Shown piece after piece: positions 1 to 64,000 of a DNA stretch of 64,000 nt. The notes beneath the pieces are model-generated. The model saw only the letters and a list, made by a program, of their open reading frames with translations. It was not told where the DNA came from and made no database searches. How positions within the stretch are numbered: the first letter of the stretch is position 1; each line of letters starts with the position of its first letter. This DNA is from Chitinophagaceae bacterium (GTDB lineage Bacteria > Bacteroidota > Bacteroidia > Chitinophagales > Chitinophagaceae): NCBI GenBank assembly GCA_019638595.1, contig JAHBTJ010000014.1, forward strand, positions 1 through 64,000, in the 5' to 3' direction. Position numbers and translations under genes: made by a program.

Positions 1-660
1 ATTTCAAAGAACTTGTTACCCCTGGTAAAGTTAATCAAATAAGTGTCTCCCAACTGGTTTATGTTTTCAGCAGTATGTTTGGCTTGGTCTGCATCCAGGT
101 TGCGGTTAATGATGCCCAAACGGCTGCTGCCGTACATATGGTGTTCCGCCAGCTTCAAGGTGCCTGCTGAAACGCTGGTCACGTCCTCCACCTTGTATAC
201 TGCCAGTACATTGCCCCCGGCATCCCGCACATACCAGGTATAACTGTAAAGGGCATTGGAGGGAGAGCGGAACCGGAAGAACTGACCGATGCGGTTGCCC
301 GACGGATCGTAATTGTAATAGATATGCTGGGAAGTGGCATTGGATATAGCGCCTTTATTGATCTCTACTATCTTGCCATACACGTTCCATTTTATGCTGT
401 TCAGCACGCGGTTGGCGGCGCTCTTTAAATTGCCGATGGCATCGTACTGGTAATTGTCGGGATCCTGGTCTTTAAGGTCGGTATTAATACCGTAAGCCGT
501 TACCCCGTAGTCGCGTACATGATTGAGGCGGTTGGTGCCGGCATCGTAGTGGTAATACAGGCTGTCCATTAACTGGTTGGCGTTCAGATTGCCCCTGCGC
601 GTGGCCGTGAGTATATTGCCGTTGGCATCGTAGGTGTACCGCTGTGTGTAGCTGTCAGCT
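1..660 (-). pseudogene. Orphan Rhs core fragment, cassette A (runs off left edge)
   Basis: The minus strand encodes a stretch of Rhs core matching the full-length Rhs gene at about 13743-14400 almost base for base. It runs from YTYDANGNILTATRRG through MDSLYYHYDAG and KWNVYGKIVEINKGAIS to GDTYLINFTRGNKFFE. It has no start codon or promoter of its own and begins abruptly at the junction repeat at 649. No stop appears before the window edge, so its toxin tip and immunity gene must lie to the left. It is one of the two long core fragments (with cassette D), which start further upstream in the core than the other cassettes. It is inferred to be a silent donor for recombination with the full-length gene. 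Confidence 0.8.
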
Positions 661-730
661 ATCAGCTATGAGCCATCGGCTTTGGGCGTAGGGTGAAAGG
701 TATAGGGTTGTAAAGTGTATGTCTTTACAA
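649..730 (-). repeat. Cassette junction repeat J1
   Basis: This word-like repeat begins GCTGTCAGCTATCAGC and continues through a CATCGGC-TTTGGGCG stretch into GGTATAGGGTTGTAAAGTGT. The same block occurs at 2594, 4741, 7436, 9607 and 11498, each time exactly where homology to the full-length Rhs gene stops. J1 and J3 share a sub-version (GGGCGTAGGGTGAAAGG) that differs from J2, J4, J5 and J6 (GGAGTAGAAGGTATAAGG). Confidence 0.8.
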
Positions 731-733
731 TGA

Positions 734-761
734 AAAAGCCGCCAATCACTCAGCGGCTTTT
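734..761 (-). terminator. Hairpin terminator at cassette A/B boundary
   Basis: A 9-bp stem AAAAGCCGC/GCGGCTTTT is flanked by T-rich sequence on both strands, so it could work in either direction. It stands between the immunity gene of cassette B and core fragment A. The same hairpin recurs at every boundary. Confidence 0.7.
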
Positions 762-814
762 CACTTTTATTACCGCTAACTTTTTTTCTTACTTAACCTC
801 TCAAAATGTACCAT

Positions 815-835
815 CACTAACTCTGGAACATTACC
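815..835 (-). repeat. Immunity-stop boundary motif Q1
   Basis: The plus strand reads CACTAACTCTGGAACATTACC and overlaps the stop codon of the SUKH immunity gene. Near-identical copies sit 0-9 nt from the stops of three other immunity genes (5269, 9788, 12072). Confidence 0.6.
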
Positions 836-1268
836 CAACTCCGAGAAAACCTAAATGTGCGGTCAAAAAGTCTGTAAACGTTCTTTCTTTTTTCTCAAAA
901 TCTAATTTATTTCTTCCTTCGTAATAATAATAAATAGCTGGATTATCACTTTCACCAATATTAAAAAAAGCAAATTGATATCCTTGATGCATAAAAAATA
1001 CAAAAGCAGTTTCTGGCAAAGTCTTAAAGTTATCATCTTCCAATAATTCAACTGCCGCCTCTCTTAACTCAAAAATTTCATTATAAAATACTGAAGATCC
1101 CTTTAAAAAGTCGCCTGCCCCCTTGCCCATAATTTTCAGAAATTCGATATATTTTTCAGGGAGCTTAACCTGAAAAAAATCTTCAATCTTTAGAATTTCT
1201 TTGGACGAACAACCTTTTAAAAAGCACCCCCTTTTTTCTAAAAATTCTTCTATTTCGATTATATTCAT
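831..1268 (-). CDS. SUKH (SMI1/KNR4) family immunity protein, cassette B
   Basis: The 145-aa product has the pattern of the SMI1/KNR4-SUKH superfamily: an N-terminal helix (IEIEEFLEKRG), then EIEDFF..LPEKYIEFLKIMGKGAG, a central F-F-M-H-Q-G-Y-Q-F-A-F-F strand pair, and a C-terminal TFTDFLTAHL helix. SUKH proteins are the commonest immunity proteins of polymorphic toxin systems and often guard against nuclease or deaminase tips. The gene follows the cassette B toxin by 10 nt in the same direction, which fits a toxin-immunity pair. It is AT-rich compared with the neighbouring Rhs core, as expected for an exchangeable tip. That it binds the adjacent tip is inferred from position. Confidence 0.75.
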   Translation of the reverse strand: MNIIEIEEFLEKRGCFLKGCSSKEILKIEDFFQVKLPEKYIEFLKIMGKGAGDFLKGSSVFYNEIFELREAAVELLEDDNFKTLPETAFVFFMHQGYQFAFFNIGESDNPAIYYYYEGRNKLDFEKKERTFTDFLTAHLGFLGVG

Positions 1269-1278
1269 ACAATATTTT

Positions 1279-2403
1279 TTATTTTACTCCGCTTACTTCT
1301 TCTACTTTAATATTAGGAAATTTCTTATTAAATTGTTTAATTACTCCTTCGCAAGAAGAACAGAATGTTCTTTCTGAAATAAGTTTAATTGAGCCTTCTA
1401 TATTTGGAGTTAAACGATATTGTTGGGCAATATTTTCAAGAAGTTTTACTTCAGAATCAAACAGCCTATCATATCCTCCAACTTCATGGGTCGAAAATAC
1501 TCGGTTAGTTGGATTGTCAATAAATCCAGATATTGTTTTTTGGCCACTTATTGCAAAGTCATTAATCTTAGTATTACCTATTTGCCCTTCCAAAATAGCT
1601 ATATTCTTGGTTTCCTTTATCCCAAAGTTATTTCGTATAAAACCAACTTTAGAAACTGATCTTGGAATTCCGATTTTTCCTATAGCTTTAAAAGCTGCTC
1701 TTGCTTCCCCCACACCATCCACAAAAGACATTATCTCTAATACAGGCAATGCTATATTATCAGCAAACTTGTTAAACGTCTTATCATCAGCAATCTTCAT
1801 CCAAAGCGGCTTGCTGGCATCTTCATTGTAACCGCTATTCCGCAAATAGGACCTCCATTCCGCATCTCTTCTTTGTTTTTCTTCTTGCGAATATTGAGGG
1901 GTGGCGCCAATTTGATATTGCGAATATTGATTTCCTCCCGTTAACCAGGACATAATTAATCTCGGAGTTCGAAGTTCAAGGCTATTTTTAACTTCAATTT
2001 GTGCTCTCCATTGCTTTTCTAAATTTGCTTTGATTTGGCTTAAAGATTCCAGACCATCTAAATCGGAGTTTTCAATCGGGCTATTTGAAGCATATTGGTA
2101 TGGCGTTAGTGAAGGGAAGTCTCTTGTCAGTGGATCCACACTTAAAAACCTCCCCAGCCTCGGCTCGTAGATGCGGAAGCCGTAGTCCAGCTCATTGTAA
2201 GGTCCGTTCACCTCGCTGTCACTTTCCTTGCCATTGAACCCGTACCGGTATTTCTGCCAGTGGTTGTTATAGGCTCTGCCAGGTAAGGTCATGCCGAAGG
2301 GCGAGTAGTCCGCAGCCGTCATTACATCGGCTTTGTAGCTGGCTATTACAGATGGGTTGCCCGATACAGGTACCGGTTCACGCTTGTCCGTTACCGTAAG
2401 CAT
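1279..2403 (-). CDS. Orphan Rhs core-toxin tip, deaminase-like toxin (cassette B)
   Basis: The first ~95 residues are the hyperconserved end of the Rhs core (GRAYNNHWQKYRYGFNGKE, then YNELDYGFRIYEPRLGRFLS), followed by the P-x4-D-L-D-G-L motif where Rhs tips begin. Next comes a pre-toxin linker (ESLSQIKANLEKQW to FADNIALP) shared with the full-length gene's tip. The last ~110 residues carry DSEVKLLENIA and SERTFCSSCEGVIKQF, a D/H-x-E plus C-x2-C arrangement typical of toxin nucleic-acid deaminases. That would make it a zinc-dependent cytidine- or adenosine-type deaminase, but the usual H/C of the first motif is D here, so activity is uncertain. Core homology extends upstream to 2595 but is broken by an insertion, so the unit has no natural start and is probably silent. 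Confidence 0.7.
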   Translation of the reverse strand: MLTVTDKREPVPVSGNPSVIASYKADVMTAADYSPFGMTLPGRAYNNHWQKYRYGFNGKESDSEVNGPYNELDYGFRIYEPRLGRFLSVDPLTRDFPSLTPYQYASNSPIENSDLDGLESLSQIKANLEKQWRAQIEVKNSLELRTPRLIMSWLTGGNQYSQYQIGATPQYSQEEKQRRDAEWRSYLRNSGYNEDASKPLWMKIADDKTFNKFADNIALPVLEIMSFVDGVGEARAAFKAIGKIGIPRSVSKVGFIRNNFGIKETKNIAILEGQIGNTKINDFAISGQKTISGFIDNPTNRVFSTHEVGGYDRLFDSEVKLLENIAQQYRLTPNIEGSIKLISERTFCSSCEGVIKQFNKKFPNIKVEEVSGVK

Positions 2404-2595
2404 TACATTGCCCAGGTGGTTCGTTTGTTGCCGTGTGCATATTTATTGTTTTTTGCCACGGCGAATGCTACACTGCGTTACGCATTTCAAAGAGCTTGTT
2501 GCCTCTTGTAAAGTTAATCAAATAAGTGTCTCCCAACTGGTTTATGTTTTCAGCAGTATGTTTGGGCTGGTCTGCATCCAGGTTGCGGTTAATAG
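2404..2595 (-). pseudogene. Upstream remnant of cassette B Rhs core
   Basis: This continues the Rhs core homology (NINQLGDTYLINF and NRNLDADQPKH regions), but about 57-60 foreign bases at 2425-2484 break the frame. The homology ends at 2595, the same core nucleotide as in cassettes C, E and F. Confidence 0.7.
2425..2484 (-). repeat. Small palindromic insertion in cassette B core
   Basis: Cassettes C, D, E and F run straight from the NHLGNVML codons into the GNKFFE/GNKLFE codons here. Cassette B carries about 57-60 extra bases. The insert has complementary ends GCCGTG/CACGGC around an AT-rich loop and a TGCGTAACGCA palindrome, so it looks like a miniature REP-type element. Confidence 0.55.
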
Positions 2596-2690
2596 ATAGC
2601 TGTCAGCTATCAGCTATGAGCTATCGGCTTTGGAGTAGAAGGTATAAGGAGTAAGGTATAGGGTTGTAAAGTGTACGTACTTAGTTATGA
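2594..2690 (-). repeat. Cassette junction repeat J2
   Basis: This copy of the GCTGTCAGCTATCAGC word repeat is followed by GGAGTAGAAGGTATAAGG and TAGGGTTGTAAAGTGT. It abuts the truncated 5' end of the cassette B core at the NRN-LDADQ codons. Confidence 0.8.
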
Positions 2691-2718
2691 AAAAGCCGCC
2701 AATCACTCAGCGGCTTTT
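2691..2718 (-). terminator. Hairpin terminator downstream of mini-core gene 1
   Basis: The stem AAAAGCCGC/GCGGCTTTT with a T tract lies six bases past the stop of the small gene at 2724 and just before the next core fragment. It would end transcription of the small gene and insulate cassette B. Confidence 0.75.
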
Positions 2719-2723
2719 CACTT

Positions 2724-3059
2724 TTAACTACCTGGCTGTTTTTTACCCGGCTTTTTCTTTACCGGTTGCTTTTTTGTATAGGTATAGGGGTTATTGATTG
2801 CACTTTGGTTAGGGTCTGGTGGTATATAACGACCTATACGCGGATCGTATATACGCATACCATAATCCTGCATTATCTTCGATTTACCCGTTGTATCCAT
2901 CATCTGTTTGTAAGTTATTCTGCCGCCGTATGCATCCAATAACGCTTTATATAAGCTGTCTGCCTGCTGCCTCGTTGTTGCTGCACTATCGGTTTTAGTT
3001 TGCTGCGCTGCGGCTGTTATACTTACCAGCAATACACTCATTAGGATAAGCTTTTGCAT
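2724..3059 (-). CDS. Small secreted mini-Rhs-core protein, copy 1
   Basis: The 111-aa product has a clear Sec signal peptide (MQKLILMSVLLVSITAAAQQ, AxA cleavage), a polar segment, then YGGRITYKQMMDTTGKSK, QDYGMRIYDPRIGRYIPPDP, NPYTYTKK and a Lys/Pro-rich tail. QDYGMRIYDPRIGRYIPPDP copies the signature of the Rhs core (ELDYGFRIYEPRLGRFLSVDP), and NNPYTY resembles the following NSPYSYA step, but no Rhs shell or toxin is attached. Four copies lie between cassettes, each with its own downstream terminator. I recognise no named family. The function is unknown; a decoy, chaperone or core-derived cofactor are all possible. The start is set by the signal peptide. Confidence 0.75.
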   Translation of the reverse strand: MQKLILMSVLLVSITAAAQQTKTDSAATTRQQADSLYKALLDAYGGRITYKQMMDTTGKSKIMQDYGMRIYDPRIGRYIPPDPNQSAINNPYTYTKKQPVKKKPGKKQPGS

Positions 3060-3100
3060 ATGGGTTAAAGGTTGGTTTGTTTATTAATATTTTTTTACAC

Positions 3101-3165
3101 AAATAACGCCTAAGCACCAGTATGGCTCTGCTTCTTGCATGGCTACCAGGCCGGCGCTGGTGGGA
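3101..3165 (-). repeat. Dispersed imperfect inverted repeat P1
   Basis: The plus strand reads ATAACGCCTAAGCACCAG and ends CCAGGCCGGCGCTGGTGGG; the ends can pair imperfectly. Related copies are at 7941, 11996 and, outside the toxin locus, 36079. It sits between an immunity gene and the small gene upstream region. Confidence 0.6.
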
Positions 3166-3170
3166 GGATA

Positions 3171-3431
3171 TTAGAATTTCTCTCCTTTTTCATTTATGTA
3201 TTTATCCGACTTATAGAATGAAAACAGATCAGTTCCACAAAAAGGACAATAAGCAATATTAAAATTGGGAACCCTCACATCAAATTCCTTATAACCAGGT
3301 GTAATATAATAGCGATATAGATAATTTGTATCTAAAAGTTCTTCTGGTTTGTATTTAACGACTCTTATGTTTAAACCATAATGATCAGGCATTTGGTGTG
3401 CTGATTTAAATCTTTCACAGCAAAAATTCAT
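3171..3431 (-). CDS. Candidate immunity protein with zinc-ribbon-like CPFCG, cassette C
   Basis: This 86-aa product starts 3 nt after the cassette C toxin stop, in the position of an immunity gene. It has an N-terminal FCCERF and a C-terminal YCPFCGTDLF knuckle, so two Cys pairs could bind one zinc ion. Between them lies VRVVKYKPEELLDTNYLYR and an ITPGYKEFDVRVPNF strand-rich segment. I do not recognise a family. Its role as antitoxin to the adjacent tip is inferred from position and spacing. It is AT-rich like the toxin part of the cassette. Confidence 0.6.
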   Translation of the reverse strand: MNFCCERFKSAHQMPDHYGLNIRVVKYKPEELLDTNYLYRYYITPGYKEFDVRVPNFNIAYCPFCGTDLFSFYKSDKYINEKGEKF

Positions 3432-3434
3432 AAT

Positions 3435-4685
3435 CTAGTCAACTTTTGAATTCAAAATTGTTTTTTTAATTGCTTCGTTTGAAGTTGATATTTCTCCCCC
3501 GGTAGCAACCGTCTTTCCACTACTATTTACTAAAACTCCATTGTTTGTACCTTGATCTATGAGTCCTTCTCTTCTTAATTGATTAAACCCATTTCTGGAC
3601 ACCTTATATGACTGCACAGTTAGTCCATTTTGTTCTGCATATGCTGCAGCATAACCCGCATCTTCCGTTAAAAAAAGAGTACCATGGGTAGCAGTAGCAC
3701 CCTCTTTCCCTGAAACTCCTCTAAACAAAGTCATCATTTCATCAGAAGCTCCACCGTTTAATATACCATTTATTTCAGTTTTAGTAAATGTTCTGCCACT
3801 TATTCCGATTCCAGCAATACTTTCCAGCTTTTCACTACTCCTAAGAATATTTCTTCCTGCAGATTTGCTGCCACTTGCTAAAATAGTAGCACCACCAATC
3901 CAATTTATTGGATTAGTCATTATATTCTTATATGCACCCCATAATGTTGGATTATCTCCGAACCATTCCCGAAGCTGATCATTCCATAACGACCTGTTAT
4001 GGTACATTTCTGCATTTTTGATAAAATCAAAGACTCCATCCGGACCGACAACATATTCATCCTGGTACATCCCTTTATATTTTCCGTCAGGATAGTGATA
4101 CCTAGCAATCCAATAGGAAGAATTATTTTGTCCGATAAGTCCTCTAAATTCATAATTCTTTGCCCATATGGACTTTGTTTGTTCTTTGATTCCTGGAGCG
4201 GTTGCATTTGACAAATGGCTAATTCCTTTAGGGTTAGCGTCCGGGTCATAACGTTCTGCACCATCTAGATCGATGAACTTAATTGGAGTATTCCCTGCGT
4301 ATTGGTAAGGTGTTAACTCGACAAACTTACTCGTCAACGGGTCAACAGAGAGGAACCTTCCCAGCCTCGGTTCATATATACGGAAGCCATAGTCCAGCTC
4401 GTTGTAAGGTCCGTTCACTTCGCTGTCGCTTTCCTTGCCGTTGAACCCATACCGGTATTTCTGCCAGTGGTTGTTATAGGCTCTGCCTGGTAGCGTCATG
4501 CCGAAGGGCGAATAGTCCGCAGCCGTCATTACATCGGCTTTATAGCTCGCTATTACAGAAGGATTGCCCGATACAGGTACCGGCTCGCGCTTGTCCGTTA
4601 CCGTAAGCATTACATTGCCTAAATGATTGGCAATTTCAAAGAACTTGTTACCCCTGGTAAAGTTAATCAAATAAGTGTCTCCCAA
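3435..4685 (-). CDS. Orphan Rhs core-toxin tip, possible ART-like toxin (cassette C)
   Basis: Residues 1 to about 135 are Rhs core, ending YEPRLGRFLSVDPLT and the tip-start motif P-I-K-F-I-D-L-D-G. The rest (~280 aa) is unique. Its last third reads MMTLFRGVSGKEG, THGTLFLTEDAGYAAAYAEQ and VQSYKVSRNGF. An F-R-G strand, a G-T-L-F-L-T-E-D turn and an A-A-A-Y-A helix recall ADP-ribosyltransferase-fold toxins. I see no clear catalytic Glu, so this is tentative. Core homology continues without a start to about 4740, where junction repeat J3 begins. The apparent start is a TTG inside the core, so this is a promoterless donor fragment rather than an independent gene. Confidence 0.6.
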   Translation of the reverse strand: MGDTYLINFTRGNKFFEIANHLGNVMLTVTDKREPVPVSGNPSVIASYKADVMTAADYSPFGMTLPGRAYNNHWQKYRYGFNGKESDSEVNGPYNELDYGFRIYEPRLGRFLSVDPLTSKFVELTPYQYAGNTPIKFIDLDGAERYDPDANPKGISHLSNATAPGIKEQTKSIWAKNYEFRGLIGQNNSSYWIARYHYPDGKYKGMYQDEYVVGPDGVFDFIKNAEMYHNRSLWNDQLREWFGDNPTLWGAYKNIMTNPINWIGGATILASGSKSAGRNILRSSEKLESIAGIGISGRTFTKTEINGILNGGASDEMMTLFRGVSGKEGATATHGTLFLTEDAGYAAAYAEQNGLTVQSYKVSRNGFNQLRREGLIDQGTNNGVLVNSSGKTVATGGEISTSNEAIKKTILNSKVD

Positions 4686-4740
4686 CTGGTTTATGTTTTC
4701 AGCAGTATGTTTGGGCTGGTCTGCATCCAGGTTGCGGTTA

Positions 4741-4830
4741 ATAGGTGGCTGTCAGCTATCAGCTATGAGCCATCGGCTTTGGGCGTAGGGTGAAAGGTAT
4801 AGGGTTGTAAAGTGTATGTCTTTACAATGA
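4741..4830 (-). repeat. Cassette junction repeat J3
   Basis: This GCTGTCAGCTATCAGC word block with the GGGCGTAGGGTGAAAGG sub-version is nearly identical to J1. It begins where cassette C core homology ends (NRN-LDADQ codons). Confidence 0.8.
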
Positions 4831-4858
4831 AAAAGCCGCCAATCACTCAGCGGCTTTT
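4831..4858 (-). terminator. Hairpin terminator downstream of mini-core gene 2
   Basis: AAAAGCCGC/GCGGCTTTT stem with flanking T-rich sequence, immediately 3' of the small gene at 4864 and 5' of core fragment C. Confidence 0.75.
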
Positions 4859-4863
4859 CACTT

Positions 4864-5190
4864 TTAACTACCTGGCTGTTTTTTACGCGGCTTTTTCTTT
4901 ACCGGTTGCTTTTTTGTATAGGTATAGGGGTTATTGATTGCACTTTGGTTAGGGTCTGGTGGTATATAACGACCTATACGCGGATCGTATATGCGCATGC
5001 CATAGTCCTGCATTATCTTCGATTTACCCGTTGTATCCATCATCTGTTTGTAAGTTATTCTGCCGCCGTATGCATCCAATAACGCTTTATATAAACTGTC
5101 TGCCTGCTGCCTCGTTGTATCGGTTTTAGTTTGCTGCGCTGCGGCTGTTATACTTACCAGCACCACACTCATTAGTATAAGCTTTTTCAT
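4864..5190 (-). CDS. Small secreted mini-Rhs-core protein, copy 2
   Basis: This 108-aa paralogue of the product at 2724 has the signal peptide MKKLILMSVVLVSITAAAQQ, the same YGGRITYKQMMDTTGKSK block, the Rhs-core-like QDYGMRIYDPRIGRYIPPDP, and a basic Lys/Pro tail. It lacks three residues in the polar segment after the signal peptide and has an Arg in the tail (KKKPRKKQPGS). The region upstream of the start is AT-rich (TAATAAACAAACC) but has no clear promoter box. It lies between the cassette D immunity gene and core fragment C. Confidence 0.75.
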   Translation of the reverse strand: MKKLILMSVVLVSITAAAQQTKTDTTRQQADSLYKALLDAYGGRITYKQMMDTTGKSKIMQDYGMRIYDPRIGRYIPPDPNQSAINNPYTYTKKQPVKKKPRKKQPGS

Positions 5191-5268
5191 ATTGGTTGGA
5201 GGTTGGTTTGTTTATTACAAAATTTATAGCCTTTTAATTTTTACGGTACAAGCGGAACTCTTGCATCT

Positions 5269-5289
5269 CGCTAACGCTGGAACATTACC
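5269..5289 (-). repeat. Immunity-stop boundary motif Q2
   Basis: The plus strand reads CGCTAACGCTGGAACATTAC, ending nine bases from the stop of the cassette D immunity gene. It differs from Q3 by one base (GCT for TCT region). Confidence 0.6.
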
Positions 5290-5297
5290 TATTCTTA

Positions 5298-5726
5298 TTA
5301 AGAACGACTAGCACTTAGACCATAGTGCGTTATAAGTTCATAGAAGACTTTATCTCTATTGCCCTCAACAAATGAACGTATTAGATTAACAATATTTTCT
5401 GTCTGTTCCTGAATAGAATTATCATAAACAAGTTCCTCAGTGCTAGCAATAATTCTCCCATCGCCAAAAGATATGTCTGAAATAAGAAATAAGTTGCCAT
5501 TTCTGTTTATTAGTCCACTATAATGTGAAGTTAACTGTGCATTTGTCGAAAACACAATCCCGTAATCATCTTCGGATATATTATTTGGAATACCTAGTAC
5601 ACACGTAACTGTGAACTTATCTCTTTTGAAAATATGCTTTCCAAAAGAGATTTTCACTTGATCTTTGAAAACGCATTCTATTTCGCTTGCGATGCTTTGA
5701 TAAACTTCTAAAATATTTTGTACCAA
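5298..5726 (-). CDS. Candidate immunity protein, cassette D
   Basis: This 142-aa, acidic, AT-rich product starts 2 nt after the stop of the cassette D toxin, as expected for a translationally coupled immunity gene. It begins with a helix (VQNILEVYQSIASEIE). Alternating strands follow (VKISFGKHIFKRDKFTVTCV, then GNLFLISDISFGDGRII), and it ends in a helical segment (TENIVNLIRSFVEGNRDKV). No signal peptide or membrane segment is visible, so it is probably cytosolic. I do not recognise the family. Confidence 0.6.
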   Translation of the reverse strand: MVQNILEVYQSIASEIECVFKDQVKISFGKHIFKRDKFTVTCVLGIPNNISEDDYGIVFSTNAQLTSHYSGLINRNGNLFLISDISFGDGRIIASTEELVYDNSIQEQTENIVNLIRSFVEGNRDKVFYELITHYGLSASRS

Positions 5727-5728
5727 CT

Positions 5729-7000
5729 TTATTTATCTTTTTTAGGAATTTTATTTTCGCCAATTCTTGCTGCCATAACCATAACGGTTCTATAATGCAA
5801 TTTTTGACCTCTTGTGGCAGCCCACTCTTTTAACTCTTGCCTTGTCGGCGCCCTTATGCCCACATGTCCATCATCCGTTTCTGTAATTTTAAATCCAAAA
5901 TTTCGTAAAACATTTAAATCGATTTTCTGAGCTTTTCCTCCTTTATCGCCGACAGCTTGCTCAGCAGTTCGAAACGTAGAAAGCCCACTCTTAGGTCCTT
6001 CGCCATCATCTTTTCCTGGTCTAGGTGTAAAATTCTCCTTTGTAAATGCCCCTCCTCTGTAAACTATATCTTGATCTTTATCTCGATCAACTACATCTTC
6101 GGGATAATCCGATCTATGATGTTCTTCTGCCCAGGTTTGATTCAACGGAGCATTTTTAAAGCCTTCTTGCTTAGCTCGGTCATACAAAGTCTTATCTGTA
6201 TAACTATCTTGTGGAGATGTAAATGTATACCATATTATTCCGAGAACTCCTCCTCTTGTAAAAGGATTCACCAACGGCACCTTTTTAGGCACTAACGATT
6301 TATCAGGAACGCGGCCTGAGTTTCGCCCATTAAGCAAATCCCGATCGACCTTAATATCAATCTTTGGTTTAGTTGGTGTAGGCGTAGCAACAGCCCTTTC
6401 TTCAGTTCTTTCTAACCCATCCAAATCAATATAATTTATAGGATCACCCTCTGCATATGAATACGGGCTATTCCAAGGAAAACTTTTTGTCAGCGGATCC
6501 ACAGAGAGGAACCTACCCAGCCTCGGTTCGTAGATGCGCATGCCGTAGTCCAGCTCGTTGTAAGGTCCGTTCACCTCGCTGTCGCTTTCCTTGCCGTTGA
6601 ACCCGTAGCGGTATTTCTGCCAGTGGTTGTTATAGGCTCTGCCTGGTAAGGTCATGCCGAAGGGTGAGTAGTCCGCAGCCGTCATTACATCGGCTTTGTA
6701 GCTGGCTATTACAGATGGGTTGCCCGATACAGGTACCGGCTCGCGTTTGTCCGTTACCGTAAGCATTACATTGCCTAAATGGTTGGCAATTTCAAAGAGC
6801 TTGTTACCTCTGGTAAAGTTAATCAAATAAGTGTCTCCCAACTGGTTTATGTTTTCAGCAGTATGTTTGGGCTGGTCTGCATCCAGGTTGCGGTTAATGA
6901 TGCCCAATCGGCTGCTGCCGTACATATGGTGTTCCGCCAGCTTCAAGGTGCCTGCCGAAACGCTGGTCACGTCCTCTACCTTTGTATACTGCCAGTACAC
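5729..7000 (-). CDS. Orphan Rhs core-toxin tip, unassigned YRGG/GLSTF toxin (cassette D)
   Basis: The first ~175 residues are Rhs core (YNELDYGMRIYEPRLGRFLS, then P-I-N-Y-I-D-L-D-G-L). A linker with a hydrophobic patch (GGVLGIIWYTF) leads to a C-terminal ~120-aa tip. The tip reads DIVYRGGAFTKENFTPRPG, GPKSGLSTFRTAEQAVG, KAQKIDLNVLRNFGF, DDGHVGIRAP and LKEWAATRGQKLHYRT. The YRGG followed by LSTF recalls the Arg and STS motifs of ADP-ribosyltransferases, but no E-x-E is evident; I treat it as unassigned. The apparent start lies inside decayed core; homology extends to 7436 with several indels. Probably silent. Confidence 0.6.
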   Translation of the reverse strand: MYWQYTKVEDVTSVSAGTLKLAEHHMYGSSRLGIINRNLDADQPKHTAENINQLGDTYLINFTRGNKLFEIANHLGNVMLTVTDKREPVPVSGNPSVIASYKADVMTAADYSPFGMTLPGRAYNNHWQKYRYGFNGKESDSEVNGPYNELDYGMRIYEPRLGRFLSVDPLTKSFPWNSPYSYAEGDPINYIDLDGLERTEERAVATPTPTKPKIDIKVDRDLLNGRNSGRVPDKSLVPKKVPLVNPFTRGGVLGIIWYTFTSPQDSYTDKTLYDRAKQEGFKNAPLNQTWAEEHHRSDYPEDVVDRDKDQDIVYRGGAFTKENFTPRPGKDDGEGPKSGLSTFRTAEQAVGDKGGKAQKIDLNVLRNFGFKITETDDGHVGIRAPTRQELKEWAATRGQKLHYRTVMVMAARIGENKIPKKDK

Positions 7001-7436
7001 ATTGCCCCCGGCATCCTTACATAAATATGTATAGCTGTAAAGGGCATTGGAGGGAGAGCGGAACCGGAAGAACTGACCGATCCGGTTACCCTCGACGGAT
7101 CGTAGTTGTAATAGATATGTTGGGAAGTGGCATTGATATAGCGCCTTTATTGATCTCCACTATCTTGCCATACACGTTCCATTTTATGCTGTTCAGCACG
7201 CGGTTGGCGGCGCTCTTTAAATTGCCGATGGCATCGTACTGGTAATTACCGGGATCCTGGTCTTTCAGGTCGGTATTAATACCGTAAGCCGTTACACCGT
7301 AGTCGCGTACATGATTGAGGCGGTTGGTGCCGGCATCGTAGTGGTAATACAGGCTGTCCATCAGCTGGTTGGCGTTCAGATTGCCCCTGCGCGTGGCCGT
7401 GAGTATATTGCCGTTGGCATCGTAGGTATAGCGCTG
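7001..7436 (-). pseudogene. Decayed upstream core of cassette D
   Basis: The core homology MDSLYYHYDAGTNRLN to KWNVYGKIVEINKGAIS is readable at 7086-7361 but is interrupted by small indels. One G is lost near 7135 in the GGCATTGATATAG stretch, two bases are gained near 7088 in GGTTACCCTCGACGG, and extra bases sit near 6981 and 7001. Homology stops at 7436 at the same core position as cassette A. The decay shows that this part is not under selection as an independent reading frame. Confidence 0.75.
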
Positions 7437-7533
7437 TAGAAGCTGTCAGCTATCAGCTATGAGCTATCGGCTTTGGAGTAGAAGGTATAAGGAGTAAGGT
7501 ATAGGGTTGTAAAGTGTACGTACTTAGTTATGA
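7436..7533 (-). repeat. Cassette junction repeat J4
   Basis: GCTGTCAGCTATCAGC word block with the GGAGTAGAAGGTATAAGG sub-version, abutting the cassette D core fragment at the ERYTYDA codons instead of the NRN-LDADQ codons. Confidence 0.8.
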
Positions 7534-7561
7534 AAAAGCCGCCAATCACTCAGCGGCTTTT
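7534..7561 (-). terminator. Hairpin terminator downstream of mini-core gene 3
   Basis: AAAAGCCGC/GCGGCTTTT stem with flanking T tract, six bases past the stop of the small gene at 7567. Confidence 0.75.
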
Positions 7562-7566
7562 CACTT

Positions 7567-7899
7567 TTAACTACCTGGCTGTTTTTTACCCGGCTTTTTC
7601 TTTACCGGTTGCTTTTTTGTATAGGTATAGGGGTTATTGATTGCACTTTGGTTAGGGTCTGGTGGTATATAACGACCTATACGCGGATCGTATATACGCA
7701 TGCCATAGTCCTGCATTATCTTCGATTTACCCGTTGTGTCCATCATCTGTTTGTACGTTATTCTGCCGCCGTATGCATCCAATAACGCTTTATATAAACT
7801 GTCTGTCTGTGACCTGGTTGCTGAACTATCACTTTGCGTTTGCTGCGCTGTAGCTGTTATACTTACCAGCAATACACTCATTAGGATAAGCTTTTGCAT
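7567..7899 (-). CDS. Small secreted mini-Rhs-core protein, copy 3
   Basis: This 110-aa paralogue of the products at 2724 and 4864 has the signal peptide MQKLILMSVLLVSITATAQQ and the shared block YGGRITYKQMMDTTGKSK followed by QDYGMRIYDPRIGRYIPPDP and a basic tail. The segment just after the signal peptide differs most between copies (TQSDSSATRSQTDSLYK here against TKTDSAATTRQQADSLYK), while the core-like block is unchanged. That fits selection or gene conversion on the core-like part. Confidence 0.75.
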   Translation of the reverse strand: MQKLILMSVLLVSITATAQQTQSDSSATRSQTDSLYKALLDAYGGRITYKQMMDTTGKSKIMQDYGMRIYDPRIGRYIPPDPNQSAINNPYTYTKKQPVKKKPGKKQPGS

Positions 7900-7940
7900 A
7901 TAGGTTAAAGGTTGGTTTGCTTATTAATATTTTTTTACAC

Positions 7941-8006
7941 AAGTAACGCCTAAGCACCGGTCTGGCTCTGCTCCCTGCACGGCTACAAGACCGGCGCTAG
8001 TGGGGG
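7941..8006 (-). repeat. Dispersed imperfect inverted repeat P2
   Basis: The plus strand reads AGTAACGCCTAAGCACCGG and ends CAAGACCGGCGCTAGTGGG. The arms AGCACCGGTCT and AGACCGGCGCT are imperfectly complementary. Its right end lies a few bases from the stop of the Imm35 gene. Confidence 0.65.
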
Positions 8007-8008
8007 TG

Positions 8009-8311
8009 CTAGATTAATTTTTTCTTTGTATGTTTGGCTCGGTATTCGCTAATATATTCCTCAATTGGTCTGGCTGTACCAGTGGCTGAAATACTTCCAT
8101 TATACTTGTTTACTATTAGCGGTGAATTGCCTCCTAGTGCATCAAGGATATTTCCACTTTCTAAAAAAGCTTCCGATTGGTAGAAAAATACCCACCCCAA
8201 ATCAAACTCAACTGTTTCATTCAGTAATAATACTAATTTGCAATTACTTTTTAATTCCAATTGCTTAAGATAATCTTTTGCGATGTTTAAAGCAATTTCT
8301 TGATTTATCAT
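8009..8311 (-). CDS. Imm35 (YrhB-like) immunity protein, cassette E
   Basis: The ~100-aa product reads MINQEIALNIAKDYLKQLE, EFDLGWVFFYQSEAFLESG, DALGGNSPLIVNKYNGSI and TGTARPIEEYISEY. This is the characteristic series of the Imm35/YrhB family (an N-terminal helix, a G-W-V-F-F-Y-Q-S strand, a G-N-x-P-L-I-V turn, a G-T-x-x-P-x-E-x-Y-I end). Imm35 is commonly found beside papain-fold toxins, which matches the upstream gene. I chose the ATG at 8311, one base after the toxin stop, rather than the longer frame to 8353, because family similarity starts there. Confidence 0.8.
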   Translation of the reverse strand: MINQEIALNIAKDYLKQLELKSNCKLVLLLNETVEFDLGWVFFYQSEAFLESGNILDALGGNSPLIVNKYNGSISATGTARPIEEYISEYRAKHTKKKLI

Positions 8312-8312
8312 A

Positions 8313-9095
8313 TTATTTTGTAGGAGTTGTATTAAGAAAATATAATGATTCATACTTTCCCTCTTTCATTAAAGTGTTTGGATTGATACTTCTGGCACCT
8401 ATCTCTTGCTGGAAATCAACAAATTGAACCTTTCCATCTTGCTTAACAACATTAAAAAAATGACCAATTTTCCCGTTTCCCCTATGTCCAAAAATTACTC
8501 CAGTAGCACCATCCTCAAGTTTATCCATCAATTTAATTATTGAATTAGGAGAGACATGTTTTTCCATAGTTTTGGCATCAAACCAACTTAAAAAGTCTTT
8601 TACTAAAAGAACTCCGTGATTAAGCGCTGATGCAGGATATCCTTTTAAGGAGGCATCTCCCGCAATTGTACAGCCTGCACAGTTATACTCTCCGCGGAGA
8701 GGGTTGATATCTCTTGATCCTCCAATCATTTCGGACTTAGTAATCTTTCCTTTTGCAAGTAAAAATATTGCAGAAGCCTCTCCCCATAACTCCGCATTGG
8801 TTGGATCCTTTTTTATCTCCATCATTAATTCTACAGGCGTAGTTAATATTGGCATGAACATATCCTTGGCAATATTATCATTGGGAGCTAATGGAAATTG
8901 TTTTGCAAAATTTTCTTTCGGCACCTTGCTGCCATAATGAGCTTGAGCAAACATTTCGGTAATTGCTGCAAATGCGTAGGCAGGAACTTTTAATAAGCCA
9001 ACTCCAAATTTTGTACCTGGATCGTCTGCCTTGATAGTTGGGCTATTCAAATTTACATTTGCATATTTGGGCTCAAGAACTGGAGCATCCGACAT
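8313..9095 (-). CDS. Papain-like (Tox-PL) toxin tip, cassette E
   Basis: The frame carries a pre-toxin linker resembling that of cassette F (VPAYAFAAITEM, PILTTPVELMMEI, ELWGEASAIFLLA) and then a papain-fold toxin. EYNCAGCTIAGDASLKGYPA holds the likely nucleophilic Cys, GKIGHFFNVVKQDGKVQFV the catalytic His, and the VDFQ step the third active-site position. Tox-PL enzymes are peptidases or protein glutamine deamidases; which applies here cannot be told. Homology to Rhs tips continues upstream of 9095 (AGNSPIRFIDLDGKERA) to about 9203, where a one-base deletion separates it from the Rhs core at 9131-9606. The annotated ATG is therefore accidental, and the toxin is a stored tip. Confidence 0.75.
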   Translation of the reverse strand: MSDAPVLEPKYANVNLNSPTIKADDPGTKFGVGLLKVPAYAFAAITEMFAQAHYGSKVPKENFAKQFPLAPNDNIAKDMFMPILTTPVELMMEIKKDPTNAELWGEASAIFLLAKGKITKSEMIGGSRDINPLRGEYNCAGCTIAGDASLKGYPASALNHGVLLVKDFLSWFDAKTMEKHVSPNSIIKLMDKLEDGATGVIFGHRGNGKIGHFFNVVKQDGKVQFVDFQQEIGARSINPNTLMKEGKYESLYFLNTTPTK

Positions 9096-9130
9096 TGCTC
9101 CCCCACTCGGATTTGCTCGCTCTTTACCAT

Positions 9131-9606
9131 CTAAATCAATAAAACGAATCGGACTGTTCCCTGCAAATTGATATGAAGAGTAATATGGATATGACCTGCC
9201 AACGGATCCACGCTGAAAAATCTACCCAGCCTCGGTTCATATACACGGAAGCCGTAGTCCAGCTCATTATAAGGTCCGTTCACCTCGCTGTCGCTTTCCT
9301 TGCCGTTAAATCCGTACCGGTATTTCTGCCAGTGGTTGTTATAGGCTCTGCCTGGTAAGGTCATGCCGAAGGGTGAATAGTCCGCAGCCGTCATTACATC
9401 GGCTTTGTAGCTGGCTATTACAGAAGGATTACCCGATACAGGTACCGGCTCGCGCTTGTCCGTTACCGTAAGCATTACATTGCCCAAATGGTTGGCAATT
9501 TCAAAGAACTTGTTACCCCTGGTAAAGTTAATCAAATAAGTGTCTCCCAACTGGTTTATGTTTTCAGCAGTATGTTTGGGCTGGTCTGCATCCAGGCTGC
9601 GGTTAA
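9131..9606 (-). pseudogene. Cassette E Rhs core fragment, frameshifted from its toxin
   Basis: The core from NRS-LDADQPKH through GDTYLINFTRG and YNELDYGFRVYEPRLGRFFS to VDPLAG is intact. A missing base near 9203 then moves translation into a short nonsense tail (HIHITLHINLQG) instead of ARSYPYYSSYQFAGN. The 5' end at 9607 coincides with the core position where B, C and F begin. Confidence 0.75.
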
Positions 9607-9704
9607 TAGGAAGCTGTCGGCTATCAGCTATGAGCTATCGGCTTTGGAGTAGAAGGTATAAGGAGTAAGGTATAGGGTTGTAAAGTGTACGTACTTAGTT
9701 ATGA
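9607..9704 (-). repeat. Cassette junction repeat J5
   Basis: A slightly diverged copy (GCTGTCGGCTATCAGC) of the word block with the GGAGTAGAAGGTATAAGG sub-version, at the truncated start of the cassette E core. Confidence 0.75.
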
Positions 9705-9732
9705 AAAAGCAGCCAATCACTCAGCGGCTTTT
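9705..9732 (-). terminator. Mutated boundary hairpin
   Basis: Same hairpin as at the other boundaries, but one stem base is changed (AAAAGCAGC against GCGGCTTTT). Downstream only a six-base remnant of the small gene's 3' end remains, so this boundary has lost its mini-core gene. Confidence 0.55.
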
Positions 9733-9787
9733 CACTTTTAACTACCCGGCTAACTTTTTTCTTACTTAACCTCTCAAAATGTACCAT

Positions 9788-9808
9788 CGCTAACTCTGGA
9801 ACATTACC
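9788..9808 (-). repeat. Immunity-stop boundary motif Q3
   Basis: CTAACTCTGGAACATTACC on the plus strand, ending two bases before the stop of the cassette F immunity gene. The preceding ~40 bases (ACTTAACCTCTCAAAATGTA) are identical to those before Q1. Confidence 0.6.
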
Positions 9809-9810
9809 TA

Positions 9811-10203
9811 TCACTCATTACCTATGTCCAAATTCGGCACTATTGGAGGGATTAAATCTAAAATAAAAGTTGCATTGACTTCATCCAATCGCACTAAATG
9901 AGGTATGCCGAAACAATCGCACAAACAATTTAATGTTATATAAAATAAAACAATCTGCCCAGAATCAATAACGTGAGTTGACAAGTCTTCTACTTCAATA
10001 TGTAACCCATTTGATTCCTCCAAAACGACTTCATGAAAATGCTGGGCAGCAAATTCGATAGCATATTTCCATCTTCGATCAATAAACTCCTTATAGATTA
10101 TTGAAACAGAATTTGCTTCAATTCGTTTCACATTCAAAGTGATTCTACCGGAGAAACCCTTATTTTTTAATTTTTGCTTAAACTCATATGTTGAACTTTT
10201 CAT
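9811..10203 (-). CDS. Candidate immunity protein, cassette F
   Basis: The 130-aa product overlaps the toxin stop by four bases (ATGA-type coupling), the strongest positional sign of a toxin-immunity pair. It opens with a helix and strand (YEFKQKLKNKGFSGRITLNV) and continues with RRWKYAIEFAAQHFHEVVLE. A hydrophobic IVLFYITLNCLCDCFGIPH segment follows, then an acidic end (LDLIPPIVPNLDIGNE). I do not recognise a family. It is AT-rich compared with the Rhs core. Confidence 0.6.
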   Translation of the reverse strand: MKSSTYEFKQKLKNKGFSGRITLNVKRIEANSVSIIYKEFIDRRWKYAIEFAAQHFHEVVLEESNGLHIEVEDLSTHVIDSGQIVLFYITLNCLCDCFGIPHLVRLDEVNATFILDLIPPIVPNLDIGNE

Positions 10204-11441
10204 TTTTGCCCATTGTTTTTTGCTTGATTAAAATCTCTGATCACACCCTGTCTGTCTATTTTCTTTCCGCCTTTATAAAAGTCTGTTGCATCAAATAGCT
10301 TTTTATTTCCCATTATATGTTCCAATTCAGCAACGGTAAAACTTCCTTCCTTAGAATAAGGGTCTTTACCAATCTGCATTGCTGCTTTGTTCCAATCAAA
10401 CTTTGTCAAGTCAAATTTTATGCGCCCTCCGTTATCTACTACAAATTCTGATACACTTTTAAAATTGTTGATAAAAGTTGTTGAACGATCTAACCGAAAA
10501 TATCCTTTCCATTCTGTTTGCTCTAACGCAAAATTTTCAAATGCAAATTTTTTCAAAGAACCTCTTTCATTTAGCCCTAATGCAATGTCATTAACCTTTA
10601 TACTTGATGACAGTGCCCCTTTAGACTTACCCGCTTGCGAGTATACAAAAAACATTGCCGCAGCCTCACCCCAATATTCAGGATTAGAAGGATCCTCATT
10701 CAGTTTCATCAGCACTTCAACAGGTGTTGTAACGATTGGAACTAATACATCTTTTAAAAGATTTTTATTAGGTAAAGCAGGAAAATTGCTTTCCCATAAA
10801 TGATCAGGCGTTTTATCACCATATTCTGCCGCTGCGGGAAGATTTGTTGCAAGACCTACCATGCCGACTAATAATTCTCCGGTTTTTTTCAAAAAACCCT
10901 TACCCAATTTTGTAAGTGGATCTAATTCGATTTTAGGTTGTGAAAGTGCGGCAGCTTGATACTTTCTGTGGGGAGCATCTGAGTATATATGATCATTAGC
11001 ACCATAAGGTTCCAACCCGTCTAAATCAATATTTGCAATTGGAGAATTGCCAGCAAAGTGGTAAGGTGAATAAAATGGATATTTTCTATAGAGCTTATCC
11101 ACACTGAAAAATCTACCAAGCCTCGGCTCATATACGCGGTTGCCGTAGTCCAGCTCGTTGTAAGGTCCATTCACTTCGCTGTCGCTTTCCTTGCCGTTGA
11201 ACCCGTAGCGGTATTTCTGCCAGTGGTTGTTATAGGCTCTGCCTGGTAGCGTCATGCCGAAGGGCGAATAGTCCGCAGCCGTCATTACATCGGCTTTGTA
11301 GCTGGCTATTACAGAAGGATTGCCCGATACAGGTACCGGCTCGCGTTTGTCCGTTACCGTAAGCATTACATTGCCCAGGTGGTTCGTTACTTCAAAGAGC
11401 TTGTTGCCTCTTGTAAAGTTAATCAAATAAGTGTCTCCCAA
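10200..11441 (-). CDS. Orphan Rhs core-toxin tip, unassigned toxin (cassette F)
   Basis: The Rhs core (YNELDYGNRVYEPRLGRFFS, P-I-A-N-I-D-L-D-G-L) is followed by a pre-toxin linker like that of cassette E (GELLVGMVGLA, PIVTTPVEVLMKL, EYWGEAAAMFFV). The final ~135 residues are the tip: NDIALGLNERGSLKKFAFEN, TEWKGYFRLDRST, GGRIKFDLTKFDW, SFTVAELEHIM and a basic QGVIRDFNQAKNNGQK end. The ALGL...FA...W...FDL pattern is one I associate with recurrent polymorphic-toxin tips, but I cannot name the activity. The frame is open up to 11499, with no start except an internal TTG, so it is a complete but promoterless donor cassette. Confidence 0.6.
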   Translation of the reverse strand: MGDTYLINFTRGNKLFEVTNHLGNVMLTVTDKREPVPVSGNPSVIASYKADVMTAADYSPFGMTLPGRAYNNHWQKYRYGFNGKESDSEVNGPYNELDYGNRVYEPRLGRFFSVDKLYRKYPFYSPYHFAGNSPIANIDLDGLEPYGANDHIYSDAPHRKYQAAALSQPKIELDPLTKLGKGFLKKTGELLVGMVGLATNLPAAAEYGDKTPDHLWESNFPALPNKNLLKDVLVPIVTTPVEVLMKLNEDPSNPEYWGEAAAMFFVYSQAGKSKGALSSSIKVNDIALGLNERGSLKKFAFENFALEQTEWKGYFRLDRSTTFINNFKSVSEFVVDNGGRIKFDLTKFDWNKAAMQIGKDPYSKEGSFTVAELEHIMGNKKLFDATDFYKGGKKIDRQGVIRDFNQAKNNGQK

Positions 11442-11497
11442 CTGGTTTATGTTTTCAGCAGTATGTTTGGGCTGGTCTGCATCCAGGCTGCGGTTAA

Positions 11498-11595
11498 TAG
11501 GTGGCTGTCAGCTATCAGCTATGAGCTATCGGCTTTGGAGTAGAAGGTATAAGGAGTAAGGTATAGGGTTATAAAGTGTACGTACTTAGTTATGA
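11498..11595 (-). repeat. Cassette junction repeat J6
   Basis: GCTGTCAGCTATCAGC word block with the GGAGTAGAAGGTATAAGG sub-version, at the truncated start of the cassette F core. Confidence 0.8.
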
Positions 11596-11623
11596 AAAAG
11601 CCGCCAATCACTCAGCGGCTTTT
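11596..11623 (-). terminator. Hairpin terminator downstream of mini-core gene 4
   Basis: AAAAGCCGC/GCGGCTTTT stem plus T tract just past the stop of the small gene at 11629. It is the first terminator downstream of the full-length Rhs-immunity pair, so it may end the main operon transcript. Confidence 0.7.
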
Positions 11624-11628
11624 CACTT

Positions 11629-11956
11629 TTAACTACCTGGCTGTTTTTTACCCGGCTTTTTTGTTAACGGTTGCTTTTTTGTATAGGTATAGGGGTTATT
11701 GATTGCACTTTGGTTAGGGTCTGGTGGTATATAACGACCTATACGCGGATCGTATATACGCATGCCATAGTCCTGCATCATCTTCGATTTACCCGTTGTA
11801 TCCATCATCTGTTTGTACGTTATTCTGCCGCCGTATGCATCCAATAACGCTTTATATAAACTGTCTGCCTGCTGCCTCGTTGTATCGGTTTTAGTTTGCT
11901 GCGCTGCGGCTGTTATACTTACTAACAGCACACTCTTAATATAAGCTTTTTCATAT
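11629..11956 (-). pseudogene. Small secreted mini-Rhs-core protein, copy 4 (signal peptide frameshifted)
   Basis: From LLVSITAAAQQ onward this copy matches the others, including QDYGMRIYDPRIGRYIPPDP. The expected ATG at about 11956 starts ATG AAA AAG CTT ATA, but bases equivalent to the CTCATTAG of copy 2 are missing, so the frame reaches a stop after about ten codons. A GTG at 11931 would restart translation within the hydrophobic part, giving about 100 aa with a crippled n-region. Export is doubtful. This is the copy closest to the active Rhs gene. Confidence 0.65.
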
Positions 11957-11995
11957 TGGTTAAAGGTTGGTTTGTTTATTAATATTTTTTACATA

Positions 11996-12060
11996 AGTAA
12001 CGCCTAAGCACCGGTCTGGCTCTGCTCCCTGCACGGCTACAAGACCGGCGCTAGTGGGGC
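11996..12060 (-). repeat. Dispersed imperfect inverted repeat P3
   Basis: AGTAACGCCTAAGCACCGG at the left and CAAGACCGGCGCTAGTGGG at the right, nearly identical to P2. Here it is followed directly by motif Q4, so both boundary elements occur together. Confidence 0.65.
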
Positions 12061-12071
12061 ATTTCCCGTAT

Positions 12072-12090
12072 CGCTAACTCTGGAACATTA
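12072..12090 (-). repeat. Immunity-stop boundary motif Q4
   Basis: CGCTAACTCTGGAACATTA on the plus strand, directly abutting the stop codon of the immunity gene of the full-length Rhs protein. Confidence 0.6.
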
Positions 12091-12591
12091 TTATACAGTA
12101 ATAGTCCAGTAGTTATTAGCTAGTTTATTCTTTACAATATCAGGTGCATCAACTAAACTAAAGAATATGTGTACATTATGCATATTCATATTTGCCTCCA
12201 TTAAAGGATAATCTTTGGGTACAAAAGGAAACTTTGAATATTTAACATCATCGGGTAGGAACAAAAAACTGTTGCTAAACATAATCTCTATTTCAGCACC
12301 ACTAAATTCCTCGTTGAATCCCCCTACTATAATATTTTCTGTCCGAATCGGATTGGATTCCTGGCTATGTTTACCAATTATTTTCGTAGATTCACTTTCC
12401 ACCCTAAAAGAACTTACTTTTTCGAAAATGTAATAAGAAAAATCCAAGTATCCTTCAGTCGCAGTAAACGGGTTATTTAACATTATATTTAACCCAATAA
12501 ACGGAATAATAAGTGTATCGTTAGATATAAAAACGCTAAGTGAAAAAGCTTCAGAAGTGTTAATAAAACTTGGATTATGAAATTCCTTCAT
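12091..12591 (-). CDS. Candidate immunity protein of the full-length Rhs toxin
   Basis: This 166-aa product starts two bases after the Rhs stop codon and should be co-translated with it. It is rich in strand-like segments (SLSVFISNDTLIIPFIGLNI, GYLDFSYYIFEKVSSF, ENIIVGGFNEEFSGAEIEIM) and ends in NYWTITV. There is no signal peptide. I do not recognise a family. Because the Rhs gene is the only complete one in the window, this should be the immunity protein actually in use. It is AT-rich and abuts boundary motif Q4. Confidence 0.65.
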   Translation of the reverse strand: MKEFHNPSFINTSEAFSLSVFISNDTLIIPFIGLNIMLNNPFTATEGYLDFSYYIFEKVSSFRVESESTKIIGKHSQESNPIRTENIIVGGFNEEFSGAEIEIMFSNSFLFLPDDVKYSKFPFVPKDYPLMEANMNMHNVHIFFSLVDAPDIVKNKLANNYWTITV

Positions 12592-12593
12592 TT

Positions 12594-15500
12594 TTATTTC
12601 TTTTTAAGTATAATTTCATTTATTGAATTTTCACCTCCTCGCAAAGGGGCACCAGTACTCATATTATATCCTTCTTTAGAAAGTCCCGTGCGGCGTCCTA
12701 TAATTTCAAATCCTTTAATTTCTTCAGCATTGAAAATCGCACCAAAGTGGTTATTAGCCATTTGTCCCCTTATTGTCATAGTCGATCCTCTCGCCATACT
12801 TTCACTCACCTCAGTTAAGAATGGTGCTTGGGGATTGTTGACTACCATTTCAGAAACGCTTCCCTTGGGAAAAAATTTAGAGAAATCAGCTACATCAGCT
12901 CTGATACCTTCCATTGCTTTTATATCATAATTAAGCCAATTTTTCCCAAGTGTGCTGCGAGATCCTCCCATTAAGTCTACCTTAATTGCTATTTCACCTG
13001 TTTTGCGTAGTCCAAGCATCAGTGTCCTTAATTCCGCTCCCCCATATGCCAAAGTCACAACATCTAATATTGGTAAGGCAATATTGTCTGCAAACTTATT
13101 AAATGTCTTACTGTCCATTAACCTCATAGCTGCAGGCTTACTTCCATCATCGTTATAGCCGTTGTTTCTTAAATATGCTCTAAACTGCGCATCTTTTATT
13201 TCCTTCTGTTCTGGAGAGTAACTAGGAGGAGTACCAAATTGAAACATTGGAGATTGATACTGGCTTGACTTCAAATGCTCAATAAATTTAGAATTCCGCT
13301 GCTCAAGGCTATTTTTAACTTCAATTTGTGCTCTCCATTGCTTTTCTAAATTTGCCTTTATTTGGCTTAAAGATTCCAGACCATCTAAATCGGAATTTTC
13401 AATCGGGCTATTTGAAGCATATTGGTATGGCGTTAGTGAAGGGAAGTCTTTCGTCAATGGATCCACACTCAAAAACCTTCCCAGCCTCGGCTCATATACA
13501 CGGTTGCCGTAGTCCAGCTCGTTGTAAGGTCCGTTCACTTCGCTGTCGCTTTCCTTGCCGTTGAACCCGTAGCGGTATTTCTGCCAGTGGTTGTTATAGG
13601 CTCTGCCTGGTAGCGTCATGCCGAAAGGTGAGTAGTCCGCAGCCGTCATTACATCAGCTTTGTAGCTGGCTATTACAGAAGGATTGCCCGATACAGGTAC
13701 AGGCTCGCGTTTGTCCGTTACCGTAAGCATTACATTGCCCAGGTGGTTGGCAATTTCAAAGAACTTGTTACCCCTGGTAAAGTTAATCAAATAAGTGTCT
13801 CCCAACTGGTTTATGTTTTCAGCAGTATGTTTGGGCTGGTCTGCATCCAGGTTGCGGTTAATGATGCCCAATCGGCTGCTGCCGTACATATGGTGTTCCG
13901 CCAGCTTCAAGGTGCCTGCCGAAACGCTGGTCACGTCCTCTACCTTGTATACTGCCAGTACATTGCCCCCGGCATCCCTTACATACCAGGTATAGCTGTA
14001 AAGGGCATTGGAGGGAGAGCGGAACCGGAAGAACTGACCGATCCGGTTACCCGACGGATCGTAGTTGTAATAGATATGCTGGGAAGTGGCATTGGATATA
14101 GCGCCTTTATTGATCTCCACTATCTTGCCATACACGTTCCATTTTATGCTGTTCAGCACGCGGTTGGCGGCGCTCTTTAAATTGCCGATGGCATCGTACT
14201 GGTAATTACCGGGATCCTGGTCTTTCAGGTCGGTATTAATACCGTAAGCCGTTACACCGTAGTCGCGTACATGATTGAGGCGGTTGGTGCCGGCATCGTA
14301 ATGGTAATACAGGCTGTCCATTAACTGGTTGGCGTTCAGATTACCCCTGCGCGTGGCCGTGAGTATATTGCCGTTGGCATCGTAGGTATAGCGCTCCTTG
14401 TTAAAGAATACTTCCGCCATGGAGTTCCAGTGGTTGGAGCCGGCGTTGAAGTTGCGGTAAGTATCCATCGCTATCAGCCGGTTGAGCTGGTCGTAGCGGT
14501 AGTTGTACAACTGGGTATATACCAGTCCTTCGGCAAAAACGGTAGTGGCGGTAATATTACCGTTGTACAACGGTTTGTAGGTGCCTGCCGTAAGCTTGTG
14601 GGCATAGGCAGGGAAGGGATTGGGAGCCGAGCTGTTGACGGATCTGTAATCGTTCGTAAAATACCGCAGCGTAATGCCTATGGCATCGGCTGCCACATAG
14701 GGGTTGGCGCCTGCCCTGCCGTCGCCGCCGGGATCATACGCCGGGGTGGTGCTGTTGCCGTTAATGCCTTTCAGCCAGCCCTGTAATGTGTAGGTATAGT
14801 CTATGCCCTGTACCTGCTGCTGACCGATAACAGTGCGCGCCAGCGGTCCGTGTTTGTAGTACTGGTACCTGGCTTCGTGCTCTTCCAGCCCCTGCTGGTA
14901 CAGGAATATTTTGTTATCTGTGGTGTATACGTCTGTCAGGCGGTTTTCCGCATCGTACTCGTAGCGATGGTAGAACTCATCGTTCTGACCCGGGTTGTAA
15001 TGCACTTCGTTCACCTTGCCGCTCACCAGGTCGTAGGTATAGGCAATGGTTTTGCAGGCGTTGGCGCCGTGGTAGGTCATGGGACTGTAGGTATTGCTGC
15101 CGTACAGGTTGCGCATGGTGTCTACATTGCCGTGTATATCGTAACTGTAATCTATACCCGAAGTATAGCTGATGCCGGTAATAAAATACTTGCCGTACTG
15201 GGAGTTGTAGGTATACGACGGCTTTTCGAAATACCTTGTATAGCTCACCCGGTTGCGCAGGGTATGCGGCTTTTGGGTGAACTGCAGCTCCGTTACGCAG
15301 GGCGTGCCGTCTATACTGGCTTCATCGTATACCGTGCGGGTCACCATTTCGGCGCCATAGGTGTTGCCGCCGTTGTTGTAATAGATCCAGTCGAACAGCG
15401 ACTGCGGATCCCGGCTGATGGTATTGGTCATGGCGGTGGGCTGCGGCTTTTGCCCTGTTTCGGCGATGCGGCTCAGGGAGTCGTAGATGGTATAGCTGTA

Positions 15501-18500
15501 TTTGCCGTCTATCGCCTGCTGCGCGTTCCGGCTCACCGCCAGCCTGCCCAGGCGGTCGTACCAGTTGGTGCTCTTACCCGCGTCGGGCGTTTGCTGACTT
15601 ACCACCTGGTTCAGGCTGTTGTAGCGGTATACCGTGGGCAGGGTGTGCGCCGGCGTCTGCGTTTCACCGAGATCACGCTTCTGACCTACCTGTGCAAGCC
15701 ATGCGCTGTCCCTGTTGGCATTTACCCCCAGCGGCGGAATGGTTTTCACCAGGTTGCCCGCCTGGTCGTAATAGTATAAGGTATAATGGTACTCGCTTAA
15801 AGGATGGCTTACGCTAAAGGACTCCATAGAAGCCGCACCCAGGCATTTAGCCGCATATTTACTGTTAAAGCCCTGGTCGAGCGAATCTTTATAGGCGTTG
15901 TATATTTCGGTGCCGGAATTGAAGGCCAGGATGCTGCTGTCGGAACAGGGCGGATCGTAGATATCATCGTAGCTCAATGCAGGATTGGAGGACTCGTTCT
16001 TGCCGCAGAGGAGGAGGTTTGATGGTGCTAGCACTTGTATTTCGCCGCAAGCATCCAATATTACTCCAGCCCGCTTATATATTGAATCAATCTGCACATA
16101 GGTATAACTGGTTCCACGTTTAAGATTAAAGTAATCTTTGAATGCCAACTGGCAGTCTGTTGCACCGTTACAGATAAAAGATTCATCAACCGTTGCCATG
16201 CGATTGATATAGTTATAATCTTCAAAGTATTTTGTGCTGTCATTTACATCCCCTACCCTTATCCAGTCGATAGCGCCATGGCGACCACGTAGCCCCAACC
16301 CAAAATTGAGGTGATTAGAAATTGATCGTGCAGAGTCTCTCGCATGTTCAAAAACTTTGACACCATTAAAATACAGTTCAACTTTTGAAGGTTTTACAAC
16401 ACCCTTTATAGTCATCCATTCCAGAATTACATCGGGATTACTATCTACCACAATATTTGTTGTAATTTCTTCAGTACTTCCACCATCGTATCCATATAAT
16501 GTAACACTATTGATAACCAAACCAGATGAGCTGCGCACAAACACAGCTTGTATGCTTCTATAGCCCAGATAGAAAAGATCACCGCTCAACGAATTTTGCA
16601 GGTACTTAAATCTTGTTGTAACTGTATATCCGTTGCTCGTACAAAAATCAGAAAAATTAACTTGGTAGTTGTTATACCAGGTACCTGGCAAATTCCTTAT
16701 AGAGTCGGGCAATACTACTATCCCGTTCTGAACAATTTGTTTCAGGTCATATATCGGAGATTCATCCTGTGGCGTTCTGGAATGTAAAACTCGACCGGGT
16801 TTGGCATCTAAATAGAAACTATCTACCAGCCTGCTTAAGCTATCTCTGAATCCAGTTGAAAACTCATTATAAACATTAATGAAAACTCCATTCGCAAAAT
16901 AGATCGAATCTACCTGAGCCCCGGTAAAGCTTGTAGAGAAAAATGAATTAAAATAACCCGTAAAAAGAGACTGATCATTCACTCCGGTAAATGGCTTAAT
17001 CAAATCAGGGTGTAACACCGGTGGAGTACCGGCGTAAAAGTGCTCTGCAAATAACAGGTTATCATTTTCCCCCCAAATATAAAAATTTAGCAGGTCTGCT
17101 GAAACCTGCAGATCCCCGGAATAACTAAAATCAATCTTATCAACCGGGCTTACTCGTTCAGAAGATGCATATTCTGCTATAAGTTTCGATCTTATATAAA
17201 ACTGGTATACACCATTGTTATACCGCATTTTCAGTGGCACGTTGATATCAGAAACCCCCGTCAGGGTATCAACGGGAAACTCGGAAGAATTAAATTGCGT
17301 TGTACCGACCCCTAACCTGTAAGCCTTTATAATATAGGAGCCTCCGGTATAAAATACTTTATAAAATGCATAAAATTCGCCAAGCTTCACACGAATTTCC
17401 TGGTTAGCGGTATAATTCACACGTATATCAAATTGAGAACTGAACGTATTGTAGCCGGAAACATCCCATTGGCCATTGAAATCAAGTAAGATATGATTAT
17501 ATCCTACAACACTGGAGTCAAGGTACCTGGCAGGAGATTTAATCCGATCGGGCTCCCATATTTCACTAACCCGGCCGATAATTTGTTCGCCGCCGCCAGG
17601 ATTTGCATCATTTCCAATAAAACTTACCTTTGGCGTTTTCTGTCTTACTTTATATGTATAATTGCTTTCAATGAGCTTAAGTGTATCTTTCAATGTTGCA
17701 TCCGGAACACGACAAACATCCAGATCTATTCCCCAATAATTATATATAGCATTAATTTGGTTGTAGGTATAGCTGGTGCCTTGTGATTGATTGAAATAAT
17801 TCCTGAAAGTTTCCTGGCATCCGGTTCCCTCGCAGAAAGTAACCAGTTCAGGGGGCAATTTTTTCAAAGGCAACTGATCAAAATCCTCGACATGCAACAA
17901 TTCATCATATTCGCCATATATTTTTACCCAGTCAATAGCTGCATCGGTATGAGGAAAGAACCCAAAATCAAAGGCGTTAACCAGGTCTGTAATTCCTGGA
18001 GATTCATACTCTGTCAGCAATTCTCCATTAGCATAAATCTGATATTTTCCATTGTCGTACCGGACTTTTATGACAGTCCAAACATTAATTCCACTCGGAA
18101 GATCTCCTGTGATGATTGGCGAGGCAGAGGCATCCTTAATGCTCAAATAAATAAATGATGAATAGAGTCTATAAGAGCCTTGATAATAAATAATATCTGC
18201 ATACCCCCCTATACCTCCGGCAGAAAAACCAATCGGAATATTCCCGGAATGAGACATTCTTATTTTTGCTTCTACACTAAATCTTTTTTTTGTAAACACA
18301 GACCAATTACACGCCGGCCATTTATATGTTAAATGGCTATACCCTAGTGCTATCGAATCTGCATAACGGTCAGGATCTCCCAATATACCGTTACGTACTA
18401 ATTCTGTTGTTGATTGTATTATTTCCTGATTGGGGTATCTGTCATAATTTCCCTGGTAATATGCTATAGGCGTTCTGTCCAATACCGTATCTAAAAAAGC

Positions 18501-21500
18501 ATTTTTTAGTGCCAGCAATACTCCTGCACTGTCAGAATTTACTCCGCTGCATATATTAATAGTTTTACCGCATGTGCTCAGATAAACCGAATCTATCTGG
18601 TTATAAGTATAAGACGTACCTTTTTGCTGGTTATAGTAATTAGTAAATCTTTGGGTACAATTATTGGCTCCGCATAAATAAGCAGGGGATATTGTTTCTT
18701 TATTGTAAAAATTTTCAAACTCTTCATTATATACTAAAAGATTATTATTGTTATAAAGCCTGAAATAATCGAGGCTGCCCTGTCTTCCCCCAATGCTTAA
18801 ACCAACATTGTAAAAGGTGTTGAATGTATTTACAATATTTGCATCAGTTACAACTCTTGTAACCAGGTCATCATCATAATACAGCCATGTACTGTCGTAT
18901 CTCATTCTTAACTTAAATACATGCCAATCGTTAAATGCATAGCCACTGTCTACGGTAATTGGACTCCCGGGTATAGAGGGAGAAATAATGTCGGTATTGT
19001 TCATCTTGAGATGTCGCAACTGCGTGTAGTTTCCGCTCCTATGGTAATTTAAATAAATATCACTACCAATCCCGAGAGTTATATCACCTCCACTACCCGG
19101 CGGGTTGAATTCCTCAGGGTTTTTTGCTCTGAATTCAATTGAGAAGCCATCGGCAAAGCAGAAACTCTGACTCTGCTCCGGATAAATGCGATATGTTGTA
19201 GTTACAGCAGAATCCCGATACTTTTCTGGCAAACGTAAAGCACCACCTGTCCATGATTCCTGCAGATCTACAGGCACCAGATAAGAAGTAACACTATATA
19301 TCTCCCACCTGACTGCGCCGGAATCTCTTGCAAAATTATTTTGTATGAGCGCAATACTATCGCATTTTGTCAAACCACTTACTCCACATGTATCCAAAAA
19401 CTGCAGGTATTCAATAGCTGTTTTACTGAAGCCCAGCCTGCTGTTCATATAATTGCTGAACAGGCTGTTGGTTTGCTGCTGCTGTTCACCCGCCTGCTCA
19501 TAAGTGGGTATGCTACCCGGGAAGCTGGACTTAAATGAAGTATACACCGCGTTCACCTGGTTGCAGTCCACACACACGGCTTCCCCGCTTGCAGGCTGCA
19601 GGGCAGGCGGAAGCTTTACCGGCTCTGTAATAAATTTGCAGCCCAGGGTTCTGTTGCAAAGGCTGTCGAGCTTACCCAGGTCTGCCGCACTGATAGTTGT
19701 ATGCAGCTTTTGCTCTAAAAAGTCGCTGAAGCTGGCGTAACCCGACGAGGCTTCATACTGCGCGCGCAGGCTGCTTATCCTGTCGCAGGTTTCGTCATCG
19801 GGGCGGCTATACCACAACTGCTCAACCAGGGCTACAGGTTTACTGTAAGGAACAGGGGCATCTATTAAAAATGCATTACAAGCCGCGTTGGTGGGCTTAT
19901 GTATGCTATTGTTGTAATAGGTGATCAATTCATCAAAGCTGCGGAACACATACCCGCTCTCTGGACGTACGCTGCTGGCCCCGAAAGGATGAGAAGCATC
20001 GGCTCCTTCTTTGCATATTTCAATAAGGCGGGGTATGAGCCAGGCAGAATCAGCGCTGCTATAGCTACAGGAGCTGAGCTGCTGCCACCAGTGCGATACA
20101 TAGTTCTCACAACTGCGTTCAGCGATCGCCTGCGAGCTATCTTTCCCGGCCTGCAGCGCGGCGGTACCATCGTCTCCCAGGAAATCACCTGCTATTTCCC
20201 GGATCATAGACTCGGTAACAAATACCCTCACCGCAGGAGGAGTAATAACAGGGCGGGGCACAACAGTATTAATATGCCCGGCAACCAGTGAACCTTTCAG
20301 CTTAAGATACTGATCGCGGAAAAAACGCCAGGCCATATCCCTTTCTCCCTCGCACATCAGCGTACCGCTGAACGCGTTGGAAGGAGTATTCCTGAACAGG
20401 TTTATACAGGTTTCATCATTGGGATCACAATGCCCCATGATGCTGGCCAATGACCACAGGTTGAACGTGGCTCCCCCGCTGGTCACATAACTTTCCATAG
20501 AACTTTTCAACGAGCCCATAATGCCACTGTTGCTCCCTCCATAGAACAGGGAGTCATTACCGTTGCTGAAGCCGGACGCCGGCGCTGTATTGGAGTTAAG
20601 GGGATTAAGGTATCCTTTAGCGGCCGCAGCAGCATAAGTGCCGGTCGCTTCAAAATCAGCATCCCAGTGGTAGCCGGGTTTCAACTTTTCATATTCCAGC
20701 AATATGCCGTATTCGGGGTGCAGCGGCAGCAGCCTTTCCGCCCACTCCGGCTCAAAATTGTTGAGATACTGCTCAGGGTCCATGGAAAGGGGGTTTACCG
20801 CCTGGTCAAGACCACTGTAGTCTGCCGTTTTGTACAGCAGCCTTCCTCCTGAAATATTGAAAATACTAAGCTGCGTATTACTGTTGGGATAGTGCGCGTA
20901 TTGCCCTAAAGGCGGGGTCATGTCCAGCAGCATACGTTCCCGGTACTGCTGGTATTCATACCAGGGCTCTCCTTCCTGCACACAATCGCTCCCTCTTTGT
21001 TCGCGTATGCGTTCCAGTTGTTGGGCTATGATCTGCTCTTTTGTATATATAGTATTATGTGGCGCATACAGGCTGTCGCGGTACCAGTTCATGGCGTCTT
21101 CGCGCAGGGTGAGCTTTTTGGTTACCACATAGCTGCCGGGCTGCAAAACAATGTCAAAGCTCAGGTCAAAGCTATCGGCCACGGCATTGCAGGTGGTATC
21201 ATATAAAGGCGGCGTTACCCGGACGTTGCTTTTCCTGTATACGTAGGCAGTATCGCCCGGCATGTGCTGGTTATTACAATCGTCGGTAATGGTAATGGTA
21301 ACATCGTACAGGCAATCGTAACAGATATCTTCCTCCTCTTTATCTTTTAAGAGAAGCGACCCGGGGTTCAGCTTATACCGAAAGGTATGCGTATCGGCCA
21401 CCGACACCAATAACCCGCTGACCGATTCAATACTATTACCCCGCACAATATTGTTGTTGCGGGTGAGCAACTGGCCGGTTTGCGTGGCAGATGTATATGA

Positions 21501-23150
21501 CGGTAAAGCCAGCAATGAATCCGGGACCGGGCCTGTTAATGCGGTAGCCACGGTACGGCCATGCATATCCACGTACGATACGCTGTACTGCCCGTTGGCA
21601 TCGCGCACCATATTTTTTTGATAGTGCGAGGCGTAGCCCGCTTCGGTGCCGAACAGCGCGTCGAGCTCCTGCTGGGCGGGCGTACCGTAATAATATTTGG
21701 TTTCGTGCCCGCCGCTGAGCTGGAACTGCGGCCCCACCCCACCCTGGCTGGCTATGCGGCCTGTATTGTCCTGCGTATATTTCACTTCCGTATAAGGATA
21801 CATTTCCGCATCGGGTATGTAGCGGTGGATCAGCTCGTTTTTGTTCTGGTTCTGCGGCGAATAATATTTAGACGCCCCGGAGGCTGTAGCCAATGGCGGC
21901 GCATGATCTTCACAATAACCTGCCCCGTTGGTAAGGGTATCGTATTTTCCCTGGTGGTACTCAAATACCGTTGCGGTATTCATATCCCACCCCTGGTTAA
22001 ACAACGGGTTGTATTGAATAATGGCGTTGAGCGAGGGAGCGGGCAATACCTGTATCACGCTCCGGCCCTGCTTGTCGTAAAAAGTTTCGGCTACAATGCT
22101 GGTGTCGGTAACATTGTCTTTGGTAACGGTTTGCCGGTTGCGCATATAACCGTCAAAATACTGCACTACCGATTTGCGCTTGCCTTCCTCCGCAAAGGAA
22201 GTGGAGGCCTGCCAGTTCAACGAACGCTCATGACCGGTAAATACATATTCACCCAACCCGCCTTCGGCCGCATGATCGGAGCTCCAGGCGGTTACTTTGC
22301 GCTCCCCTTCTATAGTGGTTTGAGCGGCACGTACCCGGTAAAACAACCTCCCGTCGCCCTCATATAACAGGGGAATGAAATAATGACATTTGGAAACAGT
22401 GACCCGCGTGGCGTTGTTGCGGAACAGCAGGTTGGGGCTCAACACACTGCCCGGGCTGTACCAGCCGGCATCCAGCGCGGTCTGGTCCACAAAGGTCCAT
22501 TCCAGGTCGTACTCCTCCGCCGCATTCAGGCTGGGCCACGATACCTGCAGCTCTCCTTTGGTGGATATAAAGCCCGTGTTTTGGGTAAGGGAAGTAATGG
22601 CGTCGTTCTCACAATCCATGCTGAATATCCTGCCGACCGCCATGCGGTTTTCCACCTTCAGCACAGGCAGGATATTGTTCAATGCCGCATAGCTGGCGGT
22701 AATATCCAGCACTTTGATCATCACCCGGCGGGCATCGGTAAAATAGTAAACGGATCGGCTGTTGTAGGGCTTGTTCTTAAAATACTCAATGGTGAGCGTG
22801 CGGGAGGCAATGGAGTCGTAAATGCTGTCCTTATTGGTAAAATAAATGCGCAGCTCCAGGTCTGCCTTAAAAGAATCGGGCGGCATCCTCAGCGAGGTTT
22901 CATCTATATAAAACACTACCAGGTTGTTCACCAGCGTGGTGCTGTCTACCGGATCAAAGGAGGCTTCATCAAAAAAGATGGAGTCTATCACGGTGCGGCT
23001 GCTGTCCCTGGCCAGGGAACCATCGGCGCCGCTGAGCGTTTGCGTATATGTTACGGGGCGCCGTTGCGCCTGCACCTGCTGCATAACCATGCACAACAAT
23101 GCCACCCCTGCGGTTAAAACCCATTTGCTTCCCGGTGAAAAAATTTTCAT
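12594..23150 (-). CDS. Full-length secreted Rhs polymorphic toxin with methyltransferase-like tip
   Basis: The 3518-aa product has a signal peptide ending MQQVQAQ. A DUF6443-like N-terminal part follows (about 310-400, with RNRQTVTKDNVTDTSIVAET). About five ~280-aa modules (1240-2340) come next, each joining a Y-F-N-x-x-x-G-T-S-Y-T-Y-x-Q-I-D-S-I-Y segment to a LamG/concanavalin-like domain. Rhs/YD repeats run from ~2450, and the Rhs core signature YNELDYGNRVYEPRLGRFLS lies near 3215. After P-I-E-N-S-D-L-D-G-L a linker shared with cassette B leads to a ~120-aa tip: LGKNWLNYDIKAMEGIRADV, SVSEMVVNNPQAPFL and SMARGSTMTIRG. This order resembles class I methyltransferase motifs, an assignment that is inference only. 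It is the last large gene of a secretory operon and is followed by its immunity gene. Confidence 0.85.
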   Translation of the reverse strand: MKIFSPGSKWVLTAGVALLCMVMQQVQAQRRPVTYTQTLSGADGSLARDSSRTVIDSIFFDEASFDPVDSTTLVNNLVVFYIDETSLRMPPDSFKADLELRIYFTNKDSIYDSIASRTLTIEYFKNKPYNSRSVYYFTDARRVMIKVLDITASYAALNNILPVLKVENRMAVGRIFSMDCENDAITSLTQNTGFISTKGELQVSWPSLNAAEEYDLEWTFVDQTALDAGWYSPGSVLSPNLLFRNNATRVTVSKCHYFIPLLYEGDGRLFYRVRAAQTTIEGERKVTAWSSDHAAEGGLGEYVFTGHERSLNWQASTSFAEEGKRKSVVQYFDGYMRNRQTVTKDNVTDTSIVAETFYDKQGRSVIQVLPAPSLNAIIQYNPLFNQGWDMNTATVFEYHQGKYDTLTNGAGYCEDHAPPLATASGASKYYSPQNQNKNELIHRYIPDAEMYPYTEVKYTQDNTGRIASQGGVGPQFQLSGGHETKYYYGTPAQQELDALFGTEAGYASHYQKNMVRDANGQYSVSYVDMHGRTVATALTGPVPDSLLALPSYTSATQTGQLLTRNNNIVRGNSIESVSGLLVSVADTHTFRYKLNPGSLLLKDKEEEDICYDCLYDVTITITDDCNNQHMPGDTAYVYRKSNVRVTPPLYDTTCNAVADSFDLSFDIVLQPGSYVVTKKLTLREDAMNWYRDSLYAPHNTIYTKEQIIAQQLERIREQRGSDCVQEGEPWYEYQQYRERMLLDMTPPLGQYAHYPNSNTQLSIFNISGGRLLYKTADYSGLDQAVNPLSMDPEQYLNNFEPEWAERLLPLHPEYGILLEYEKLKPGYHWDADFEATGTYAAAAAKGYLNPLNSNTAPASGFSNGNDSLFYGGSNSGIMGSLKSSMESYVTSGGATFNLWSLASIMGHCDPNDETCINLFRNTPSNAFSGTLMCEGERDMAWRFFRDQYLKLKGSLVAGHINTVVPRPVITPPAVRVFVTESMIREIAGDFLGDDGTAALQAGKDSSQAIAERSCENYVSHWWQQLSSCSYSSADSAWLIPRLIEICKEGADASHPFGASSVRPESGYVFRSFDELITYYNNSIHKPTNAACNAFLIDAPVPYSKPVALVEQLWYSRPDDETCDRISSLRAQYEASSGYASFSDFLEQKLHTTISAADLGKLDSLCNRTLGCKFITEPVKLPPALQPASGEAVCVDCNQVNAVYTSFKSSFPGSIPTYEQAGEQQQQTNSLFSNYMNSRLGFSKTAIEYLQFLDTCGVSGLTKCDSIALIQNNFARDSGAVRWEIYSVTSYLVPVDLQESWTGGALRLPEKYRDSAVTTTYRIYPEQSQSFCFADGFSIEFRAKNPEEFNPPGSGGDITLGIGSDIYLNYHRSGNYTQLRHLKMNNTDIISPSIPGSPITVDSGYAFNDWHVFKLRMRYDSTWLYYDDDLVTRVVTDANIVNTFNTFYNVGLSIGGRQGSLDYFRLYNNNNLLVYNEEFENFYNKETISPAYLCGANNCTQRFTNYYNQQKGTSYTYNQIDSVYLSTCGKTINICSGVNSDSAGVLLALKNAFLDTVLDRTPIAYYQGNYDRYPNQEIIQSTTELVRNGILGDPDRYADSIALGYSHLTYKWPACNWSVFTKKRFSVEAKIRMSHSGNIPIGFSAGGIGGYADIIYYQGSYRLYSSFIYLSIKDASASPIITGDLPSGINVWTVIKVRYDNGKYQIYANGELLTEYESPGITDLVNAFDFGFFPHTDAAIDWVKIYGEYDELLHVEDFDQLPLKKLPPELVTFCEGTGCQETFRNYFNQSQGTSYTYNQINAIYNYWGIDLDVCRVPDATLKDTLKLIESNYTYKVRQKTPKVSFIGNDANPGGGEQIIGRVSEIWEPDRIKSPARYLDSSVVGYNHILLDFNGQWDVSGYNTFSSQFDIRVNYTANQEIRVKLGEFYAFYKVFYTGGSYIIKAYRLGVGTTQFNSSEFPVDTLTGVSDINVPLKMRYNNGVYQFYIRSKLIAEYASSERVSPVDKIDFSYSGDLQVSADLLNFYIWGENDNLLFAEHFYAGTPPVLHPDLIKPFTGVNDQSLFTGYFNSFFSTSFTGAQVDSIYFANGVFINVYNEFSTGFRDSLSRLVDSFYLDAKPGRVLHSRTPQDESPIYDLKQIVQNGIVVLPDSIRNLPGTWYNNYQVNFSDFCTSNGYTVTTRFKYLQNSLSGDLFYLGYRSIQAVFVRSSSGLVINSVTLYGYDGGSTEEITTNIVVDSNPDVILEWMTIKGVVKPSKVELYFNGVKVFEHARDSARSISNHLNFGLGLRGRHGAIDWIRVGDVNDSTKYFEDYNYINRMATVDESFICNGATDCQLAFKDYFNLKRGTSYTYVQIDSIYKRAGVILDACGEIQVLAPSNLLLCGKNESSNPALSYDDIYDPPCSDSSILAFNSGTEIYNAYKDSLDQGFNSKYAAKCLGAASMESFSVSHPLSEYHYTLYYYDQAGNLVKTIPPLGVNANRDSAWLAQVGQKRDLGETQTPAHTLPTVYRYNSLNQVVSQQTPDAGKSTNWYDRLGRLAVSRNAQQAIDGKYSYTIYDSLSRIAETGQKPQPTAMTNTISRDPQSLFDWIYYNNGGNTYGAEMVTRTVYDEASIDGTPCVTELQFTQKPHTLRNRVSYTRYFEKPSYTYNSQYGKYFITGISYTSGIDYSYDIHGNVDTMRNLYGSNTYSPMTYHGANACKTIAYTYDLVSGKVNEVHYNPGQNDEFYHRYEYDAENRLTDVYTTDNKIFLYQQGLEEHEARYQYYKHGPLARTVIGQQQVQGIDYTYTLQGWLKGINGNSTTPAYDPGGDGRAGANPYVAADAIGITLRYFTNDYRSVNSSAPNPFPAYAHKLTAGTYKPLYNGNITATTVFAEGLVYTQLYNYRYDQLNRLIAMDTYRNFNAGSNHWNSMAEVFFNKERYTYDANGNILTATRRGNLNANQLMDSLYYHYDAGTNRLNHVRDYGVTAYGINTDLKDQDPGNYQYDAIGNLKSAANRVLNSIKWNVYGKIVEINKGAISNATSQHIYYNYDPSGNRIGQFFRFRSPSNALYSYTWYVRDAGGNVLAVYKVEDVTSVSAGTLKLAEHHMYGSSRLGIINRNLDADQPKHTAENINQLGDTYLINFTRGNKFFEIANHLGNVMLTVTDKREPVPVSGNPSVIASYKADVMTAADYSPFGMTLPGRAYNNHWQKYRYGFNGKESDSEVNGPYNELDYGNRVYEPRLGRFLSVDPLTKDFPSLTPYQYASNSPIENSDLDGLESLSQIKANLEKQWRAQIEVKNSLEQRNSKFIEHLKSSQYQSPMFQFGTPPSYSPEQKEIKDAQFRAYLRNNGYNDDGSKPAAMRLMDSKTFNKFADNIALPILDVVTLAYGGAELRTLMLGLRKTGEIAIKVDLMGGSRSTLGKNWLNYDIKAMEGIRADVADFSKFFPKGSVSEMVVNNPQAPFLTEVSESMARGSTMTIRGQMANNHFGAIFNAEEIKGFEIIGRRTGLSKEGYNMSTGAPLRGGENSINEIILKKK

Positions 23151-23168
23151 GACACTGCCTTTATAAGA

Positions 23169-23900
23169 TTATTGAGTAATATTGGTTTCAACAAAATAAC
23201 CGGTATAGTCGGGGCGTGGTACGAACTGCCCGTCCTGGTATACAATAAATTTATCCTCGCTGAACCAGGCGCCGCTGACGGGCGCAGTGCTGTAATTGGA
23301 AAAAGTAAAAGTGATCAGCCCCTTGCCGCTTGGAAATGAGCCGGGATCCACGCCCGGCGTGCCGGCAGGCATATAGCATTTTACCTGCTCCATGAGGAAG
23401 GTCTTGAAATTATACCGCACTTCGTAGCTGGAATACAGGGCGCCCGGCTTAAAGCGGATCTTGAGCGTACGCACCGAATCGTTAACATTGGTGAGCGTAA
23501 TGCCCTGCGTAAAGGTTGCCCAGTAAAGGGTATCGGTAACCGGCATGTTCATTACATCGGGGTAGTCCTGCCGGTCGCGCACCGATATCACGCTGTCCCA
23601 ATGGCTGATCTTCAGGCTGTACCTGCTTCCCTGCACAATTTCCGTACTGTCAATATACGTGTAATACAGCCCTCCATGCAGCTTGTAATTGCCGCTCACC
23701 TGCTCTATCACGCTGTCCACATCCAGGCTGTCGGTATACCGGATGTCAATATCAAAGCTCAGGTTGGGAATATACCGGTAGGTTTCGGCCAGCTTTACCA
23801 TCTGGAAAAGCTCCGTTCCGGGTATTACGGACTGCGACAGCCCCCTGCCTGTTACCAGCAACAGGCTTGCCGCTATCAACAATGATTTAACCCGGCTCAT
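23169..23900 (-). CDS. Secreted hypothetical protein of the Rhs operon
   Basis: The product has a clear signal peptide (MSRVKSLLIAASLLLVTGRG, LSQ cleavage) and about 220 mature residues rich in strand patterns (LSFDIDIRYTDSLD, YSLKISHWDSVISVRDRQ, LKIRFKPGALYSSYEVRYNF). It resembles small Bacteroidetes exported beta-rich proteins of unknown function. It lies 19 bases upstream of the Rhs start and downstream of the SpvB-like gene, so it is probably co-transcribed and may assist export or assembly. A start at 23930 is also open; the ATG at 23900 gives the better signal peptide n-region. Confidence 0.65.
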   Translation of the reverse strand: MSRVKSLLIAASLLLVTGRGLSQSVIPGTELFQMVKLAETYRYIPNLSFDIDIRYTDSLDVDSVIEQVSGNYKLHGGLYYTYIDSTEIVQGSRYSLKISHWDSVISVRDRQDYPDVMNMPVTDTLYWATFTQGITLTNVNDSVRTLKIRFKPGALYSSYEVRYNFKTFLMEQVKCYMPAGTPGVDPGSFPSGKGLITFTFSNYSTAPVSGAWFSEDKFIVYQDGQFVPRPDYTGYFVETNITQ

Positions 23901-23957
23901 ACATGTGTCTTTTAAAATGATCCTGTTCATGTCTGTATTTTTTTAATGAGGCAGGCG

Positions 23958-26900
23958 CTATTGCTCTCTTATCAATGCGCTCCTTGTTTCTTTAATGGTT
24001 TGAATGCCTTTCACGGTTTCTTTTTTCACACGTATCAGGGTACCGTCGTTATCGTATTCATAAAAGCTGGCATAATTGTTCTCGTCCAGCTCCGCCATCA
24101 GCCGCAGGCTCACCCTGTCGTAGGCAAAAGATTTCATGCTGCTGTTGTAGGGCTGCACTCTTATATCATCTACATAAATGGTTTTACCATTGGTTCCCTG
24201 CAGGCTTAGTTGCATTTCCGCAGCCTCCTCCGGTACCGTTACGGTGGCTTCATACCGCTGCCAGCCTTCTATCCTTACACCTGTTTTTTCCAGGTAGGTA
24301 TTTTGTATAACGGAGCCGCCCTGCCTGAACATTACCTTCAACGCGTCCGTAAGCACAGGCGCAGAAAAACAATCATTGCCATCCATACGCATCCAGGCGC
24401 TTACCACTATTTTTTTGTTGGTAACGGGGCTGAATACCGGCCGTATGATGCGCTCCGCCTTTGTATTTCCGGCTTGTATGCAATAGCGGCTGATATCGGT
24501 TTCGAAAGAATTGGGCGGTGCGGTAACGGTAGCGAACGGGTACAGGAACCTGGTAGGGATCACCTCCCGGGTATGGGTGGCATTGAGCGAAGCTGCGCTC
24601 CATTCCAGCTTTAACCCGAATCCTTCGGAAGTCCTGATATGGTAATACTCGATCGTAAGCGGGTACAACTGACCGGCAGTGAGGAACACATTTATTTCGT
24701 ATTCGCCCGTGGCTGAATTGTAGCGGGGCTGCTGGGCGTTTACCGTAAAAATAACCTCCCCTCCAATGGCCTTCAGGTAGAATGTATACAGGTCGGTTGT
24801 TTTAGCCTGTACCTTAGCGGCCCACTGCACCGTATAGGGGCCATAACCGCACAACCCGGCAATAGGGGTAATATTCCCCCACTGTACATTGGCTATGGTT
24901 TCGGAGCGTACCACCGAAACATCTGCCATGGGCGGGCAACCGCCAAAATACTGCGCCTGGAGGGCTGATTGTGTATAAGTGCCGGTAAAGCCGGTTCCGG
25001 CGCCTGTTACCCTGGTTGTATATACCGGTGTGGAGTCTATGGGAGCAGAGAACGCGTACGGGAGCGAATCTAAAGCCGACACCGGCGCCGTAAGCAGGGA
25101 CTGGTATCCCGCGTTTATTTTTACACTGTAATTGCCGGTATGGCTTTGCGTACTGTCTATAGACACCCCCGGCTGGCCGTTCACAAAATCAAACTCCCGC
25201 GGGTTTTCGCACAAAGGAATACAGGCCTGGTTGCGGAAACCATAATCTTCAAAGCCGTCGAACAATGCCTCCCGGTAACGGCTGTTCTGTATAACAGCCG
25301 CCGGCAACGACTGGTTGTACCCGTATAAGCCGGAATTATACCTGCCCAGCGGATCGTAGTTCTCAATTTCGAAGCCGCGTTTGTTATATATGGAGCTGGC
25401 GGCATTCCATACCCATTGGAGCGTATCGGCAACCGCTACCAGCCCCGAATCGGAAAACTGCCAGTAGGGCGTCCACTGTTTTAATGTTCCTTCTACGCGA
25501 ATGTTTGTTCCCGGAACGCCGGCATCACTTTCCTTCCGGTCGCTGTACCAGGTATAAGCCCGTTCGGCGCGCCAGTTGCCCAATATGCCCCAGCGGTAGG
25601 GATTGGTGGCGGTATCGTTGATGTTTTCCTTGCAGAGTTTGACCAAAGAGTCTACATAGGTTCGATAAGAAATTACCAACCTGGGAGGAGGATAGTTATA
25701 GCTGCAATTAAGCGTATCCTGGTTGGTATAAATATTTTTGCATTGCTGGCCAAGCCATGTACCGGTTGCATTTCGTTGAGGAATACCTCCAAAGCTCAGG
25801 AAGTTAATTTCATTGTCGCTGTTATTGGACTCCTGGGTTTTATTTAATTCAAAAACCAGTCCGTAACGCTCAGGTGTATTGCTGCTCACGTAGTCCTGGA
25901 TCAGGTTGGTACAAACTACGTTTGCATAGTTACCGGGTGCGTTTCCGATAGTGACTTCATTGGTTGTAGTGGCTGTAATTGCGGTGTAGGACCAGTTTCC
26001 GGGTGCCCATTTTGCAGTAATACGCCTAAGCTTTGAGGTATAACTGCCGGCGTAATAGGTATTGGCAGTTGCCCAATCATACCCATATTTGGATTCTCCG
26101 TGACAAGTCCGCTTAGCCTTATTTTGTTTCCAAAAGTTAATTGGTTTTTTGGGAGTAAAAGTTATGGCAGCATCTGTTATGATCGCATCCACGGGAATCT
26201 CATCCAAATCGAATTTGAGAATACTTTTTGTTTTCGCCGTCCTCGAATGCCTGCTGGGTATTCCACTGCACTTTGCCAGGAAATCCATGCTGGTAGCAAC
26301 AAAACCGGAACTTTCATAGATATAATCTTCCTCTACCGTTCCACTTCCCCACCTGTCGTATCTGGACAGATACGTTGCAGCTTCTACTGTTACCGGTCCA
26401 AAATCTTTATACACCCTCACTACACTGTCCTTTACATAATAGCTTTTTTCCACCTGCCACAGGTCTTTGTAAGAGGTTGCGGATGCATTGATGATATCCA
26501 GCGTACTGTCAATTTCAATTTTATACCTGCCCGCAGCAATCTCTTTCACCGGGTTTTTGAGCGACACGATATTACCCGCGCCTGCGCCCAGCATATTGCG
26601 CTTGCCGGAGCGGATGATACGCATGCTTACAATAAAGCCGGTATAGGGTTTCCCGTTCTCATCAATAAAGAACAGCCCGCTGTTTTTTTCTTTTCCTTTC
26701 GCTGCATCAATTGCCCATATCTTTAAGAGGGTATCGTTTACCGTATTGCTGAAAGTATACCGCGGGCAATCGCCGGCAACATTGGTTACGGCGGTCAGAT
26801 CCCGCCTTCTTTGAATGGCTATCTCGTCGCCGCTTTCAAAAAAACGGGCAACATCAAAGAAGCTTCCGTCGGCATTGGTCATTTTCCCCCCGATCACCTG

Positions 26901-29900
26901 CTTCTGGGCAAATACCGCGTCAACGTTTTTATAGGCGGCTCCCATACCGCTGTATGCCCAGTGCGCCGGGTAGCTGAACTGGTATACCGGGTCGTCAAAT
27001 TCATTGTTGGTGCGGCTTACAACCGCGTCTCCTGTCTCCGCATCGTACACAAGGTTCTTGGTAGTAACGATGCTTCCCTTATCCACCACTACCACGCTGT
27101 CGAGTATGCCATAGCGTTGCACTATTTTTACCGTTGCCGCGGAGCGGAAGGTGTTTTCCTCTTCGTGGAAAATTGGAAAGTAGGAAGGAATTGGTAGTGT
27201 TATGCCAAAGAAAAACGGGATAACATCTATATTGGTCTGGTGGTTTTGCGAAAAGGTTTTGGAATGCTGCTGCCGCATGTCTGTCATTATTTCAATATCA
27301 AGCCCTATTACACCGTTACGGTTTACATTCCCGTTCAATGAATCTGCCACCCATACCGTATTGTTCAAATGCTGCGCGGGAGCGGTTTCGTCATCTACCC
27401 TGTAAAAATTCTTCGTGTAGTGCACGGCGTTCTCCGGGTCGTTCTCCGCGTAATTGGCCTGCCCTTTCATTTTGCCGTTCATATCGTTCAGCTCCACCTT
27501 AAAGCCCTGCGAAATGGTAAGATTTCTAACGGCTCTCAGCTTAAGCAGGTTGGGAAGCTTAGGATTGTACTCTTTCTTACTATCCCCATCCAGGGGTGTA
27601 TGCTCTACCCGGGTAGGAAAATCCCTGGTGGTAAAAAATTCCGTTTCCTGCCAGCCGTTGGCAGATTTAGCTTTGCTGTGTATGGTGCGCACCCGCACTT
27701 TGCTGTAACCCACCATAGCGCCGGGATAAAAGCTTTCACCCAACGGCTTTTCCGTATACATATAATGGGTGGGCGCCAGTACCGATAATTTTTCCTCGTA
27801 TTCTATGGGCTCGCGCAGCGGGTTCTCTTCGCCGCCAATAAAGGGTTCATAACTGGCTACGCCGCTGCTGATGATGAGCGTATCGCGTTTCAGCTTTCTT
27901 ACGCCCGAAACTAGGGTATCTTTCGTAATAACCTTTGTAGTAGTGTAAGAATAGGTCTGGCCATAGCTGGCTTCCCGCTGGTTGGTCATGGTCTTCCAGT
28001 TGTCAAATACCTCCACTCTTTTCACCCGGTAACCGCCCCCGTATTTTTTGTACACCGGGGTGTTCAGCCGCACAAATGACTGGTCAGGAAGAACTTTCCT
28101 GCACCATCCTCTTGTTTTGGCGGCTTCATAGAACCCCTTCACAATATTCTGTATTTCCGGCAAAGCAGATGCAAGCATGGTTACCAGGTTCGAAAAACTG
28201 AGGTTGTCGCCCATCTCGGATGCAGGATACGCTTTAGACGGGATATTGAGCTTCATGAACTGGAGCGCCGCCAGGGTAAGGGGTTGTTTACCATCTACCT
28301 TTGCGAGCTTTATCCATATCCGGGTATTGTTACCTGCTACTACCCCGTAATTACCCTGGTCTGTTTCAACCCAGGTGGGCACATACTCGTAACCGCTGCC
28401 CCAACGGTCGGCAGGCATTTCTACCGCTATTTTGAAAAAGATCTTATCAACGCCTTCCAGGTATTTGCGGTAAATATCTGATTTGGAATATACCGGTTCG
28501 GGCACGTCAATGAATACATATTCATAGTCGGTACCGCCATCTCCATACAAAAAATTACCGGGCGACGAAGAGGAAGTAGCACCAAACCCCGCCAGCTTAC
28601 ACAACTGCATGGCGCGTTTGTTCTGCACATAGGCATAATCATCCGCTTCGTAGCTGATCTTCATCAGGCCACCTGAAGGAAGCCTTATATCCGTGAGGTT
28701 CCAGGCATTGGCATATCCGGCAGCCTTTACCGAATCCTGTACGGCGTACGGGTAATCCACATTGTTCAACCCGGAAGGATTGGATGACGGATGTTTGTAA
28801 CCGCCCCAGCGATCGTAATGTTTGCTGTTGTGCTCCGGGTTGTATTTATCGGCAGGTTGCCCCTCTTCTACCTGCCCGTAGTTAAATACATAGGGATTTT
28901 TTACTCCCTTGTAGTTGCCGTTGTAGGAAAACCATATTTTCCTGAGCGTGAGCTTCCCTTTGTTCTTGTTCACATTACTGCTGCTGCCGGAAGAAACCGC
29001 ATTCCCGTTCTTATCAACGGGATTGCCGGAGTTGTTAACGGTATTCCTGCACAGGGAATAATCGTATTCAAAATGTACCGATTTCACGGGCCTGGCATTC
29101 ACGCCGTTTTTTACCAGGTCGGGCTTCGAATACAGGTCAATCCTTTCCAGCCGCCTGAGCTTTTGTGCGGGATCAATACCCCCATTCTCATCTGTGATGC
29201 CTAAACCGTCTTCGCGCTTGTCTGATATCCTGAATACCGCCAGCATGGTTTTGGAAGAAATGGAGTTGAGATACCATACTTCCTTTTTCCCGTACATATA
29301 GGTGCCCTTATCATCGCGCGAATAGGTTTTCAGCCCTTCGCTATAGTTTACCTTGTTTTGCTCATTGGGGGTGCGCCAGCGGTAATATCCTTTGCCTTTA
29401 CCGTACAGCATCGTATAATTGAATTTTACCGCATCGCCCAGGTCATCATCGGTAATGCCATCTTCGGTAATATCCACATAGTCAGGCGACAGCAATCCCG
29501 TGAGCAGATACGAATGCGCATAGGGCGGCATGATGTCTTTGGTAAAAAAATTGTCTTTCCCTTTTTTGTTGGTGACAGCATGATTATCCTTTTCCGCTTC
29601 GTAATCGGCAATGCCCCTGTCTACTTTCGAGGCTTCCGTTTCTTTGTCAATGGCAAAAGTCACATCCTGCTGCTCCACATTATACGCCGGTAAACCGTAT
29701 ATATATCTTCTGCCATCCGCATTCAATACCGTTACTTCAGATATATGATGTCCTTTACGGATCTCATCAATACGATCCAGGGAATTCTCCAGGGCCGTAT
29801 CCGGACAAGTCCCTATAGGAATTGCGTTTTCTACGACCGGTTGTATCTTTTTATCAAGCCCATACGATTGCGCTTCACCGGCAGTCTTGTAGGTGATCAC

Positions 29901-31646
29901 CTGTGTTCTTTTATCGCGTTGCTGCTTTACAAGCGGGCCGGCAATGCTGATATTCCTGTGGGGCTTATTGTTGTAGTACGCTACCAGCTCATTGGCGGCT
30001 TTTACGTTTGCGGGGCTGTCGGTTAAATGTATACGTACCGTGCTATCGCCTCCTACCGAATGATAGTAAGACAGGGTATTGCTTGTTTTTTCTCCGGGGT
30101 TACGAAAATATACCGGCTGAAAAGTAGTATCGGCTGTTTTAAAATCGAGGTTAGGTGTAACGTCTGATCTCCAGGCGCTGTTGCGGGTGGTAGCAATGGT
30201 TTCGTCAAAGTTGGTGCCGCCCTTAAAGTAAGCGCCGATACCAACATCAATGGCTAAATGGTCGCTCTTGCTTTTGGTCTGAAGCTGATGGTCGCGAATA
30301 TACCCGGCTTCACTCCGGTAGGGACGGAACATACCACCCGTGCCTTCGCCCGAAATGCTGTACACATCATAGGTATATTGCGGTATGGCGATATGAGGAG
30401 TGCTTTTCTGGTTAAAATATACCTCTTTCTCGCGGTTCATGTCCAGCAACCCACCCGCATCGTCCTTGCCATTTGTATAATACAAAAAGCCATAAGCAGG
30501 CAATCGCTGAAGCGTATCTTCATCGGCTATTTCCTGCTTGCTCACATAGCCGGAAATATTAACATTTGGATGAACACCCCATATCTCTCCCCCAAATTTT
30601 GTATCGAAACTAAAGTTGGTGCTGGTGAAAGGCATTTGTATACCGGGTGAGTAAGCAGGTATGGCAAAAGATATGAAGGAAGAATTTACAGAGTGGCTTC
30701 CCACCGAAGCATATCTCTGGTTACCATTATTATCCTTCAAACTCGTCTTTACACTGCCGGAAACCTGCGCACCAAACTGCAGCCCGGAAATACCGGTTCT
30801 CGAATTATAATTAGTACTAAGGCTTCCTGTAGCCTGGACCATACTTTGTTGTTTAGCAAGTTGCACACTTAAGCTTGGAGAAATATTTATTCCTGACTGG
30901 GAATTATTGTTAAGCCCAAGCGATGCGGTCAAAGGTCCTTTAGAGTCCTTTCCTGAACTGATGGTAGCCTGCACTCCATATTCCACTCCCCATCCGTTAT
31001 AGGTATTATTGAATACACCCTGATTAATGCCCACCCTTAAAACACCGCCAAATATTTCTACATTGCCTCCTACCCCCACACCTACGGTTTTATTTTCCCG
31101 GATGCTCTGTATCCTTTTGATCGAATCCAACCCGTTAAAATCATCAGGTAACCCGCGCATGGAACGATTTACCGTTCCCGGGTTAACGTTCCAGCCAAGC
31201 CCCACCCAACTGGCTTCCTGGTCTATGGCAGGACCGCCGTTGTAATGAATGTTCACCGGGTAGCCACCCACATCCAGCAAAGGAATGGTATAAGAAAAAT
31301 CGCCGGTGAACAGGTCTACCATATTGTCCGCGTTCACACTCTTAAAGCTGCTCATCTCCGGCTGCCCCGGCCCGCCGATCATTGTCTGCCGCGTTTTTTT
31401 AACTGCCTTGTTTGCCACCGGCATCAACGCTTTTGCCACCGGCTCATAGCCCGCAGCCGATTGCCCATAGCCCATAGCCGATGGCTGATAGCCCATAGCC
31501 GATTGCTGATAGCCCATAGCTGACGACTGATAGCTCACAGCCGACCGCTGATAGCCATATACAGGCAACACTGTTTCGCAAAACATTACACTTAACAGCA
31601 ACGAAGCAATATTTTTCCGTACACTGGTCCTTGATAAATATTTCAT
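23958..31646 (-). CDS. Giant secreted SpvB-like protein with DNRLRE- and PA14-like domains
   Basis: The 2562-aa product has a signal peptide, then a 7-residue repeat (YQSSAMG, YQQSAMG, YQPSAMG) at about 33-67. An SpvB/TcB-like beginning follows (VDLFTGDFSYTIPLLDVGG, then DQEASWVGLGWNVNPG). A long beta-rich Rhs-like body comes next, a DNRLRE-type segment at about 1800-1980 (SILKFDLDEIPVDAIITDAA), a PA14-like domain at about 2220-2360, and a carbohydrate-binding-like domain at about 2380-2485. It ends in YD-repeat-like sequence (YDRVSLRLMAELDENNYASF) without a toxin tip. In Tc toxins an SpvB-type TcB and an Rhs-type TcC form one shell; the pairing with the Rhs gene downstream suggests a similar partnership, which is inference. 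Confidence 0.7.
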   Translation of the reverse strand: MKYLSRTSVRKNIASLLLSVMFCETVLPVYGYQRSAVSYQSSAMGYQQSAMGYQPSAMGYGQSAAGYEPVAKALMPVANKAVKKTRQTMIGGPGQPEMSSFKSVNADNMVDLFTGDFSYTIPLLDVGGYPVNIHYNGGPAIDQEASWVGLGWNVNPGTVNRSMRGLPDDFNGLDSIKRIQSIRENKTVGVGVGGNVEIFGGVLRVGINQGVFNNTYNGWGVEYGVQATISSGKDSKGPLTASLGLNNNSQSGINISPSLSVQLAKQQSMVQATGSLSTNYNSRTGISGLQFGAQVSGSVKTSLKDNNGNQRYASVGSHSVNSSFISFAIPAYSPGIQMPFTSTNFSFDTKFGGEIWGVHPNVNISGYVSKQEIADEDTLQRLPAYGFLYYTNGKDDAGGLLDMNREKEVYFNQKSTPHIAIPQYTYDVYSISGEGTGGMFRPYRSEAGYIRDHQLQTKSKSDHLAIDVGIGAYFKGGTNFDETIATTRNSAWRSDVTPNLDFKTADTTFQPVYFRNPGEKTSNTLSYYHSVGGDSTVRIHLTDSPANVKAANELVAYYNNKPHRNISIAGPLVKQQRDKRTQVITYKTAGEAQSYGLDKKIQPVVENAIPIGTCPDTALENSLDRIDEIRKGHHISEVTVLNADGRRYIYGLPAYNVEQQDVTFAIDKETEASKVDRGIADYEAEKDNHAVTNKKGKDNFFTKDIMPPYAHSYLLTGLLSPDYVDITEDGITDDDLGDAVKFNYTMLYGKGKGYYRWRTPNEQNKVNYSEGLKTYSRDDKGTYMYGKKEVWYLNSISSKTMLAVFRISDKREDGLGITDENGGIDPAQKLRRLERIDLYSKPDLVKNGVNARPVKSVHFEYDYSLCRNTVNNSGNPVDKNGNAVSSGSSSNVNKNKGKLTLRKIWFSYNGNYKGVKNPYVFNYGQVEEGQPADKYNPEHNSKHYDRWGGYKHPSSNPSGLNNVDYPYAVQDSVKAAGYANAWNLTDIRLPSGGLMKISYEADDYAYVQNKRAMQLCKLAGFGATSSSSPGNFLYGDGGTDYEYVFIDVPEPVYSKSDIYRKYLEGVDKIFFKIAVEMPADRWGSGYEYVPTWVETDQGNYGVVAGNNTRIWIKLAKVDGKQPLTLAALQFMKLNIPSKAYPASEMGDNLSFSNLVTMLASALPEIQNIVKGFYEAAKTRGWCRKVLPDQSFVRLNTPVYKKYGGGYRVKRVEVFDNWKTMTNQREASYGQTYSYTTTKVITKDTLVSGVRKLKRDTLIISSGVASYEPFIGGEENPLREPIEYEEKLSVLAPTHYMYTEKPLGESFYPGAMVGYSKVRVRTIHSKAKSANGWQETEFFTTRDFPTRVEHTPLDGDSKKEYNPKLPNLLKLRAVRNLTISQGFKVELNDMNGKMKGQANYAENDPENAVHYTKNFYRVDDETAPAQHLNNTVWVADSLNGNVNRNGVIGLDIEIMTDMRQQHSKTFSQNHQTNIDVIPFFFGITLPIPSYFPIFHEEENTFRSAATVKIVQRYGILDSVVVVDKGSIVTTKNLVYDAETGDAVVSRTNNEFDDPVYQFSYPAHWAYSGMGAAYKNVDAVFAQKQVIGGKMTNADGSFFDVARFFESGDEIAIQRRRDLTAVTNVAGDCPRYTFSNTVNDTLLKIWAIDAAKGKEKNSGLFFIDENGKPYTGFIVSMRIIRSGKRNMLGAGAGNIVSLKNPVKEIAAGRYKIEIDSTLDIINASATSYKDLWQVEKSYYVKDSVVRVYKDFGPVTVEAATYLSRYDRWGSGTVEEDYIYESSGFVATSMDFLAKCSGIPSRHSRTAKTKSILKFDLDEIPVDAIITDAAITFTPKKPINFWKQNKAKRTCHGESKYGYDWATANTYYAGSYTSKLRRITAKWAPGNWSYTAITATTTNEVTIGNAPGNYANVVCTNLIQDYVSSNTPERYGLVFELNKTQESNNSDNEINFLSFGGIPQRNATGTWLGQQCKNIYTNQDTLNCSYNYPPPRLVISYRTYVDSLVKLCKENINDTATNPYRWGILGNWRAERAYTWYSDRKESDAGVPGTNIRVEGTLKQWTPYWQFSDSGLVAVADTLQWVWNAASSIYNKRGFEIENYDPLGRYNSGLYGYNQSLPAAVIQNSRYREALFDGFEDYGFRNQACIPLCENPREFDFVNGQPGVSIDSTQSHTGNYSVKINAGYQSLLTAPVSALDSLPYAFSAPIDSTPVYTTRVTGAGTGFTGTYTQSALQAQYFGGCPPMADVSVVRSETIANVQWGNITPIAGLCGYGPYTVQWAAKVQAKTTDLYTFYLKAIGGEVIFTVNAQQPRYNSATGEYEINVFLTAGQLYPLTIEYYHIRTSEGFGLKLEWSAASLNATHTREVIPTRFLYPFATVTAPPNSFETDISRYCIQAGNTKAERIIRPVFSPVTNKKIVVSAWMRMDGNDCFSAPVLTDALKVMFRQGGSVIQNTYLEKTGVRIEGWQRYEATVTVPEEAAEMQLSLQGTNGKTIYVDDIRVQPYNSSMKSFAYDRVSLRLMAELDENNYASFYEYDNDGTLIRVKKETVKGIQTIKETRSALIREQ
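31440..31570 (+). repeat. Word-like 21-bp repeat inside the SpvB-like coding region
   Basis: On the plus strand about six units of the type GATAGCCCATAGCCGATTGC follow one another, encoding the YQxSAMG heptads on the minus strand. The words (CTATCAGC, CTATGAGC, ATCGGCT) are the same as in junction repeats J1-J6. An intergenic repeat family therefore appears to have been captured in frame just after the signal peptide. Confidence 0.7.
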
Positions 31647-31666
31647 GTTGTATCAGTTCTTTTCTG

Positions 31667-32794
31667 TTAGGGATTGTTTTCGTTTTCGTTTCGCCGGAAC
31701 TCAAACCGCATGCGCCATATTTCATTGCCTGAATTACGCAGCTCCAGCATATAAAAATGCTGGTGGATAAGGCTGTTACCGGACGTGAGGTCAATATTGA
31801 CCAGGTTTTGCCCGTACTTCAGGGCAAGCGTATCCCACCGGAAGGAAATGGTATCATTACTGCCTGAAGTAAGATCGTACACACGGACGTTCCAGGCAGT
31901 ATCAGGGGTTTCATTCAGGTAATCGAACTTCAGGTAATCCACCTGCAGCGAGTAGGCAGGCAACTCGTCCTTTACCAGCTTTACGTAGGGAAGATTGTTG
32001 GTTTTAATTCGCGGCAAATCGCTTTCGCTCTCCAGGCTGAACGTCCATATCTCGCTCCGGGATACTACAGCGCCGTTGCTGGTGGCCGTGATCCTCCAGG
32101 CATACTGTTTGCCGGTTTGCAGGGGCGGCGAACCGGTTGGATAAAGCAGGTAGGTTTGTACAAGCTCCGCCATATGCAGCAGTGGAATATTTTCCTGGAT
32201 GGCATCGGCGCCTGATTGCCCGGCATTCACTTCCACCACATCCATATCGTACCGCAGGTTATTAAAAAAGCTGGCAGGCGCCGGCGGAAGCCAGGTAAAG
32301 GAAGGCATGGTTTGTGTTTCCCGGGCTTCGTTCCAGGGCAGCACCAGTTGCGGGGGACTTAACGGCTCTATCTCTATATAATCGCATTCTTCCGCCAGTT
32401 GATCTACCGCATCGTGCACATGCCGGAAATAGCTGATGCAAACCGAAAAATTTCCCAACGGTAAAAAGCCATTGGGCCCGGGCTCTATCACGTAGTTACC
32501 GCTCAGTTGTGTATACTGGATGGGCTCCATCAATGCGGCATTGATCTGCATATTGCCGGGAGCAACGGTAAATGCTTTTCCAACACCGGTCAATACGGGT
32601 TGGCCGGTAGCAATGTCTGCCAGCACTACTTCCAGGTGACCATCCACAGCGCTTTGCCCCGTGTTGGTGACCAGCATGCTCCATAGCTGTTGCTTTTGCA
32701 GTACACCTGTACGAAGCAACTGGGGCGTAACAATAACCTGGGCTGCAGGCATAAGCCCGCTCAGCAGCAATAAGCAGAGGATCCGCATTTTCAT
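31667..32794 (-). CDS. Secreted FN3-like conserved hypothetical protein
   Basis: The product begins with the signal peptide MKMRILCLLLLSGLMPAAQ. A first beta domain follows (QQLWSMLVTNTGQSAVDGHL, AFTVAPGNMQINAAL). A fibronectin-III-like region comes next, with MPSFTWLPPAPASF, LRYDMDVVEV and GKQYAWRITATSNG, a pattern common in Bacteroidetes surface proteins. The end (LPYVKLVKDELPAYSLQVDY to MRFEFRRNENENNP) is a further strand-rich domain. The ATG at 32794 is preferred over 32863 because the signal peptide starts there. Its place between the barrel-like gene and the SpvB-like gene suggests a periplasmic or surface adaptor. Confidence 0.65.
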   Translation of the reverse strand: MKMRILCLLLLSGLMPAAQVIVTPQLLRTGVLQKQQLWSMLVTNTGQSAVDGHLEVVLADIATGQPVLTGVGKAFTVAPGNMQINAALMEPIQYTQLSGNYVIEPGPNGFLPLGNFSVCISYFRHVHDAVDQLAEECDYIEIEPLSPPQLVLPWNEARETQTMPSFTWLPPAPASFFNNLRYDMDVVEVNAGQSGADAIQENIPLLHMAELVQTYLLYPTGSPPLQTGKQYAWRITATSNGAVVSRSEIWTFSLESESDLPRIKTNNLPYVKLVKDELPAYSLQVDYLKFDYLNETPDTAWNVRVYDLTSGSNDTISFRWDTLALKYGQNLVNIDLTSGNSLIHQHFYMLELRNSGNEIWRMRFEFRRNENENNP

Positions 32795-32907
32795 GTGTGC
32801 CTTTTTATTGATTGAATCAAATGCATGCCACGCCTGCAGCCGGTAAGCTCGCAAACATTGCACTTAAATTTTTCACTGTAACGGGGACGGAATACTAGCG
32901 CTTTGGT

Positions 32908-35313
32908 TCACAACCTGATCCTGTTGTTGAAATACCTGGTAAACCCAAGTGTGAACCATTCGTTTTTTATCAATGAACCGGATGATCCGGGCAGGTAACC
33001 GTTTTCGTACCAGAGGCTCAGGTCTCCCACGGCAGGCCAGTTGCAGCGCAGGTTACAATAACCGCCGGTCTTTACTTCCACCCGGTTATACTGGTTGATC
33101 TTTGCCCCAAAGCCCGCCACCACTTTTTTAAGCCATGTTACAGCCAGCCCGCCCTCCATTACATCGAGCGAATACCGGTTGTTGGCAGTGCGCGCATACC
33201 CGATATTGGCGGTAAACATCCGGAACATGAACTGGTGTGCGGTATAAAAATGACCGGCATTATAGTACACAAATCCTGTATCGCTGCCTGAGTTGTAAAA
33301 GCGATTGTACATGACGCTCCCGTTGGCCGTCATTAACCCGATTGTATAAGCATGCGCCATATGAATGTTCAGCGACTGGTAACGGTTCTCAGCTACCTGG
33401 TTGCCCACCATGGTGTATTGCGAGGAAGGCATATACCCCACTGTTAAAGAGGGAAGCTTACGCCTGCGAAAGGTAGCGGACAAAGAAGTGAATACGGTAT
33501 TGCTGTTGTATTGCTGAACCACAAAAGGATTGCTGTAATCGTTTTTTCGTGCAGACGCCATCACCCGGAGCTGCCTTTTAAGCAGGTATTGCTCCGCCCT
33601 TATGCTCCACGTGCTGGCATTGGCATTTACCCGGTAGTTGGTAAAATTCTGGAAGTTGATGCCTGTTTTCTGGTAATACCCTTCTATACGCGTTTTCGTG
33701 GAAGGAATATACCCGTAGGCTTTTACGGAATAAGCCTTGTTGGTATGATCATTCAGCCGGAAGCCCTGTGTTTTGCTCCCCTGCTCATACGCATACACCG
33801 GGCTGGTAGACTGGGCGGCTTCTGCCGTAACCCGTATATACTGCCCTATCACCCACTGCGCTTCAATGCTCATGCCGCTCAGGGGAGAAGCGGCTAACCC
33901 GCCGTTGGATATGATCTGCTTGCGCCCGGTATAGCCGGTAAGAATGAGATGGTTCCCTTCTTTCAGCCCATAGCCTATGCTGCCGGCATATACATGCTGC
34001 TTAACCGGCGAAGGTTTTCCGTAAATAAAATCACGGGTTCTGAAGTCTATTTTGCCGGCGGTAAATGCCAGGTACAGGTTGTACGCGTTGTACTCGAAAT
34101 TGATGCCTGACACATTCAGATTGTTCACGGAAAGGCTGGTCATGCGGGGCAGGGTTCTTCCTACAGCAAAGGCTCTGATGGCATATACCGTATTCAGCAG
34201 GCGTTGCGTTTTTTTATCTTTCACGCCTGCCTCCTGTAATTCTTTTTGAATGAGCCGCGTACCCTGTTCGGTATAAATATTGCGGTCAATCAGCTTTTTA
34301 AGCGCCTGTATTTTTTTGAGATTGCCGTTATAAACAGATTGCAGGGAATCGGCTGCATGCTGCAGCGTTGCGCTCAGCCGTTGCTTCTCCTCGTACAGCT
34401 TCACAAAATATTCGGCAGACCTGATCACGCCTTCTTTGTCGGGCAGCTCCATCGGTAACTGGTCGCGGTATGCTAAATATTTTTTGCTTTGCAGGTATTT
34501 GTTCAGCCACTCCCTTTCATTGAGGAGGTGGCGGAGCCCCCGGGCCTTCTGCAAATTGGCCTTCAACTGGTCACTGAGCCCGGCAGGCTGAATACTTTGC
34601 AAAGCGCCGGAAAGCCGGTTGCGCAGTTGCTGTTGTTTTAAGCGCCTGAACTCAGGTCCATTGAACTCTACCCGGAAATCGTGATAGTCGCGCAGGTACT
34701 GCGAATTGCTTTGCCTGCCGTAATAGGTTAACCGGAAGGGAATATCGGCAACAGCAAAATCAAGCCCGGCGGTTATCATGTGCTGGCCCAGGTTCGACTC
34801 TACGAACGGCGTATCCAGCAGGGAGCGAAACATGTAATTATACTGAACATATCCCCCTCCTACCTGCATTATGGAGGAAGGCGTTTCCATATTGTAAGGC
34901 AGCAGGGATGCCAGTTTTTTCTTCAGTGTTGCCGAGTCCGGCTTTTTAAGCTTTTCTTTTATGGGATCCAATGCCGCCGCCCATTGTTCCGCGGGTAAAC
35001 GCCTGAGACGGCTCCGTATGCTATCCTTATTCATGCGACTGCTGTCGTAGCCGATACTTTTCAGCAGCAGCTTTGCCGCAGAGTCTTTGCCGGATACAAT
35101 GGAATCACGCGTATTATACCGGTGTACTATTGGAGCAAATATTCCGGGATTAATAATACTGTCAACAGAATTTTTGAACTTAAAAACAGAGGATGAATCA
35201 TGGTCATTATCCGGCTTTACATCCTGGGATATCAATATTCCCGGAATGAATAAAGCTAGCATCATTAAATTGCATGCCGGCATACATTTTATAAGTATGC
35301 TGCGTAAATGCAT
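32908..35313 (-). CDS. Probable outer-membrane beta-barrel protein, first gene of the Rhs operon
   Basis: The 801-aa product has a signal peptide (hydrophobic MMLALFIPGILIS) and an N-terminal part with charged helices and coiled-coil-like character (EEKQRLSATLQHAADSLQSV). Its second half is made of short amphipathic strands with frequent aromatic ends (YAYEQGSKTQGFRLNDHTN, AYSVKAYGYIPSTKTRIEGY, WFTLGFTRYFNNRIRL), as in outer-membrane barrels. The gene leads the operon and a -7-like box lies 26 bases upstream of its start. A role in exporting or displaying the Rhs proteins is plausible from context but not shown. I recognise no named family. Confidence 0.6.
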   Translation of the reverse strand: MHLRSILIKCMPACNLMMLALFIPGILISQDVKPDNDHDSSSVFKFKNSVDSIINPGIFAPIVHRYNTRDSIVSGKDSAAKLLLKSIGYDSSRMNKDSIRSRLRRLPAEQWAAALDPIKEKLKKPDSATLKKKLASLLPYNMETPSSIMQVGGGYVQYNYMFRSLLDTPFVESNLGQHMITAGLDFAVADIPFRLTYYGRQSNSQYLRDYHDFRVEFNGPEFRRLKQQQLRNRLSGALQSIQPAGLSDQLKANLQKARGLRHLLNEREWLNKYLQSKKYLAYRDQLPMELPDKEGVIRSAEYFVKLYEEKQRLSATLQHAADSLQSVYNGNLKKIQALKKLIDRNIYTEQGTRLIQKELQEAGVKDKKTQRLLNTVYAIRAFAVGRTLPRMTSLSVNNLNVSGINFEYNAYNLYLAFTAGKIDFRTRDFIYGKPSPVKQHVYAGSIGYGLKEGNHLILTGYTGRKQIISNGGLAASPLSGMSIEAQWVIGQYIRVTAEAAQSTSPVYAYEQGSKTQGFRLNDHTNKAYSVKAYGYIPSTKTRIEGYYQKTGINFQNFTNYRVNANASTWSIRAEQYLLKRQLRVMASARKNDYSNPFVVQQYNSNTVFTSLSATFRRRKLPSLTVGYMPSSQYTMVGNQVAENRYQSLNIHMAHAYTIGLMTANGSVMYNRFYNSGSDTGFVYYNAGHFYTAHQFMFRMFTANIGYARTANNRYSLDVMEGGLAVTWLKKVVAGFGAKINQYNRVEVKTGGYCNLRCNWPAVGDLSLWYENGYLPGSSGSLIKNEWFTLGFTRYFNNRIRL

Positions 35314-35338
35314 TATAGTTGGTTTAGATTAGGTAATC

Positions 35339-35346
35339 CAAACCTA
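35339..35346 (-). promoter_or_regulatory. Possible -7 box of the Rhs operon
   Basis: The minus strand reads TAGGTTTG, matching the Bacteroidetes TAnnTTTG element, 26 bases before the start at 35313. A TTTG further upstream (about 24 bases) could be the -33 element, though the spacing is slightly long. The surroundings are AT-rich. Confidence 0.4.
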
Positions 35347-35545
35347 GAATTATTTTTTTGAAATCCATAACAAACAGTTAACATTTTTTTAAAAAACTAC
35401 CAAATTAAGTGCTTACCTGTATGCACCTTTAAATACTAACATGTAGACTTTCTTAACGGAAACGGTACCGGGTATAGAAACAACCCTATGGGAGTATGAT
35501 TTTCATAACATACCGGCGCAGGTTTGGTAGTCCCGCCACTGCGGG

Positions 35546-35634
35546 GCTTTGTACGTAAGCAAGGGACGTTGCGGGGGGAAACCATGGTCACTTCTTAGCC
35601 AAATCTACATCTTGCAACAATATGTAATTACAAA
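35546..35634. repeat. Direct repeat copy 1
   Basis: Begins GCTTTGTACGTAAGCAAGGG and includes CTTCTTAGCCAAATCTACAT and CAACAATATGTAATTACAAA. It is nearly the same sequence as 35824-35912 and has no coding potential. Confidence 0.7.
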
Positions 35635-35823
35635 CATCATATACGCCCTGCACGCTCTGGCGCAGGTCGCCTGACCATAAACGTTTCAAACCTGCGAAAA
35701 TGCCGCTCCTACGGAGCTTTGTCAATACGTTACTTTATAAGTGCCACCAAACTTTCGCGTCTATGACGCTATAAAATTGTTGATATGGCAGCCTTGGTTC
35801 TCCGCAATGTCTCCTTGTGCAAA

Positions 35824-35912
35824 GCTTTGTGCGTAAGCAAGGGACGTTGCGGAGGAATTCATAGTCACTTCTTAGCCAAATCTATATCTTGCAACAATAT
35901 GTAATTACAAAT
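35824..35912. repeat. Direct repeat copy 2
   Basis: Begins GCTTTGTGCGTAAGCAAGGG and includes CTTCTTAGCCAAATCTATAT and CAACAATATGTAATTACAAA. It differs from copy 1 at a few bases only. Confidence 0.7.
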
Positions 35913-36078
35913 TTCATGAATTCTTTGGTCTCCGGTAATATAATATTTGGCAGAACTGAGTATATAATCTTTCCGTTAAACTAATACGCTTTCCACCTAC
36001 CGCAGCGTCGCCTGCCAACGCACAGGCTAAACGCGGCAGACACTGCGGAGAAATTTAGAGTAATGACAAGGGCTAAAC

Positions 36079-36140
36079 AAGTAACGTCTAAGCACCGGCC
36101 TGGCTTCGCTATTTCATCCTGCTGCCAAACCGGCGCTGGA
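36079..36140 (-). repeat. Dispersed imperfect inverted repeat P4
   Basis: AGTAACGTCTAAGCACCGG at the left and AAACCGGCGCTGG at the right. It is clearly related to P1-P3 of the toxin archive but lies next to the DUF952 gene, so the element is a general genomic repeat and not specific to the archive. Confidence 0.6.
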
Positions 36141-36171
36141 AAAAGATGGTTGAGCAGAGCTTTTCTTTGCT

Positions 36172-36477
36172 TTAATTATGAACAGGATCAACGGCTACTA
36201 CGGCAGCCAGGTTGATGGGACCGTAAATATGAGGGAAAGTATCTTCGATGGCGTTGGACCAGTCGTATATCAACTGGCTGGTGAGTTTTTCCGTATCAAT
36301 GGTAAGCTTAACAAGATCGCTTTTACCTGAAAAATATCTTTTCAGCACATCGGCTACCTGCCGGTCTTCACTGCAATGAATAAACCCTTCCTCTTTAAGC
36401 GAAGAAGATTCATACTGTCCGGCCTCTTGGGCGCTCTTCCATTCCTCATTGGTAGTAATGTGGTAAATAAGTGGCAT
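36172..36477 (-). CDS. DUF952 domain protein
   Basis: The 101-aa product matches the small DUF952 family: LIYHITTNEEWKSAQEAGQY, the EEGFIHCSEDRQV block, LVKLTIDTEKL, and the terminal FPHIYGPINLAAVVAV. The family is of unknown function and distantly resembles ADP-ribosyltransferase folds. The gene lies 25 bases downstream of aroC on the same strand and may be the last gene of the aromatic cluster transcript, though nothing in its family ties it to that pathway. Confidence 0.8.
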   Translation of the reverse strand: MPLIYHITTNEEWKSAQEAGQYESSSLKEEGFIHCSEDRQVADVLKRYFSGKSDLVKLTIDTEKLTSQLIYDWSNAIEDTFPHIYGPINLAAVVAVDPVHN

Positions 36478-36502
36478 AACGATCGTTTACTTACAATTGA
36501 AC

Positions 36503-37501
36503 CTACAATATACGTTTTATCTTTTGCTCAGCAAGCATGAGGTCGCAAAGCACAAAAGCCGTAACAGCTTCCAGCACCACCGGTACGCGCAGGGCTATGC
36601 ACAGGTCGTGACGCCCTTTTACCGAAAAGCTTTCTGTTTCGCCCGTTTCCCAGTTAAGCGTTTGCTGTATTTTAGGAGTAGAAGACGTGGGTTTGATAGC
36701 GATCCTGAATACCAGCCCGTTGCCGTTACTGATGCCGCCTACAACTCCTCCCGCATGGTTAGTAGCTGTTCGCCCGCTCATATCGGCAATAGCATCATTA
36801 TGCCCGCTGCCAAACATGCGCGCCGCGGCAAAGCCGGTTCCGAACTCTATACCCCGCACGGCAGGTATGGCAAATACGGCATGACTGATCAGCGATTCGG
36901 CCGAGTCGAAAAAAGGTTCACCTAAGCCGGCAGGTAAACCATTCACCCTGCATTCCACAATACCGCCTATGCTGTCTTTCGCATCAATAGCTTTCTGCAA
37001 CCCTTTTTCCAGGTCGCTTTCGCCTCCTATTTCCAGTATGTTCGCCACTACTTCTACTCCGGAATACGCCAGCAGCTTTTTGGCTATTACGCCGGCAGCT
37101 ACCAATGCCACTGTCAGCCTGCCGCTGAAATGCCCGCCGCCCCTGTAATCTTCATAACCTCCAAACTTTTGATGCGCCACAAAGTCCGCGTGCCCCGGGC
37201 GTGGTACGGCCCTTTGTTTCTGGTAATCGCCCGAACGGGTATTGTTATTTTCAAAAAGGATGGTAATGGGCGCCCCGGTGGTAGTATCGTTAAAGATGCC
37301 ACTTTTAAAAATGGGCAGATCAGATTCCTGGCGGGGAGTAGTGCCTTTCTGCGTACCACCTTTCCTTCTTTCAATGTCTGTCAAAAAATCTTCTACTTTT
37401 AACGGCAATCCTGCCGGGCAGCCATCAATTGAAATGCCTACGCTTTCTCCATGCGACTCACCAAAAATATGAATGCGGAATAACCTGCCAAAAGAGTTCA
37501 T
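36503..37501 (-). CDS. aroC: Chorismate synthase
   Basis: The 332-aa enzyme converts 5-enolpyruvylshikimate-3-phosphate to chorismate using reduced FMN, the last shikimate pathway step. The family signatures are present: FGESHGESVGISIDGCPAG, RPGHADFVAHQKFGGYEDYR with the GGGHFSGR loop, and GSGHNDAIADMSGR near the middle. The length is slightly shorter than the typical 350-390 residues. It lies 21 bases after aroA on the same strand, so the two are probably co-transcribed, with aroB before them. Confidence 0.95.
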   Translation of the reverse strand: MNSFGRLFRIHIFGESHGESVGISIDGCPAGLPLKVEDFLTDIERRKGGTQKGTTPRQESDLPIFKSGIFNDTTTGAPITILFENNNTRSGDYQKQRAVPRPGHADFVAHQKFGGYEDYRGGGHFSGRLTVALVAAGVIAKKLLAYSGVEVVANILEIGGESDLEKGLQKAIDAKDSIGGIVECRVNGLPAGLGEPFFDSAESLISHAVFAIPAVRGIEFGTGFAAARMFGSGHNDAIADMSGRTATNHAGGVVGGISNGNGLVFRIAIKPTSSTPKIQQTLNWETGETESFSVKGRHDLCIALRVPVVLEAVTAFVLCDLMLAEQKIKRIL

Positions 37502-37522
37502 ATAGTATATTACTGATTGAAA

Positions 37523-38809
37523 TTAATGTATACGCCGTACTTCAACCGCGGCGCCTATGCCGCGAATATCATCATAAAAGTCGGGATAAGATTTATTGAT
37601 GGCTTCGGCATCGCTGATCACTGTTTCGCCAACGGCTTTCAGCGCGGCGGTAGCGCATGCCATCGCTATACGATGATCGTGGCGGGAATGTACATGGGCG
37701 CCCTTTAAGCCATTACCGCCATGCACCTGCATCACATCCTCCTCCAGGTCAATCCGCAGCCCCATTTTACCAAATTCATCCTGTAAGGTAAGTCCCCGGT
37801 TGCTTTCTTTATGCGCCAGCCGGCTTACTCCTTTAATAGAAGTAGTTCCGGTACAATAAGCGGCCAGCGCCACCAGCGGTGGAAAAAGGTCGGGACAATC
37901 GGTAGCGTCAAAGCTAAAGGCTTTTAATTCCTGCGGGTACAAACGGATACGGTCACCCGAAATTTCCATGCCGGCGCCCGCGTCTTTCAACGCTTCCAGT
38001 ATTTTTTTATCCGCCTGGGCAGACGAAGGATCCAGTCCTTTTACTTCTACCGCCCCGGCTATGGCGCCCGCTACCAGCAGGAAAGCGCCTCCGCTCCAGT
38101 CGCCTTCTACGGTATAGGTAACTTTATTTTCTTTTTTGGCAACAGGAGTATTGTCAAAATAAAACGATTCATACTTATTATTCACCGGGGTTTTCAACCC
38201 GAAGGCTTCCATTACTTTTAAAGTAAGATCTATATAGGGGCGGCTTTTCAGGTTGGTTACCCGGATGCTTACATTCCGCGCGCCTGCAGCCGCATACGCC
38301 ATCAGCAAACCCGTAAGAAATTGTGAGCTCAGGGAACCGTCTATTTCAATATCTGCCGGTTGCAATGGCCCGGTAAGCGTAATGGGAAGCCTTCCCTTAT
38401 TGGACTGAACGGTTACGCCTAAACGAGGCAATACTTCATCGAAAAAATCCATCGGCCTCGTCAATAAGCTTCCTTCACCGTTAATGGTAACCGCAGTAGC
38501 ATGCAATGCTATCAATGGCGCGAACATACGTATGCCCAGCCCGCTTTCGCCGCAGTTAACCGCTACCGGCGTATTTTCGCTGCTGCTGTTTACCTGTATT
38601 TCATGGGGAGAAATATGCTTAACAGCCGCACCCAATGCCTGTATAACGCCCAATGCCGCCTGGTCGTCGTTGGAATGGCCCGGGTTTACAATAGTAGCTT
38701 CCCCTTTTGTTATCAATGCCGCGGCACATGCGCGCTGCATAGAGCTTTTGGAAGCAGGCGCCTGCATTTTTCCGGATAACGTAGAAGGATGTATGGTAGC
38801 GATCATCAT
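37523..38809 (-). CDS. aroA: 3-phosphoshikimate 1-carboxyvinyltransferase (EPSP synthase)
   Basis: The 428-aa enzyme transfers the enolpyruvyl group of PEP to shikimate-3-phosphate. Visible motifs are PASKSSMQRACAAALIT at the N-terminus, LLTRPMDFFDEVLPRLGV, SSQFLTGLLMAYA, RLAHKESNRG and HDHRIAMACA. The PEP-binding loop, usually containing N-A-G-T, reads NCGESGLGIRMFAP here, a divergent form that may affect inhibitor binding. Its start overlaps the aroB stop by one base (TAATG), so translation is coupled. Confidence 0.93.
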   Translation of the reverse strand: MMIATIHPSTLSGKMQAPASKSSMQRACAAALITKGEATIVNPGHSNDDQAALGVIQALGAAVKHISPHEIQVNSSSENTPVAVNCGESGLGIRMFAPLIALHATAVTINGEGSLLTRPMDFFDEVLPRLGVTVQSNKGRLPITLTGPLQPADIEIDGSLSSQFLTGLLMAYAAAGARNVSIRVTNLKSRPYIDLTLKVMEAFGLKTPVNNKYESFYFDNTPVAKKENKVTYTVEGDWSGGAFLLVAGAIAGAVEVKGLDPSSAQADKKILEALKDAGAGMEISGDRIRLYPQELKAFSFDATDCPDLFPPLVALAAYCTGTTSIKGVSRLAHKESNRGLTLQDEFGKMGLRIDLEEDVMQVHGGNGLKGAHVHSRHDHRIAMACATAALKAVGETVISDAEAINKSYPDFYDDIRGIGAAVEVRRIH

Positions 38810-39828
38810 TATAATGCGGTTATAATTTTATCCAGTTGTTGTAAAGCGATAGGTTGAATAACTCCTTTGCCTATCCTGTCGAGCAATACATAGCTCATCT
38901 CTTTTTGTACTCTTTTCTTATCCATCTTCAATACTTCCAGCACTTTGGGCTTATCAAACTCGGCATAGGTGGGAAGCTTGTATTGTTCAAGCACCGAAAT
39001 TACTTTTTCAGCGTCTTTAAAGCCACGTAAACGACCGGATATAAGGGAGGCATATGTCATGCCGATAGATATGGCCTGCCCGTGGGAAAGCTCATACTGG
39101 TTTTCAAGCGCATGCCCCAGCGTATGACCAAAGTTCAGCAGCTTCCGGTCGCCTTTTTCAAATTCATCCTTCTGCACTACTTTTATTTTGATCAGCGCGT
39201 TCCGCCTGATGAGCGAAGCCATCTTCTTCTTATCCTTACGATAATTTTCCAGCGAATGCTGCTCCAGTTCAGCAAACATAGCCGCGTCTTTAATGCAGGC
39301 ATGCTTAATGATTTCAGCAAAGCCGTTTTGCCATTCGCTTTCCGGCAGCGATCCAAGCAGCTTCAGGTCGTGCAAAATAAAAGAAGGCTGGCGGATAATA
39401 CCTACCATGTTTTTATATACGCCCACATCAATCCCGTTTTTGCCGCCGATACTTGCATCTACCATTGCCAGCACCGATGTGGGTATAAACCCGAAGCTGA
39501 TGCCCCGCATATACACCGAAGCAACGTATCCCGTAATATCTGTAATTACCCCGCCGCCAATCCCCACAAGCGTTGTTTTACGGTCGGCTTCCATTTCTAT
39601 CATTTTTTCGATGATAGTATCCACGGTGGCCTGTACTTTGAACTCTTCACCGGGCTTGAGTACAATTACATTCCACCCTTTGAACTTTGGCTCATGGGCA
39701 TTGAATATATTTTCATCGGTAATAATAATAGCCGATTTATTGTCAGCGATCTTTTTCAGGTTCGAAAAAGCTCCGTCGAAATAGTATTGCGTGGAAGCCT
39801 TGCTGAATTTGTATGTTTCGGGAGTCAA
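38809..39828 (-). CDS. aroB: 3-dehydroquinate synthase
   Basis: The 339-aa NAD- and metal-dependent enzyme cyclises DAHP to 3-dehydroquinate. Motifs are GGGVITDITGYVASVYMRG (nucleotide binding), PTSVLAMVDASIGGKNGID (substrate and metal site) and LNFGHTLGHALE with the metal-binding His residues. It leads the tightly packed aroB-aroA-aroC set. The 240 bases upstream hold word-like repeats and no obvious promoter box. Confidence 0.95.
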   Translation of the reverse strand: MTPETYKFSKASTQYYFDGAFSNLKKIADNKSAIIITDENIFNAHEPKFKGWNVIVLKPGEEFKVQATVDTIIEKMIEMEADRKTTLVGIGGGVITDITGYVASVYMRGISFGFIPTSVLAMVDASIGGKNGIDVGVYKNMVGIIRQPSFILHDLKLLGSLPESEWQNGFAEIIKHACIKDAAMFAELEQHSLENYRKDKKKMASLIRRNALIKIKVVQKDEFEKGDRKLLNFGHTLGHALENQYELSHGQAISIGMTYASLISGRLRGFKDAEKVISVLEQYKLPTYAEFDKPKVLEVLKMDKKRVQKEMSYVLLDRIGKGVIQPIALQQLDKIITAL

Positions 39829-39845
39829 AATGATCGTGTTTATGG

Positions 39846-40060
39846 TTTATAAGAGATTTGAAATTCGAGATTTGAAATTTGAAATTTGAGATGTTTGTGG
39901 TTTATAGTTTATTGTTTATAGTTAGAAGACCAAAACTACAAAAACCTGAAACCACAAACTATAAACCCGAAACCTGCAACTTGTAACTTACAACCTGCAA
40001 CAGCCATCAAATCTCAAACCTGTCCGCCGTGGCGGATTTCAAATCTCAAATCAGCATTTA
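39846..40060. repeat. Word-like intergenic repeat with large inverted arms
   Basis: A low-complexity stretch is built of permuted phrases: GAGATTTGAAATTCGAG and GTTTGTGGTTTATAGTTT at the left, AACCACAAACTATAAACCC and ATTTCAAATCTCAAATC at the right. The outer and inner phrases are near-complementary, so the stretch could form a long imperfect hairpin. A small perfect stem TCCGCC-GT-GGCGGA lies near 40025. It lies directly downstream of the RAYT gene. Confidence 0.65.
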
Positions 40061-40072
40061 TAGCTGACAGCT

Positions 40073-40510
40073 TCATTTCTTCAGTTCCGCCACCATTTTT
40101 TCAAACGCGGCAAGCTCTTCTTCCAGCGATTTGGTTTGATGGTACTCTTCCTGCCGGTTGATATACTCCGCTGATTTGTTTACATTCGAAGGACTTACGG
40201 AATAGGCGTGATAACCATCCTCCCAGCTAAAATGTGCCGGTAAAAACCGGTTGGCATTGATCCATTCTTCCGCATCAGCCTTCAACTGCTTTACCACTTC
40301 CTGCACAGGCTGCACAGGCATCAGCTTAAACAGGCAATGCACATGATCATCATAACCATCTACAGCCGTTATTTGTATTCCTTTAGATACCGCATGTTGC
40401 TTCATATACGGAAACAACACTTTTCTCACGATCCGGCTAAGCAGTGGCTGCCCGCCATTCGTACTCCATATCGTGTGTATATAGATATAAGTATGAGTAC
40501 CGCCCGGCAT
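40073..40510 (-). CDS. REP-associated tyrosine transposase-like (Y1/HUH) protein
   Basis: The 145-aa product belongs to the IS200/TnpA_REP-type Y1 transposases: an N-terminal THTYIYIHTIWSTNGGQPLL, the HUH motif in DHVHCLFKLMP, EEWINANRFLPAHFSWEDGY, and the helix SAEYINRQEEYHQ with the candidate catalytic Tyr. These enzymes nick single-stranded DNA at hairpins. No IS200-type ends or companion tnpB are visible, which favours a resident REP-associated enzyme over an active insertion sequence. It sits alone between DAHP synthase and aroB, beside a long imperfect hairpin repeat. Confidence 0.8.
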   Translation of the reverse strand: MPGGTHTYIYIHTIWSTNGGQPLLSRIVRKVLFPYMKQHAVSKGIQITAVDGYDDHVHCLFKLMPVQPVQEVVKQLKADAEEWINANRFLPAHFSWEDGYHAYSVSPSNVNKSAEYINRQEEYHQTKSLEEELAAFEKMVAELKK

Positions 40511-40535
40511 GTATTTATTATACGCCTTCTATAAT

Positions 40536-41624
40536 TCAGGCGTTCATGATCTTGTTCTGGTGATTGATAGATTCCATATGCACCGCATCAAAATATTTGG
40601 TGATGAACTCCTTGCTCAGCCCTATTTTTTCACCCCGTGCAAATGCTCTTTCCAGTATTTCATTCCAGCGGCTTGTTTGCAAAATAGTAATGCCATTATC
40701 CTTTTTATACTGCCCTATTTTTTCCGCCAGCTTCATACGCTGACTAAGTATCTGCATCATTTCATCGTCAAGATGGTTGATCTGCTGACGCAGTTTTTCC
40801 AGCGCGGCATGATATGCTTCCGAATTAACATCTTCTTTTCTCCAAACAATCGCATCCAGCATTTCAGCCAGCTTTTCGGGTGTAACCTGCTGCTTGGCAT
40901 CGCTCCAGGCATTATCCGGGTCAATATGGCTTTCTATCATCAGCCCGTCGAATTGCAGGTCAATGGCTTTTTGCGCCACATCCAGCAAAATATCCCTGCG
41001 GCCGCATATATGCGAAGGATCGTTGATCATCAGCATTTCGGGGTTACGGCGTTTCATTTCAATGGCCAAGTGCCACATGGGCGCATTGCGGTATTCCGTA
41101 TTGCCGTAAGCGCTGAAACCACGATGGATCAGCCCGATCTTTTTAATACCCGCCTTGGCTACCCGCTCCACAGCGCCTGTCCATAATTCAAGATCAGGAT
41201 TAATAGGGTTCTTGATCAATACAGGTACATCCGCGCCGCGCAAAGCATCGGCCACTTCCTGCACGCTGAAGGGGTTCACGGTAGTACGTGCACCGATCCA
41301 CAGCATGTCCACTTCAAAATGCAACGCGTCTTCCACCTGCTTACCGGTAGCCACTTCCACAGTGGTGGGTAAGCCGGTCAGCTTTTTAGCCTGCTGCAGC
41401 CAGGGTAACCCTTTTGCTCCTATTCCCTCAAAGCTTCCGGGTCGGGTGCGGGGTTTCCATATACCCGCTCTCAGCATATCTACCTTACCTGTTTTTGCCA
41501 GGCGTTGTGCTGTTTCAAGCACCTGTGTTTCTGTTTCCGCGCTGCACGGCCCCGAAATGATCAATGGCTTTTTATCCAGCTTTTCAAGCACCACAGCTTT
41601 CATATTATTTTCAACTGCTTGCAT
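40536..41624 (-). CDS. Bifunctional DAHP synthase / chorismate mutase
   Basis: The N-terminal ~260 residues form a type Ibeta (KDO8P-synthase-like) 3-deoxy-7-phosphoheptulonate synthase: PLIISGPCSAETETQV, GIWKPRTRPGSFEGIG, GLPTTVEVATG, GARTTVNPFSVQEVADAL and LMIESHIDPDNA. The C-terminal ~90 residues are an AroQ-type chorismate mutase (LRQQINHLDDEMMQILSQRM, AEKIGQYKKDNGI). The fusion joins the first shikimate step to the branch toward prephenate, and the mutase domain usually serves as a feedback sensor. It supplies prephenate to the PheA and TyrA enzymes encoded upstream. Confidence 0.92.
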   Translation of the reverse strand: MQAVENNMKAVVLEKLDKKPLIISGPCSAETETQVLETAQRLAKTGKVDMLRAGIWKPRTRPGSFEGIGAKGLPWLQQAKKLTGLPTTVEVATGKQVEDALHFEVDMLWIGARTTVNPFSVQEVADALRGADVPVLIKNPINPDLELWTGAVERVAKAGIKKIGLIHRGFSAYGNTEYRNAPMWHLAIEMKRRNPEMLMINDPSHICGRRDILLDVAQKAIDLQFDGLMIESHIDPDNAWSDAKQQVTPEKLAEMLDAIVWRKEDVNSEAYHAALEKLRQQINHLDDEMMQILSQRMKLAEKIGQYKKDNGITILQTSRWNEILERAFARGEKIGLSKEFITKYFDAVHMESINHQNKIMNA

Positions 41625-41669
41625 ATGTTTGTTATTTTGAAATGTTTAAATAGTTATTGTAACTGGTTG

Positions 41670-43352
41670 TTAACGCCTGCTGTCGGCATCGTTCATACGA
41701 ATGCTTCTGCCTTTGTATTTCTTTCCATCTATGGAGCGGATCATTTGCCCCGCCGCCTTTTTGTCTATCTCTATCCAACTGTTCATTTCCTTCATATCCA
41801 CTCTTCCCAGCACTTCTTTTTTAAGATCGCTCATATCCAGGATGAACTGCAGGAAGCTCGATTTATAAAAGCCGTCTTTGGTTCCAAGATTTACAAACAG
41901 CCTTGCATAACCACCGCCGCCATTCCTGTTTCCATATTCCCGCCTGCTGTCCGTTCTGCGGCCCGCATCGCGCCTGTCGCCATAAGCAGAGCGGCTATCC
42001 CTGCTGTTATATTCACGCACTCTTTCCCTTACATTCAGGTCTTCCGCGTTTTCATAATACTTTAAAAACCTGCTGAACTCCTGTGCGGCCAGCCGTTTCA
42101 GTATTTCCTCTTTGCCTACAGAGGCAAATTTCTCCTCAAGCATCGGCAAATACGGTTCGTAGCTCGTATCATCTATATCCAGTTGCAGCAGGTTATCCAT
42201 AAAATGATAGAACTGCTTGCGGCAAACATCCTTACCCGAGGGTATTTCCAGCTTATGAAAAGGCACCTGCACCATTCTTTCGATCTGGCGGACCTTCCCT
42301 ATCTCGCGTGTATGCACAATAGACATGCATATTCCGGTATTTCCCGCCCGTCCTGTACGACCGCTCCGGTGCGTGTATACTTCCACATCGTCCGGCAGTT
42401 CGTAATTGATAACATGCGTAATGCCCTGAACATCTATACCTCTTGCCGCCACATCCGTGGCAATCAGCAACTGCAATGTCTTTTCCCTGAACTCTCCCAT
42501 CACCTTATCGCGCTGCTGCTGGGTAAGATCGCCGTGTAACGCGTCAATATCATATCCTTCGCGGGTGAGCTTCTCAGCTATGTCCTGCGCATCTGCCTTT
42601 GTACGCGTGAAAATTATGCCATAAATACCGGGATTAAAATCAATCAGCCGCTTTAAAGCCTGGTAGCGATGTTGCGCGCTGGTTACATAATACTGGTGAT
42701 CTATATTTTTGTTGGCAGTATTTACTTTACCCACTGTTACTTCTACCGGCTGCTGCATGTATTTTTTGCTCACACGGCGTATTTCAGGGGGCATGGTAGC
42801 GCTGAACAACCAGGTGCTGTCGCGGTTAGGCGTATTTTGCAATATAAACTCAATATCATCCTGGAAACCCATATTCAGCATTTCATCCGCCTCATCCAGC
42901 ACCACGTATTTTATTTGCTCCAGGTTGATCGCTTTTCTTTCAATCAGGTCAATCAGCCTTCCGGGAGTAGCTACCACTATCTGTACTCCCCTTTTCAGTT
43001 CGCGTATCTGGGCGCCAATAGAAGTTCCGCCGTATACCGCCACCACATGCATGCCCGGGATGAACTTTTTAAAAAGCTCCATCTCATTTACGATCTGCAA
43101 ACACAGCTCGCGTGTAGGGCAAACGATCAGCGCCCTGGGAAACCGGTCTTTCTCATCTATGAGATGTAACAACGGAAGCCCGAAAGCTGCTGTTTTGCCT
43201 GTTCCGGTCTGCGCCAGCCCTACCAGGTCTTTAGTACCACTCAATAAAACAGGAATCGCCTTTTCCTGTATGGGCGTTGGCTGTTTAAAACCCAAAGCAT
43301 CGGTAGCCTGTACCAATCTCCCGTCTAAACCCAACCCTTCAAATGTCATCAT
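41670..43352 (-). CDS. DEAD-box ATP-dependent RNA helicase (CsdA/DbpA-like)
   Basis: The 560-aa product shows the full helicase core: Q motif GFKQPTPIQEKAIP, Walker A AQTGTGKTAAFG, DEAD in LDEADEMLN, SAT in LFSATMPPE, and motif VI HRSGRTGRAGNTG. After ~residue 440 comes an Arg/Gly/Asp-rich linker (NSRDSRSAYGDRRDAGRR) and a DbpA-type RNA-binding domain (YARLFVNLGTKDGFYK to KKYKGRSIRMNDAD). It probably remodels rRNA or mRNA, for instance in cold. It interrupts the aromatic gene run and has its own -7-like box upstream. Confidence 0.93.
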   Translation of the reverse strand: MMTFEGLGLDGRLVQATDALGFKQPTPIQEKAIPVLLSGTKDLVGLAQTGTGKTAAFGLPLLHLIDEKDRFPRALIVCPTRELCLQIVNEMELFKKFIPGMHVVAVYGGTSIGAQIRELKRGVQIVVATPGRLIDLIERKAINLEQIKYVVLDEADEMLNMGFQDDIEFILQNTPNRDSTWLFSATMPPEIRRVSKKYMQQPVEVTVGKVNTANKNIDHQYYVTSAQHRYQALKRLIDFNPGIYGIIFTRTKADAQDIAEKLTREGYDIDALHGDLTQQQRDKVMGEFREKTLQLLIATDVAARGIDVQGITHVINYELPDDVEVYTHRSGRTGRAGNTGICMSIVHTREIGKVRQIERMVQVPFHKLEIPSGKDVCRKQFYHFMDNLLQLDIDDTSYEPYLPMLEEKFASVGKEEILKRLAAQEFSRFLKYYENAEDLNVRERVREYNSRDSRSAYGDRRDAGRRTDSRREYGNRNGGGGYARLFVNLGTKDGFYKSSFLQFILDMSDLKKEVLGRVDMKEMNSWIEIDKKAAGQMIRSIDGKKYKGRSIRMNDADSRR

Positions 43353-43371
43353 ATAATAAAAAAAATTTTCG

Positions 43372-43379
43372 CAAAGATA
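43372..43379 (-). promoter_or_regulatory. Possible -7 box of the DEAD-box helicase gene
   Basis: The minus strand reads TATCTTTG (TAnnTTTG consensus) about 20 bases before the start at 43352, followed by an AT-only stretch. A clear -33 TTTG is not seen. Confidence 0.45.
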
Positions 43380-43461
43380 ACCACCATTTAGCTGATTACC
43401 CTTATTATTTGCCTTTTTGTACCACTCATTTTCATCTTTTTAAGTCCTGCCGCAAAGCCGG

Positions 43462-44310
43462 TTAATGAATGATCCGGTTAATTTTATTGGCGCTTTCCAT
43501 CAGTTCACGCAGGTACTCGTAGTTTTCTTTTTCAATACAGCTTTTGAACTTTCTTAGCTGCGTAATATGCTCATTTAAAACATCCAGCACATGTTCCCTG
43601 TTCTGCTTAAAAATGGGCAGCCACATAGAAGGACTGCTTTTGGCAAGCCTCACCGTGCTTTCAAAGCCACCGCCTGCCAGCTCAAAAATGGCATTATCTT
43701 CCTTTTCTTTTTCAAGCACCGTATTGGCCAGCGCGAAAGAGGTAATATGAGATATATGGCTTACATAGGCCGCATGCATGTCATGGCTGTGGGCATCCAT
43801 ATAGGTTACACGCATACCTAATTCCCGGTATACCTTTTCAATGGTTGCCACCGCTTCCGGGTCGCTTTTTTCTTTTTCGCAGATCACACAGGTCCTGCCC
43901 GTAAAGGCTTCCCGTACGGCTGCTTCGGGACCGCTGTATTCCGTGCCCCACATAGGGTGTGTAGCCACAAACCTTTTACGCATGGGATGACCGGCCAGCG
44001 CCTGGCACAGGGCATCCTTGGTTGATCCGGCGTCGGCAACGATCTGCTTATCGGTTATAAGATCCATAATACGCTGCATCATGGGGATGGTAGCATCCAC
44101 CGGGATGGCCACATATACCAGGTCGCTTTTCTTAACGGCTTCTTCCAACGGCAGGGCTTCATCTATAATGCCCAGCTCTAATGCTTTTTGTATACTGCTT
44201 TCCGTGCGGCTAACGCCTATTACGTGCTTTACCAGCCCCTTGTCTTTTAAAATAAGCGCAAAGGAACCGCTGATCAAACCTACACCTACTATCGTGATCG
44301 TTTCAAACAT
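43462..44310 (-). CDS. tyrA: Prephenate dehydrogenase
   Basis: The 282-aa enzyme oxidatively decarboxylates prephenate toward tyrosine. It has an N-terminal NAD-binding fold (ITIVGVGLISGSFALILKDK), VADAGSTKDALCQ, the active-site stretch FVATHPMWGTEYSGPE and the helical C-terminal part (HISHITSFALANTVLE, GGFESTVRLAKSSPSMW). No ACT domain follows, so regulation is likely through the DAHP synthase-mutase fusion and the pheA attenuator. It begins three bases after the aminotransferase stop, in the pheA transcript. Confidence 0.92.
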   Translation of the reverse strand: MFETITIVGVGLISGSFALILKDKGLVKHVIGVSRTESSIQKALELGIIDEALPLEEAVKKSDLVYVAIPVDATIPMMQRIMDLITDKQIVADAGSTKDALCQALAGHPMRKRFVATHPMWGTEYSGPEAAVREAFTGRTCVICEKEKSDPEAVATIEKVYRELGMRVTYMDAHSHDMHAAYVSHISHITSFALANTVLEKEKEDNAIFELAGGGFESTVRLAKSSPSMWLPIFKQNREHVLDVLNEHITQLRKFKSCIEKENYEYLRELMESANKINRIIH

Positions 44311-44313
44311 CGT

Positions 44314-45495
44314 TTATTTTTTACTGTTGCCGGATGCCCTGATCCTGTTAATGCTTTCCTGTATTTTTTCTTCGGTGCAGCAAAGGCTTACCCGTATATA
44401 ATTGTTACCGGCACTGCCAAATATTCCTCCCGGGGTAATGAATACCGACGACCCGTACAGCACTTCGTCGCTAAGCGCATATCCATCAGCGTAGCCCGCG
44501 GGTATTGCAGCCCATACAAACATACCGGCCTGCGACCTGGAGAAGGTACAGTTCAACAACTCCAGCAATTCAAACACCTTCTCCCTCCTTTTCGCATATA
44601 CCGCGTTCACACTATCATACCAGTCTTTGCCCAGACTTAATGCTGTAGCGGCAGCCAATTGCACGGGTAAAAACATTCCGCTGTCCATATTGCTTTTAAA
44701 GCGCAATACTTCATCAATCCTTTCCTTTGCCCCGCATAACATTCCTACTCTCCAGCCAGCCATATTCTGCGACTTGCTCAGCGAATTCAGCTCTATAGCA
44801 ACCTCTTTCGCCCCCTCTACGCTCAAAATGCTTAAAGGATTTTCATTCAGGATAAAGCTGTAAGGATTATCGTGCACCAGCAATACATTGTTCGCTTTTG
44901 CAAAAGCCACCAGTTCTTCAAACAAAGCCTTATCGGGTAATTGCCCTGTAGGCATATGCGGGTAATTCACAAAAAGCAATGCGCTCCTGCCTGAACTGTT
45001 TTTTGATATTTGTTTTTCCAATTGTTTAAAATCAGGCTTCCAGTTGTTCCTTTCCTCCAATGTGTATTCAACAATATTACCACCTGCCAGCCTGGCCGCA
45101 CTCCGGTAGGTGGGATAACCGGGGTTGGGTACGTATACGCTGTCGCCTTCGTTAATGTAGGTCATGCAAACATGCATGATCCCCTCCTTGCTTCCAATCA
45201 AAGGCAATATTTCCGTATCCGGATCCAATTCAGCCTGGTACCAGGTTTTATACCACTCCGCGATGGATTTTCGTAATACAGGCGATCCCTTATAATTCTG
45301 GTATGCGTGTACGTTAGGCCTGGCGCTTTCTTCCTGCAGCACCTTAATTACATCGGGGTGCGGGGGCAGGTCGGGACTGCCAATACCCAGGTTAATGATC
45401 TGCTTACCCTGCCTGTTCAGCTCATCTATTTCTCTTAGCTTGGTAGAGAAATAATATTCGCCAATGCCATCCAGTCGTTTTGCCGTTGAAATCAT
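44314..45495 (-). CDS. PLP-dependent class I/II aminotransferase (aromatic pathway)
   Basis: The 393-aa fold-type I aminotransferase has the signatures INLGIGSPDLPPHPDV, YPHMPTGQLPD in place of the usual NPxNPTG, VHDNPYSFI, and the PLP lysine in ELNSLSKSQNMAGWRVGML, with RVSLCCTEEKIQESINRI near the end. It sits between pheA and tyrA and probably converts prephenate, phenylpyruvate or 4-hydroxyphenylpyruvate to the amino acid form. It also resembles LL-diaminopimelate aminotransferase-type enzymes, so the substrate is an inference from context. Confidence 0.88.
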   Translation of the reverse strand: MISTAKRLDGIGEYYFSTKLREIDELNRQGKQIINLGIGSPDLPPHPDVIKVLQEESARPNVHAYQNYKGSPVLRKSIAEWYKTWYQAELDPDTEILPLIGSKEGIMHVCMTYINEGDSVYVPNPGYPTYRSAARLAGGNIVEYTLEERNNWKPDFKQLEKQISKNSSGRSALLFVNYPHMPTGQLPDKALFEELVAFAKANNVLLVHDNPYSFILNENPLSILSVEGAKEVAIELNSLSKSQNMAGWRVGMLCGAKERIDEVLRFKSNMDSGMFLPVQLAAATALSLGKDWYDSVNAVYAKRREKVFELLELLNCTFSRSQAGMFVWAAIPAGYADGYALSDEVLYGSSVFITPGGIFGSAGNNYIRVSLCCTEEKIQESINRIRASGNSKK

Positions 45496-45499
45496 ATCA

Positions 45500-45542
45500 A
45501 TAAATAGTAATTAGTAGTAAGTGATTAGTAGTAAGAAATAAA
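45500..45542. repeat. Short word-like spacer
   Basis: The gap between pheA and the aminotransferase gene consists of TAGTAATTAGTAGTAAG-type repeats (GTAATTAGTAGTAAGTGATT). It resembles the other word-like spacers in style but is shorter. Confidence 0.45.
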
Positions 45543-46463
45543 TTATGAATGATGTTTGCCTTTACGATACACCCCGTATATTTTCACATCTTCGGTCAGG
45601 GCTTTTATATCTTTAATCACCTGGTAAAACCGGTCGAGTGAATCAAACTCCATGTCGGCATGGAACGAATACCTGAAATCAGATCCCGGTATAGGAAAGC
45701 TCTGCAGCTTGCTGAGGTTAATGCCGCCATCGGCTATTTTGGTAAGCACCTTTGCCAGGCTTCCCCTGGAATGGTCGGTATGGAAATTAACGGATGCTTT
45801 GTCTGCGTTTTCAATTACTTCCGCCAGGTCTTCATGCTGCAATACCAGGAAGCGTGTATAATTATTCCTTTGGGTATGAATGTCGGGCGCCAGTATATCC
45901 AGTCCAAAAAGCCCGGCTGCCAGGCTGCTGGCTATAGCGGCAATATGCTTGCTTTTATGTTGATGAAGCTGCTTTGCGCTAAGGGCTGTATCTTCCGTTT
46001 CAACCAGCTTCCAGTTGTATTTATCTAAAAATTCGAGGCATTGCTGCAATGCCATCGGGTGAGAATGCACTTCTTTAATATCTTCTACAGAAACACCCGG
46101 GTTTACCAGCAGGTGTTGCCTTATATGCAGGTATACCTCTCCCACTATTTTAAGCCTGCTTTTTTGTAATAAATTGTAATTGGGTAAAATGCTTCCTGCT
46201 ATTGAATTTTCAATGGCCATAACGCCGCCATCGCTTTCCTTTTTGTTGGAAGCTTTTTTTATTACCTCCCTGAAAGTATCGCAGCACAGCACTTTTACAT
46301 TGTTCTCGAAATAATGGTTGGCTGCTACCTGGTGAAAGCTTCCTTCGTAACCCTGTATGGCTACAACGGTTGCCGTACCTGTTTTTAAATTGCCGTTGAG
46401 CCCGGGAATATTTGCTGCCGGGTCTGCCGTTTCCTGTTTAGCTGTACTGCTTTTACTACTCAT
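45543..46463 (-). CDS. pheA: Prephenate dehydratase
   Basis: The 306-aa enzyme turns prephenate into phenylpyruvate. After a ~30-residue low-complexity N-terminus come VVAIQGYEGSFHQVAANHYF, GGVMAIENSIAGSILPNYNL, the catalytic TRF in NNYTRFLVLQHED, and a C-terminal ACT domain (HSRGSLAKVLTKIADGGINL, LQSFPIPGSDFRYSFHADME) for phenylalanine feedback. It heads the pheA-aminotransferase-tyrA transcript and is preceded by a Phe/Tyr leader peptide with a terminator and antiterminator, so it is controlled by both attenuation and allostery. Confidence 0.93.
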   Translation of the reverse strand: MSSKSSTAKQETADPAANIPGLNGNLKTGTATVVAIQGYEGSFHQVAANHYFENNVKVLCCDTFREVIKKASNKKESDGGVMAIENSIAGSILPNYNLLQKSRLKIVGEVYLHIRQHLLVNPGVSVEDIKEVHSHPMALQQCLEFLDKYNWKLVETEDTALSAKQLHQHKSKHIAAIASSLAAGLFGLDILAPDIHTQRNNYTRFLVLQHEDLAEVIENADKASVNFHTDHSRGSLAKVLTKIADGGINLSKLQSFPIPGSDFRYSFHADMEFDSLDRFYQVIKDIKALTEDVKIYGVYRKGKHHS

Positions 46464-46493
46464 AAAAAAATCCTGCGTTAGTAGTTGTTACAT

Positions 46494-46517
46494 AAAAAAT
46501 CCCGGCTTTTAGCCGGG
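46494..46517 (-). terminator. Attenuator terminator upstream of pheA
   Basis: The minus strand reads CCCGGCTAAAAGCCGGG followed by ATTTTTT. This seven-base G/C-rich stem with a four-base loop and U run ends about 30 bases before the pheA start. Because it lies in the leader and not after a gene, it is an attenuator. Confidence 0.85.
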
Positions 46518-46575
46518 ACCGATTATGTTGAACTTCTTTATTTCTTATTTTTTCAACAAAAGCAATCCCGGTCTA
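46510..46575 (-). promoter_or_regulatory. Antiterminator of the pheA attenuator
   Basis: TAGACCGGGA at 46566-46575 can pair with TCCCGGCTA at 46510-46518 (nine base pairs, one bulged A). The second arm is also the 5' half of the terminator, so the two structures exclude each other. The first arm begins six bases after the last codon of the Phe/Tyr run, so a ribosome stalled early in that run would leave it free and favour read-through. Confidence 0.75.
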
Positions 46576-46628
46576 CCGGTAAAGTAGAAGTAAAAAAAGA
46601 AATAACGGTATGCTTTTGAAATTGTCAT
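46545..46628 (-). CDS. Phe/Tyr-rich leader peptide of the pheA operon
   Basis: A 27-codon reading frame in the pheA leader begins ATG ACA ATT TCA AAA GCA and runs through YRYFFFYFYF (codons 7-16), then TGRPGLLLLKK and TAA. Nine of ten consecutive residues are Phe or Tyr. The stop codon lies between the two antiterminator arms. This is the arrangement of classical ribosome-mediated attenuation for phenylalanine and tyrosine synthesis genes: with charged tRNA the ribosome proceeds and the terminator forms; with starvation it stalls and the antiterminator forms. The frame is too short for ordinary gene finders. Confidence 0.85.
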   Translation of the reverse strand: MTISKAYRYFFFYFYFTGRPGLLLLKK

Positions 46629-46635
46629 TGCGGGG

Positions 46636-46643
46636 CAAATGTA
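46636..46643 (-). promoter_or_regulatory. Possible -7 box of the pheA operon
   Basis: The minus strand reads TACATTTG, matching TAnnTTTG, with a TTTG at 46659-46662 as a possible -33 element at rather short spacing. Transcription would start only a few bases before the leader ATG at 46628, so the leader would be almost leaderless; an earlier promoter is also possible. Confidence 0.4.
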
Positions 46644-46720
46644 ATACTAAAAATAAAACAAATACATTTTTGGCATATGTTTTTTAAAAAACATTCTTCC
46701 CGGCCTTATTTTAAAGTAAA

Positions 46721-46748
46721 TAAAAAAACCACCCCTTTTCAGGGGCGG
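46721..46748 (-). terminator. Terminator of the lipoprotein gene
   Basis: The minus strand reads CCGCCCCTGAAAAGGGGTGG followed by a run of seven T. It lies about 40 bases downstream of the stop of the small lipoprotein gene. Confidence 0.8.
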
Positions 46749-46790
46749 CCTCAACGATTGCTTGCCATAAAAAAAACGTAATAGAATCTC

Positions 46791-47015
46791 TTATTTTTTC
46801 TCTGTAAGAGAATCAGCAGCAGCTTTCACTTCTTCCTTAACAGCTTCACCGGCAGCTTGTAAAGTGTCGCCGGCAGCTTTTACTTCTTCCTTAACAGCTT
46901 CGCCTGCAGCTTTTACCTCTTCTGTTGCTTTTTCAGCAGCAGCTTCTGTAGATTCAGCAGCGTTGTTGCAGGCAGCAAAAGCGCCTATAGCGAGGATAAC
47001 CAGTAACTTTTTCAT
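46791..47015 (-). CDS. Small Ala/Lys/Glu-rich lipoprotein
   Basis: The 74-aa product starts MKKLLVILAIGAFAACNNAA, a lipoprotein signal with Cys at residue 16 (lipobox FAAC). The mature part is a charged helix built of near-repeats (KAAGEAVKEEVKAAGDTLQA, GEAVKEEVKAAADSL) with an eleven-residue-like periodicity, similar in style to LEA or YtxH-type stress proteins. It is probably anchored in the membrane facing the periplasm. It is divergent from the ECF sigma gene across ~140 AT-rich bases. Confidence 0.75.
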   Translation of the reverse strand: MKKLLVILAIGAFAACNNAAESTEAAAEKATEEVKAAGEAVKEEVKAAGDTLQAAGEAVKEEVKAAADSLTEKK

Positions 47016-47157
47016 TCTTAATAGTTTTTGAATAGTTTGATAATGAAATTTCTTCTTAATACGGAAACTTAAAAAAGGTAACCTGCTTTTTTTAAATAAT
47101 TTTTTTTACCCAATTTTGGGTTACCAATCAGCATAATAAAGTATTAATATTTGCTTA

Positions 47158-47733
47158 GTGAACAATAACCTCAGGGAACAGGAATTAATCAAGGGTTTAT
47201 CGGTTAATGATAAAAAAGCCATAGAGGCAATATATAAGGATAATTTTGGAGTTGTTCAAAGCCTGGTACTCAATAACAATGGCACGGAAGATGATGCGAA
47301 AGATGTTTTCCAGGAAGCTGTGATCGTACTGTACGAAAAAGCGAAATCAGGGGTATTTGAATTGAACTGCCAGATTAAAACGTACCTGTATTCAGTAAGT
47401 AAACGGCTGTGGCTGAAACGCTTACAAAAGAACAGCCGGTATGAACTGCAGGCGAACGGGTTAGAGGAAACCGTATATGTAGAGGATGACCTGGGCGTGC
47501 ATGAAAAAAGAAATGTGGAGTTTGGCATGATGGAGCACGCAATGGCTCATATAGGAGAACCCTGCAAAAGTCTTTTGGAAGCATACTATCTTAAAAAAAG
47601 CAGTATGCAGGAAATAGCGGAAACATTTGGCTATACCAATGCGGATAATGCCAAAAACCAGAAATATAAATGCCTGGCGCGGTTGAGAAAGTTGTTTTTT
47701 GCACAATATAAAAACGGTAACAAAAATGGATGA
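47158..47733 (+). CDS. ECF-type RNA polymerase sigma factor
   Basis: The 191-aa product has sigma region 2 (AIEAIYKDNFGVVQSLVLNN, then DDAKDVFQEAVIVLYEK) and region 4 (CKSLLEAYYLKKSSMQEIAE, then YTNADNAKNQKYKCLARLRK), the layout of extracytoplasmic-function sigma factors. The start is GTG at 47158, following AT-rich sequence; region 1.1 is absent, as usual for the class. Its end overlaps the start of the protease gene by eight bases, so the two are co-translated. The downstream membrane protein is the likely regulator. Confidence 0.9.
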   Translation: MNNNLREQELIKGLSVNDKKAIEAIYKDNFGVVQSLVLNNNGTEDDAKDVFQEAVIVLYEKAKSGVFELNCQIKTYLYSVSKRLWLKRLQKNSRYELQANGLEETVYVEDDLGVHEKRNVEFGMMEHAMAHIGEPCKSLLEAYYLKKSSMQEIAETFGYTNADNAKNQKYKCLARLRKLFFAQYKNGNKNG

Positions 47734-48823
47734 TATTAGGCTGCTCGAAATGATTGAACGTTACCTCCAGGGTGAAATGTCGGAGGAAGAAAAAATATTG
47801 TTCAGGGAATTACGGAGAACCAATCCCGATGTGGATCAACTGGTAGTTGAACAGCATTTTTTTATTAACCAGCTGGAGCATTATGAACAGGATCGCCAGC
47901 TAAGGGCTTCGTTAACGGAAGTGCACAATAAGCTGGAAGAAGAAGGTACGATAAGCAGGCTGGGTGGTTCAGGTAAGCTTGTGTACTTGTGGAACAGGTA
48001 CAGGAAAACCATAGCGGTTGCAGCTTCCATAGCAGGTATTACCGCTTTGGTCATCAGCGGCATGATCTCTTCGCTCACCCCTAAAGCCGATAAAGCCCAA
48101 ATTGAAAACCTGGGAAGAAAAATTAATATTCTTGAAGAAAATCAAAATCATACCCGCAGGGAACTGAGTGATGTAAAGAACAAAATTGAGATACCCAGCG
48201 AGCCCGCTAAATTTGGGGGAACCGGTTTTTTAATTGATGCGAAAGGATATTTGGTTACCAACGCGCATGTGGTAAACAAAGCAGATAAGGTGACCGTTCA
48301 AAGCCGCTCGGGAATTGAACTGAATGCCAAGACCATCTATTTTGACGACAGCCTTGATATAGCCATCCTTAAGATCAACGACAGCCTGTTTAAAACGCTT
48401 CCGTCATTGCCGTACAGCATCAACCGGAAATCGTCTGCCGAACTTGCAGAACCCATTTTTACCCTGGGTTTTCCCCGCGAAGAGATTGTGTATGGCGAAG
48501 GTTACCTGAGCGCGAAAACAGGCTTTAACGGCGATACGCTTACCTGCCAGATATCTATTTCCGCCAACCCCGGAAACAGTGGCGGCCCGGTCATTAACAA
48601 AGAAGGTGAAGTAATTGGTATATTGAGCACACGGCAAACCACTGCAGAAGGTGTTGTATTTGCCATTAAATCAAAAAATATATTTAAAGCGGTAGAAGGT
48701 CTTAAAAAAGACAGCGCGAACCTGCATATCAAGCTTCCCGGCACTTCTTCGCTTAAGAATACGGAGCGAACCCAGCAGGTTAAGAAAATTGAAGAATGTG
48801 TTTTTATGGTGAAAGGTTATTAA
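47726..48823 (+). CDS. Membrane-anchored HtrA-like serine protease with anti-sigma-like N-terminus
   Basis: The ~365-aa product begins MDDIRLLEMIERYLQGEMSE, a pattern seen in Bacteroidetes anti-sigma/FecR-type cytosolic domains (a small helical bundle with the E-R-Y-L-x-G-E-M-S-E-E-E motif). One membrane helix follows (AVAASIAGITALVISGM, about 95-112), then a coiled coil (ENLGRKINILEENQNHTRRE). A trypsin-like S1C protease domain ends the protein, with its triad in TNAHVV, SLDIAILK and GNSGGPV. No PDZ domain is seen. Position and layout suggest it controls the ECF sigma factor while sensing envelope stress. The ATG at 47726 is chosen because the motif starts there. Confidence 0.8.
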   Translation: MDDIRLLEMIERYLQGEMSEEEKILFRELRRTNPDVDQLVVEQHFFINQLEHYEQDRQLRASLTEVHNKLEEEGTISRLGGSGKLVYLWNRYRKTIAVAASIAGITALVISGMISSLTPKADKAQIENLGRKINILEENQNHTRRELSDVKNKIEIPSEPAKFGGTGFLIDAKGYLVTNAHVVNKADKVTVQSRSGIELNAKTIYFDDSLDIAILKINDSLFKTLPSLPYSINRKSSAELAEPIFTLGFPREEIVYGEGYLSAKTGFNGDTLTCQISISANPGNSGGPVINKEGEVIGILSTRQTTAEGVVFAIKSKNIFKAVEGLKKDSANLHIKLPGTSSLKNTERTQQVKKIEECVFMVKGY

Positions 48824-48853
48824 TAACATTAGCACAGATCATACACTAACGGA

Positions 48854-48882
48854 AACCGGGAACAAATGTTCCCGGTTTTTTT
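48854..48882 (+). terminator. Terminator of the sigma/protease operon
   Basis: AACCGGGAAC-AAAT-GTTCCCGGTT followed by seven T, about 30 bases past the protease stop codon. A second perfect stem, GGCGCAC/GTGCGCC at 48885-48905, follows at once without a T run. Confidence 0.85.
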
Positions 48883-48905
48883 ATGGCGCACATGGTAAGT
48901 GCGCC

Positions 48906-49170
48906 GGTAATTTTTATAGAACGCCTTAAAGAAAATACTGTAACTTTATAGTAACGATCCGCATCTGTAAAAGACGCGCTTTACCTCTCAAACAATATAT
49001 TCAACCGTTGCTCCCTTTACCAACAGCCGGCTATTATACTATAGACTTATTTTCGCGATCCCAGCTATTTTGTTAACCTATTGTTTATGCGCTGCTATTT
49101 TTAATTTTTACGACCAACAATTTATTGATTTGCATTCAACCTTTTAAAATTTGTATTACCCTTTCAAAAA
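48906..49170. other. AT-rich noncoding stretch
   Basis: About 265 bases between the terminator and the next gene. I see no gene, repeat or clear promoter box; TGTTTATGCGC and several A/T runs are the only features. Confidence 0.5.
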
Positions 49171-49497
49171 ATGGAACAATATCATTTACAATTACCGGAA
49201 AATTATGAGGCGCTGGTTATTCACAAAAGGGAAGGTATACGCCGCCCGGTTCATTTTCTTTTTTTTAAGTATAAGAACAAAGAACGGTTGATAGCGTACA
49301 CTGTAAATGTACAACAGCACAAAGTGAATAACCAGTACATGATATATAAAACAAAAACCGGGGGAAAATGGCTGAACGGAGCGCTCCTGGACGGGGAAAC
49401 GCTCAGCACCGAAAACAAAATATTAGCCGCTCTTAAAAAAGCGATAGATGAATATGAAGGAAGGATCAGTAATGTTGCGTATAGAGAGCTGTTTTAA
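49171..49497 (+). CDS. Hypothetical protein, 108 aa
   Basis: The small product starts MEQYHLQLPENYEALVIHKR and contains HFLFFKYKNKERLIAYTVNV, YMIYKTKTGGKWLNGALLDG and a helical end (ENKILAALKKAIDEYEGRIS). It is probably a compact cytosolic alpha/beta protein; there is no signal peptide or known motif. I do not recognise a family. It converges with the esterase gene, their ends overlapping by four bases. Confidence 0.6.
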   Translation: MEQYHLQLPENYEALVIHKREGIRRPVHFLFFKYKNKERLIAYTVNVQQHKVNNQYMIYKTKTGGKWLNGALLDGETLSTENKILAALKKAIDEYEGRISNVAYRELF

Positions 49498-50306
49498 TAC
49501 TGCCTTCCCCAACCCCACTCTAAAAACGCGGGCATAGCCTTAGCCCAGGTAGCAATATCGTGCCGCCCATCCTGTAATTCAAGATACACGATGTCTTTTT
49601 CGCGGCTATACCCTTTTTTAACAAGCTCATCAATAAGCCCCAGGGTATCATCAATAGAATCAATGATGCCATTATTATTCCTGTCCTCGGTTTCATCCCG
49701 GGTACCGGTTTCAAAAAAGAATTTCAGGTGGGGTGCATAGGTTCCTTTCCGGATGAGGTCATGCATTATCCTGTCTGTTTCTTCCACGTATCCATCGTCC
49801 AGCGCCCGGGTTCTCCACCATAGCGATCCACTGAAAACCCCCGCCCTGCTAAATTCCGCGGGGTATGCCCATACAATATCCAGGGCCGATAATCCTCCTA
49901 AAGAAAACCCCGCAAAAGATTTTTCTCTGAACCTGTCAATTGCGCTTACACGACGGATGAACGGAAGCAATTCTTCAAAAACAAACCTTGTATACGATGC
50001 GGCCTTAGCGCCCCGTCCTTTAAAATCTTTCACCCCCGCTGTTCCATATTCGTTTCTGCGATCTTCGCCGCAATGAATCCCCACACAAAGCAAGGGAGAA
50101 AGCTTCTGGTTCAACCGAAGCCCGGCAAGCATAGCCCCAAGCCCCAGCTCTTCCATATTTTGCCCATCGTTTACCAGCAGTAAACTTATATTTTCATTAC
50201 CGGCAGCTTCGTCAAAAGCGCAAAACAAATCAACTACCACCTCCCTGCTAAGAAACACGGATCTGATAGTGTAAGTTTGAACGGGTATGGCGGTTTTGTT
50301 AGTCAT
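49494..50306 (-). CDS. Putative esterase of the Fes/esterase D (alpha/beta hydrolase) type
   Basis: The ~270-aa hydrolase has IRSVFLSREVVVDLFCAFDE at the N-terminus, SLLLVNDGQNMEELGL, the nucleophile elbow SFAGFSLGGLSALD and the terminal GRHDIATWAKAMPAFLEWGW with the catalytic His. A short DRNNNGIIDSIDD insert resembles a calcium-binding loop. No signal peptide is visible. I prefer the ATG at 50306 because a TAnnTTTG box covers the TTG start at 50321. The gene is divergent from the ATP-grasp gene; the three-gene group with the GCS2 ligase is a recurring association of peptide-ligase enzymes. Confidence 0.78.
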   Translation of the reverse strand: MTNKTAIPVQTYTIRSVFLSREVVVDLFCAFDEAAGNENISLLLVNDGQNMEELGLGAMLAGLRLNQKLSPLLCVGIHCGEDRRNEYGTAGVKDFKGRGAKAASYTRFVFEELLPFIRRVSAIDRFREKSFAGFSLGGLSALDIVWAYPAEFSRAGVFSGSLWWRTRALDDGYVEETDRIMHDLIRKGTYAPHLKFFFETGTRDETEDRNNNGIIDSIDDTLGLIDELVKKGYSREKDIVYLELQDGRHDIATWAKAMPAFLEWGWGRQY

Positions 50307-50318
50307 AAGCATAATGCC

Positions 50319-50326
50319 CAAATATA
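50319..50326 (-). promoter_or_regulatory. Possible -7 box of the esterase gene
   Basis: The minus strand reads TATATTTG (TAnnTTTG). Its position just upstream of the ATG codons at 50312 and 50306 rules out the longer frame start. Confidence 0.4.
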
Positions 50327-50419
50327 ACGGAAAGATTTAAATAGTTTTCGCTATCTTACTTCCAGGTACTACATTGAACCTATTTTAAAATCACCCAGGC
50401 AATTTTGTTTGGATAAATA

Positions 50420-51379
50420 ATGAACATGAAAAAAATCGGGATACTTCATGGCAGGGAACGTTCCTTTCCCAATGCGTTTGTTGAGCGGATCAACAGTAAA
50501 AAGCCAAACGGAATAATAGCCGAACACGTTTCTATAGACAAAGTAATACAGGGGGAGCCGAGCGGGTACGCGGTTATTATAGACCGTATTTCACAGGACG
50601 TACCTTTTTACCGGGCTTTTTTAAAAAACGCGGCTATCAGCGGAACAGCCGTTATCAACAACCCGTTCTGGTGGAGTGCCGACGAAAAATTTTTTAACAA
50701 TGCGCTGGCTGTAAAAATCGGTGTTCCCGTTCCTAAAACGGTCATACTCCCTTCCAGGGAACTCCCCACCGACACTTCAGAAGATTCATTCTCGAACCTG
50801 GCTTACCCGCTCGATTGGGAAGCGATATTTAACTATGTTGGATTTCCTGCCTATATGAAGCCTTTTGCAGGCGGGGGTTGGAAAAACGTATACCGGCTTA
50901 CCAGCATGGAAGATTTTTTTGACAAGCATGGAGAAACAGGACAGTTGGTGATGCTGCTGCAGGAGGAAATTATGTTTGATGAATATTACAGGTGCTATTG
51001 CATTGGGGGTAAACATGTGCGCATCATGCCTTATGAGCCCCGCAATCCTCATCATCTCCGCTATGTAAGCGACTTTAAGCCTTCGCCGGAACGCTACAGG
51101 CAAATGGAGGAAATTGTTTTAAAGATCAACCAGTTTTTAGGATACGATTTCAATACTGTTGAATTGGCGGTACGGAACGGTGTTCCTTATGCTATAGATT
51201 TTTGCAATCCCGCTCCTGATGCCGAAAAAACCAGCGTTGGGGAAGAAAACTTTGAGTGGGTGGTGGAAACTGCCGCGGCTTACGCCATTGAAAGAGCCAC
51301 GCAGCACCAGGATAATATAGATAATCTTACATGGGGGGAATTTGTAAAACGGAGTGTAGAAAGGAAGAAGCTGGGGTAA
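50420..51379 (+). CDS. ATP-grasp family ligase
   Basis: The 319-aa product has the ATP-grasp layout: an N-terminal pre-ATP domain (KKIGILHGRERSFPNAFVER, AVIIDRISQDVPFYRAF, NNPFWWSADEKFFNNALA), the lysine-bearing FPAYMKPFAGGGWKNVYRL, LLQEEIMFDEYYRCYCIGG, and the metal-binding end (DFNTVELAVRNGVPYAIDFC, NPAPDAE). Such enzymes join a carboxylate to an amine or thiol through an acyl phosphate. The gene is followed by a GCS2-type ligase on the same strand, suggesting successive amide-forming steps on one small molecule or peptide; the substrate is unknown. Confidence 0.82.
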   Translation: MNMKKIGILHGRERSFPNAFVERINSKKPNGIIAEHVSIDKVIQGEPSGYAVIIDRISQDVPFYRAFLKNAAISGTAVINNPFWWSADEKFFNNALAVKIGVPVPKTVILPSRELPTDTSEDSFSNLAYPLDWEAIFNYVGFPAYMKPFAGGGWKNVYRLTSMEDFFDKHGETGQLVMLLQEEIMFDEYYRCYCIGGKHVRIMPYEPRNPHHLRYVSDFKPSPERYRQMEEIVLKINQFLGYDFNTVELAVRNGVPYAIDFCNPAPDAEKTSVGEENFEWVVETAAAYAIERATQHQDNIDNLTWGEFVKRSVERKKLG

Positions 51380-51384
51380 TTTAA

Positions 51385-51450
51385 CAATGTGAGAATGTGA
51401 GAATTTGAAAATTTGAAAATTTGAAAATGTGGAAATGTGGAAATGAAATA
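51385..51450. repeat. Word-like intergenic repeat
   Basis: The spacer between the ATP-grasp and GCS2 genes is composed of GTGAGAATGTGAGAATTTG and TTTGAAAATTTGAAAATGTGG units. It is the same style of permuted phrase repeat as at 39846 and 62760. Confidence 0.65.
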
Positions 51451-51527
51451 CGATCCTAAAAAGATCGCTGGTTTTGCATCAGCTATTTTAATATGCCCGT
51501 ACAGACAATTATAACACGATATACAAT

Positions 51528-52640
51528 ATGGCTAATCTGAATTATAAGCAATTCACACTGGGTGTTGAGGAAGAGTATATGGTAATAGACCCTCAAACAT
51601 TTGAATTAAAAAGCCACGAGCAAAAAATTGTTTCGGAAGGGCAAAAGATCATACGCGATAAGGTAAAAGCGGAAATGCACCAGGCGGTTGTGGAAGTAGG
51701 CACGGATATATGTGAAGATATTGAAGCAGCTTATAACGATGTAAGCATACTGCGAAAAACAATAGCTTCCATTGCCGGCGGGCTGGGGCTGGCCGTAGGC
51801 GCCGCTGGAACGCATCCTTTCAGCGCGTGGGAAAGCCAGCTAATTACAGACAACATCCGCTATCATGAAATTGTAAACGAAATGCAGGATGCGGCAAGAA
51901 GTAACCTGATTTTCGGATTGCATGTGCATGTTGGAATGGAAAGCAGGAAAATGGCTATACACATCGCTAATTCTGCCAGGTATTTTTTACCTCACGTGTT
52001 TGCTTTAAGCACCAATTCGCCTTTTTGGGAAGGGCGCCATACGGGCTTTAAATCGTTCCGCACTAAGGTGTTCGATAAGTTTCCACGCACCGGCATACCA
52101 GACTTTTTTGAAAGCATAGAAGCGTATGACAACTATGTGAACCTGCTTATTAAAACCAATTGCATTGATAATGCCAAGAAAATATGGTGGGATCTGCGGG
52201 TACATCCTTTTTTTAATACAGTTGAATTCAGGATATGCGATGTTCCGCTTACTGTAGATGAAACAATAGCCATTGCAGCACTTTTCCAGGCTATCTGCGC
52301 CAAATTATACAAGCTGCGAATGGAAAATATGAATTTTATTCAATACTCAAGGGCGCTTGTTAATGAAAACAAGTGGCGCGCCAGCCGTTACGGACTGGAC
52401 GGGCATTTGATAGATTTTGGCAAGGAAGAGGAAGTAAATACCCGCGTGCTGATCTACGAATTGCTGGATTTTGTAGACGATATGGTAGATAACCTGGGAT
52501 CGAGACATCGCCTTGCCATGGTACAGAAAATAATAGAGAATGGTACCGGCGCCGACCGGCAACTGGCAGTATACAACAATACGCAAAGCCTGCAGGCGGT
52601 TGCCCAATACATACACTCACAATTCCTGGCCGGCTTATAA
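51528..52640 (+). CDS. Carboxylate-amine ligase, YbdK/GCS2 type
   Basis: The 370-aa product matches the glutamate-cysteine ligase 2 family: FTLGVEEEYMVIDPQTFELK at the N-terminus, HQAVVEVGTDICEDIEAA, AVGAAGTHPFSAWESQLITD, FGLHVHVGMESRKMAIHIAN, and WWDLRVHPFFNTVEFRICDV with the metal and substrate residues. E. coli YbdK has weak glutamate-cysteine ligase activity; the physiological substrate of most members is unknown. It follows the ATP-grasp gene with a repeat-containing spacer of about 150 bases, so co-transcription is likely but not certain. Confidence 0.88.
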   Translation: MANLNYKQFTLGVEEEYMVIDPQTFELKSHEQKIVSEGQKIIRDKVKAEMHQAVVEVGTDICEDIEAAYNDVSILRKTIASIAGGLGLAVGAAGTHPFSAWESQLITDNIRYHEIVNEMQDAARSNLIFGLHVHVGMESRKMAIHIANSARYFLPHVFALSTNSPFWEGRHTGFKSFRTKVFDKFPRTGIPDFFESIEAYDNYVNLLIKTNCIDNAKKIWWDLRVHPFFNTVEFRICDVPLTVDETIAIAALFQAICAKLYKLRMENMNFIQYSRALVNENKWRASRYGLDGHLIDFGKEEEVNTRVLIYELLDFVDDMVDNLGSRHRLAMVQKIIENGTGADRQLAVYNNTQSLQAVAQYIHSQFLAGL

Positions 52641-52648
52641 TCCGTTCA

Positions 52649-53521
52649 TCATATACGCCAGGCTAATATATTACGGATACAGGTTTCCAGGCTTTGCTTC
52701 CAGGGTAACATCTGTATACCGTATGATCCTGTAATAGCGGCTGTATCTAACAAGGAAAAGGAGGGACGTTTTGCCGGCGTTGGATACTCCGAAGAAGGAA
52801 TAGGATTAATCTGGCAACCGCTGCCTGTTAATTCTTTTATAGCCAGCGCTAGCTGGTACCAGGTAATACACCCTTCGTTGCTATAGTGGTAAATGCCCGC
52901 GTGTTGCGCGCCGGCTTCTACAATACGCATAATTGCCCCGGCAAGGTCTGCTGCATAGGTAGGCGCCCCTGTTTGATCATTCACCACATTCACCTGTTCT
53001 CTTTCCGTCATCAACCGGAGCATGGTCTTCACAAAATTCTTTCCATACTCACTATATACCCATGAAGTCCTGATAATGACCGTAGCCGGACCGGCCGCCA
53101 TTACCAACTCCTCCCCTTTTGCTTTTGATAGCCCGTATATACTTACCGGGTCTGTATTTGAACCAGGAAGGTAAGGAATTGAACTCCTTCCATTGAATAC
53201 ATAATCCGTAGAAATATGAATAAGCTTTACATGGTAGCGGGCGCAGGCGGCAGCCAGTATTCCGGCTCCTCCGGCATTCACGGAAAAAGCTTCTTCCACA
53301 TGCGTTTCCGCCGCGTCTACAGCCGTATATGCGGCGCAATTAATGCAAAAGCCAGGCATTGATTTTTCAAAAAAAGCATTCACGGCTGCTTCATCATTCA
53401 CCTGCAAACCGGCACGCGACAGAAAGATAAATTCATATCCATCAAAGGCAGGCGCTATATGCTGTATGCTCCTGCCCAATTGCCCATCCGCCCCCGTAAC
53501 AATTATTTTTAACTTTTGCAT
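52649..53521 (-). CDS. rfbD: dTDP-4-dehydrorhamnose reductase
   Basis: The 290-aa short-chain reductase makes dTDP-L-rhamnose from the 4-keto sugar. It has the N-terminal nucleotide-binding motif VTGADGQLGRSIQHIA, NCAAYTAVDAAETHVEEAFS, STDYVFNGRSSIPYLPG, the catalytic YGLSKAKGEEL (Y-x3-K) and IIRTSWVYSEYGKNFV. It is the last gene of the rhamnose group and converges with the GCS2 gene. Confidence 0.93.
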   Translation of the reverse strand: MQKLKIIVTGADGQLGRSIQHIAPAFDGYEFIFLSRAGLQVNDEAAVNAFFEKSMPGFCINCAAYTAVDAAETHVEEAFSVNAGGAGILAAACARYHVKLIHISTDYVFNGRSSIPYLPGSNTDPVSIYGLSKAKGEELVMAAGPATVIIRTSWVYSEYGKNFVKTMLRLMTEREQVNVVNDQTGAPTYAADLAGAIMRIVEAGAQHAGIYHYSNEGCITWYQLALAIKELTGSGCQINPIPSSEYPTPAKRPSFSLLDTAAITGSYGIQMLPWKQSLETCIRNILAWRI

Positions 53522-53532
53522 GATGAAAGCTG

Positions 53533-54093
53533 CTAACCGTTAAATACAAAATTGTGCGTGCAATCCCGCATAGAAGGATGGCGCTGATCCTTTTCTGAAA
53601 GTATAACATCGGCAGCAGGAATTTTCCAGTCAATATTTAGTAAAGGATCGTTGTACATAATACCTCTTTCCGAATCCTTATCATATACCTGGTCGCATTT
53701 ATATAATACCACCGCTTTTTCACTCAGCACCGAAAACCCATGTGCAAAGCCCCGGGGGATAAGCATTTGCAGCCTGTTTTCGGCAGTAAGCTCAATGCCA
53801 AAAGATCTTCCGTAAAAAGGAGAGCCCTTCCGTATATCAACCGCCACATCCCATATCTTTCCCTCCAGTACCCTTACCAGCTTTGTTTGCGCTTTAGGTA
53901 TATCCTGAAAATGCAAGCCTCTTACCACGCCACGGGAAGATGATGATTGATTGTCCTGCACCCAATGAAGATCCAATCCTTCTTTTTTAAAAACGTTATC
54001 GTTATAGCTTTCAAAAAAATACCCCCTGGCATCTTCAAATACTACAGGTTGAAAAACCAGTAAGCCGGGTATTGCTGTTGTAATAAAAGGCAT
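53533..54093 (-). CDS. rfbC: dTDP-4-dehydrorhamnose 3,5-epimerase
   Basis: The 186-aa cupin-type epimerase has FEDARGYFFESYN, WVQDNQSSSSRGVVRGLHFQ with the catalytic His, LVRVLEGKIWDVAVDIRKGS, PRGFAHGFSVLSEKAVVLYK and a Y-nucleophile region YNDPLLNIDWKIP. It acts between the RmlB dehydratase and RmlD reductase encoded on either side of it, and the three genes lie in one direction with short spacers. Confidence 0.93.
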   Translation of the reverse strand: MPFITTAIPGLLVFQPVVFEDARGYFFESYNDNVFKKEGLDLHWVQDNQSSSSRGVVRGLHFQDIPKAQTKLVRVLEGKIWDVAVDIRKGSPFYGRSFGIELTAENRLQMLIPRGFAHGFSVLSEKAVVLYKCDQVYDKDSERGIMYNDPLLNIDWKIPAADVILSEKDQRHPSMRDCTHNFVFNG

Positions 54094-54151
54094 GAAACTG
54101 TATTAAGCCATGAATAATGGAGAGGGTGAAGATAAGAAGGTTTATGTTTTC

Positions 54152-55213
54152 TTACCTCTTTTGATACTGGTCGGTATAATATTGCTGGTAAGCGCCGGTA
54201 GTAACATGAAGTACCCAGTCCTGGTTTTGCAGGTACCAGTCTACAGTTTTTTCCAGTCCTTCTTCAAATTGCAGCGACGGTTGCCAGCCAAGCTCAGTAC
54301 TTAATTTAGCGGCATCAATGGCATATCTTAAATCATGCCCCGCGCGGTCTTTTACATACGTTATCAGCTTTGCGGAGCTGCCTTTTGCCCGGTCAAGCTT
54401 TTTATCCATAATAGCGCACAGCAACATTACCAGGTCTATGTTTTTCCATTCATTATGCCCGCCAATATTGTATTTTTCTCCCTTACGTCCTTTATGAAAA
54501 ATAATGTCAATCGCCCTAGCATGATCCTCCACCCATAACCAATCGCGAACATTTTCGCCCTTGCCATATACCGGCAGGGGTTTGTTGTGTATGATGTTAT
54601 TGATCATTAAAGGGATCAGCTTTTCGGGGAAATGGTGCGAGCCATAATTATTAGAGCAGTTAGACAATACTACCGGTAAGCCATAAGTATGGTGGTATGC
54701 CATTACCAAATGATCGGAAGACGCTTTGGAGGCGGAATAGGGCGAACGCGGATCGTAAGGAGTGGTTTCGGTAAAAAAGCCGGTTTCGCCCAGGGAGCCA
54801 TATACCTCATCGGTAGAAATATGGTAGAAAAGCTTATTGGCAAACGCTTTCCAGCTTTTTTTGCAGGCGTTTAACAGCACGCCTGTTCCTAATACATTGG
54901 TTCTGATAAAAGCCAGCGGGTCCATAATGGAACGGTCTACATGACTTTCGGCAGCCAGGTGTATAATGCCGTCGAACGGGTATTTGGAAAACAAATGCGC
55001 TACCTGTTCCTCGTTGCAAATATCAGCATGCTCAAATATATAGTTGGGAAGAGGGTCTACATCTTTCAGGTTTTCGAGGTTACCCGCATAGGTAAGCGCA
55101 TCAATATTTACAATTCGGTAATGGGGATATTTATTTACGAACAGCCGTATAACATGAGAGCCGATAAAACCGGCTCCCCCTGTTATTCCAATTGTTTTAT
55201 GATATGTTGACAT
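54152..55213 (-). CDS. rfbB: dTDP-glucose 4,6-dehydratase
   Basis: The 353-aa extended SDR enzyme has ITGGAGFIGSHVIRLFVNKY for NAD binding, HLAAESHVDRSIMDPLAFIR, STDEVYGSLGETGFF with catalytic Asp/Glu, the YSASKASSDHLV Y-x3-K motif, and the substrate region NNYGSHHFPEKLIPLMI. Its stop lies in the rhamnose set and its start overlaps the previous gene's stop by one base. No glucose-1-phosphate thymidylyltransferase (rmlA) gene is present in the window. Confidence 0.94.
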   Translation of the reverse strand: MSTYHKTIGITGGAGFIGSHVIRLFVNKYPHYRIVNIDALTYAGNLENLKDVDPLPNYIFEHADICNEEQVAHLFSKYPFDGIIHLAAESHVDRSIMDPLAFIRTNVLGTGVLLNACKKSWKAFANKLFYHISTDEVYGSLGETGFFTETTPYDPRSPYSASKASSDHLVMAYHHTYGLPVVLSNCSNNYGSHHFPEKLIPLMINNIIHNKPLPVYGKGENVRDWLWVEDHARAIDIIFHKGRKGEKYNIGGHNEWKNIDLVMLLCAIMDKKLDRAKGSSAKLITYVKDRAGHDLRYAIDAAKLSTELGWQPSLQFEEGLEKTVDWYLQNQDWVLHVTTGAYQQYYTDQYQKR

Positions 55214-56508
55214 TATAAGCTCCAGTATTTCAATTTCGAAAACTTATTCCTGTATAACCCTTTCAGGTCTGCAAAAATAGCATTCGGATTGGTAATACCC
55301 AGCAAATAATCCTCGGTAAGATTTTTGTATTCATTATGAGGCACTCCCAGGATAATGGCATCGTAGTTTTTACCTGCCGCCGGCGACAACGGGAAGCCAT
55401 ATTCATGCTGCAGTTCTTCGCTGTCGGCATAGGGGTCTACTATATCAACATTCAGCGAAAATGCACGCAACTCCTTCACCATGTCAATGATCTTGGAATT
55501 ACGGATATCGCTCACGTTTTCCTTAAAGGTTGCCCCCATGATCAAAACACGTGCCCCGGTAGCTTCTTTTGAATTTTTAATGATATGCTGCACTACTTTT
55601 TTAGCAACATACAATGGCATTTCATCATTGATAACACGCCCTGCCAGGATCACCCTTGAATCGTAGCCCAGCGCGCTTGATTTGTAGGTAAGATAATAAG
55701 GATCCACCCCTATACAATGCCCGCCTACCAGGCCAGGCTGAAACCGGAGAAAATTCCATTTGGTTCCTGCCGCTTCCAGCACCTCGTATGTATTAATGCC
55801 TATCATATCAAAAATGATTGATAGTTCATTCATCAATGCAATGTTGAGGTCGCGTTGTGTATTTTCAATGATTTTGGCAGCTTCCGCTACTTTAATGGAA
55901 GATGCCCTGTGTACACCGGCCTTTACTACTATTTCGTATGTTTTCGCAATTTCTTCCAAAGCGCCCGTATCCGATCCGGAAACTACCTTAATGATCTTCG
56001 CGAGCGTATGTTCCTTATCGCCCGGGTTGATACGCTCGGGAGAATAGCCCAGCTTGAAATCTTCACCCATTTTAAGACCGCTCAACTGTTCAATGATAGG
56101 CAAACAATCTTCTTCGGTACAACCAGGGTACACTGTAGACTCATATACCACATAATCGCCTTTTTTGATTACTTTACCGATCGTTTCGGAGGCTTTTGTA
56201 ACAGGCACCAGGTCTGGTACATTATGATCATCCACCGGTGTGGGAACAGCTACAATAAAAAATTTAGCTTCCCTTAATACATCCAGCGAATTGGTAAAAA
56301 CAATATCGGAGTTTTCAAAAGCGGACGAATCGAGCTCATTGCTCGGGTCAATCCCGTTTTTCATCATATCAATGCGTTTGGCATTAATATCAAAACCAAT
56401 TACACTTACTTTTTTAGCAAATTCAAGCGCTATTGGTAAACCAACATAGCCTAAACCGATCACAGCCAGCTTAGCTTTCTTGTCAATAATATCCTGGTAG
56501 ATTAACAT
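55213..56508 (-). CDS. Nucleotide-sugar dehydrogenase, WbpA/TviB-like
   Basis: The 431-aa member of the UDP-glucose/GDP-mannose dehydrogenase family reads VIGLGYVGLPIALEFAKKV, VPTPVDDHNVPDLVPV, ESTVYPGCTEEDCLPIIEQL, LGYSPERINPGDKEH and the catalytic GLVGGHCIGVDPYYLTYKS with its Cys. The PERxNPGD and GHCIGVDPYY versions are typical of UDP-N-acetyl-glucosamine or -galactosamine 6-dehydrogenases used for polysaccharide uronic acids (TviB, WbpO type), distinct from the UDP-glucose enzyme at 57495. The exact N-acetyl sugar cannot be fixed from sequence. Confidence 0.88.
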   Translation of the reverse strand: MLIYQDIIDKKAKLAVIGLGYVGLPIALEFAKKVSVIGFDINAKRIDMMKNGIDPSNELDSSAFENSDIVFTNSLDVLREAKFFIVAVPTPVDDHNVPDLVPVTKASETIGKVIKKGDYVVYESTVYPGCTEEDCLPIIEQLSGLKMGEDFKLGYSPERINPGDKEHTLAKIIKVVSGSDTGALEEIAKTYEIVVKAGVHRASSIKVAEAAKIIENTQRDLNIALMNELSIIFDMIGINTYEVLEAAGTKWNFLRFQPGLVGGHCIGVDPYYLTYKSSALGYDSRVILAGRVINDEMPLYVAKKVVQHIIKNSKEATGARVLIMGATFKENVSDIRNSKIIDMVKELRAFSLNVDIVDPYADSEELQHEYGFPLSPAAGKNYDAIILGVPHNEYKNLTEDYLLGITNPNAIFADLKGLYRNKFSKLKYWSL

Positions 56509-56514
56509 AATGGG

Positions 56515-57489
56515 TTATTTTTTAAACTCTTTCGGTAATTTATATAGTTCTTCTTTGGGTAACGCCTTAAAATAATCGTACGTAATCTTCAACCCTTCCC
56601 TCCTGCTTACTGTAGGTTCCCAGCCCAAAATTTCCTTTGCCCTGCTTATATCAGGCTGCCGCTGCTTGGGATCGTCTGTAGGTAACGGTTTATATACGAT
56701 TTTCTGATTTGTACCGGTCAATTTTATTATTTCCTCCGCAAAATCTTTTAAGCTGATCTCATCTGGATTACCAATATTAACCGGAAATGCGTAATTACTA
56801 TGCAGCAACCTGTAAATACCTTCCACCAGGTCGTCTACATAACAAAATGAGCGTGTTTGCGACCCGTCGCCAAATACCGTAAGATCCTCTCCACGCAAAG
56901 CCTGCCCGATAAAAGCCGGAAGCGCCCTGCCATCATTCAGGCGCATCCTCGGGCCGTAAGTATTAAATATTCTTACGATCCTTGTTTCCAGATCGTGATA
57001 GGTATGATAGGCCATGGTTATAGCTTCCTGGAAACGCTTGGCCTCGTCATATACACCACGGGGACCTACCGGGTTCACATTTCCCCAGTAATCCTCTGTT
57101 TGGGGATGTACCAGCGGATCTCCATAAACTTCAGAAGTAGAAGCGATCAATAGTCTTGCCCGCTTCGCCTTTGCCAATCCGAGGCAATTATGCGTTCCCA
57201 ATGAGCCTACTTTTAATGTAGGGATGGGTATTTTCAGGTAATCAATCGGGCTGGCGGGAGATGCAAAATGGAGAATATAATCCAATGTACCGGGTACATG
57301 TATAAACTTGGAAACATCGTGGTGGTAAAATTCGAATGATTCCAATGGAAATAAATGTTCAATGTTTTTAAGATCGCCCGTAATCAAATTGTCCATTCCA
57401 ATTACATGGTATCCTTCTTTTATAAAGCGGTCGCATAAGTGCGATCCTAAAAACCCGGCAGCCCCGGTAATCAATACTCTTTTTTGCAT
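56515..57489 (-). CDS. UDP-glucuronate decarboxylase (UDP-xylose synthase-like)
   Basis: The 324-aa extended SDR has [73 protein letters not shown] with the Y-x3-K pair, and [16 protein letters not shown]. These are characteristic of UDP-glucuronic acid decarboxylase (UXS), which makes UDP-xylose. The UDP-glucose dehydrogenase encoded just upstream supplies its substrate, so the two genes form a UDP-Glc to UDP-GlcA to UDP-Xyl pathway. Confidence 0.9.
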
Positions 57490-57494
57490 ACTGT

Positions 57495-58853
57495 TTATTT
57501 TGATGAAACCCTGGCGCGCCCTATACTTTCGTAATAAAAGCCCAGTTCTTTTATAGCGTTTGTATCAAACAGGTTACGCCCGTCAAATATTACTTTGTTC
57601 TTTAAATTAGAAACTATTTTAAGAAAGTCGGGCGTTCTGAACTCATTCCATTCGGTAGCTATCACCAGCGCGTCGGCTCCTTTCAAACAATCATACTGAT
57701 TTTCAGCAAAGGCTATTTTATCGCCCACAACCTGTTTTACATTGTTCATTGCTTCGGGATCGTATGCTTCAACAGATGCTCCTTCCTTTAGTAAAGCGTC
57801 TATAATATATAAAGCCGGCGCTTCACGTATATCGTCGGTATTGGGTTTGAACGCCAGTCCCCATAAAGCTATTTTTTTCCCGGAAAGGTTATTATTAAAA
57901 TAGGCTTTTATTTTAGGGAGGAGATGAAGCTTCTGTTTTTCATTCACATCCATTACCGCGTTCAGGATCTTAAAATCATAATTCACATCTTCCGAGCTTT
58001 TTACCAGCGCCTGCACATCTTTAGGGAAACAGCTTCCGCCATAGCCAATGCCGGGAAACAAAAAGCGCTTACCAATCCTTTCATCGCTGCCAATGCCCTT
58101 GCGTACCATATCAACATCAGCCCCAAGCTTTTCACAGAGCTGCGCAATTTCGTTCATAAACGAAATTTTTGTAGCCAGGAATGAGTTAGCCGCATATTTA
58201 GTTAGTTCAGCAGAGCGAAGATCCATGTGAATAACAGGATTGCCCTGTCTTACAAAAGGCGCATACAGGTCATTCATTACTTTTTTAGCCTTTTCCGAAG
58301 AAGCGCCTATTACTACCCTGTCGGGCTTCATAAAATCGTCTACCGCTACTCCTTCTCGCAGGAACTCAGGATTCGACACCACATCAAAAGCGCCTTCGCT
58401 TTTAAGATCCTTTCCTCCTCCCAGCGCCTTTTTCGAGCTTTCCACAATAGCCGCTTCCACCTTTTCCGCTGTTCCAACAGGTACGGTACTTTTATCAACA
58501 ATTACTTTATATTGGCCCGGCTTAATAATGTTACCCAGGTCTTTGGCCACGCCTAATACATATTTTAAATCGGCAGAGCCGTCTTCGCCGGGAGGAGTGG
58601 GCAATGCCAGGAAAATCACTTCCGCATCTTCCACGCCTTTTGCAAGGTCTTTTGTAAAATGCAGCCTTTCTTCTTTTATGTTACGCAAAAAGATCTTTTC
58701 CAGCCCGGGCTCATAAATAGTTATTTGACCGGCAGATAATTTTTTTACTTTGTTTTCATCTATATCAATGCAGGTTACATTATTGCCTGTTTCTGCAAAG
58801 CATGTTCCTGTTACCAGTCCTACATATCCGGTTCCAACTACAGCAATTTTCAT
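57495..58853 (-). CDS. UDP-glucose 6-dehydrogenase
   Basis: The 452-aa enzyme has [78 protein letters not shown], and the catalytic cysteine loop [19 protein letters not shown]. The NPEFLREG and GGSCFPKD versions point to UDP-glucose as substrate, in contrast to the PERINPGD/GGHCIGVD enzyme at 55213. It feeds the decarboxylase six bases downstream. Confidence 0.92.
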
Positions 58854-58868
58854 ATTGATCAGTGTTTA

Positions 58869-59996
58869 TTAATGTATGAATTCATTTACTTTTCCTGTTA
58901 TTAAAGCAAGCTGGTCATCGTCGAGTTCGGTATGGATGGGAAGGGAAATCACTCTTTCGGTTAACCAGTCGGTAACGGGTAATTTAAAAGCGGATCCTCC
59001 AAACGATTCGAACATTTTTTGCCTGTGCGCCGGCACAGGATAGTAAATCATAGAAGGGATATTGTGAGCGGCAAGAAATTCGTGCAGTTGATTGCGGTTT
59101 ACGTCCTTTAATACTAAGGTATATTGATGATATACGTGGTTGGTATACGTTGCAACAAAAGGTGTTGTTATTTTCGGATTACCGGCAAAAGCCTGGTTAT
59201 AAAAGGCGGCGGCTTTTTGCCGTGCGATTATATATTCATCTAATTTTTTCAGCTTAATATTCAGCACGGCTGCCTGCAGGGTATCGAGCCTTGAATTACA
59301 GCCCACCATATCATGGTAATACCGGGCGCTCTGCCCGTGATTGGCTATCATTTTCAGCCTGGCGGCCAACTCATCATCGTTGGTAAACATTGCCCCTCCG
59401 TCGCCATAACACCCCAGGTTCTTGGAAGGGAAAAAAGACGTACAGCCTATAGTGCCTATTGTTCCCGTTTTTTGGGTAGTGCCATCTTTAAAAGTATAAT
59501 CACATCCTATTGCCTGCGCGTTGTCTTCCACCACGTACAGGTTATATTTCGCAGCAATTTGCATGATCGCTTCCATATCGGCTGCCTGTCCATACAAATG
59601 CACCGGTACAATTGCTTTTGTTTTTGATGTAACAGCCTTCTCAATGGCCGCCGCATCAATACAGAATGTACCAGGATCAACCTCTACAAATACAGGTTTA
59701 AGGCCCAGCAGCGCTATCACTTCTGTTGTTGCTATATAAGTAAACGACGGGGTGATCACTTCATCTCCGGGCTGCAAGCCAAGCGCCATTAGCGCTATCT
59801 GCAGGGCATCGGTTCCATTGGCACAGGGTATAACGTGCTTTACCTGTAAATAAGCTTCCAGACCTGCAGCAAAATCCTGTACAGGTTTTCCATTTATGAA
59901 CGCGCAGCTATCCAGCACCTCATGTATCGCAGCATCCACATCGTGTTTAATGTGCTCGTACTGCTTTTTTAAATCAACCATTTGAATACCCCGCAT
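58869..59996 (-). CDS. DegT/DnrJ/EryC1 family sugar aminotransferase
   Basis: The ~375-aa PLP enzyme begins MRGIQMVDLKKQYEHIKHDV and shows GTDALQIALMALGLQPGDEV, TPSFTYIATTEVIALLGLKP, EDNAQAIGCDYTF, the PLP lysine in CTSFFPSKNLGCYGDGGA, and GCNSRLDTLQAAVLNIKLKK. It aminates a 3- or 4-keto nucleotide sugar for surface polysaccharide. I set the start at 59996 because a TAnnTTTG box at 60021-60028 covers the longer start at 60023. Confidence 0.88.
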   Translation of the reverse strand: MRGIQMVDLKKQYEHIKHDVDAAIHEVLDSCAFINGKPVQDFAAGLEAYLQVKHVIPCANGTDALQIALMALGLQPGDEVITPSFTYIATTEVIALLGLKPVFVEVDPGTFCIDAAAIEKAVTSKTKAIVPVHLYGQAADMEAIMQIAAKYNLYVVEDNAQAIGCDYTFKDGTTQKTGTIGTIGCTSFFPSKNLGCYGDGGAMFTNDDELAARLKMIANHGQSARYYHDMVGCNSRLDTLQAAVLNIKLKKLDEYIIARQKAAAFYNQAFAGNPKITTPFVATYTNHVYHQYTLVLKDVNRNQLHEFLAAHNIPSMIYYPVPAHRQKMFESFGGSAFKLPVTDWLTERVISLPIHTELDDDQLALITGKVNEFIH

Positions 59997-60020
59997 AACT
60001 GCCCTTATTTTAAATGGTTG

Positions 60021-60028
60021 CAAAAATA
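60021..60028 (-). promoter_or_regulatory. Possible -7 box of the nucleotide-sugar operon
   Basis: The minus strand reads TATTTTTG (TAnnTTTG), 25 bases before the ATG at 59996. All genes from the aminotransferase to rfbD follow in one direction with short gaps, so this may drive the whole set. Confidence 0.45.
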
Positions 60029-60059
60029 GTAAAATATGAATAGGATAACCAATAGGTGT

Positions 60060-60067
60060 TAGATTTG
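60060..60067 (+). promoter_or_regulatory. Possible -7 box of waaA
   Basis: The plus strand reads TAGATTTG, 26 bases before the GTG start of waaA. No -33 partner is obvious. Confidence 0.35.
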
Positions 60068-60092
60068 TAACATATTTTAATAAACCGCAATA

Positions 60093-61370
60093 GTGATCAC
60101 CTTACTTTATAACCTTTTTATTGTTTTTTACGGATGGGGTATCCGGCTTGCTTCTTTGTGGAATCCCAAAGCCAGGCTTTGGGTGCAGGGCCGTAAAAAT
60201 ATCTTTTCAGCAATAAAAGAAGCTGTAAATAATTTACCAAAAGATAATGTGGAAAAGGTATGGATGCACTGCGCTTCGCTGGGTGAGTTTGAACAGGGGC
60301 GCCCGCTGATAGAGCAACTGAAAAAAGATCGCCCGGGTATTGTTATCATCATTACCTTCTTTTCTCCTTCCGGCTATGAAATAAGGAAAAATTATACGGG
60401 CGCCGACCTTATTTTTTACCTGCCGATGGATACTCCCGCCAACGCCAGGCAATTTGTCAATCTTATAAAACCTACCCTGGTATTATGGATACGCTATGAG
60501 TACTGGTTTCATTACCTGAAGGCACTCAAAGAAAGGCAGGTGCCTGTGCTGCTGGTATCGGGCGTTTTCCGTAAAGGAGATATTTTTTTTAAAAGCTATG
60601 GCCGGTACTGGCGTGATACATTAAAGAATTTTACTCACTTTTTTGTACAAACGGCAGAATCGGTCGCCATGCTTGGTACTATTGGCTTTGATAAAAATGT
60701 AACGCTCTCGGGGGATACACGTTTCGACAGGGTTTCCGCTATAGCCGGGGCTTTTACTCCTCTTCCAGAAATAGCCGGTTTTTGCAGCGGGCATAAAGTA
60801 TTGGTGGCAGGCAGCACCTGGACAGATGATGAAGAAGAATTGACACACTACGTAAGAACCAATACAAACATCCGCTTTATTATAGCGCCGCACGAAGTAG
60901 ACGAAGAAAACATCAGGGATGTGCAGAAGGAATTTCCCCGTTCAGTTCTTTTTTCCGAATTGAAAAAAGAGGGCGTTTTACCATTTCATAACTCCGATAG
61001 CGTTAATACGCTTATTATAGACAATATAGGAATGCTTTCGAAACTGTATTATTATGCCGATATAGCTTATGTGGGAGGCGGCTTTGGCACCGGTTTGCAT
61101 AATATACTGGAAGCGGCTGTTTATGGTAAGCCTGTAATTTTTGGCCCCTATTACCAGGATCACTACGAAGCAATAGAAATGGAAGCCACCGGGGGCGCCA
61201 CCAGCATAGAAAACGCGCTGGAGCTGGAAACCGTACTAAATAATTTATGGAATAACCCCGAAAAGCTGCAAAAAAGCGGGGAAGCCGCCCAACAATATAT
61301 CCGGTCCAACACCGGCGCTACCGGAAAGATCATGGACTATATTCAAAGGAACCGCCTTTTTACCAATTGA
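60093..61370 (+). CDS. waaA: 3-deoxy-D-manno-octulosonic acid transferase
   Basis: The 425-aa Kdo transferase adds Kdo to lipid A at the inner membrane. It starts with a membrane-associated helix (ITLLYNLFIVFYGWGIRLAS), then VWMHCASLGEFEQGRPLIEQ with the catalytic Glu, IITFFSPSGYEI, LVLWIRYEYWFHYLKAL, GDTRFDRVSAIAGAF, and the GT-B donor site YVGGGFGTGLHNILEAAVYG. The start is GTG; the hydrophobic N-terminal anchor begins there. Its last 28 bases overlap the convergent hypothetical gene. Confidence 0.93.
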   Translation: MITLLYNLFIVFYGWGIRLASLWNPKARLWVQGRKNIFSAIKEAVNNLPKDNVEKVWMHCASLGEFEQGRPLIEQLKKDRPGIVIIITFFSPSGYEIRKNYTGADLIFYLPMDTPANARQFVNLIKPTLVLWIRYEYWFHYLKALKERQVPVLLVSGVFRKGDIFFKSYGRYWRDTLKNFTHFFVQTAESVAMLGTIGFDKNVTLSGDTRFDRVSAIAGAFTPLPEIAGFCSGHKVLVAGSTWTDDEEELTHYVRTNTNIRFIIAPHEVDEENIRDVQKEFPRSVLFSELKKEGVLPFHNSDSVNTLIIDNIGMLSKLYYYADIAYVGGGFGTGLHNILEAAVYGKPVIFGPYYQDHYEAIEMEATGGATSIENALELETVLNNLWNNPEKLQKSGEAAQQYIRSNTGATGKIMDYIQRNRLFTN

Positions 61371-62086
61371 TCGAATTGCTTTACCGAAGGGTGATCTTCT
61401 TTCCATCCCAGCTTTAGCTTCAGTTCGCGCTGTATCCAGAATTCAGCCTCGGGGTATATGGTAAAATGATTGATCGTTTTTAAAGAGCGTTCGTACATCG
61501 CCTCATCGCCTCTGAACAGCTCGGTAATAAAAATATACCTGTCGTTCAGACCGATGGCTTTCTTAATATCCTTAAGCGGTTCATCTTTTAATTTTTCAGC
61601 CAGCTCCACCTTGGGCTGATGCAATCTTTCATTCAGGGAAGGCTCCCTGAAACCGATCACTTCGTTCAATTCTTTTACCTGCGGCTGATGCGCTAAAGTG
61701 GGCACCTCTTCCAGTACATTGAACCGTTTTCTTTCCACAACAGGCTCCTGGCTTTTTACTTCTTCTGCCAAAGGCTCTGCAGGTTTTTCTTCCAGTGCTT
61801 CTGCCAAAGGCTCTGCAGGTTTTTCTTCCAGTGCTTCTGCCACTTCCTTTTGGGGCAGGCTGCTGACAGCGCTATCCAGTATTGTTCCGGGCTCATTACC
61901 TGCTATAGTTATACCTGCCGGCATTAATACAGAAATTTTTTTTCGCTCCGGCACATTTTGTTGTTGCTGCTTCAGCAAAAAGAGTTCGGTTTGCAGCATT
62001 TGCACCACATGAATAACCTGATCGGGAGCAGCTCGTTGCTGGTAAAGTTCCTGTAATTTATTGATCAAAACGCCGATACGTTCCAT
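61343..62086 (-). CDS. Hypothetical protein with tandem EALEEKPAEPLA repeat
   Basis: The 247-aa product begins with a helical segment (ERIGVLINKLQELYQQRAAP, then QLLQTELFLLKQQQQ type). A Pro/Glu-rich linker with two perfect copies of EALEEKPAEPLA follows at about 84-108. The C-terminal helical domain reads LNERLHQPKVELAEKLK, DIKKAIGLNDRYIFITELFR, DEAMYERSLKTINHF and PEAEFWIQRELKLKLGW. That end resembles a conserved Bacteroidetes protein of unknown function. No signal peptide is seen, so it is probably cytosolic. It converges with and overlaps waaA. Confidence 0.7.
   Translation of the reverse strand: MERIGVLINKLQELYQQRAAPDQVIHVVQMLQTELFLLKQQQQNVPERKKISVLMPAGITIAGNEPGTILDSAVSSLPQKEVAEALEEKPAEPLAEALEEKPAEPLAEEVKSQEPVVERKRFNVLEEVPTLAHQPQVKELNEVIGFREPSLNERLHQPKVELAEKLKDEPLKDIKKAIGLNDRYIFITELFRGDEAMYERSLKTINHFTIYPEAEFWIQRELKLKLGWKEDHPSVKQFDQLVKRRFL
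61764..61835 (-). repeat. Perfect 36-bp tandem repeat (two units)
   Basis: Two identical 36-base units encode EALEEKPAEPLA twice in the linker of the hypothetical protein. Identity at the DNA level suggests a recent duplication and possible copy-number variation. Confidence 0.8.
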
Positions 62087-62184
62087 TTGAATGTGGTATT
62101 TTTGCCCGCCTGCTGTTGAGGTATTTTTAATTTTCGCTGAAGTTACAAAGAACTTACAAACACCTTGCCATAAAAAATCATAAA

Positions 62185-62754
62185 ATGTTTATTGAACCAC
62201 ACATTAAAGGCGGCAGAAGAGGATGGATCGAAGTGATCTGCGGTTCTATGTTCAGCGGAAAAACAGAAGAATTGATACGCAGGCTGAAGCGGGCAAGAAT
62301 AGCCAATATGAAGGTAGAAATATTTAAACCGGCTATAGATAAGCGTTATAAGGAAAAAGAAATAGTATCGCACGATGAGAACTCAATCATTTCCACACCG
62401 GTAGACAGCGCGCATTCTATTTTGTTGCTTACGCCCGATGTTGAGGTGGTGGGCATTGATGAAGCGCAGTTTTTTGATGACCAGATAACCGATGTATGCA
62501 ACCAGTTGGCATTACGTGGAACGCGGGTTATTGTAGCGGGACTGGATATGGATTACACCGGGAAACCTTTTGGGCAAATACCTTTTTTACTGGCTACAGC
62601 CGAATACATTACCAAGCTCCACGCAATATGTGTAATATGCGGTAATATAGCAAGCTACTCTTACCGCAAAACCAAACACAAAGGACAGGTAGTATTAGGC
62701 GAAAAAGATATGTACGAACCCAGGTGCAGGCATTGCTATAATTTGGAGGAATGA
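62185..62754 (+). CDS. tdk: Thymidine kinase
   Basis: The 189-aa type II thymidine kinase phosphorylates thymidine in the salvage pathway. The P-loop lies in [20 protein letters not shown], the catalytic region in [14 protein letters not shown], substrate binding in [16 protein letters not shown], and a zinc site in AICVICGN and CRHCYNL. The length is normal. A TATTTTTG box at 62097 on the plus strand could be its promoter, but it lies 80 bases upstream. Confidence 0.94.
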
Positions 62755-62759
62755 TGGAA

Positions 62760-62882
62760 TTTATGATTTGAAATTTAAGATTTGTGGTTTTTAGTTTACA
62801 GTTACAAACTTGAAACCTGTAACTTGAAACCTGAGACCTGTAATTCGTAACCATAAACTCCAAACCTGCAACCCATAACTTT
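62760..62882. repeat. Word-like intergenic repeat between tdk and ccmB
   Basis: Phrases of the type GATTTGAAATTTAAGATTTG and GTTTTTAGTTTACAGTTAC run into AACTTGAAACCTGTAACTTG, CCAAACCTGCAACCCATAAC. They are the same vocabulary as at 39846-40060, again with roughly complementary left and right halves. Confidence 0.65.
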
Positions 62883-62887
62883 ACTTC

Positions 62888-63544
62888 ATGTACAAACACA
62901 TCGTCACTCTTTTAAAAAAAGACCTGCTGCTGGAGCTCAGGCAACAATATACGTTTTATGGTGTGTTATTGTATGTAGCGTCAACCATTTTTGTATTATA
63001 CCTTTCGCTGGAACAACCCGAAACCAATGTATGGAACGGGCTGTTCTGGATGATCCAGCTTTTTATTTGTGTAAACGCGGTGGCTAAAAGCTTTCTCCAG
63101 GAAACAAAAGGCAGGATGCTTTATTTCTATTCCATAGCGGGTCCTGTTCAATTCATAATAGCCAAGCTGCTATATAATATGATCATTATGCTGCTCATGA
63201 GCGGCATCAGTCTTTTACTGTTCCAGCTTTTGCTCGGAAATCCCCTGATCCATTTCTGGCAGTTTGCCGGCATCGTTTGCCTGGGCTCTATCAGCTTAAG
63301 TATTGTATTTACCATGCTGGCGGCCATAGCTGCCAAAGCGCAGCAACAGGCTTCGCTGATGGCTATCATGGGTTTTCCCATCATCATTCCGCAGTTGTTA
63401 TTATTAATGCGTATTTCAAAAGCGGGGTTAGGAGAGGTGTTTAAGGAAAGCGCGCTGAGCGATATGGTATGGCTGCTTACAGGTTTGAACGGGCTGGTAA
63501 TGATAATGGCTGTTATCCTGTTCCCTTTTTTATGGAAAGATTAA
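62888..63544 (+). CDS. ccmB: Heme exporter membrane subunit CcmB
   Basis: The 218-aa product has six hydrophobic segments (YGVLLYVASTIFVLYLSL, LFWMIQLFICVNAVAKSFL, LLYNMIIMLLMSGISLLLF, FAGIVCLGSISLSIVFTML, MAIMGFPIIIPQLLLLM, LNGLVMIMAVILFPFLW) after an amphipathic N-terminus KHIVTLLKKDLLLELRQQY. The N-terminal K-D-L-x-x-E-x-R and the F-L-Q-E segment after helix two are typical of CcmB. It works with an ABC ATPase (CcmA, not in the window) and CcmC to deliver heme for cytochrome c maturation. A ccmC-like gene follows 70 bases downstream. Confidence 0.88.
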   Translation: MYKHIVTLLKKDLLLELRQQYTFYGVLLYVASTIFVLYLSLEQPETNVWNGLFWMIQLFICVNAVAKSFLQETKGRMLYFYSIAGPVQFIIAKLLYNMIIMLLMSGISLLLFQLLLGNPLIHFWQFAGIVCLGSISLSIVFTMLAAIAAKAQQQASLMAIMGFPIIIPQLLLLMRISKAGLGEVFKESALSDMVWLLTGLNGLVMIMAVILFPFLWKD

Positions 63545-63613
63545 AGCCTATTGAACATTGGGCAAATTGGCGTAGGTTTGTTGCCTTAATTGTTGTTATA
63601 TAAATTTATTAGG

Positions 63614-64000
63614 ATGAAATTATCCTGGTGGAAGATACTTTGTATAGTATTGCTGTCGTATGTTTTATTTGCCGGCTTTTTAATGGCGGTGCCCCGCAAA
63701 GCCATATTGAACGAAACCATCCGGAACATTTACTTTCATGTACCCATGTGGTTTGGTATGATGACCATATGTGGATGCTCAGTATATCATTCCATCCTTT
63801 TTTTAAGAAAACCGGATATGCTGACCGATATCAAAGCCACCTCGTATGCTGCCACCGGTATGCTATATGGTGTGCTGGGCATTGTTACCGGCGCTATTTG
63901 GGCAAATTATACCTGGGGCAAACCCTGGAGCAACGATATCAAGCAGATAGGATCGGCTATTGCTTTGCTGATATACGCCGCGTATTTTGTTTTAAGGAAC
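63614..64000 (+). CDS. ccmC: Cytochrome c assembly protein CcmC (cut by right edge)
   Basis: The N-terminal ~129 residues are seen: MKLSWWKILCIVLLSYVLFA, then RNIYFHVPMWFGMMTICGCS with the periplasmic heme-ligand His of CcmC-type proteins, a second helix pair (ATGMLYGVLGIVTGAIWANY) and the start of the tryptophan-rich WGKPWSNDIKQI segment. CcmC binds heme on the outer face of the inner membrane for cytochrome c maturation. The gene is open at the window edge. The start is the ATG after TTATTAGG. Confidence 0.88.
   Translation, partial: MKLSWWKILCIVLLSYVLFAGFLMAVPRKAILNETIRNIYFHVPMWFGMMTICGCSVYHSILFLRKPDMLTDIKATSYAATGMLYGVLGIVTGAIWANYTWGKPWSNDIKQIGSAIALLIYAAYFVLRN

Follow-up and report, generated by a model that had tools for sequence, protein, structure and literature searches.

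The beginning of this contig very probably holds an Rhs-type polymorphic-toxin locus with at least eight orphan cassettes, which would once have been carried on working genes, show signs of recombination through their core and could be reloaded. The locus is a further instance of the known displacement of rhs C-termini; the whole stretch of DNA analysed (64,000 nucleotides) is called the window below. Each cassette is headed by about 400–950 nt of common core. For the greater part of their history the cassettes would have belonged to functional rhs genes in the pool of the species or genus. Homologous recombination through the core, and perhaps through the repeated spacers, would have brought them into the array, where they would have been silent for a short part of that history. 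In-frame loading onto the active gene would be possible, and the frame from core to tip is open in 5 of the 8 orphan units. About one quarter of the synonymous sites in the core pieces have changed while the encoded protein has stayed nearly constant, which points to capture from, or exchange with, working genes and not to decay in place. The general question of whether orphan tips are a usable library or a graveyard becomes testable at such a locus.

Architecture of the orphan array

The Rhs gene that the sequence-only reading had placed at 12594–23150 was confirmed. It lies on the minus strand and encodes 3518 aa, in which the RHS-associated core (TIGR03696; 50.2 bits against a cut-off of 32.5) spans aa 3173–3258 and is followed by a variable C-terminus; the N-terminus is of Sec type, as judged by eye. 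An effector delivered by a T6SS would be expected to have a VgrG/PAAR partner and no Sec signal; the one VgrG-like match in the genome, on contig C25, is below its cut-off (25.7 versus 30.1 bits). The gene, its tip and the units downstream of it are as follows.

12594..23150, minus strand: full-length active-type Rhs gene, 3518 aa, Sec-type N-terminus
about 13373-12597, minus strand: tip of the full-length Rhs gene
12091..12591, minus strand: immunity gene of the active tip, assigned by position; 166 aa, no Pfam match
11097..11498, minus strand: unit F core piece, 95% identical to the active gene
10200..11096, minus strand: unit F tip, core-tip frame open
9811..10203, minus strand: unit F immunity gene, by position; start overlaps tip stop
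9206..9607, minus strand: unit E core piece, frame change just 3′ of the piece
8313..9205, minus strand: unit E tip, Gln_amidase papain-fold toxin (PF15644)
8009..8353, minus strand: unit E immunity gene, Imm35 (PF15567)
6485..7435, minus strand: unit D core piece, longer; upstream part frame-broken
5729..6484, minus strand: unit D tip, final 65 codons also present in congener G004
5298..5726, minus strand: unit D immunity gene, by position; 92% aa identity with the G004 copy
4341..4742, minus strand: unit C core piece
3435..4340, minus strand: unit C tip, core-tip frame open
3171..3431, minus strand: unit C immunity gene, by position; 40% aa relative beside a G004 orphan tip
2134..2597, minus strand: unit B core piece, 62-nt insert at 2422-2483
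1279..2133, minus strand: unit B tip, BURPS668_1122-type deaminase (PF14424); pre-toxin part common with the active tip
831..1268, minus strand: unit B immunity gene, SMI1/KNR4 SUKH-1 (PF09346)
1..643, minus strand: unit A core piece, incomplete at the contig end
contig C8 (L011): remainder of unit A, with core end and tip to 1226 and immunity gene at 1222-2070; then units G and H

Six 3′ core pieces follow the full-length gene in the window, all in its direction and with 93–97% DNA identity to it, as the co-directional, nearly identical pieces of the earlier description should be. The six toxin–immunity units of that description hold as core pieces; complete tip–immunity pairs in the window number five (units B–F), and the sixth tip is on contig C8. 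The unit A core piece (643-1) runs off contig C6, and the start of C8 is its exact continuation point. The array extends on C8 with units G and H, giving at least eight orphans, with the order of units and the C6–C8 join depending on a draft assembly. The array is real and bigger than first described.

A putative immunity ORF lies directly 3′ of each of the nine tips, active and orphan, with its start overlapping or closely following the tip stop. The immunity frame is open in all eight orphan units, including E, G and H, in which the tip or its junction is broken. Toxin and immunity families were both recognised in two pairs, E (Gln_amidase and Imm35) and B (deaminase and SUKH-1); in unit H the tip matched ParBc_2 below cut-off (E 0.01) and the immunity gene matched DUF6896 above it. 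Contig C8 also bears two tipless ORFs, one a SUKH-3 immunity gene and one immunity-like by position only, with no Pfam match above cut-off.

The tips had been called unrelated and AT-rich, and both terms are apt. Among the nine tips and nine immunity genes, tblastn at 1e-4 gave no cross-matches except in pre-toxin parts, which are common to the active tip and B and to F and E; GC content is 33–37% in the nine tip-plus-immunity regions versus 48–50% in the six core blocks measured (of nine). Each orphan fragment consists of a core 3′ end, an unrelated tip and an immunity gene, and is devoid of initiation and export signals as judged by eye, with the exception of an in-frame ATG inside the core of unit B. 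Frameshifts occur at the E core–tip junction, in the G tip and in the upstream core of D, and the H tip has an in-frame stop. In three of the eight orphan units the tip or its junction with the core is disrupted. A 62-nt insert, with close matches in A, B and G only, breaks the core frame in those units.

Among 395 sampled genomes, the active tip was found as itself and two relatives (43% and 38% aa, in a 2973-aa ORF of G643 and a 139-aa ORF of G052), which are too distant to be counted as a tip attached in one genome and dissociated in another.

Divergence and recombination of the core

The core pieces of the eight orphan units and of the active gene, pooled as nine copies (36 pairs, not independent of one another; Nei–Gojobori without correction), gave pS 0.241, pN 0.0155 and pN/pS 0.064. 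Changes private to single archive copies comprised 18 synonymous and 7 nonsynonymous, against an expectation of 72% nonsynonymous (P = 5e-6). By these substitution patterns the core pieces bear the signature of purifying selection, unlike DNA that has been silent for long. Recombination among the core copies is supported by PHI-type permutation tests on eight copies over 402 nt (p = 0.022; 384 of 595 informative site pairs incompatible) and on nine copies over 307 nt (p = 0.003; 166 of 276). Units farther along the array are no less identical to the active gene in their core (rho -0.04), and a chronological stack of displaced tips was rejected on this ground.

It had been proposed that recombination across the core swaps the expressed tip and leaves the old one archived. 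The swap is supported indirectly, by the permutation tests, by the low pN/pS and by a congener with another tip; no tip change over this archive was observed, and the flat core identity speaks against a simple chronological stack. No archive tip was seen joined to the full-length core, with one genome per species compared. Simple crossing-over between copies in the array would remove the active tip together with any units in between, and the old tip would not be stored; a better fit would be a donor segment or an incoming circle that inserts (Jackson 2009, PMC2935791). A site-specific cassette system was rejected: the 62-nt insert is limited to A, B and G, no recombinase was seen among the array ORFs read by eye, and no integron-type attC core site was seen by eye in the hairpin upstream of the small spacer gene (fold z -2.2).

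Terminators, promoters and the small spacer gene

The spacers between units contain the following predicted features.

11629..11952, minus strand: small spacer gene after the active pair, frameshift breaks reading from ATG
11595..11623, minus strand: terminator hairpin before unit F, intrinsic type, by fold
9704..9732, minus strand: terminator before unit E
7567..7899, minus strand: small spacer gene after E, intact, 110 aa
7533..7561, minus strand: terminator before unit D
4864..5190, minus strand: small spacer gene after D, intact, 108 aa
4830..4858, minus strand: terminator before unit C
2724..3059, minus strand: small spacer gene after C, intact, 111 aa
2690..2718, minus strand: terminator before unit B
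733..761, minus strand: terminator before unit A

The predicted terminators between units, already proposed in the sequence-only reading, were borne out. The terminator sequence precedes each of the window's six core pieces (0 expected) and 7 of the 8 orphan units when C8 is included, and its hairpin folds at -18.6 kcal/mol (z -5.2). The terminator rule of the sigma-70 scan described below (loop up to 8) missed this hairpin and returned 7 other sites versus 12.7 expected.

The consensus scans test the supposed lack of promoters weakly. Sites of the form TTTG-N17-22-TANNTTTG numbered 5 in the window versus 2.7 expected, with at least 5 in 19 of 100 shuffles, and these Bacteroidota-type sites are not clearly above chance; a looser sense-strand scan gave 8 scattered sites. 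Sigma-70-like sites in 1-13500 numbered 48 versus 36.0 (sd 6.6) in shuffles, and by this count promoters may be present in the array. None of these scans, over the window or over 1-13500 for sigma-70-like sites, was decisive on a promoter for the orphan immunity genes. Units C, D, E and F have TTG or GTG as their first in-frame start, and B has the ATG within its core. The terminators, together with immunity starts that overlap or lie close to tip stops, suggest that the orphan immunity genes would be poorly expressed unless internal promoters exist.

The small gene had been assigned to every unit. Of nine spacers, it is intact in four (after C, D, E and beyond H), frameshifted in one (after the active pair) and absent after F, B, A and G; intact or broken, it precedes 4 of the 8 orphan units. 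Its predicted product is a 'mini-Rhs' protein with a signal peptide, the Rhs-core end motif DYGMRIYDPRIGRY and a basic tail where a tip would be, and it has no Pfam match. The gene looks moderately constrained, because pooled pN/pS is 0.23 over the five copies in this genome (frameshifted copy included). Of 294 family genomes, two contain it, the present genome and G005 (E up to 1e-8), and a pattern scan of genome contigs gave 130 matches with 1 confirmed locus; a widespread family was rejected on these counts. A remnant of its signal-peptide stretch is present in G008. This lineage-specific mini-Rhs spacer gene is the odd part of the locus.

It is conceivable, if improbable, that the terminator, a repeat element and the mini-Rhs protein form a dedicated border module and that the archive is a standardised library. 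The repeat element would sit at a fixed core coordinate, the module would silence the cassettes and supply a downstream homology arm for exchange, and the mini-Rhs protein would be a secreted accessory acting as cap or chaperone for Rhs shells that lack a tip. The archive would then be a population-level library of recently active toxins in standard silent frames.

The locus in congeners

Five congeners, chosen for DNA match to the locus, were examined, and four (G004, G005, G008 and G009) carry orphan tips there, which extends orphan-tip arrays to this Terrimonas-like genus. The fifth, G007, has a lone immunity gene, a 63% aa relative of immunity B. In G004 the orthologous active gene and its flanks have about 79% DNA identity to those studied here, and the tip and immunity gene are different. 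Over 635 bp spanning the end of tip D and immunity D the two genomes are 95.9% identical, and the D module, an orphan in both, is closer between congeners than the surrounding locus (95.9% versus about 79%). The D immunity gene differs from the G004 copy by 12 nonsynonymous and 4 synonymous changes; with so few changes, the comparison gives no sign of purifying selection on the stored gene. Tip D was not found in the other 394 genomes of the phylum sample, outside which G004 evidently lies. Tip C has no match in G004 at 1e-4, though immunity C matches at 40% aa, and a likeness of tip C seen by eye is not claimed. In G004 the active pair is separated from the archive by an element with two phage-type integrases; nothing in the window matches this element by DNA.

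Alternative explanations

The orphans might be kept mainly for immunity against siblings or neighbours, with tips hitchhiking and swapping incidental, a role proposed for orphan immunity arrays of the Vibrio cholerae T6SS (PMC5361080). The open immunity frames in all eight units, even E, G and H, would fit this, as would the two tipless ORFs on C8 (one of them immunity-like by position only), the lone relative of immunity B in G007, the demonstrated expression of orphan cdiI (Poole 2011, PMC3150448) and the somewhat raised count of sigma-70-like sites. Against these stand the terminator ahead of 7 of 8 units, immunity starts at or near tip stops, Bacteroidota-type promoter matches that do not stand out, and the 12 to 4 ratio in immunity D; the conserved core protein sequence would also be left unexplained. 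Storage for immunity is a plausible but doubtful main function.

Rather less likely, the displaced tips are relics that are neither expressed nor reused, in an array that grows only because deletion is slow. The frameshifts in E, D and G, the stop in H and the insert in A, B and G are damage of the kind such a graveyard would accumulate, and the nonsynonymous share is greater in private changes (7 of 25) than in pooled differences. However, five of eight core–tip frames are open, and the core differences are mosaic and mostly synonymous. Very little probability was given to translation of the orphans as selected short toxins, with export perhaps aided by the small signal-peptide protein. The low pN/pS of the core pieces, the in-frame starts and the small gene ahead of half the units are compatible with it, but the piece heads encode core sequence with no signal peptide visible by eye, a terminator separates the small gene from the core piece, and the core block is equally conserved in the three units (A, B and G) whose insert puts the first part of that block out of frame. 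History on working genes followed by core recombination is the preferred account.

Relation to known systems

The size and regularity of the array had been called unusual, which was overstated: eleven orphan pairs are described in the E. coli EC869 cdi locus (Poole 2011, PMC3150448), and Ornithobacterium hominis is reported to have 26 orphan tips in its accessory genome alongside one large RHS gene (PMC13183296). The latter is likewise a member of the Bacteroidota, of another genus and species, and is reported to have one tip–immunity pair in common with Bergeyella cardium. The rhs loci of Enterobacteriaceae (Jackson 2009, PMC2935791) are described as similar strings of a full gene followed by GC-poor core-3′-fragments with tips, in which laterally acquired tips displace resident ones through recombination in the core. 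Cores were always identical in the loci compared there, whereas here they differ by 3–9% in DNA, mostly synonymously; the Sec-type N-terminus, the repeated spacer with terminator and, in part, the small gene set the present locus apart from that account.

In Salmonella, a downstream orphan tip and immunity gene without initiation or export signals fuse to the main gene by recombination across a 522-bp core of about 95% identity, with experimental support (Koskiniemi 2014, PMC3967940). Core identity is similar here over 402 bp; the strain described has one orphan and experimental fusion, whereas here there are at least eight orphans and fusion is inferred. The CDI systems (PMC3150448) have comparable arrays of up to eleven cdiA-CT/cdiI modules, some of them common to several strains at 98–99% identity, but rest on CdiA with a VENN border and not on Rhs, and the EC93 orphan region is reported to be co-transcribed with the main genes, where predicted terminators intervene here. 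MafB of Neisseria (Jamet 2015, PMC4287609) belongs to another toxin family and is predicted to be globular and not filamentous; there too a full gene is followed by C-terminal cassettes and immunity genes, some of the cassettes lacking a start codon, and one tip is described as attached in one strain and as a cassette in another.

Layout of the array and its tips

The studied genome (7.06 Mb in 52 contigs, with the window at C6:1-64000) contains a single full-length gene close in DNA to this Rhs core:

12594-23150, minus strand: full-length Rhs gene, 3518 aa; N-terminus of Sec type, TIGR03696 match at aa 3173-3258

Its immunity gene lies directly 3′, ahead of six core pieces named, in transcription order, F, E, D, C, B and A. 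Unit A is cut by the window start; contig C8 supplies its tip and two further units, G and H. As C8 opens with sequence that follows the same core position in B and G, the two contigs are adjacent so far as the sequence can tell. Six of the eight units share a start at core coordinate 9289 of the active gene, give or take up to 3 nt, and units A and D start at coordinate 8756. On C8 past unit H (L011:6249-8318) are frame-broken ORFs that by eye resemble an IS200-type transposase remnant, with no match in Pfam, and two tipless ORFs, one of which is a SUKH-3 immunity gene.

The nine tips (active plus eight) and their immunity genes show no mutual match at 1e-4 except in pre-toxin parts, which are common to the active tip and B (52% aa) and to F and E (40–42%). 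Pfam assigns unit E a Gln_amidase papain-fold toxin with Imm35, and unit B a BURPS668_1122 deaminase with SUKH-1 immunity. In unit H, the second piece matches ParBc_2 below cut-off and the immunity gene is DUF6896; the remaining tips gave no informative Pfam match. From core to tip, five units (F, D, C, B and A) keep an open frame; frameshifts interrupt it in E and G, and a stop does so in H.

Selection and recombination in the core pieces

Pooled over 36 pairs of nine copies, a 402-nt core block (to which G adds only ~300 nt, and from which the insert shared by A, B and G was excluded) gave a pS of 0.241 and a pN of 0.0155 (ratio 0.064; uncorrected Nei–Gojobori proportions). In a 246-nt part of the core, pS was 0.25 and pN 0.004 within the array, and pS was 0.48–0.58 between array copies and congener G004. 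Since pieces silent since duplication should show pN close to pS, most core divergence would have arisen in translated genes, or the pieces have been refreshed from them. With only one full-length gene of similar core DNA in the genome, other strains are the probable source of the synonymous diversity. Changes private to a single archive copy (18 synonymous, 7 nonsynonymous; P = 5e-6 against neutrality) are less constrained than the pooled differences.

Among eight copies, 384 of 595 pairs of informative sites are incompatible with one tree (PHI-type p 0.022); with G included, over 307 nt, the PHI-type p is 0.003. Units A, B and G have in common a 62-nt insert that is closely matched nowhere else in the genome, and constraint on their core blocks is as strong as on the remaining copies (pN/pS 0.04–0.07 among the three). 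The shared insert and constrained cores are consistent with exchange among copies.

Origin of the array

Displacement, a model set out for tips by Jackson 2009 (PMC2935791), is the most likely route by which the array arose. Incoming DNA bearing a compatible core would recombine into the active core, such that the incoming tip would occupy the end position and the old tip, with a core piece at its head, would shift downstream. Crossover loading of an archive tip would instead remove everything between, a deletion problem for which prior duplication of the locus is proposed by Koskiniemi 2014 (PMC3967940). Core identity did not correlate with distance from the active gene (rho -0.04, p 0.93), which suggests that displaced units were reshuffled in order or that donors vary.

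Orphan modules in relatives

In congener G004 the active gene has an ortholog, ~79% identical in DNA along with its flanks, that bears a different tip, whose immunity gene has a weak, below-cut-off likeness to CdiI. There follow a two-integrase element, an orphan tip, an IS110 element, and finally the terminal part of tip D together with immunity D. The immunity gene of the orphan tip shares 40% identity with immunity C, and at 1e-4 this tip shows no match to tip C. The D segment is 95.9% identical over 635 bp to its counterpart in the window. This exceeds the ~79% of the locus and suggests that orphan module D moved recently between species. Its immunity gene shows 12 nonsynonymous against 4 synonymous changes relative to the G004 copy, a small number in which no purifying signal is visible. 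Of the other congeners examined, G005, G008 and G009 likewise have orphan tips, and G007 has a lone relative of immunity B. Full-text literature searches returned only an unrelated soil paper for Rhs with Terrimonas, and nothing on Chitinophaga with Rhs and polymorphic toxin.

Spacers between units

A repeat precedes all eight units and is present elsewhere in the genome; allowing ≤2 mismatches, it has 34 genomic sites, 11 within the array region (reversed-pattern control, 0). A strong terminator precedes seven of the eight (6/6 in the window, and H; G lacks it). A small gene of 108–111 aa, combining a signal-peptide-like start with an Rhs-end motif, is intact in four of nine spacers and frameshifted in one; one intact copy sits ~2 kb past the immunity gene of H. 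A conserved stretch able to form a hairpin (AGCGCCGGTCT...AGACCGGTGCT) lies 5′ of the small gene in several spacers (window 11985-12059, 7931-8005 and 3091-3165). In G008, a signal-peptide remnant of this gene lies 3′ of the active immunity gene (L044:12316-12375); after it comes a transposase gene that resembles Y1_Tnp at a score below cut-off (L044:12537-13130).

Other Rhs loci and surroundings of the active gene

A core-end query within this genome gave 34 matches, sorted by hand: five fall in ORFs >1400 aa, five are small genes, one is the second half of unit E, and the remaining 23 lie in ORFs of 167–540 aa, three of these at contig edges. Other short core ends on contigs C1, C19, C20, C28, C51 and C52 (L013, L014, L039-L042), several near contig ends, suggest that the genome holds additional arrays of orphan tips with different Rhs core types.

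The middle of the Rhs gene (window 16271-19378, ~aa 1300–2200) has 34–43% GC and a sub-cut-off Laminin_G_3 match. Against the G004 ortholog it has one 57-bp DNA match only, and both flanks are ~79% identical. Comparison by blastp suggests that it contains internal repeated modules. It forms a second variable region, possibly for receptor binding. Upstream, window 23169-35313 contains genes of 253, 2562 (with PA14), 398 and 801 aa, possibly a secretion or adhesion operon; their synteny is kept in G004 at ~75–83% identity where alignable.
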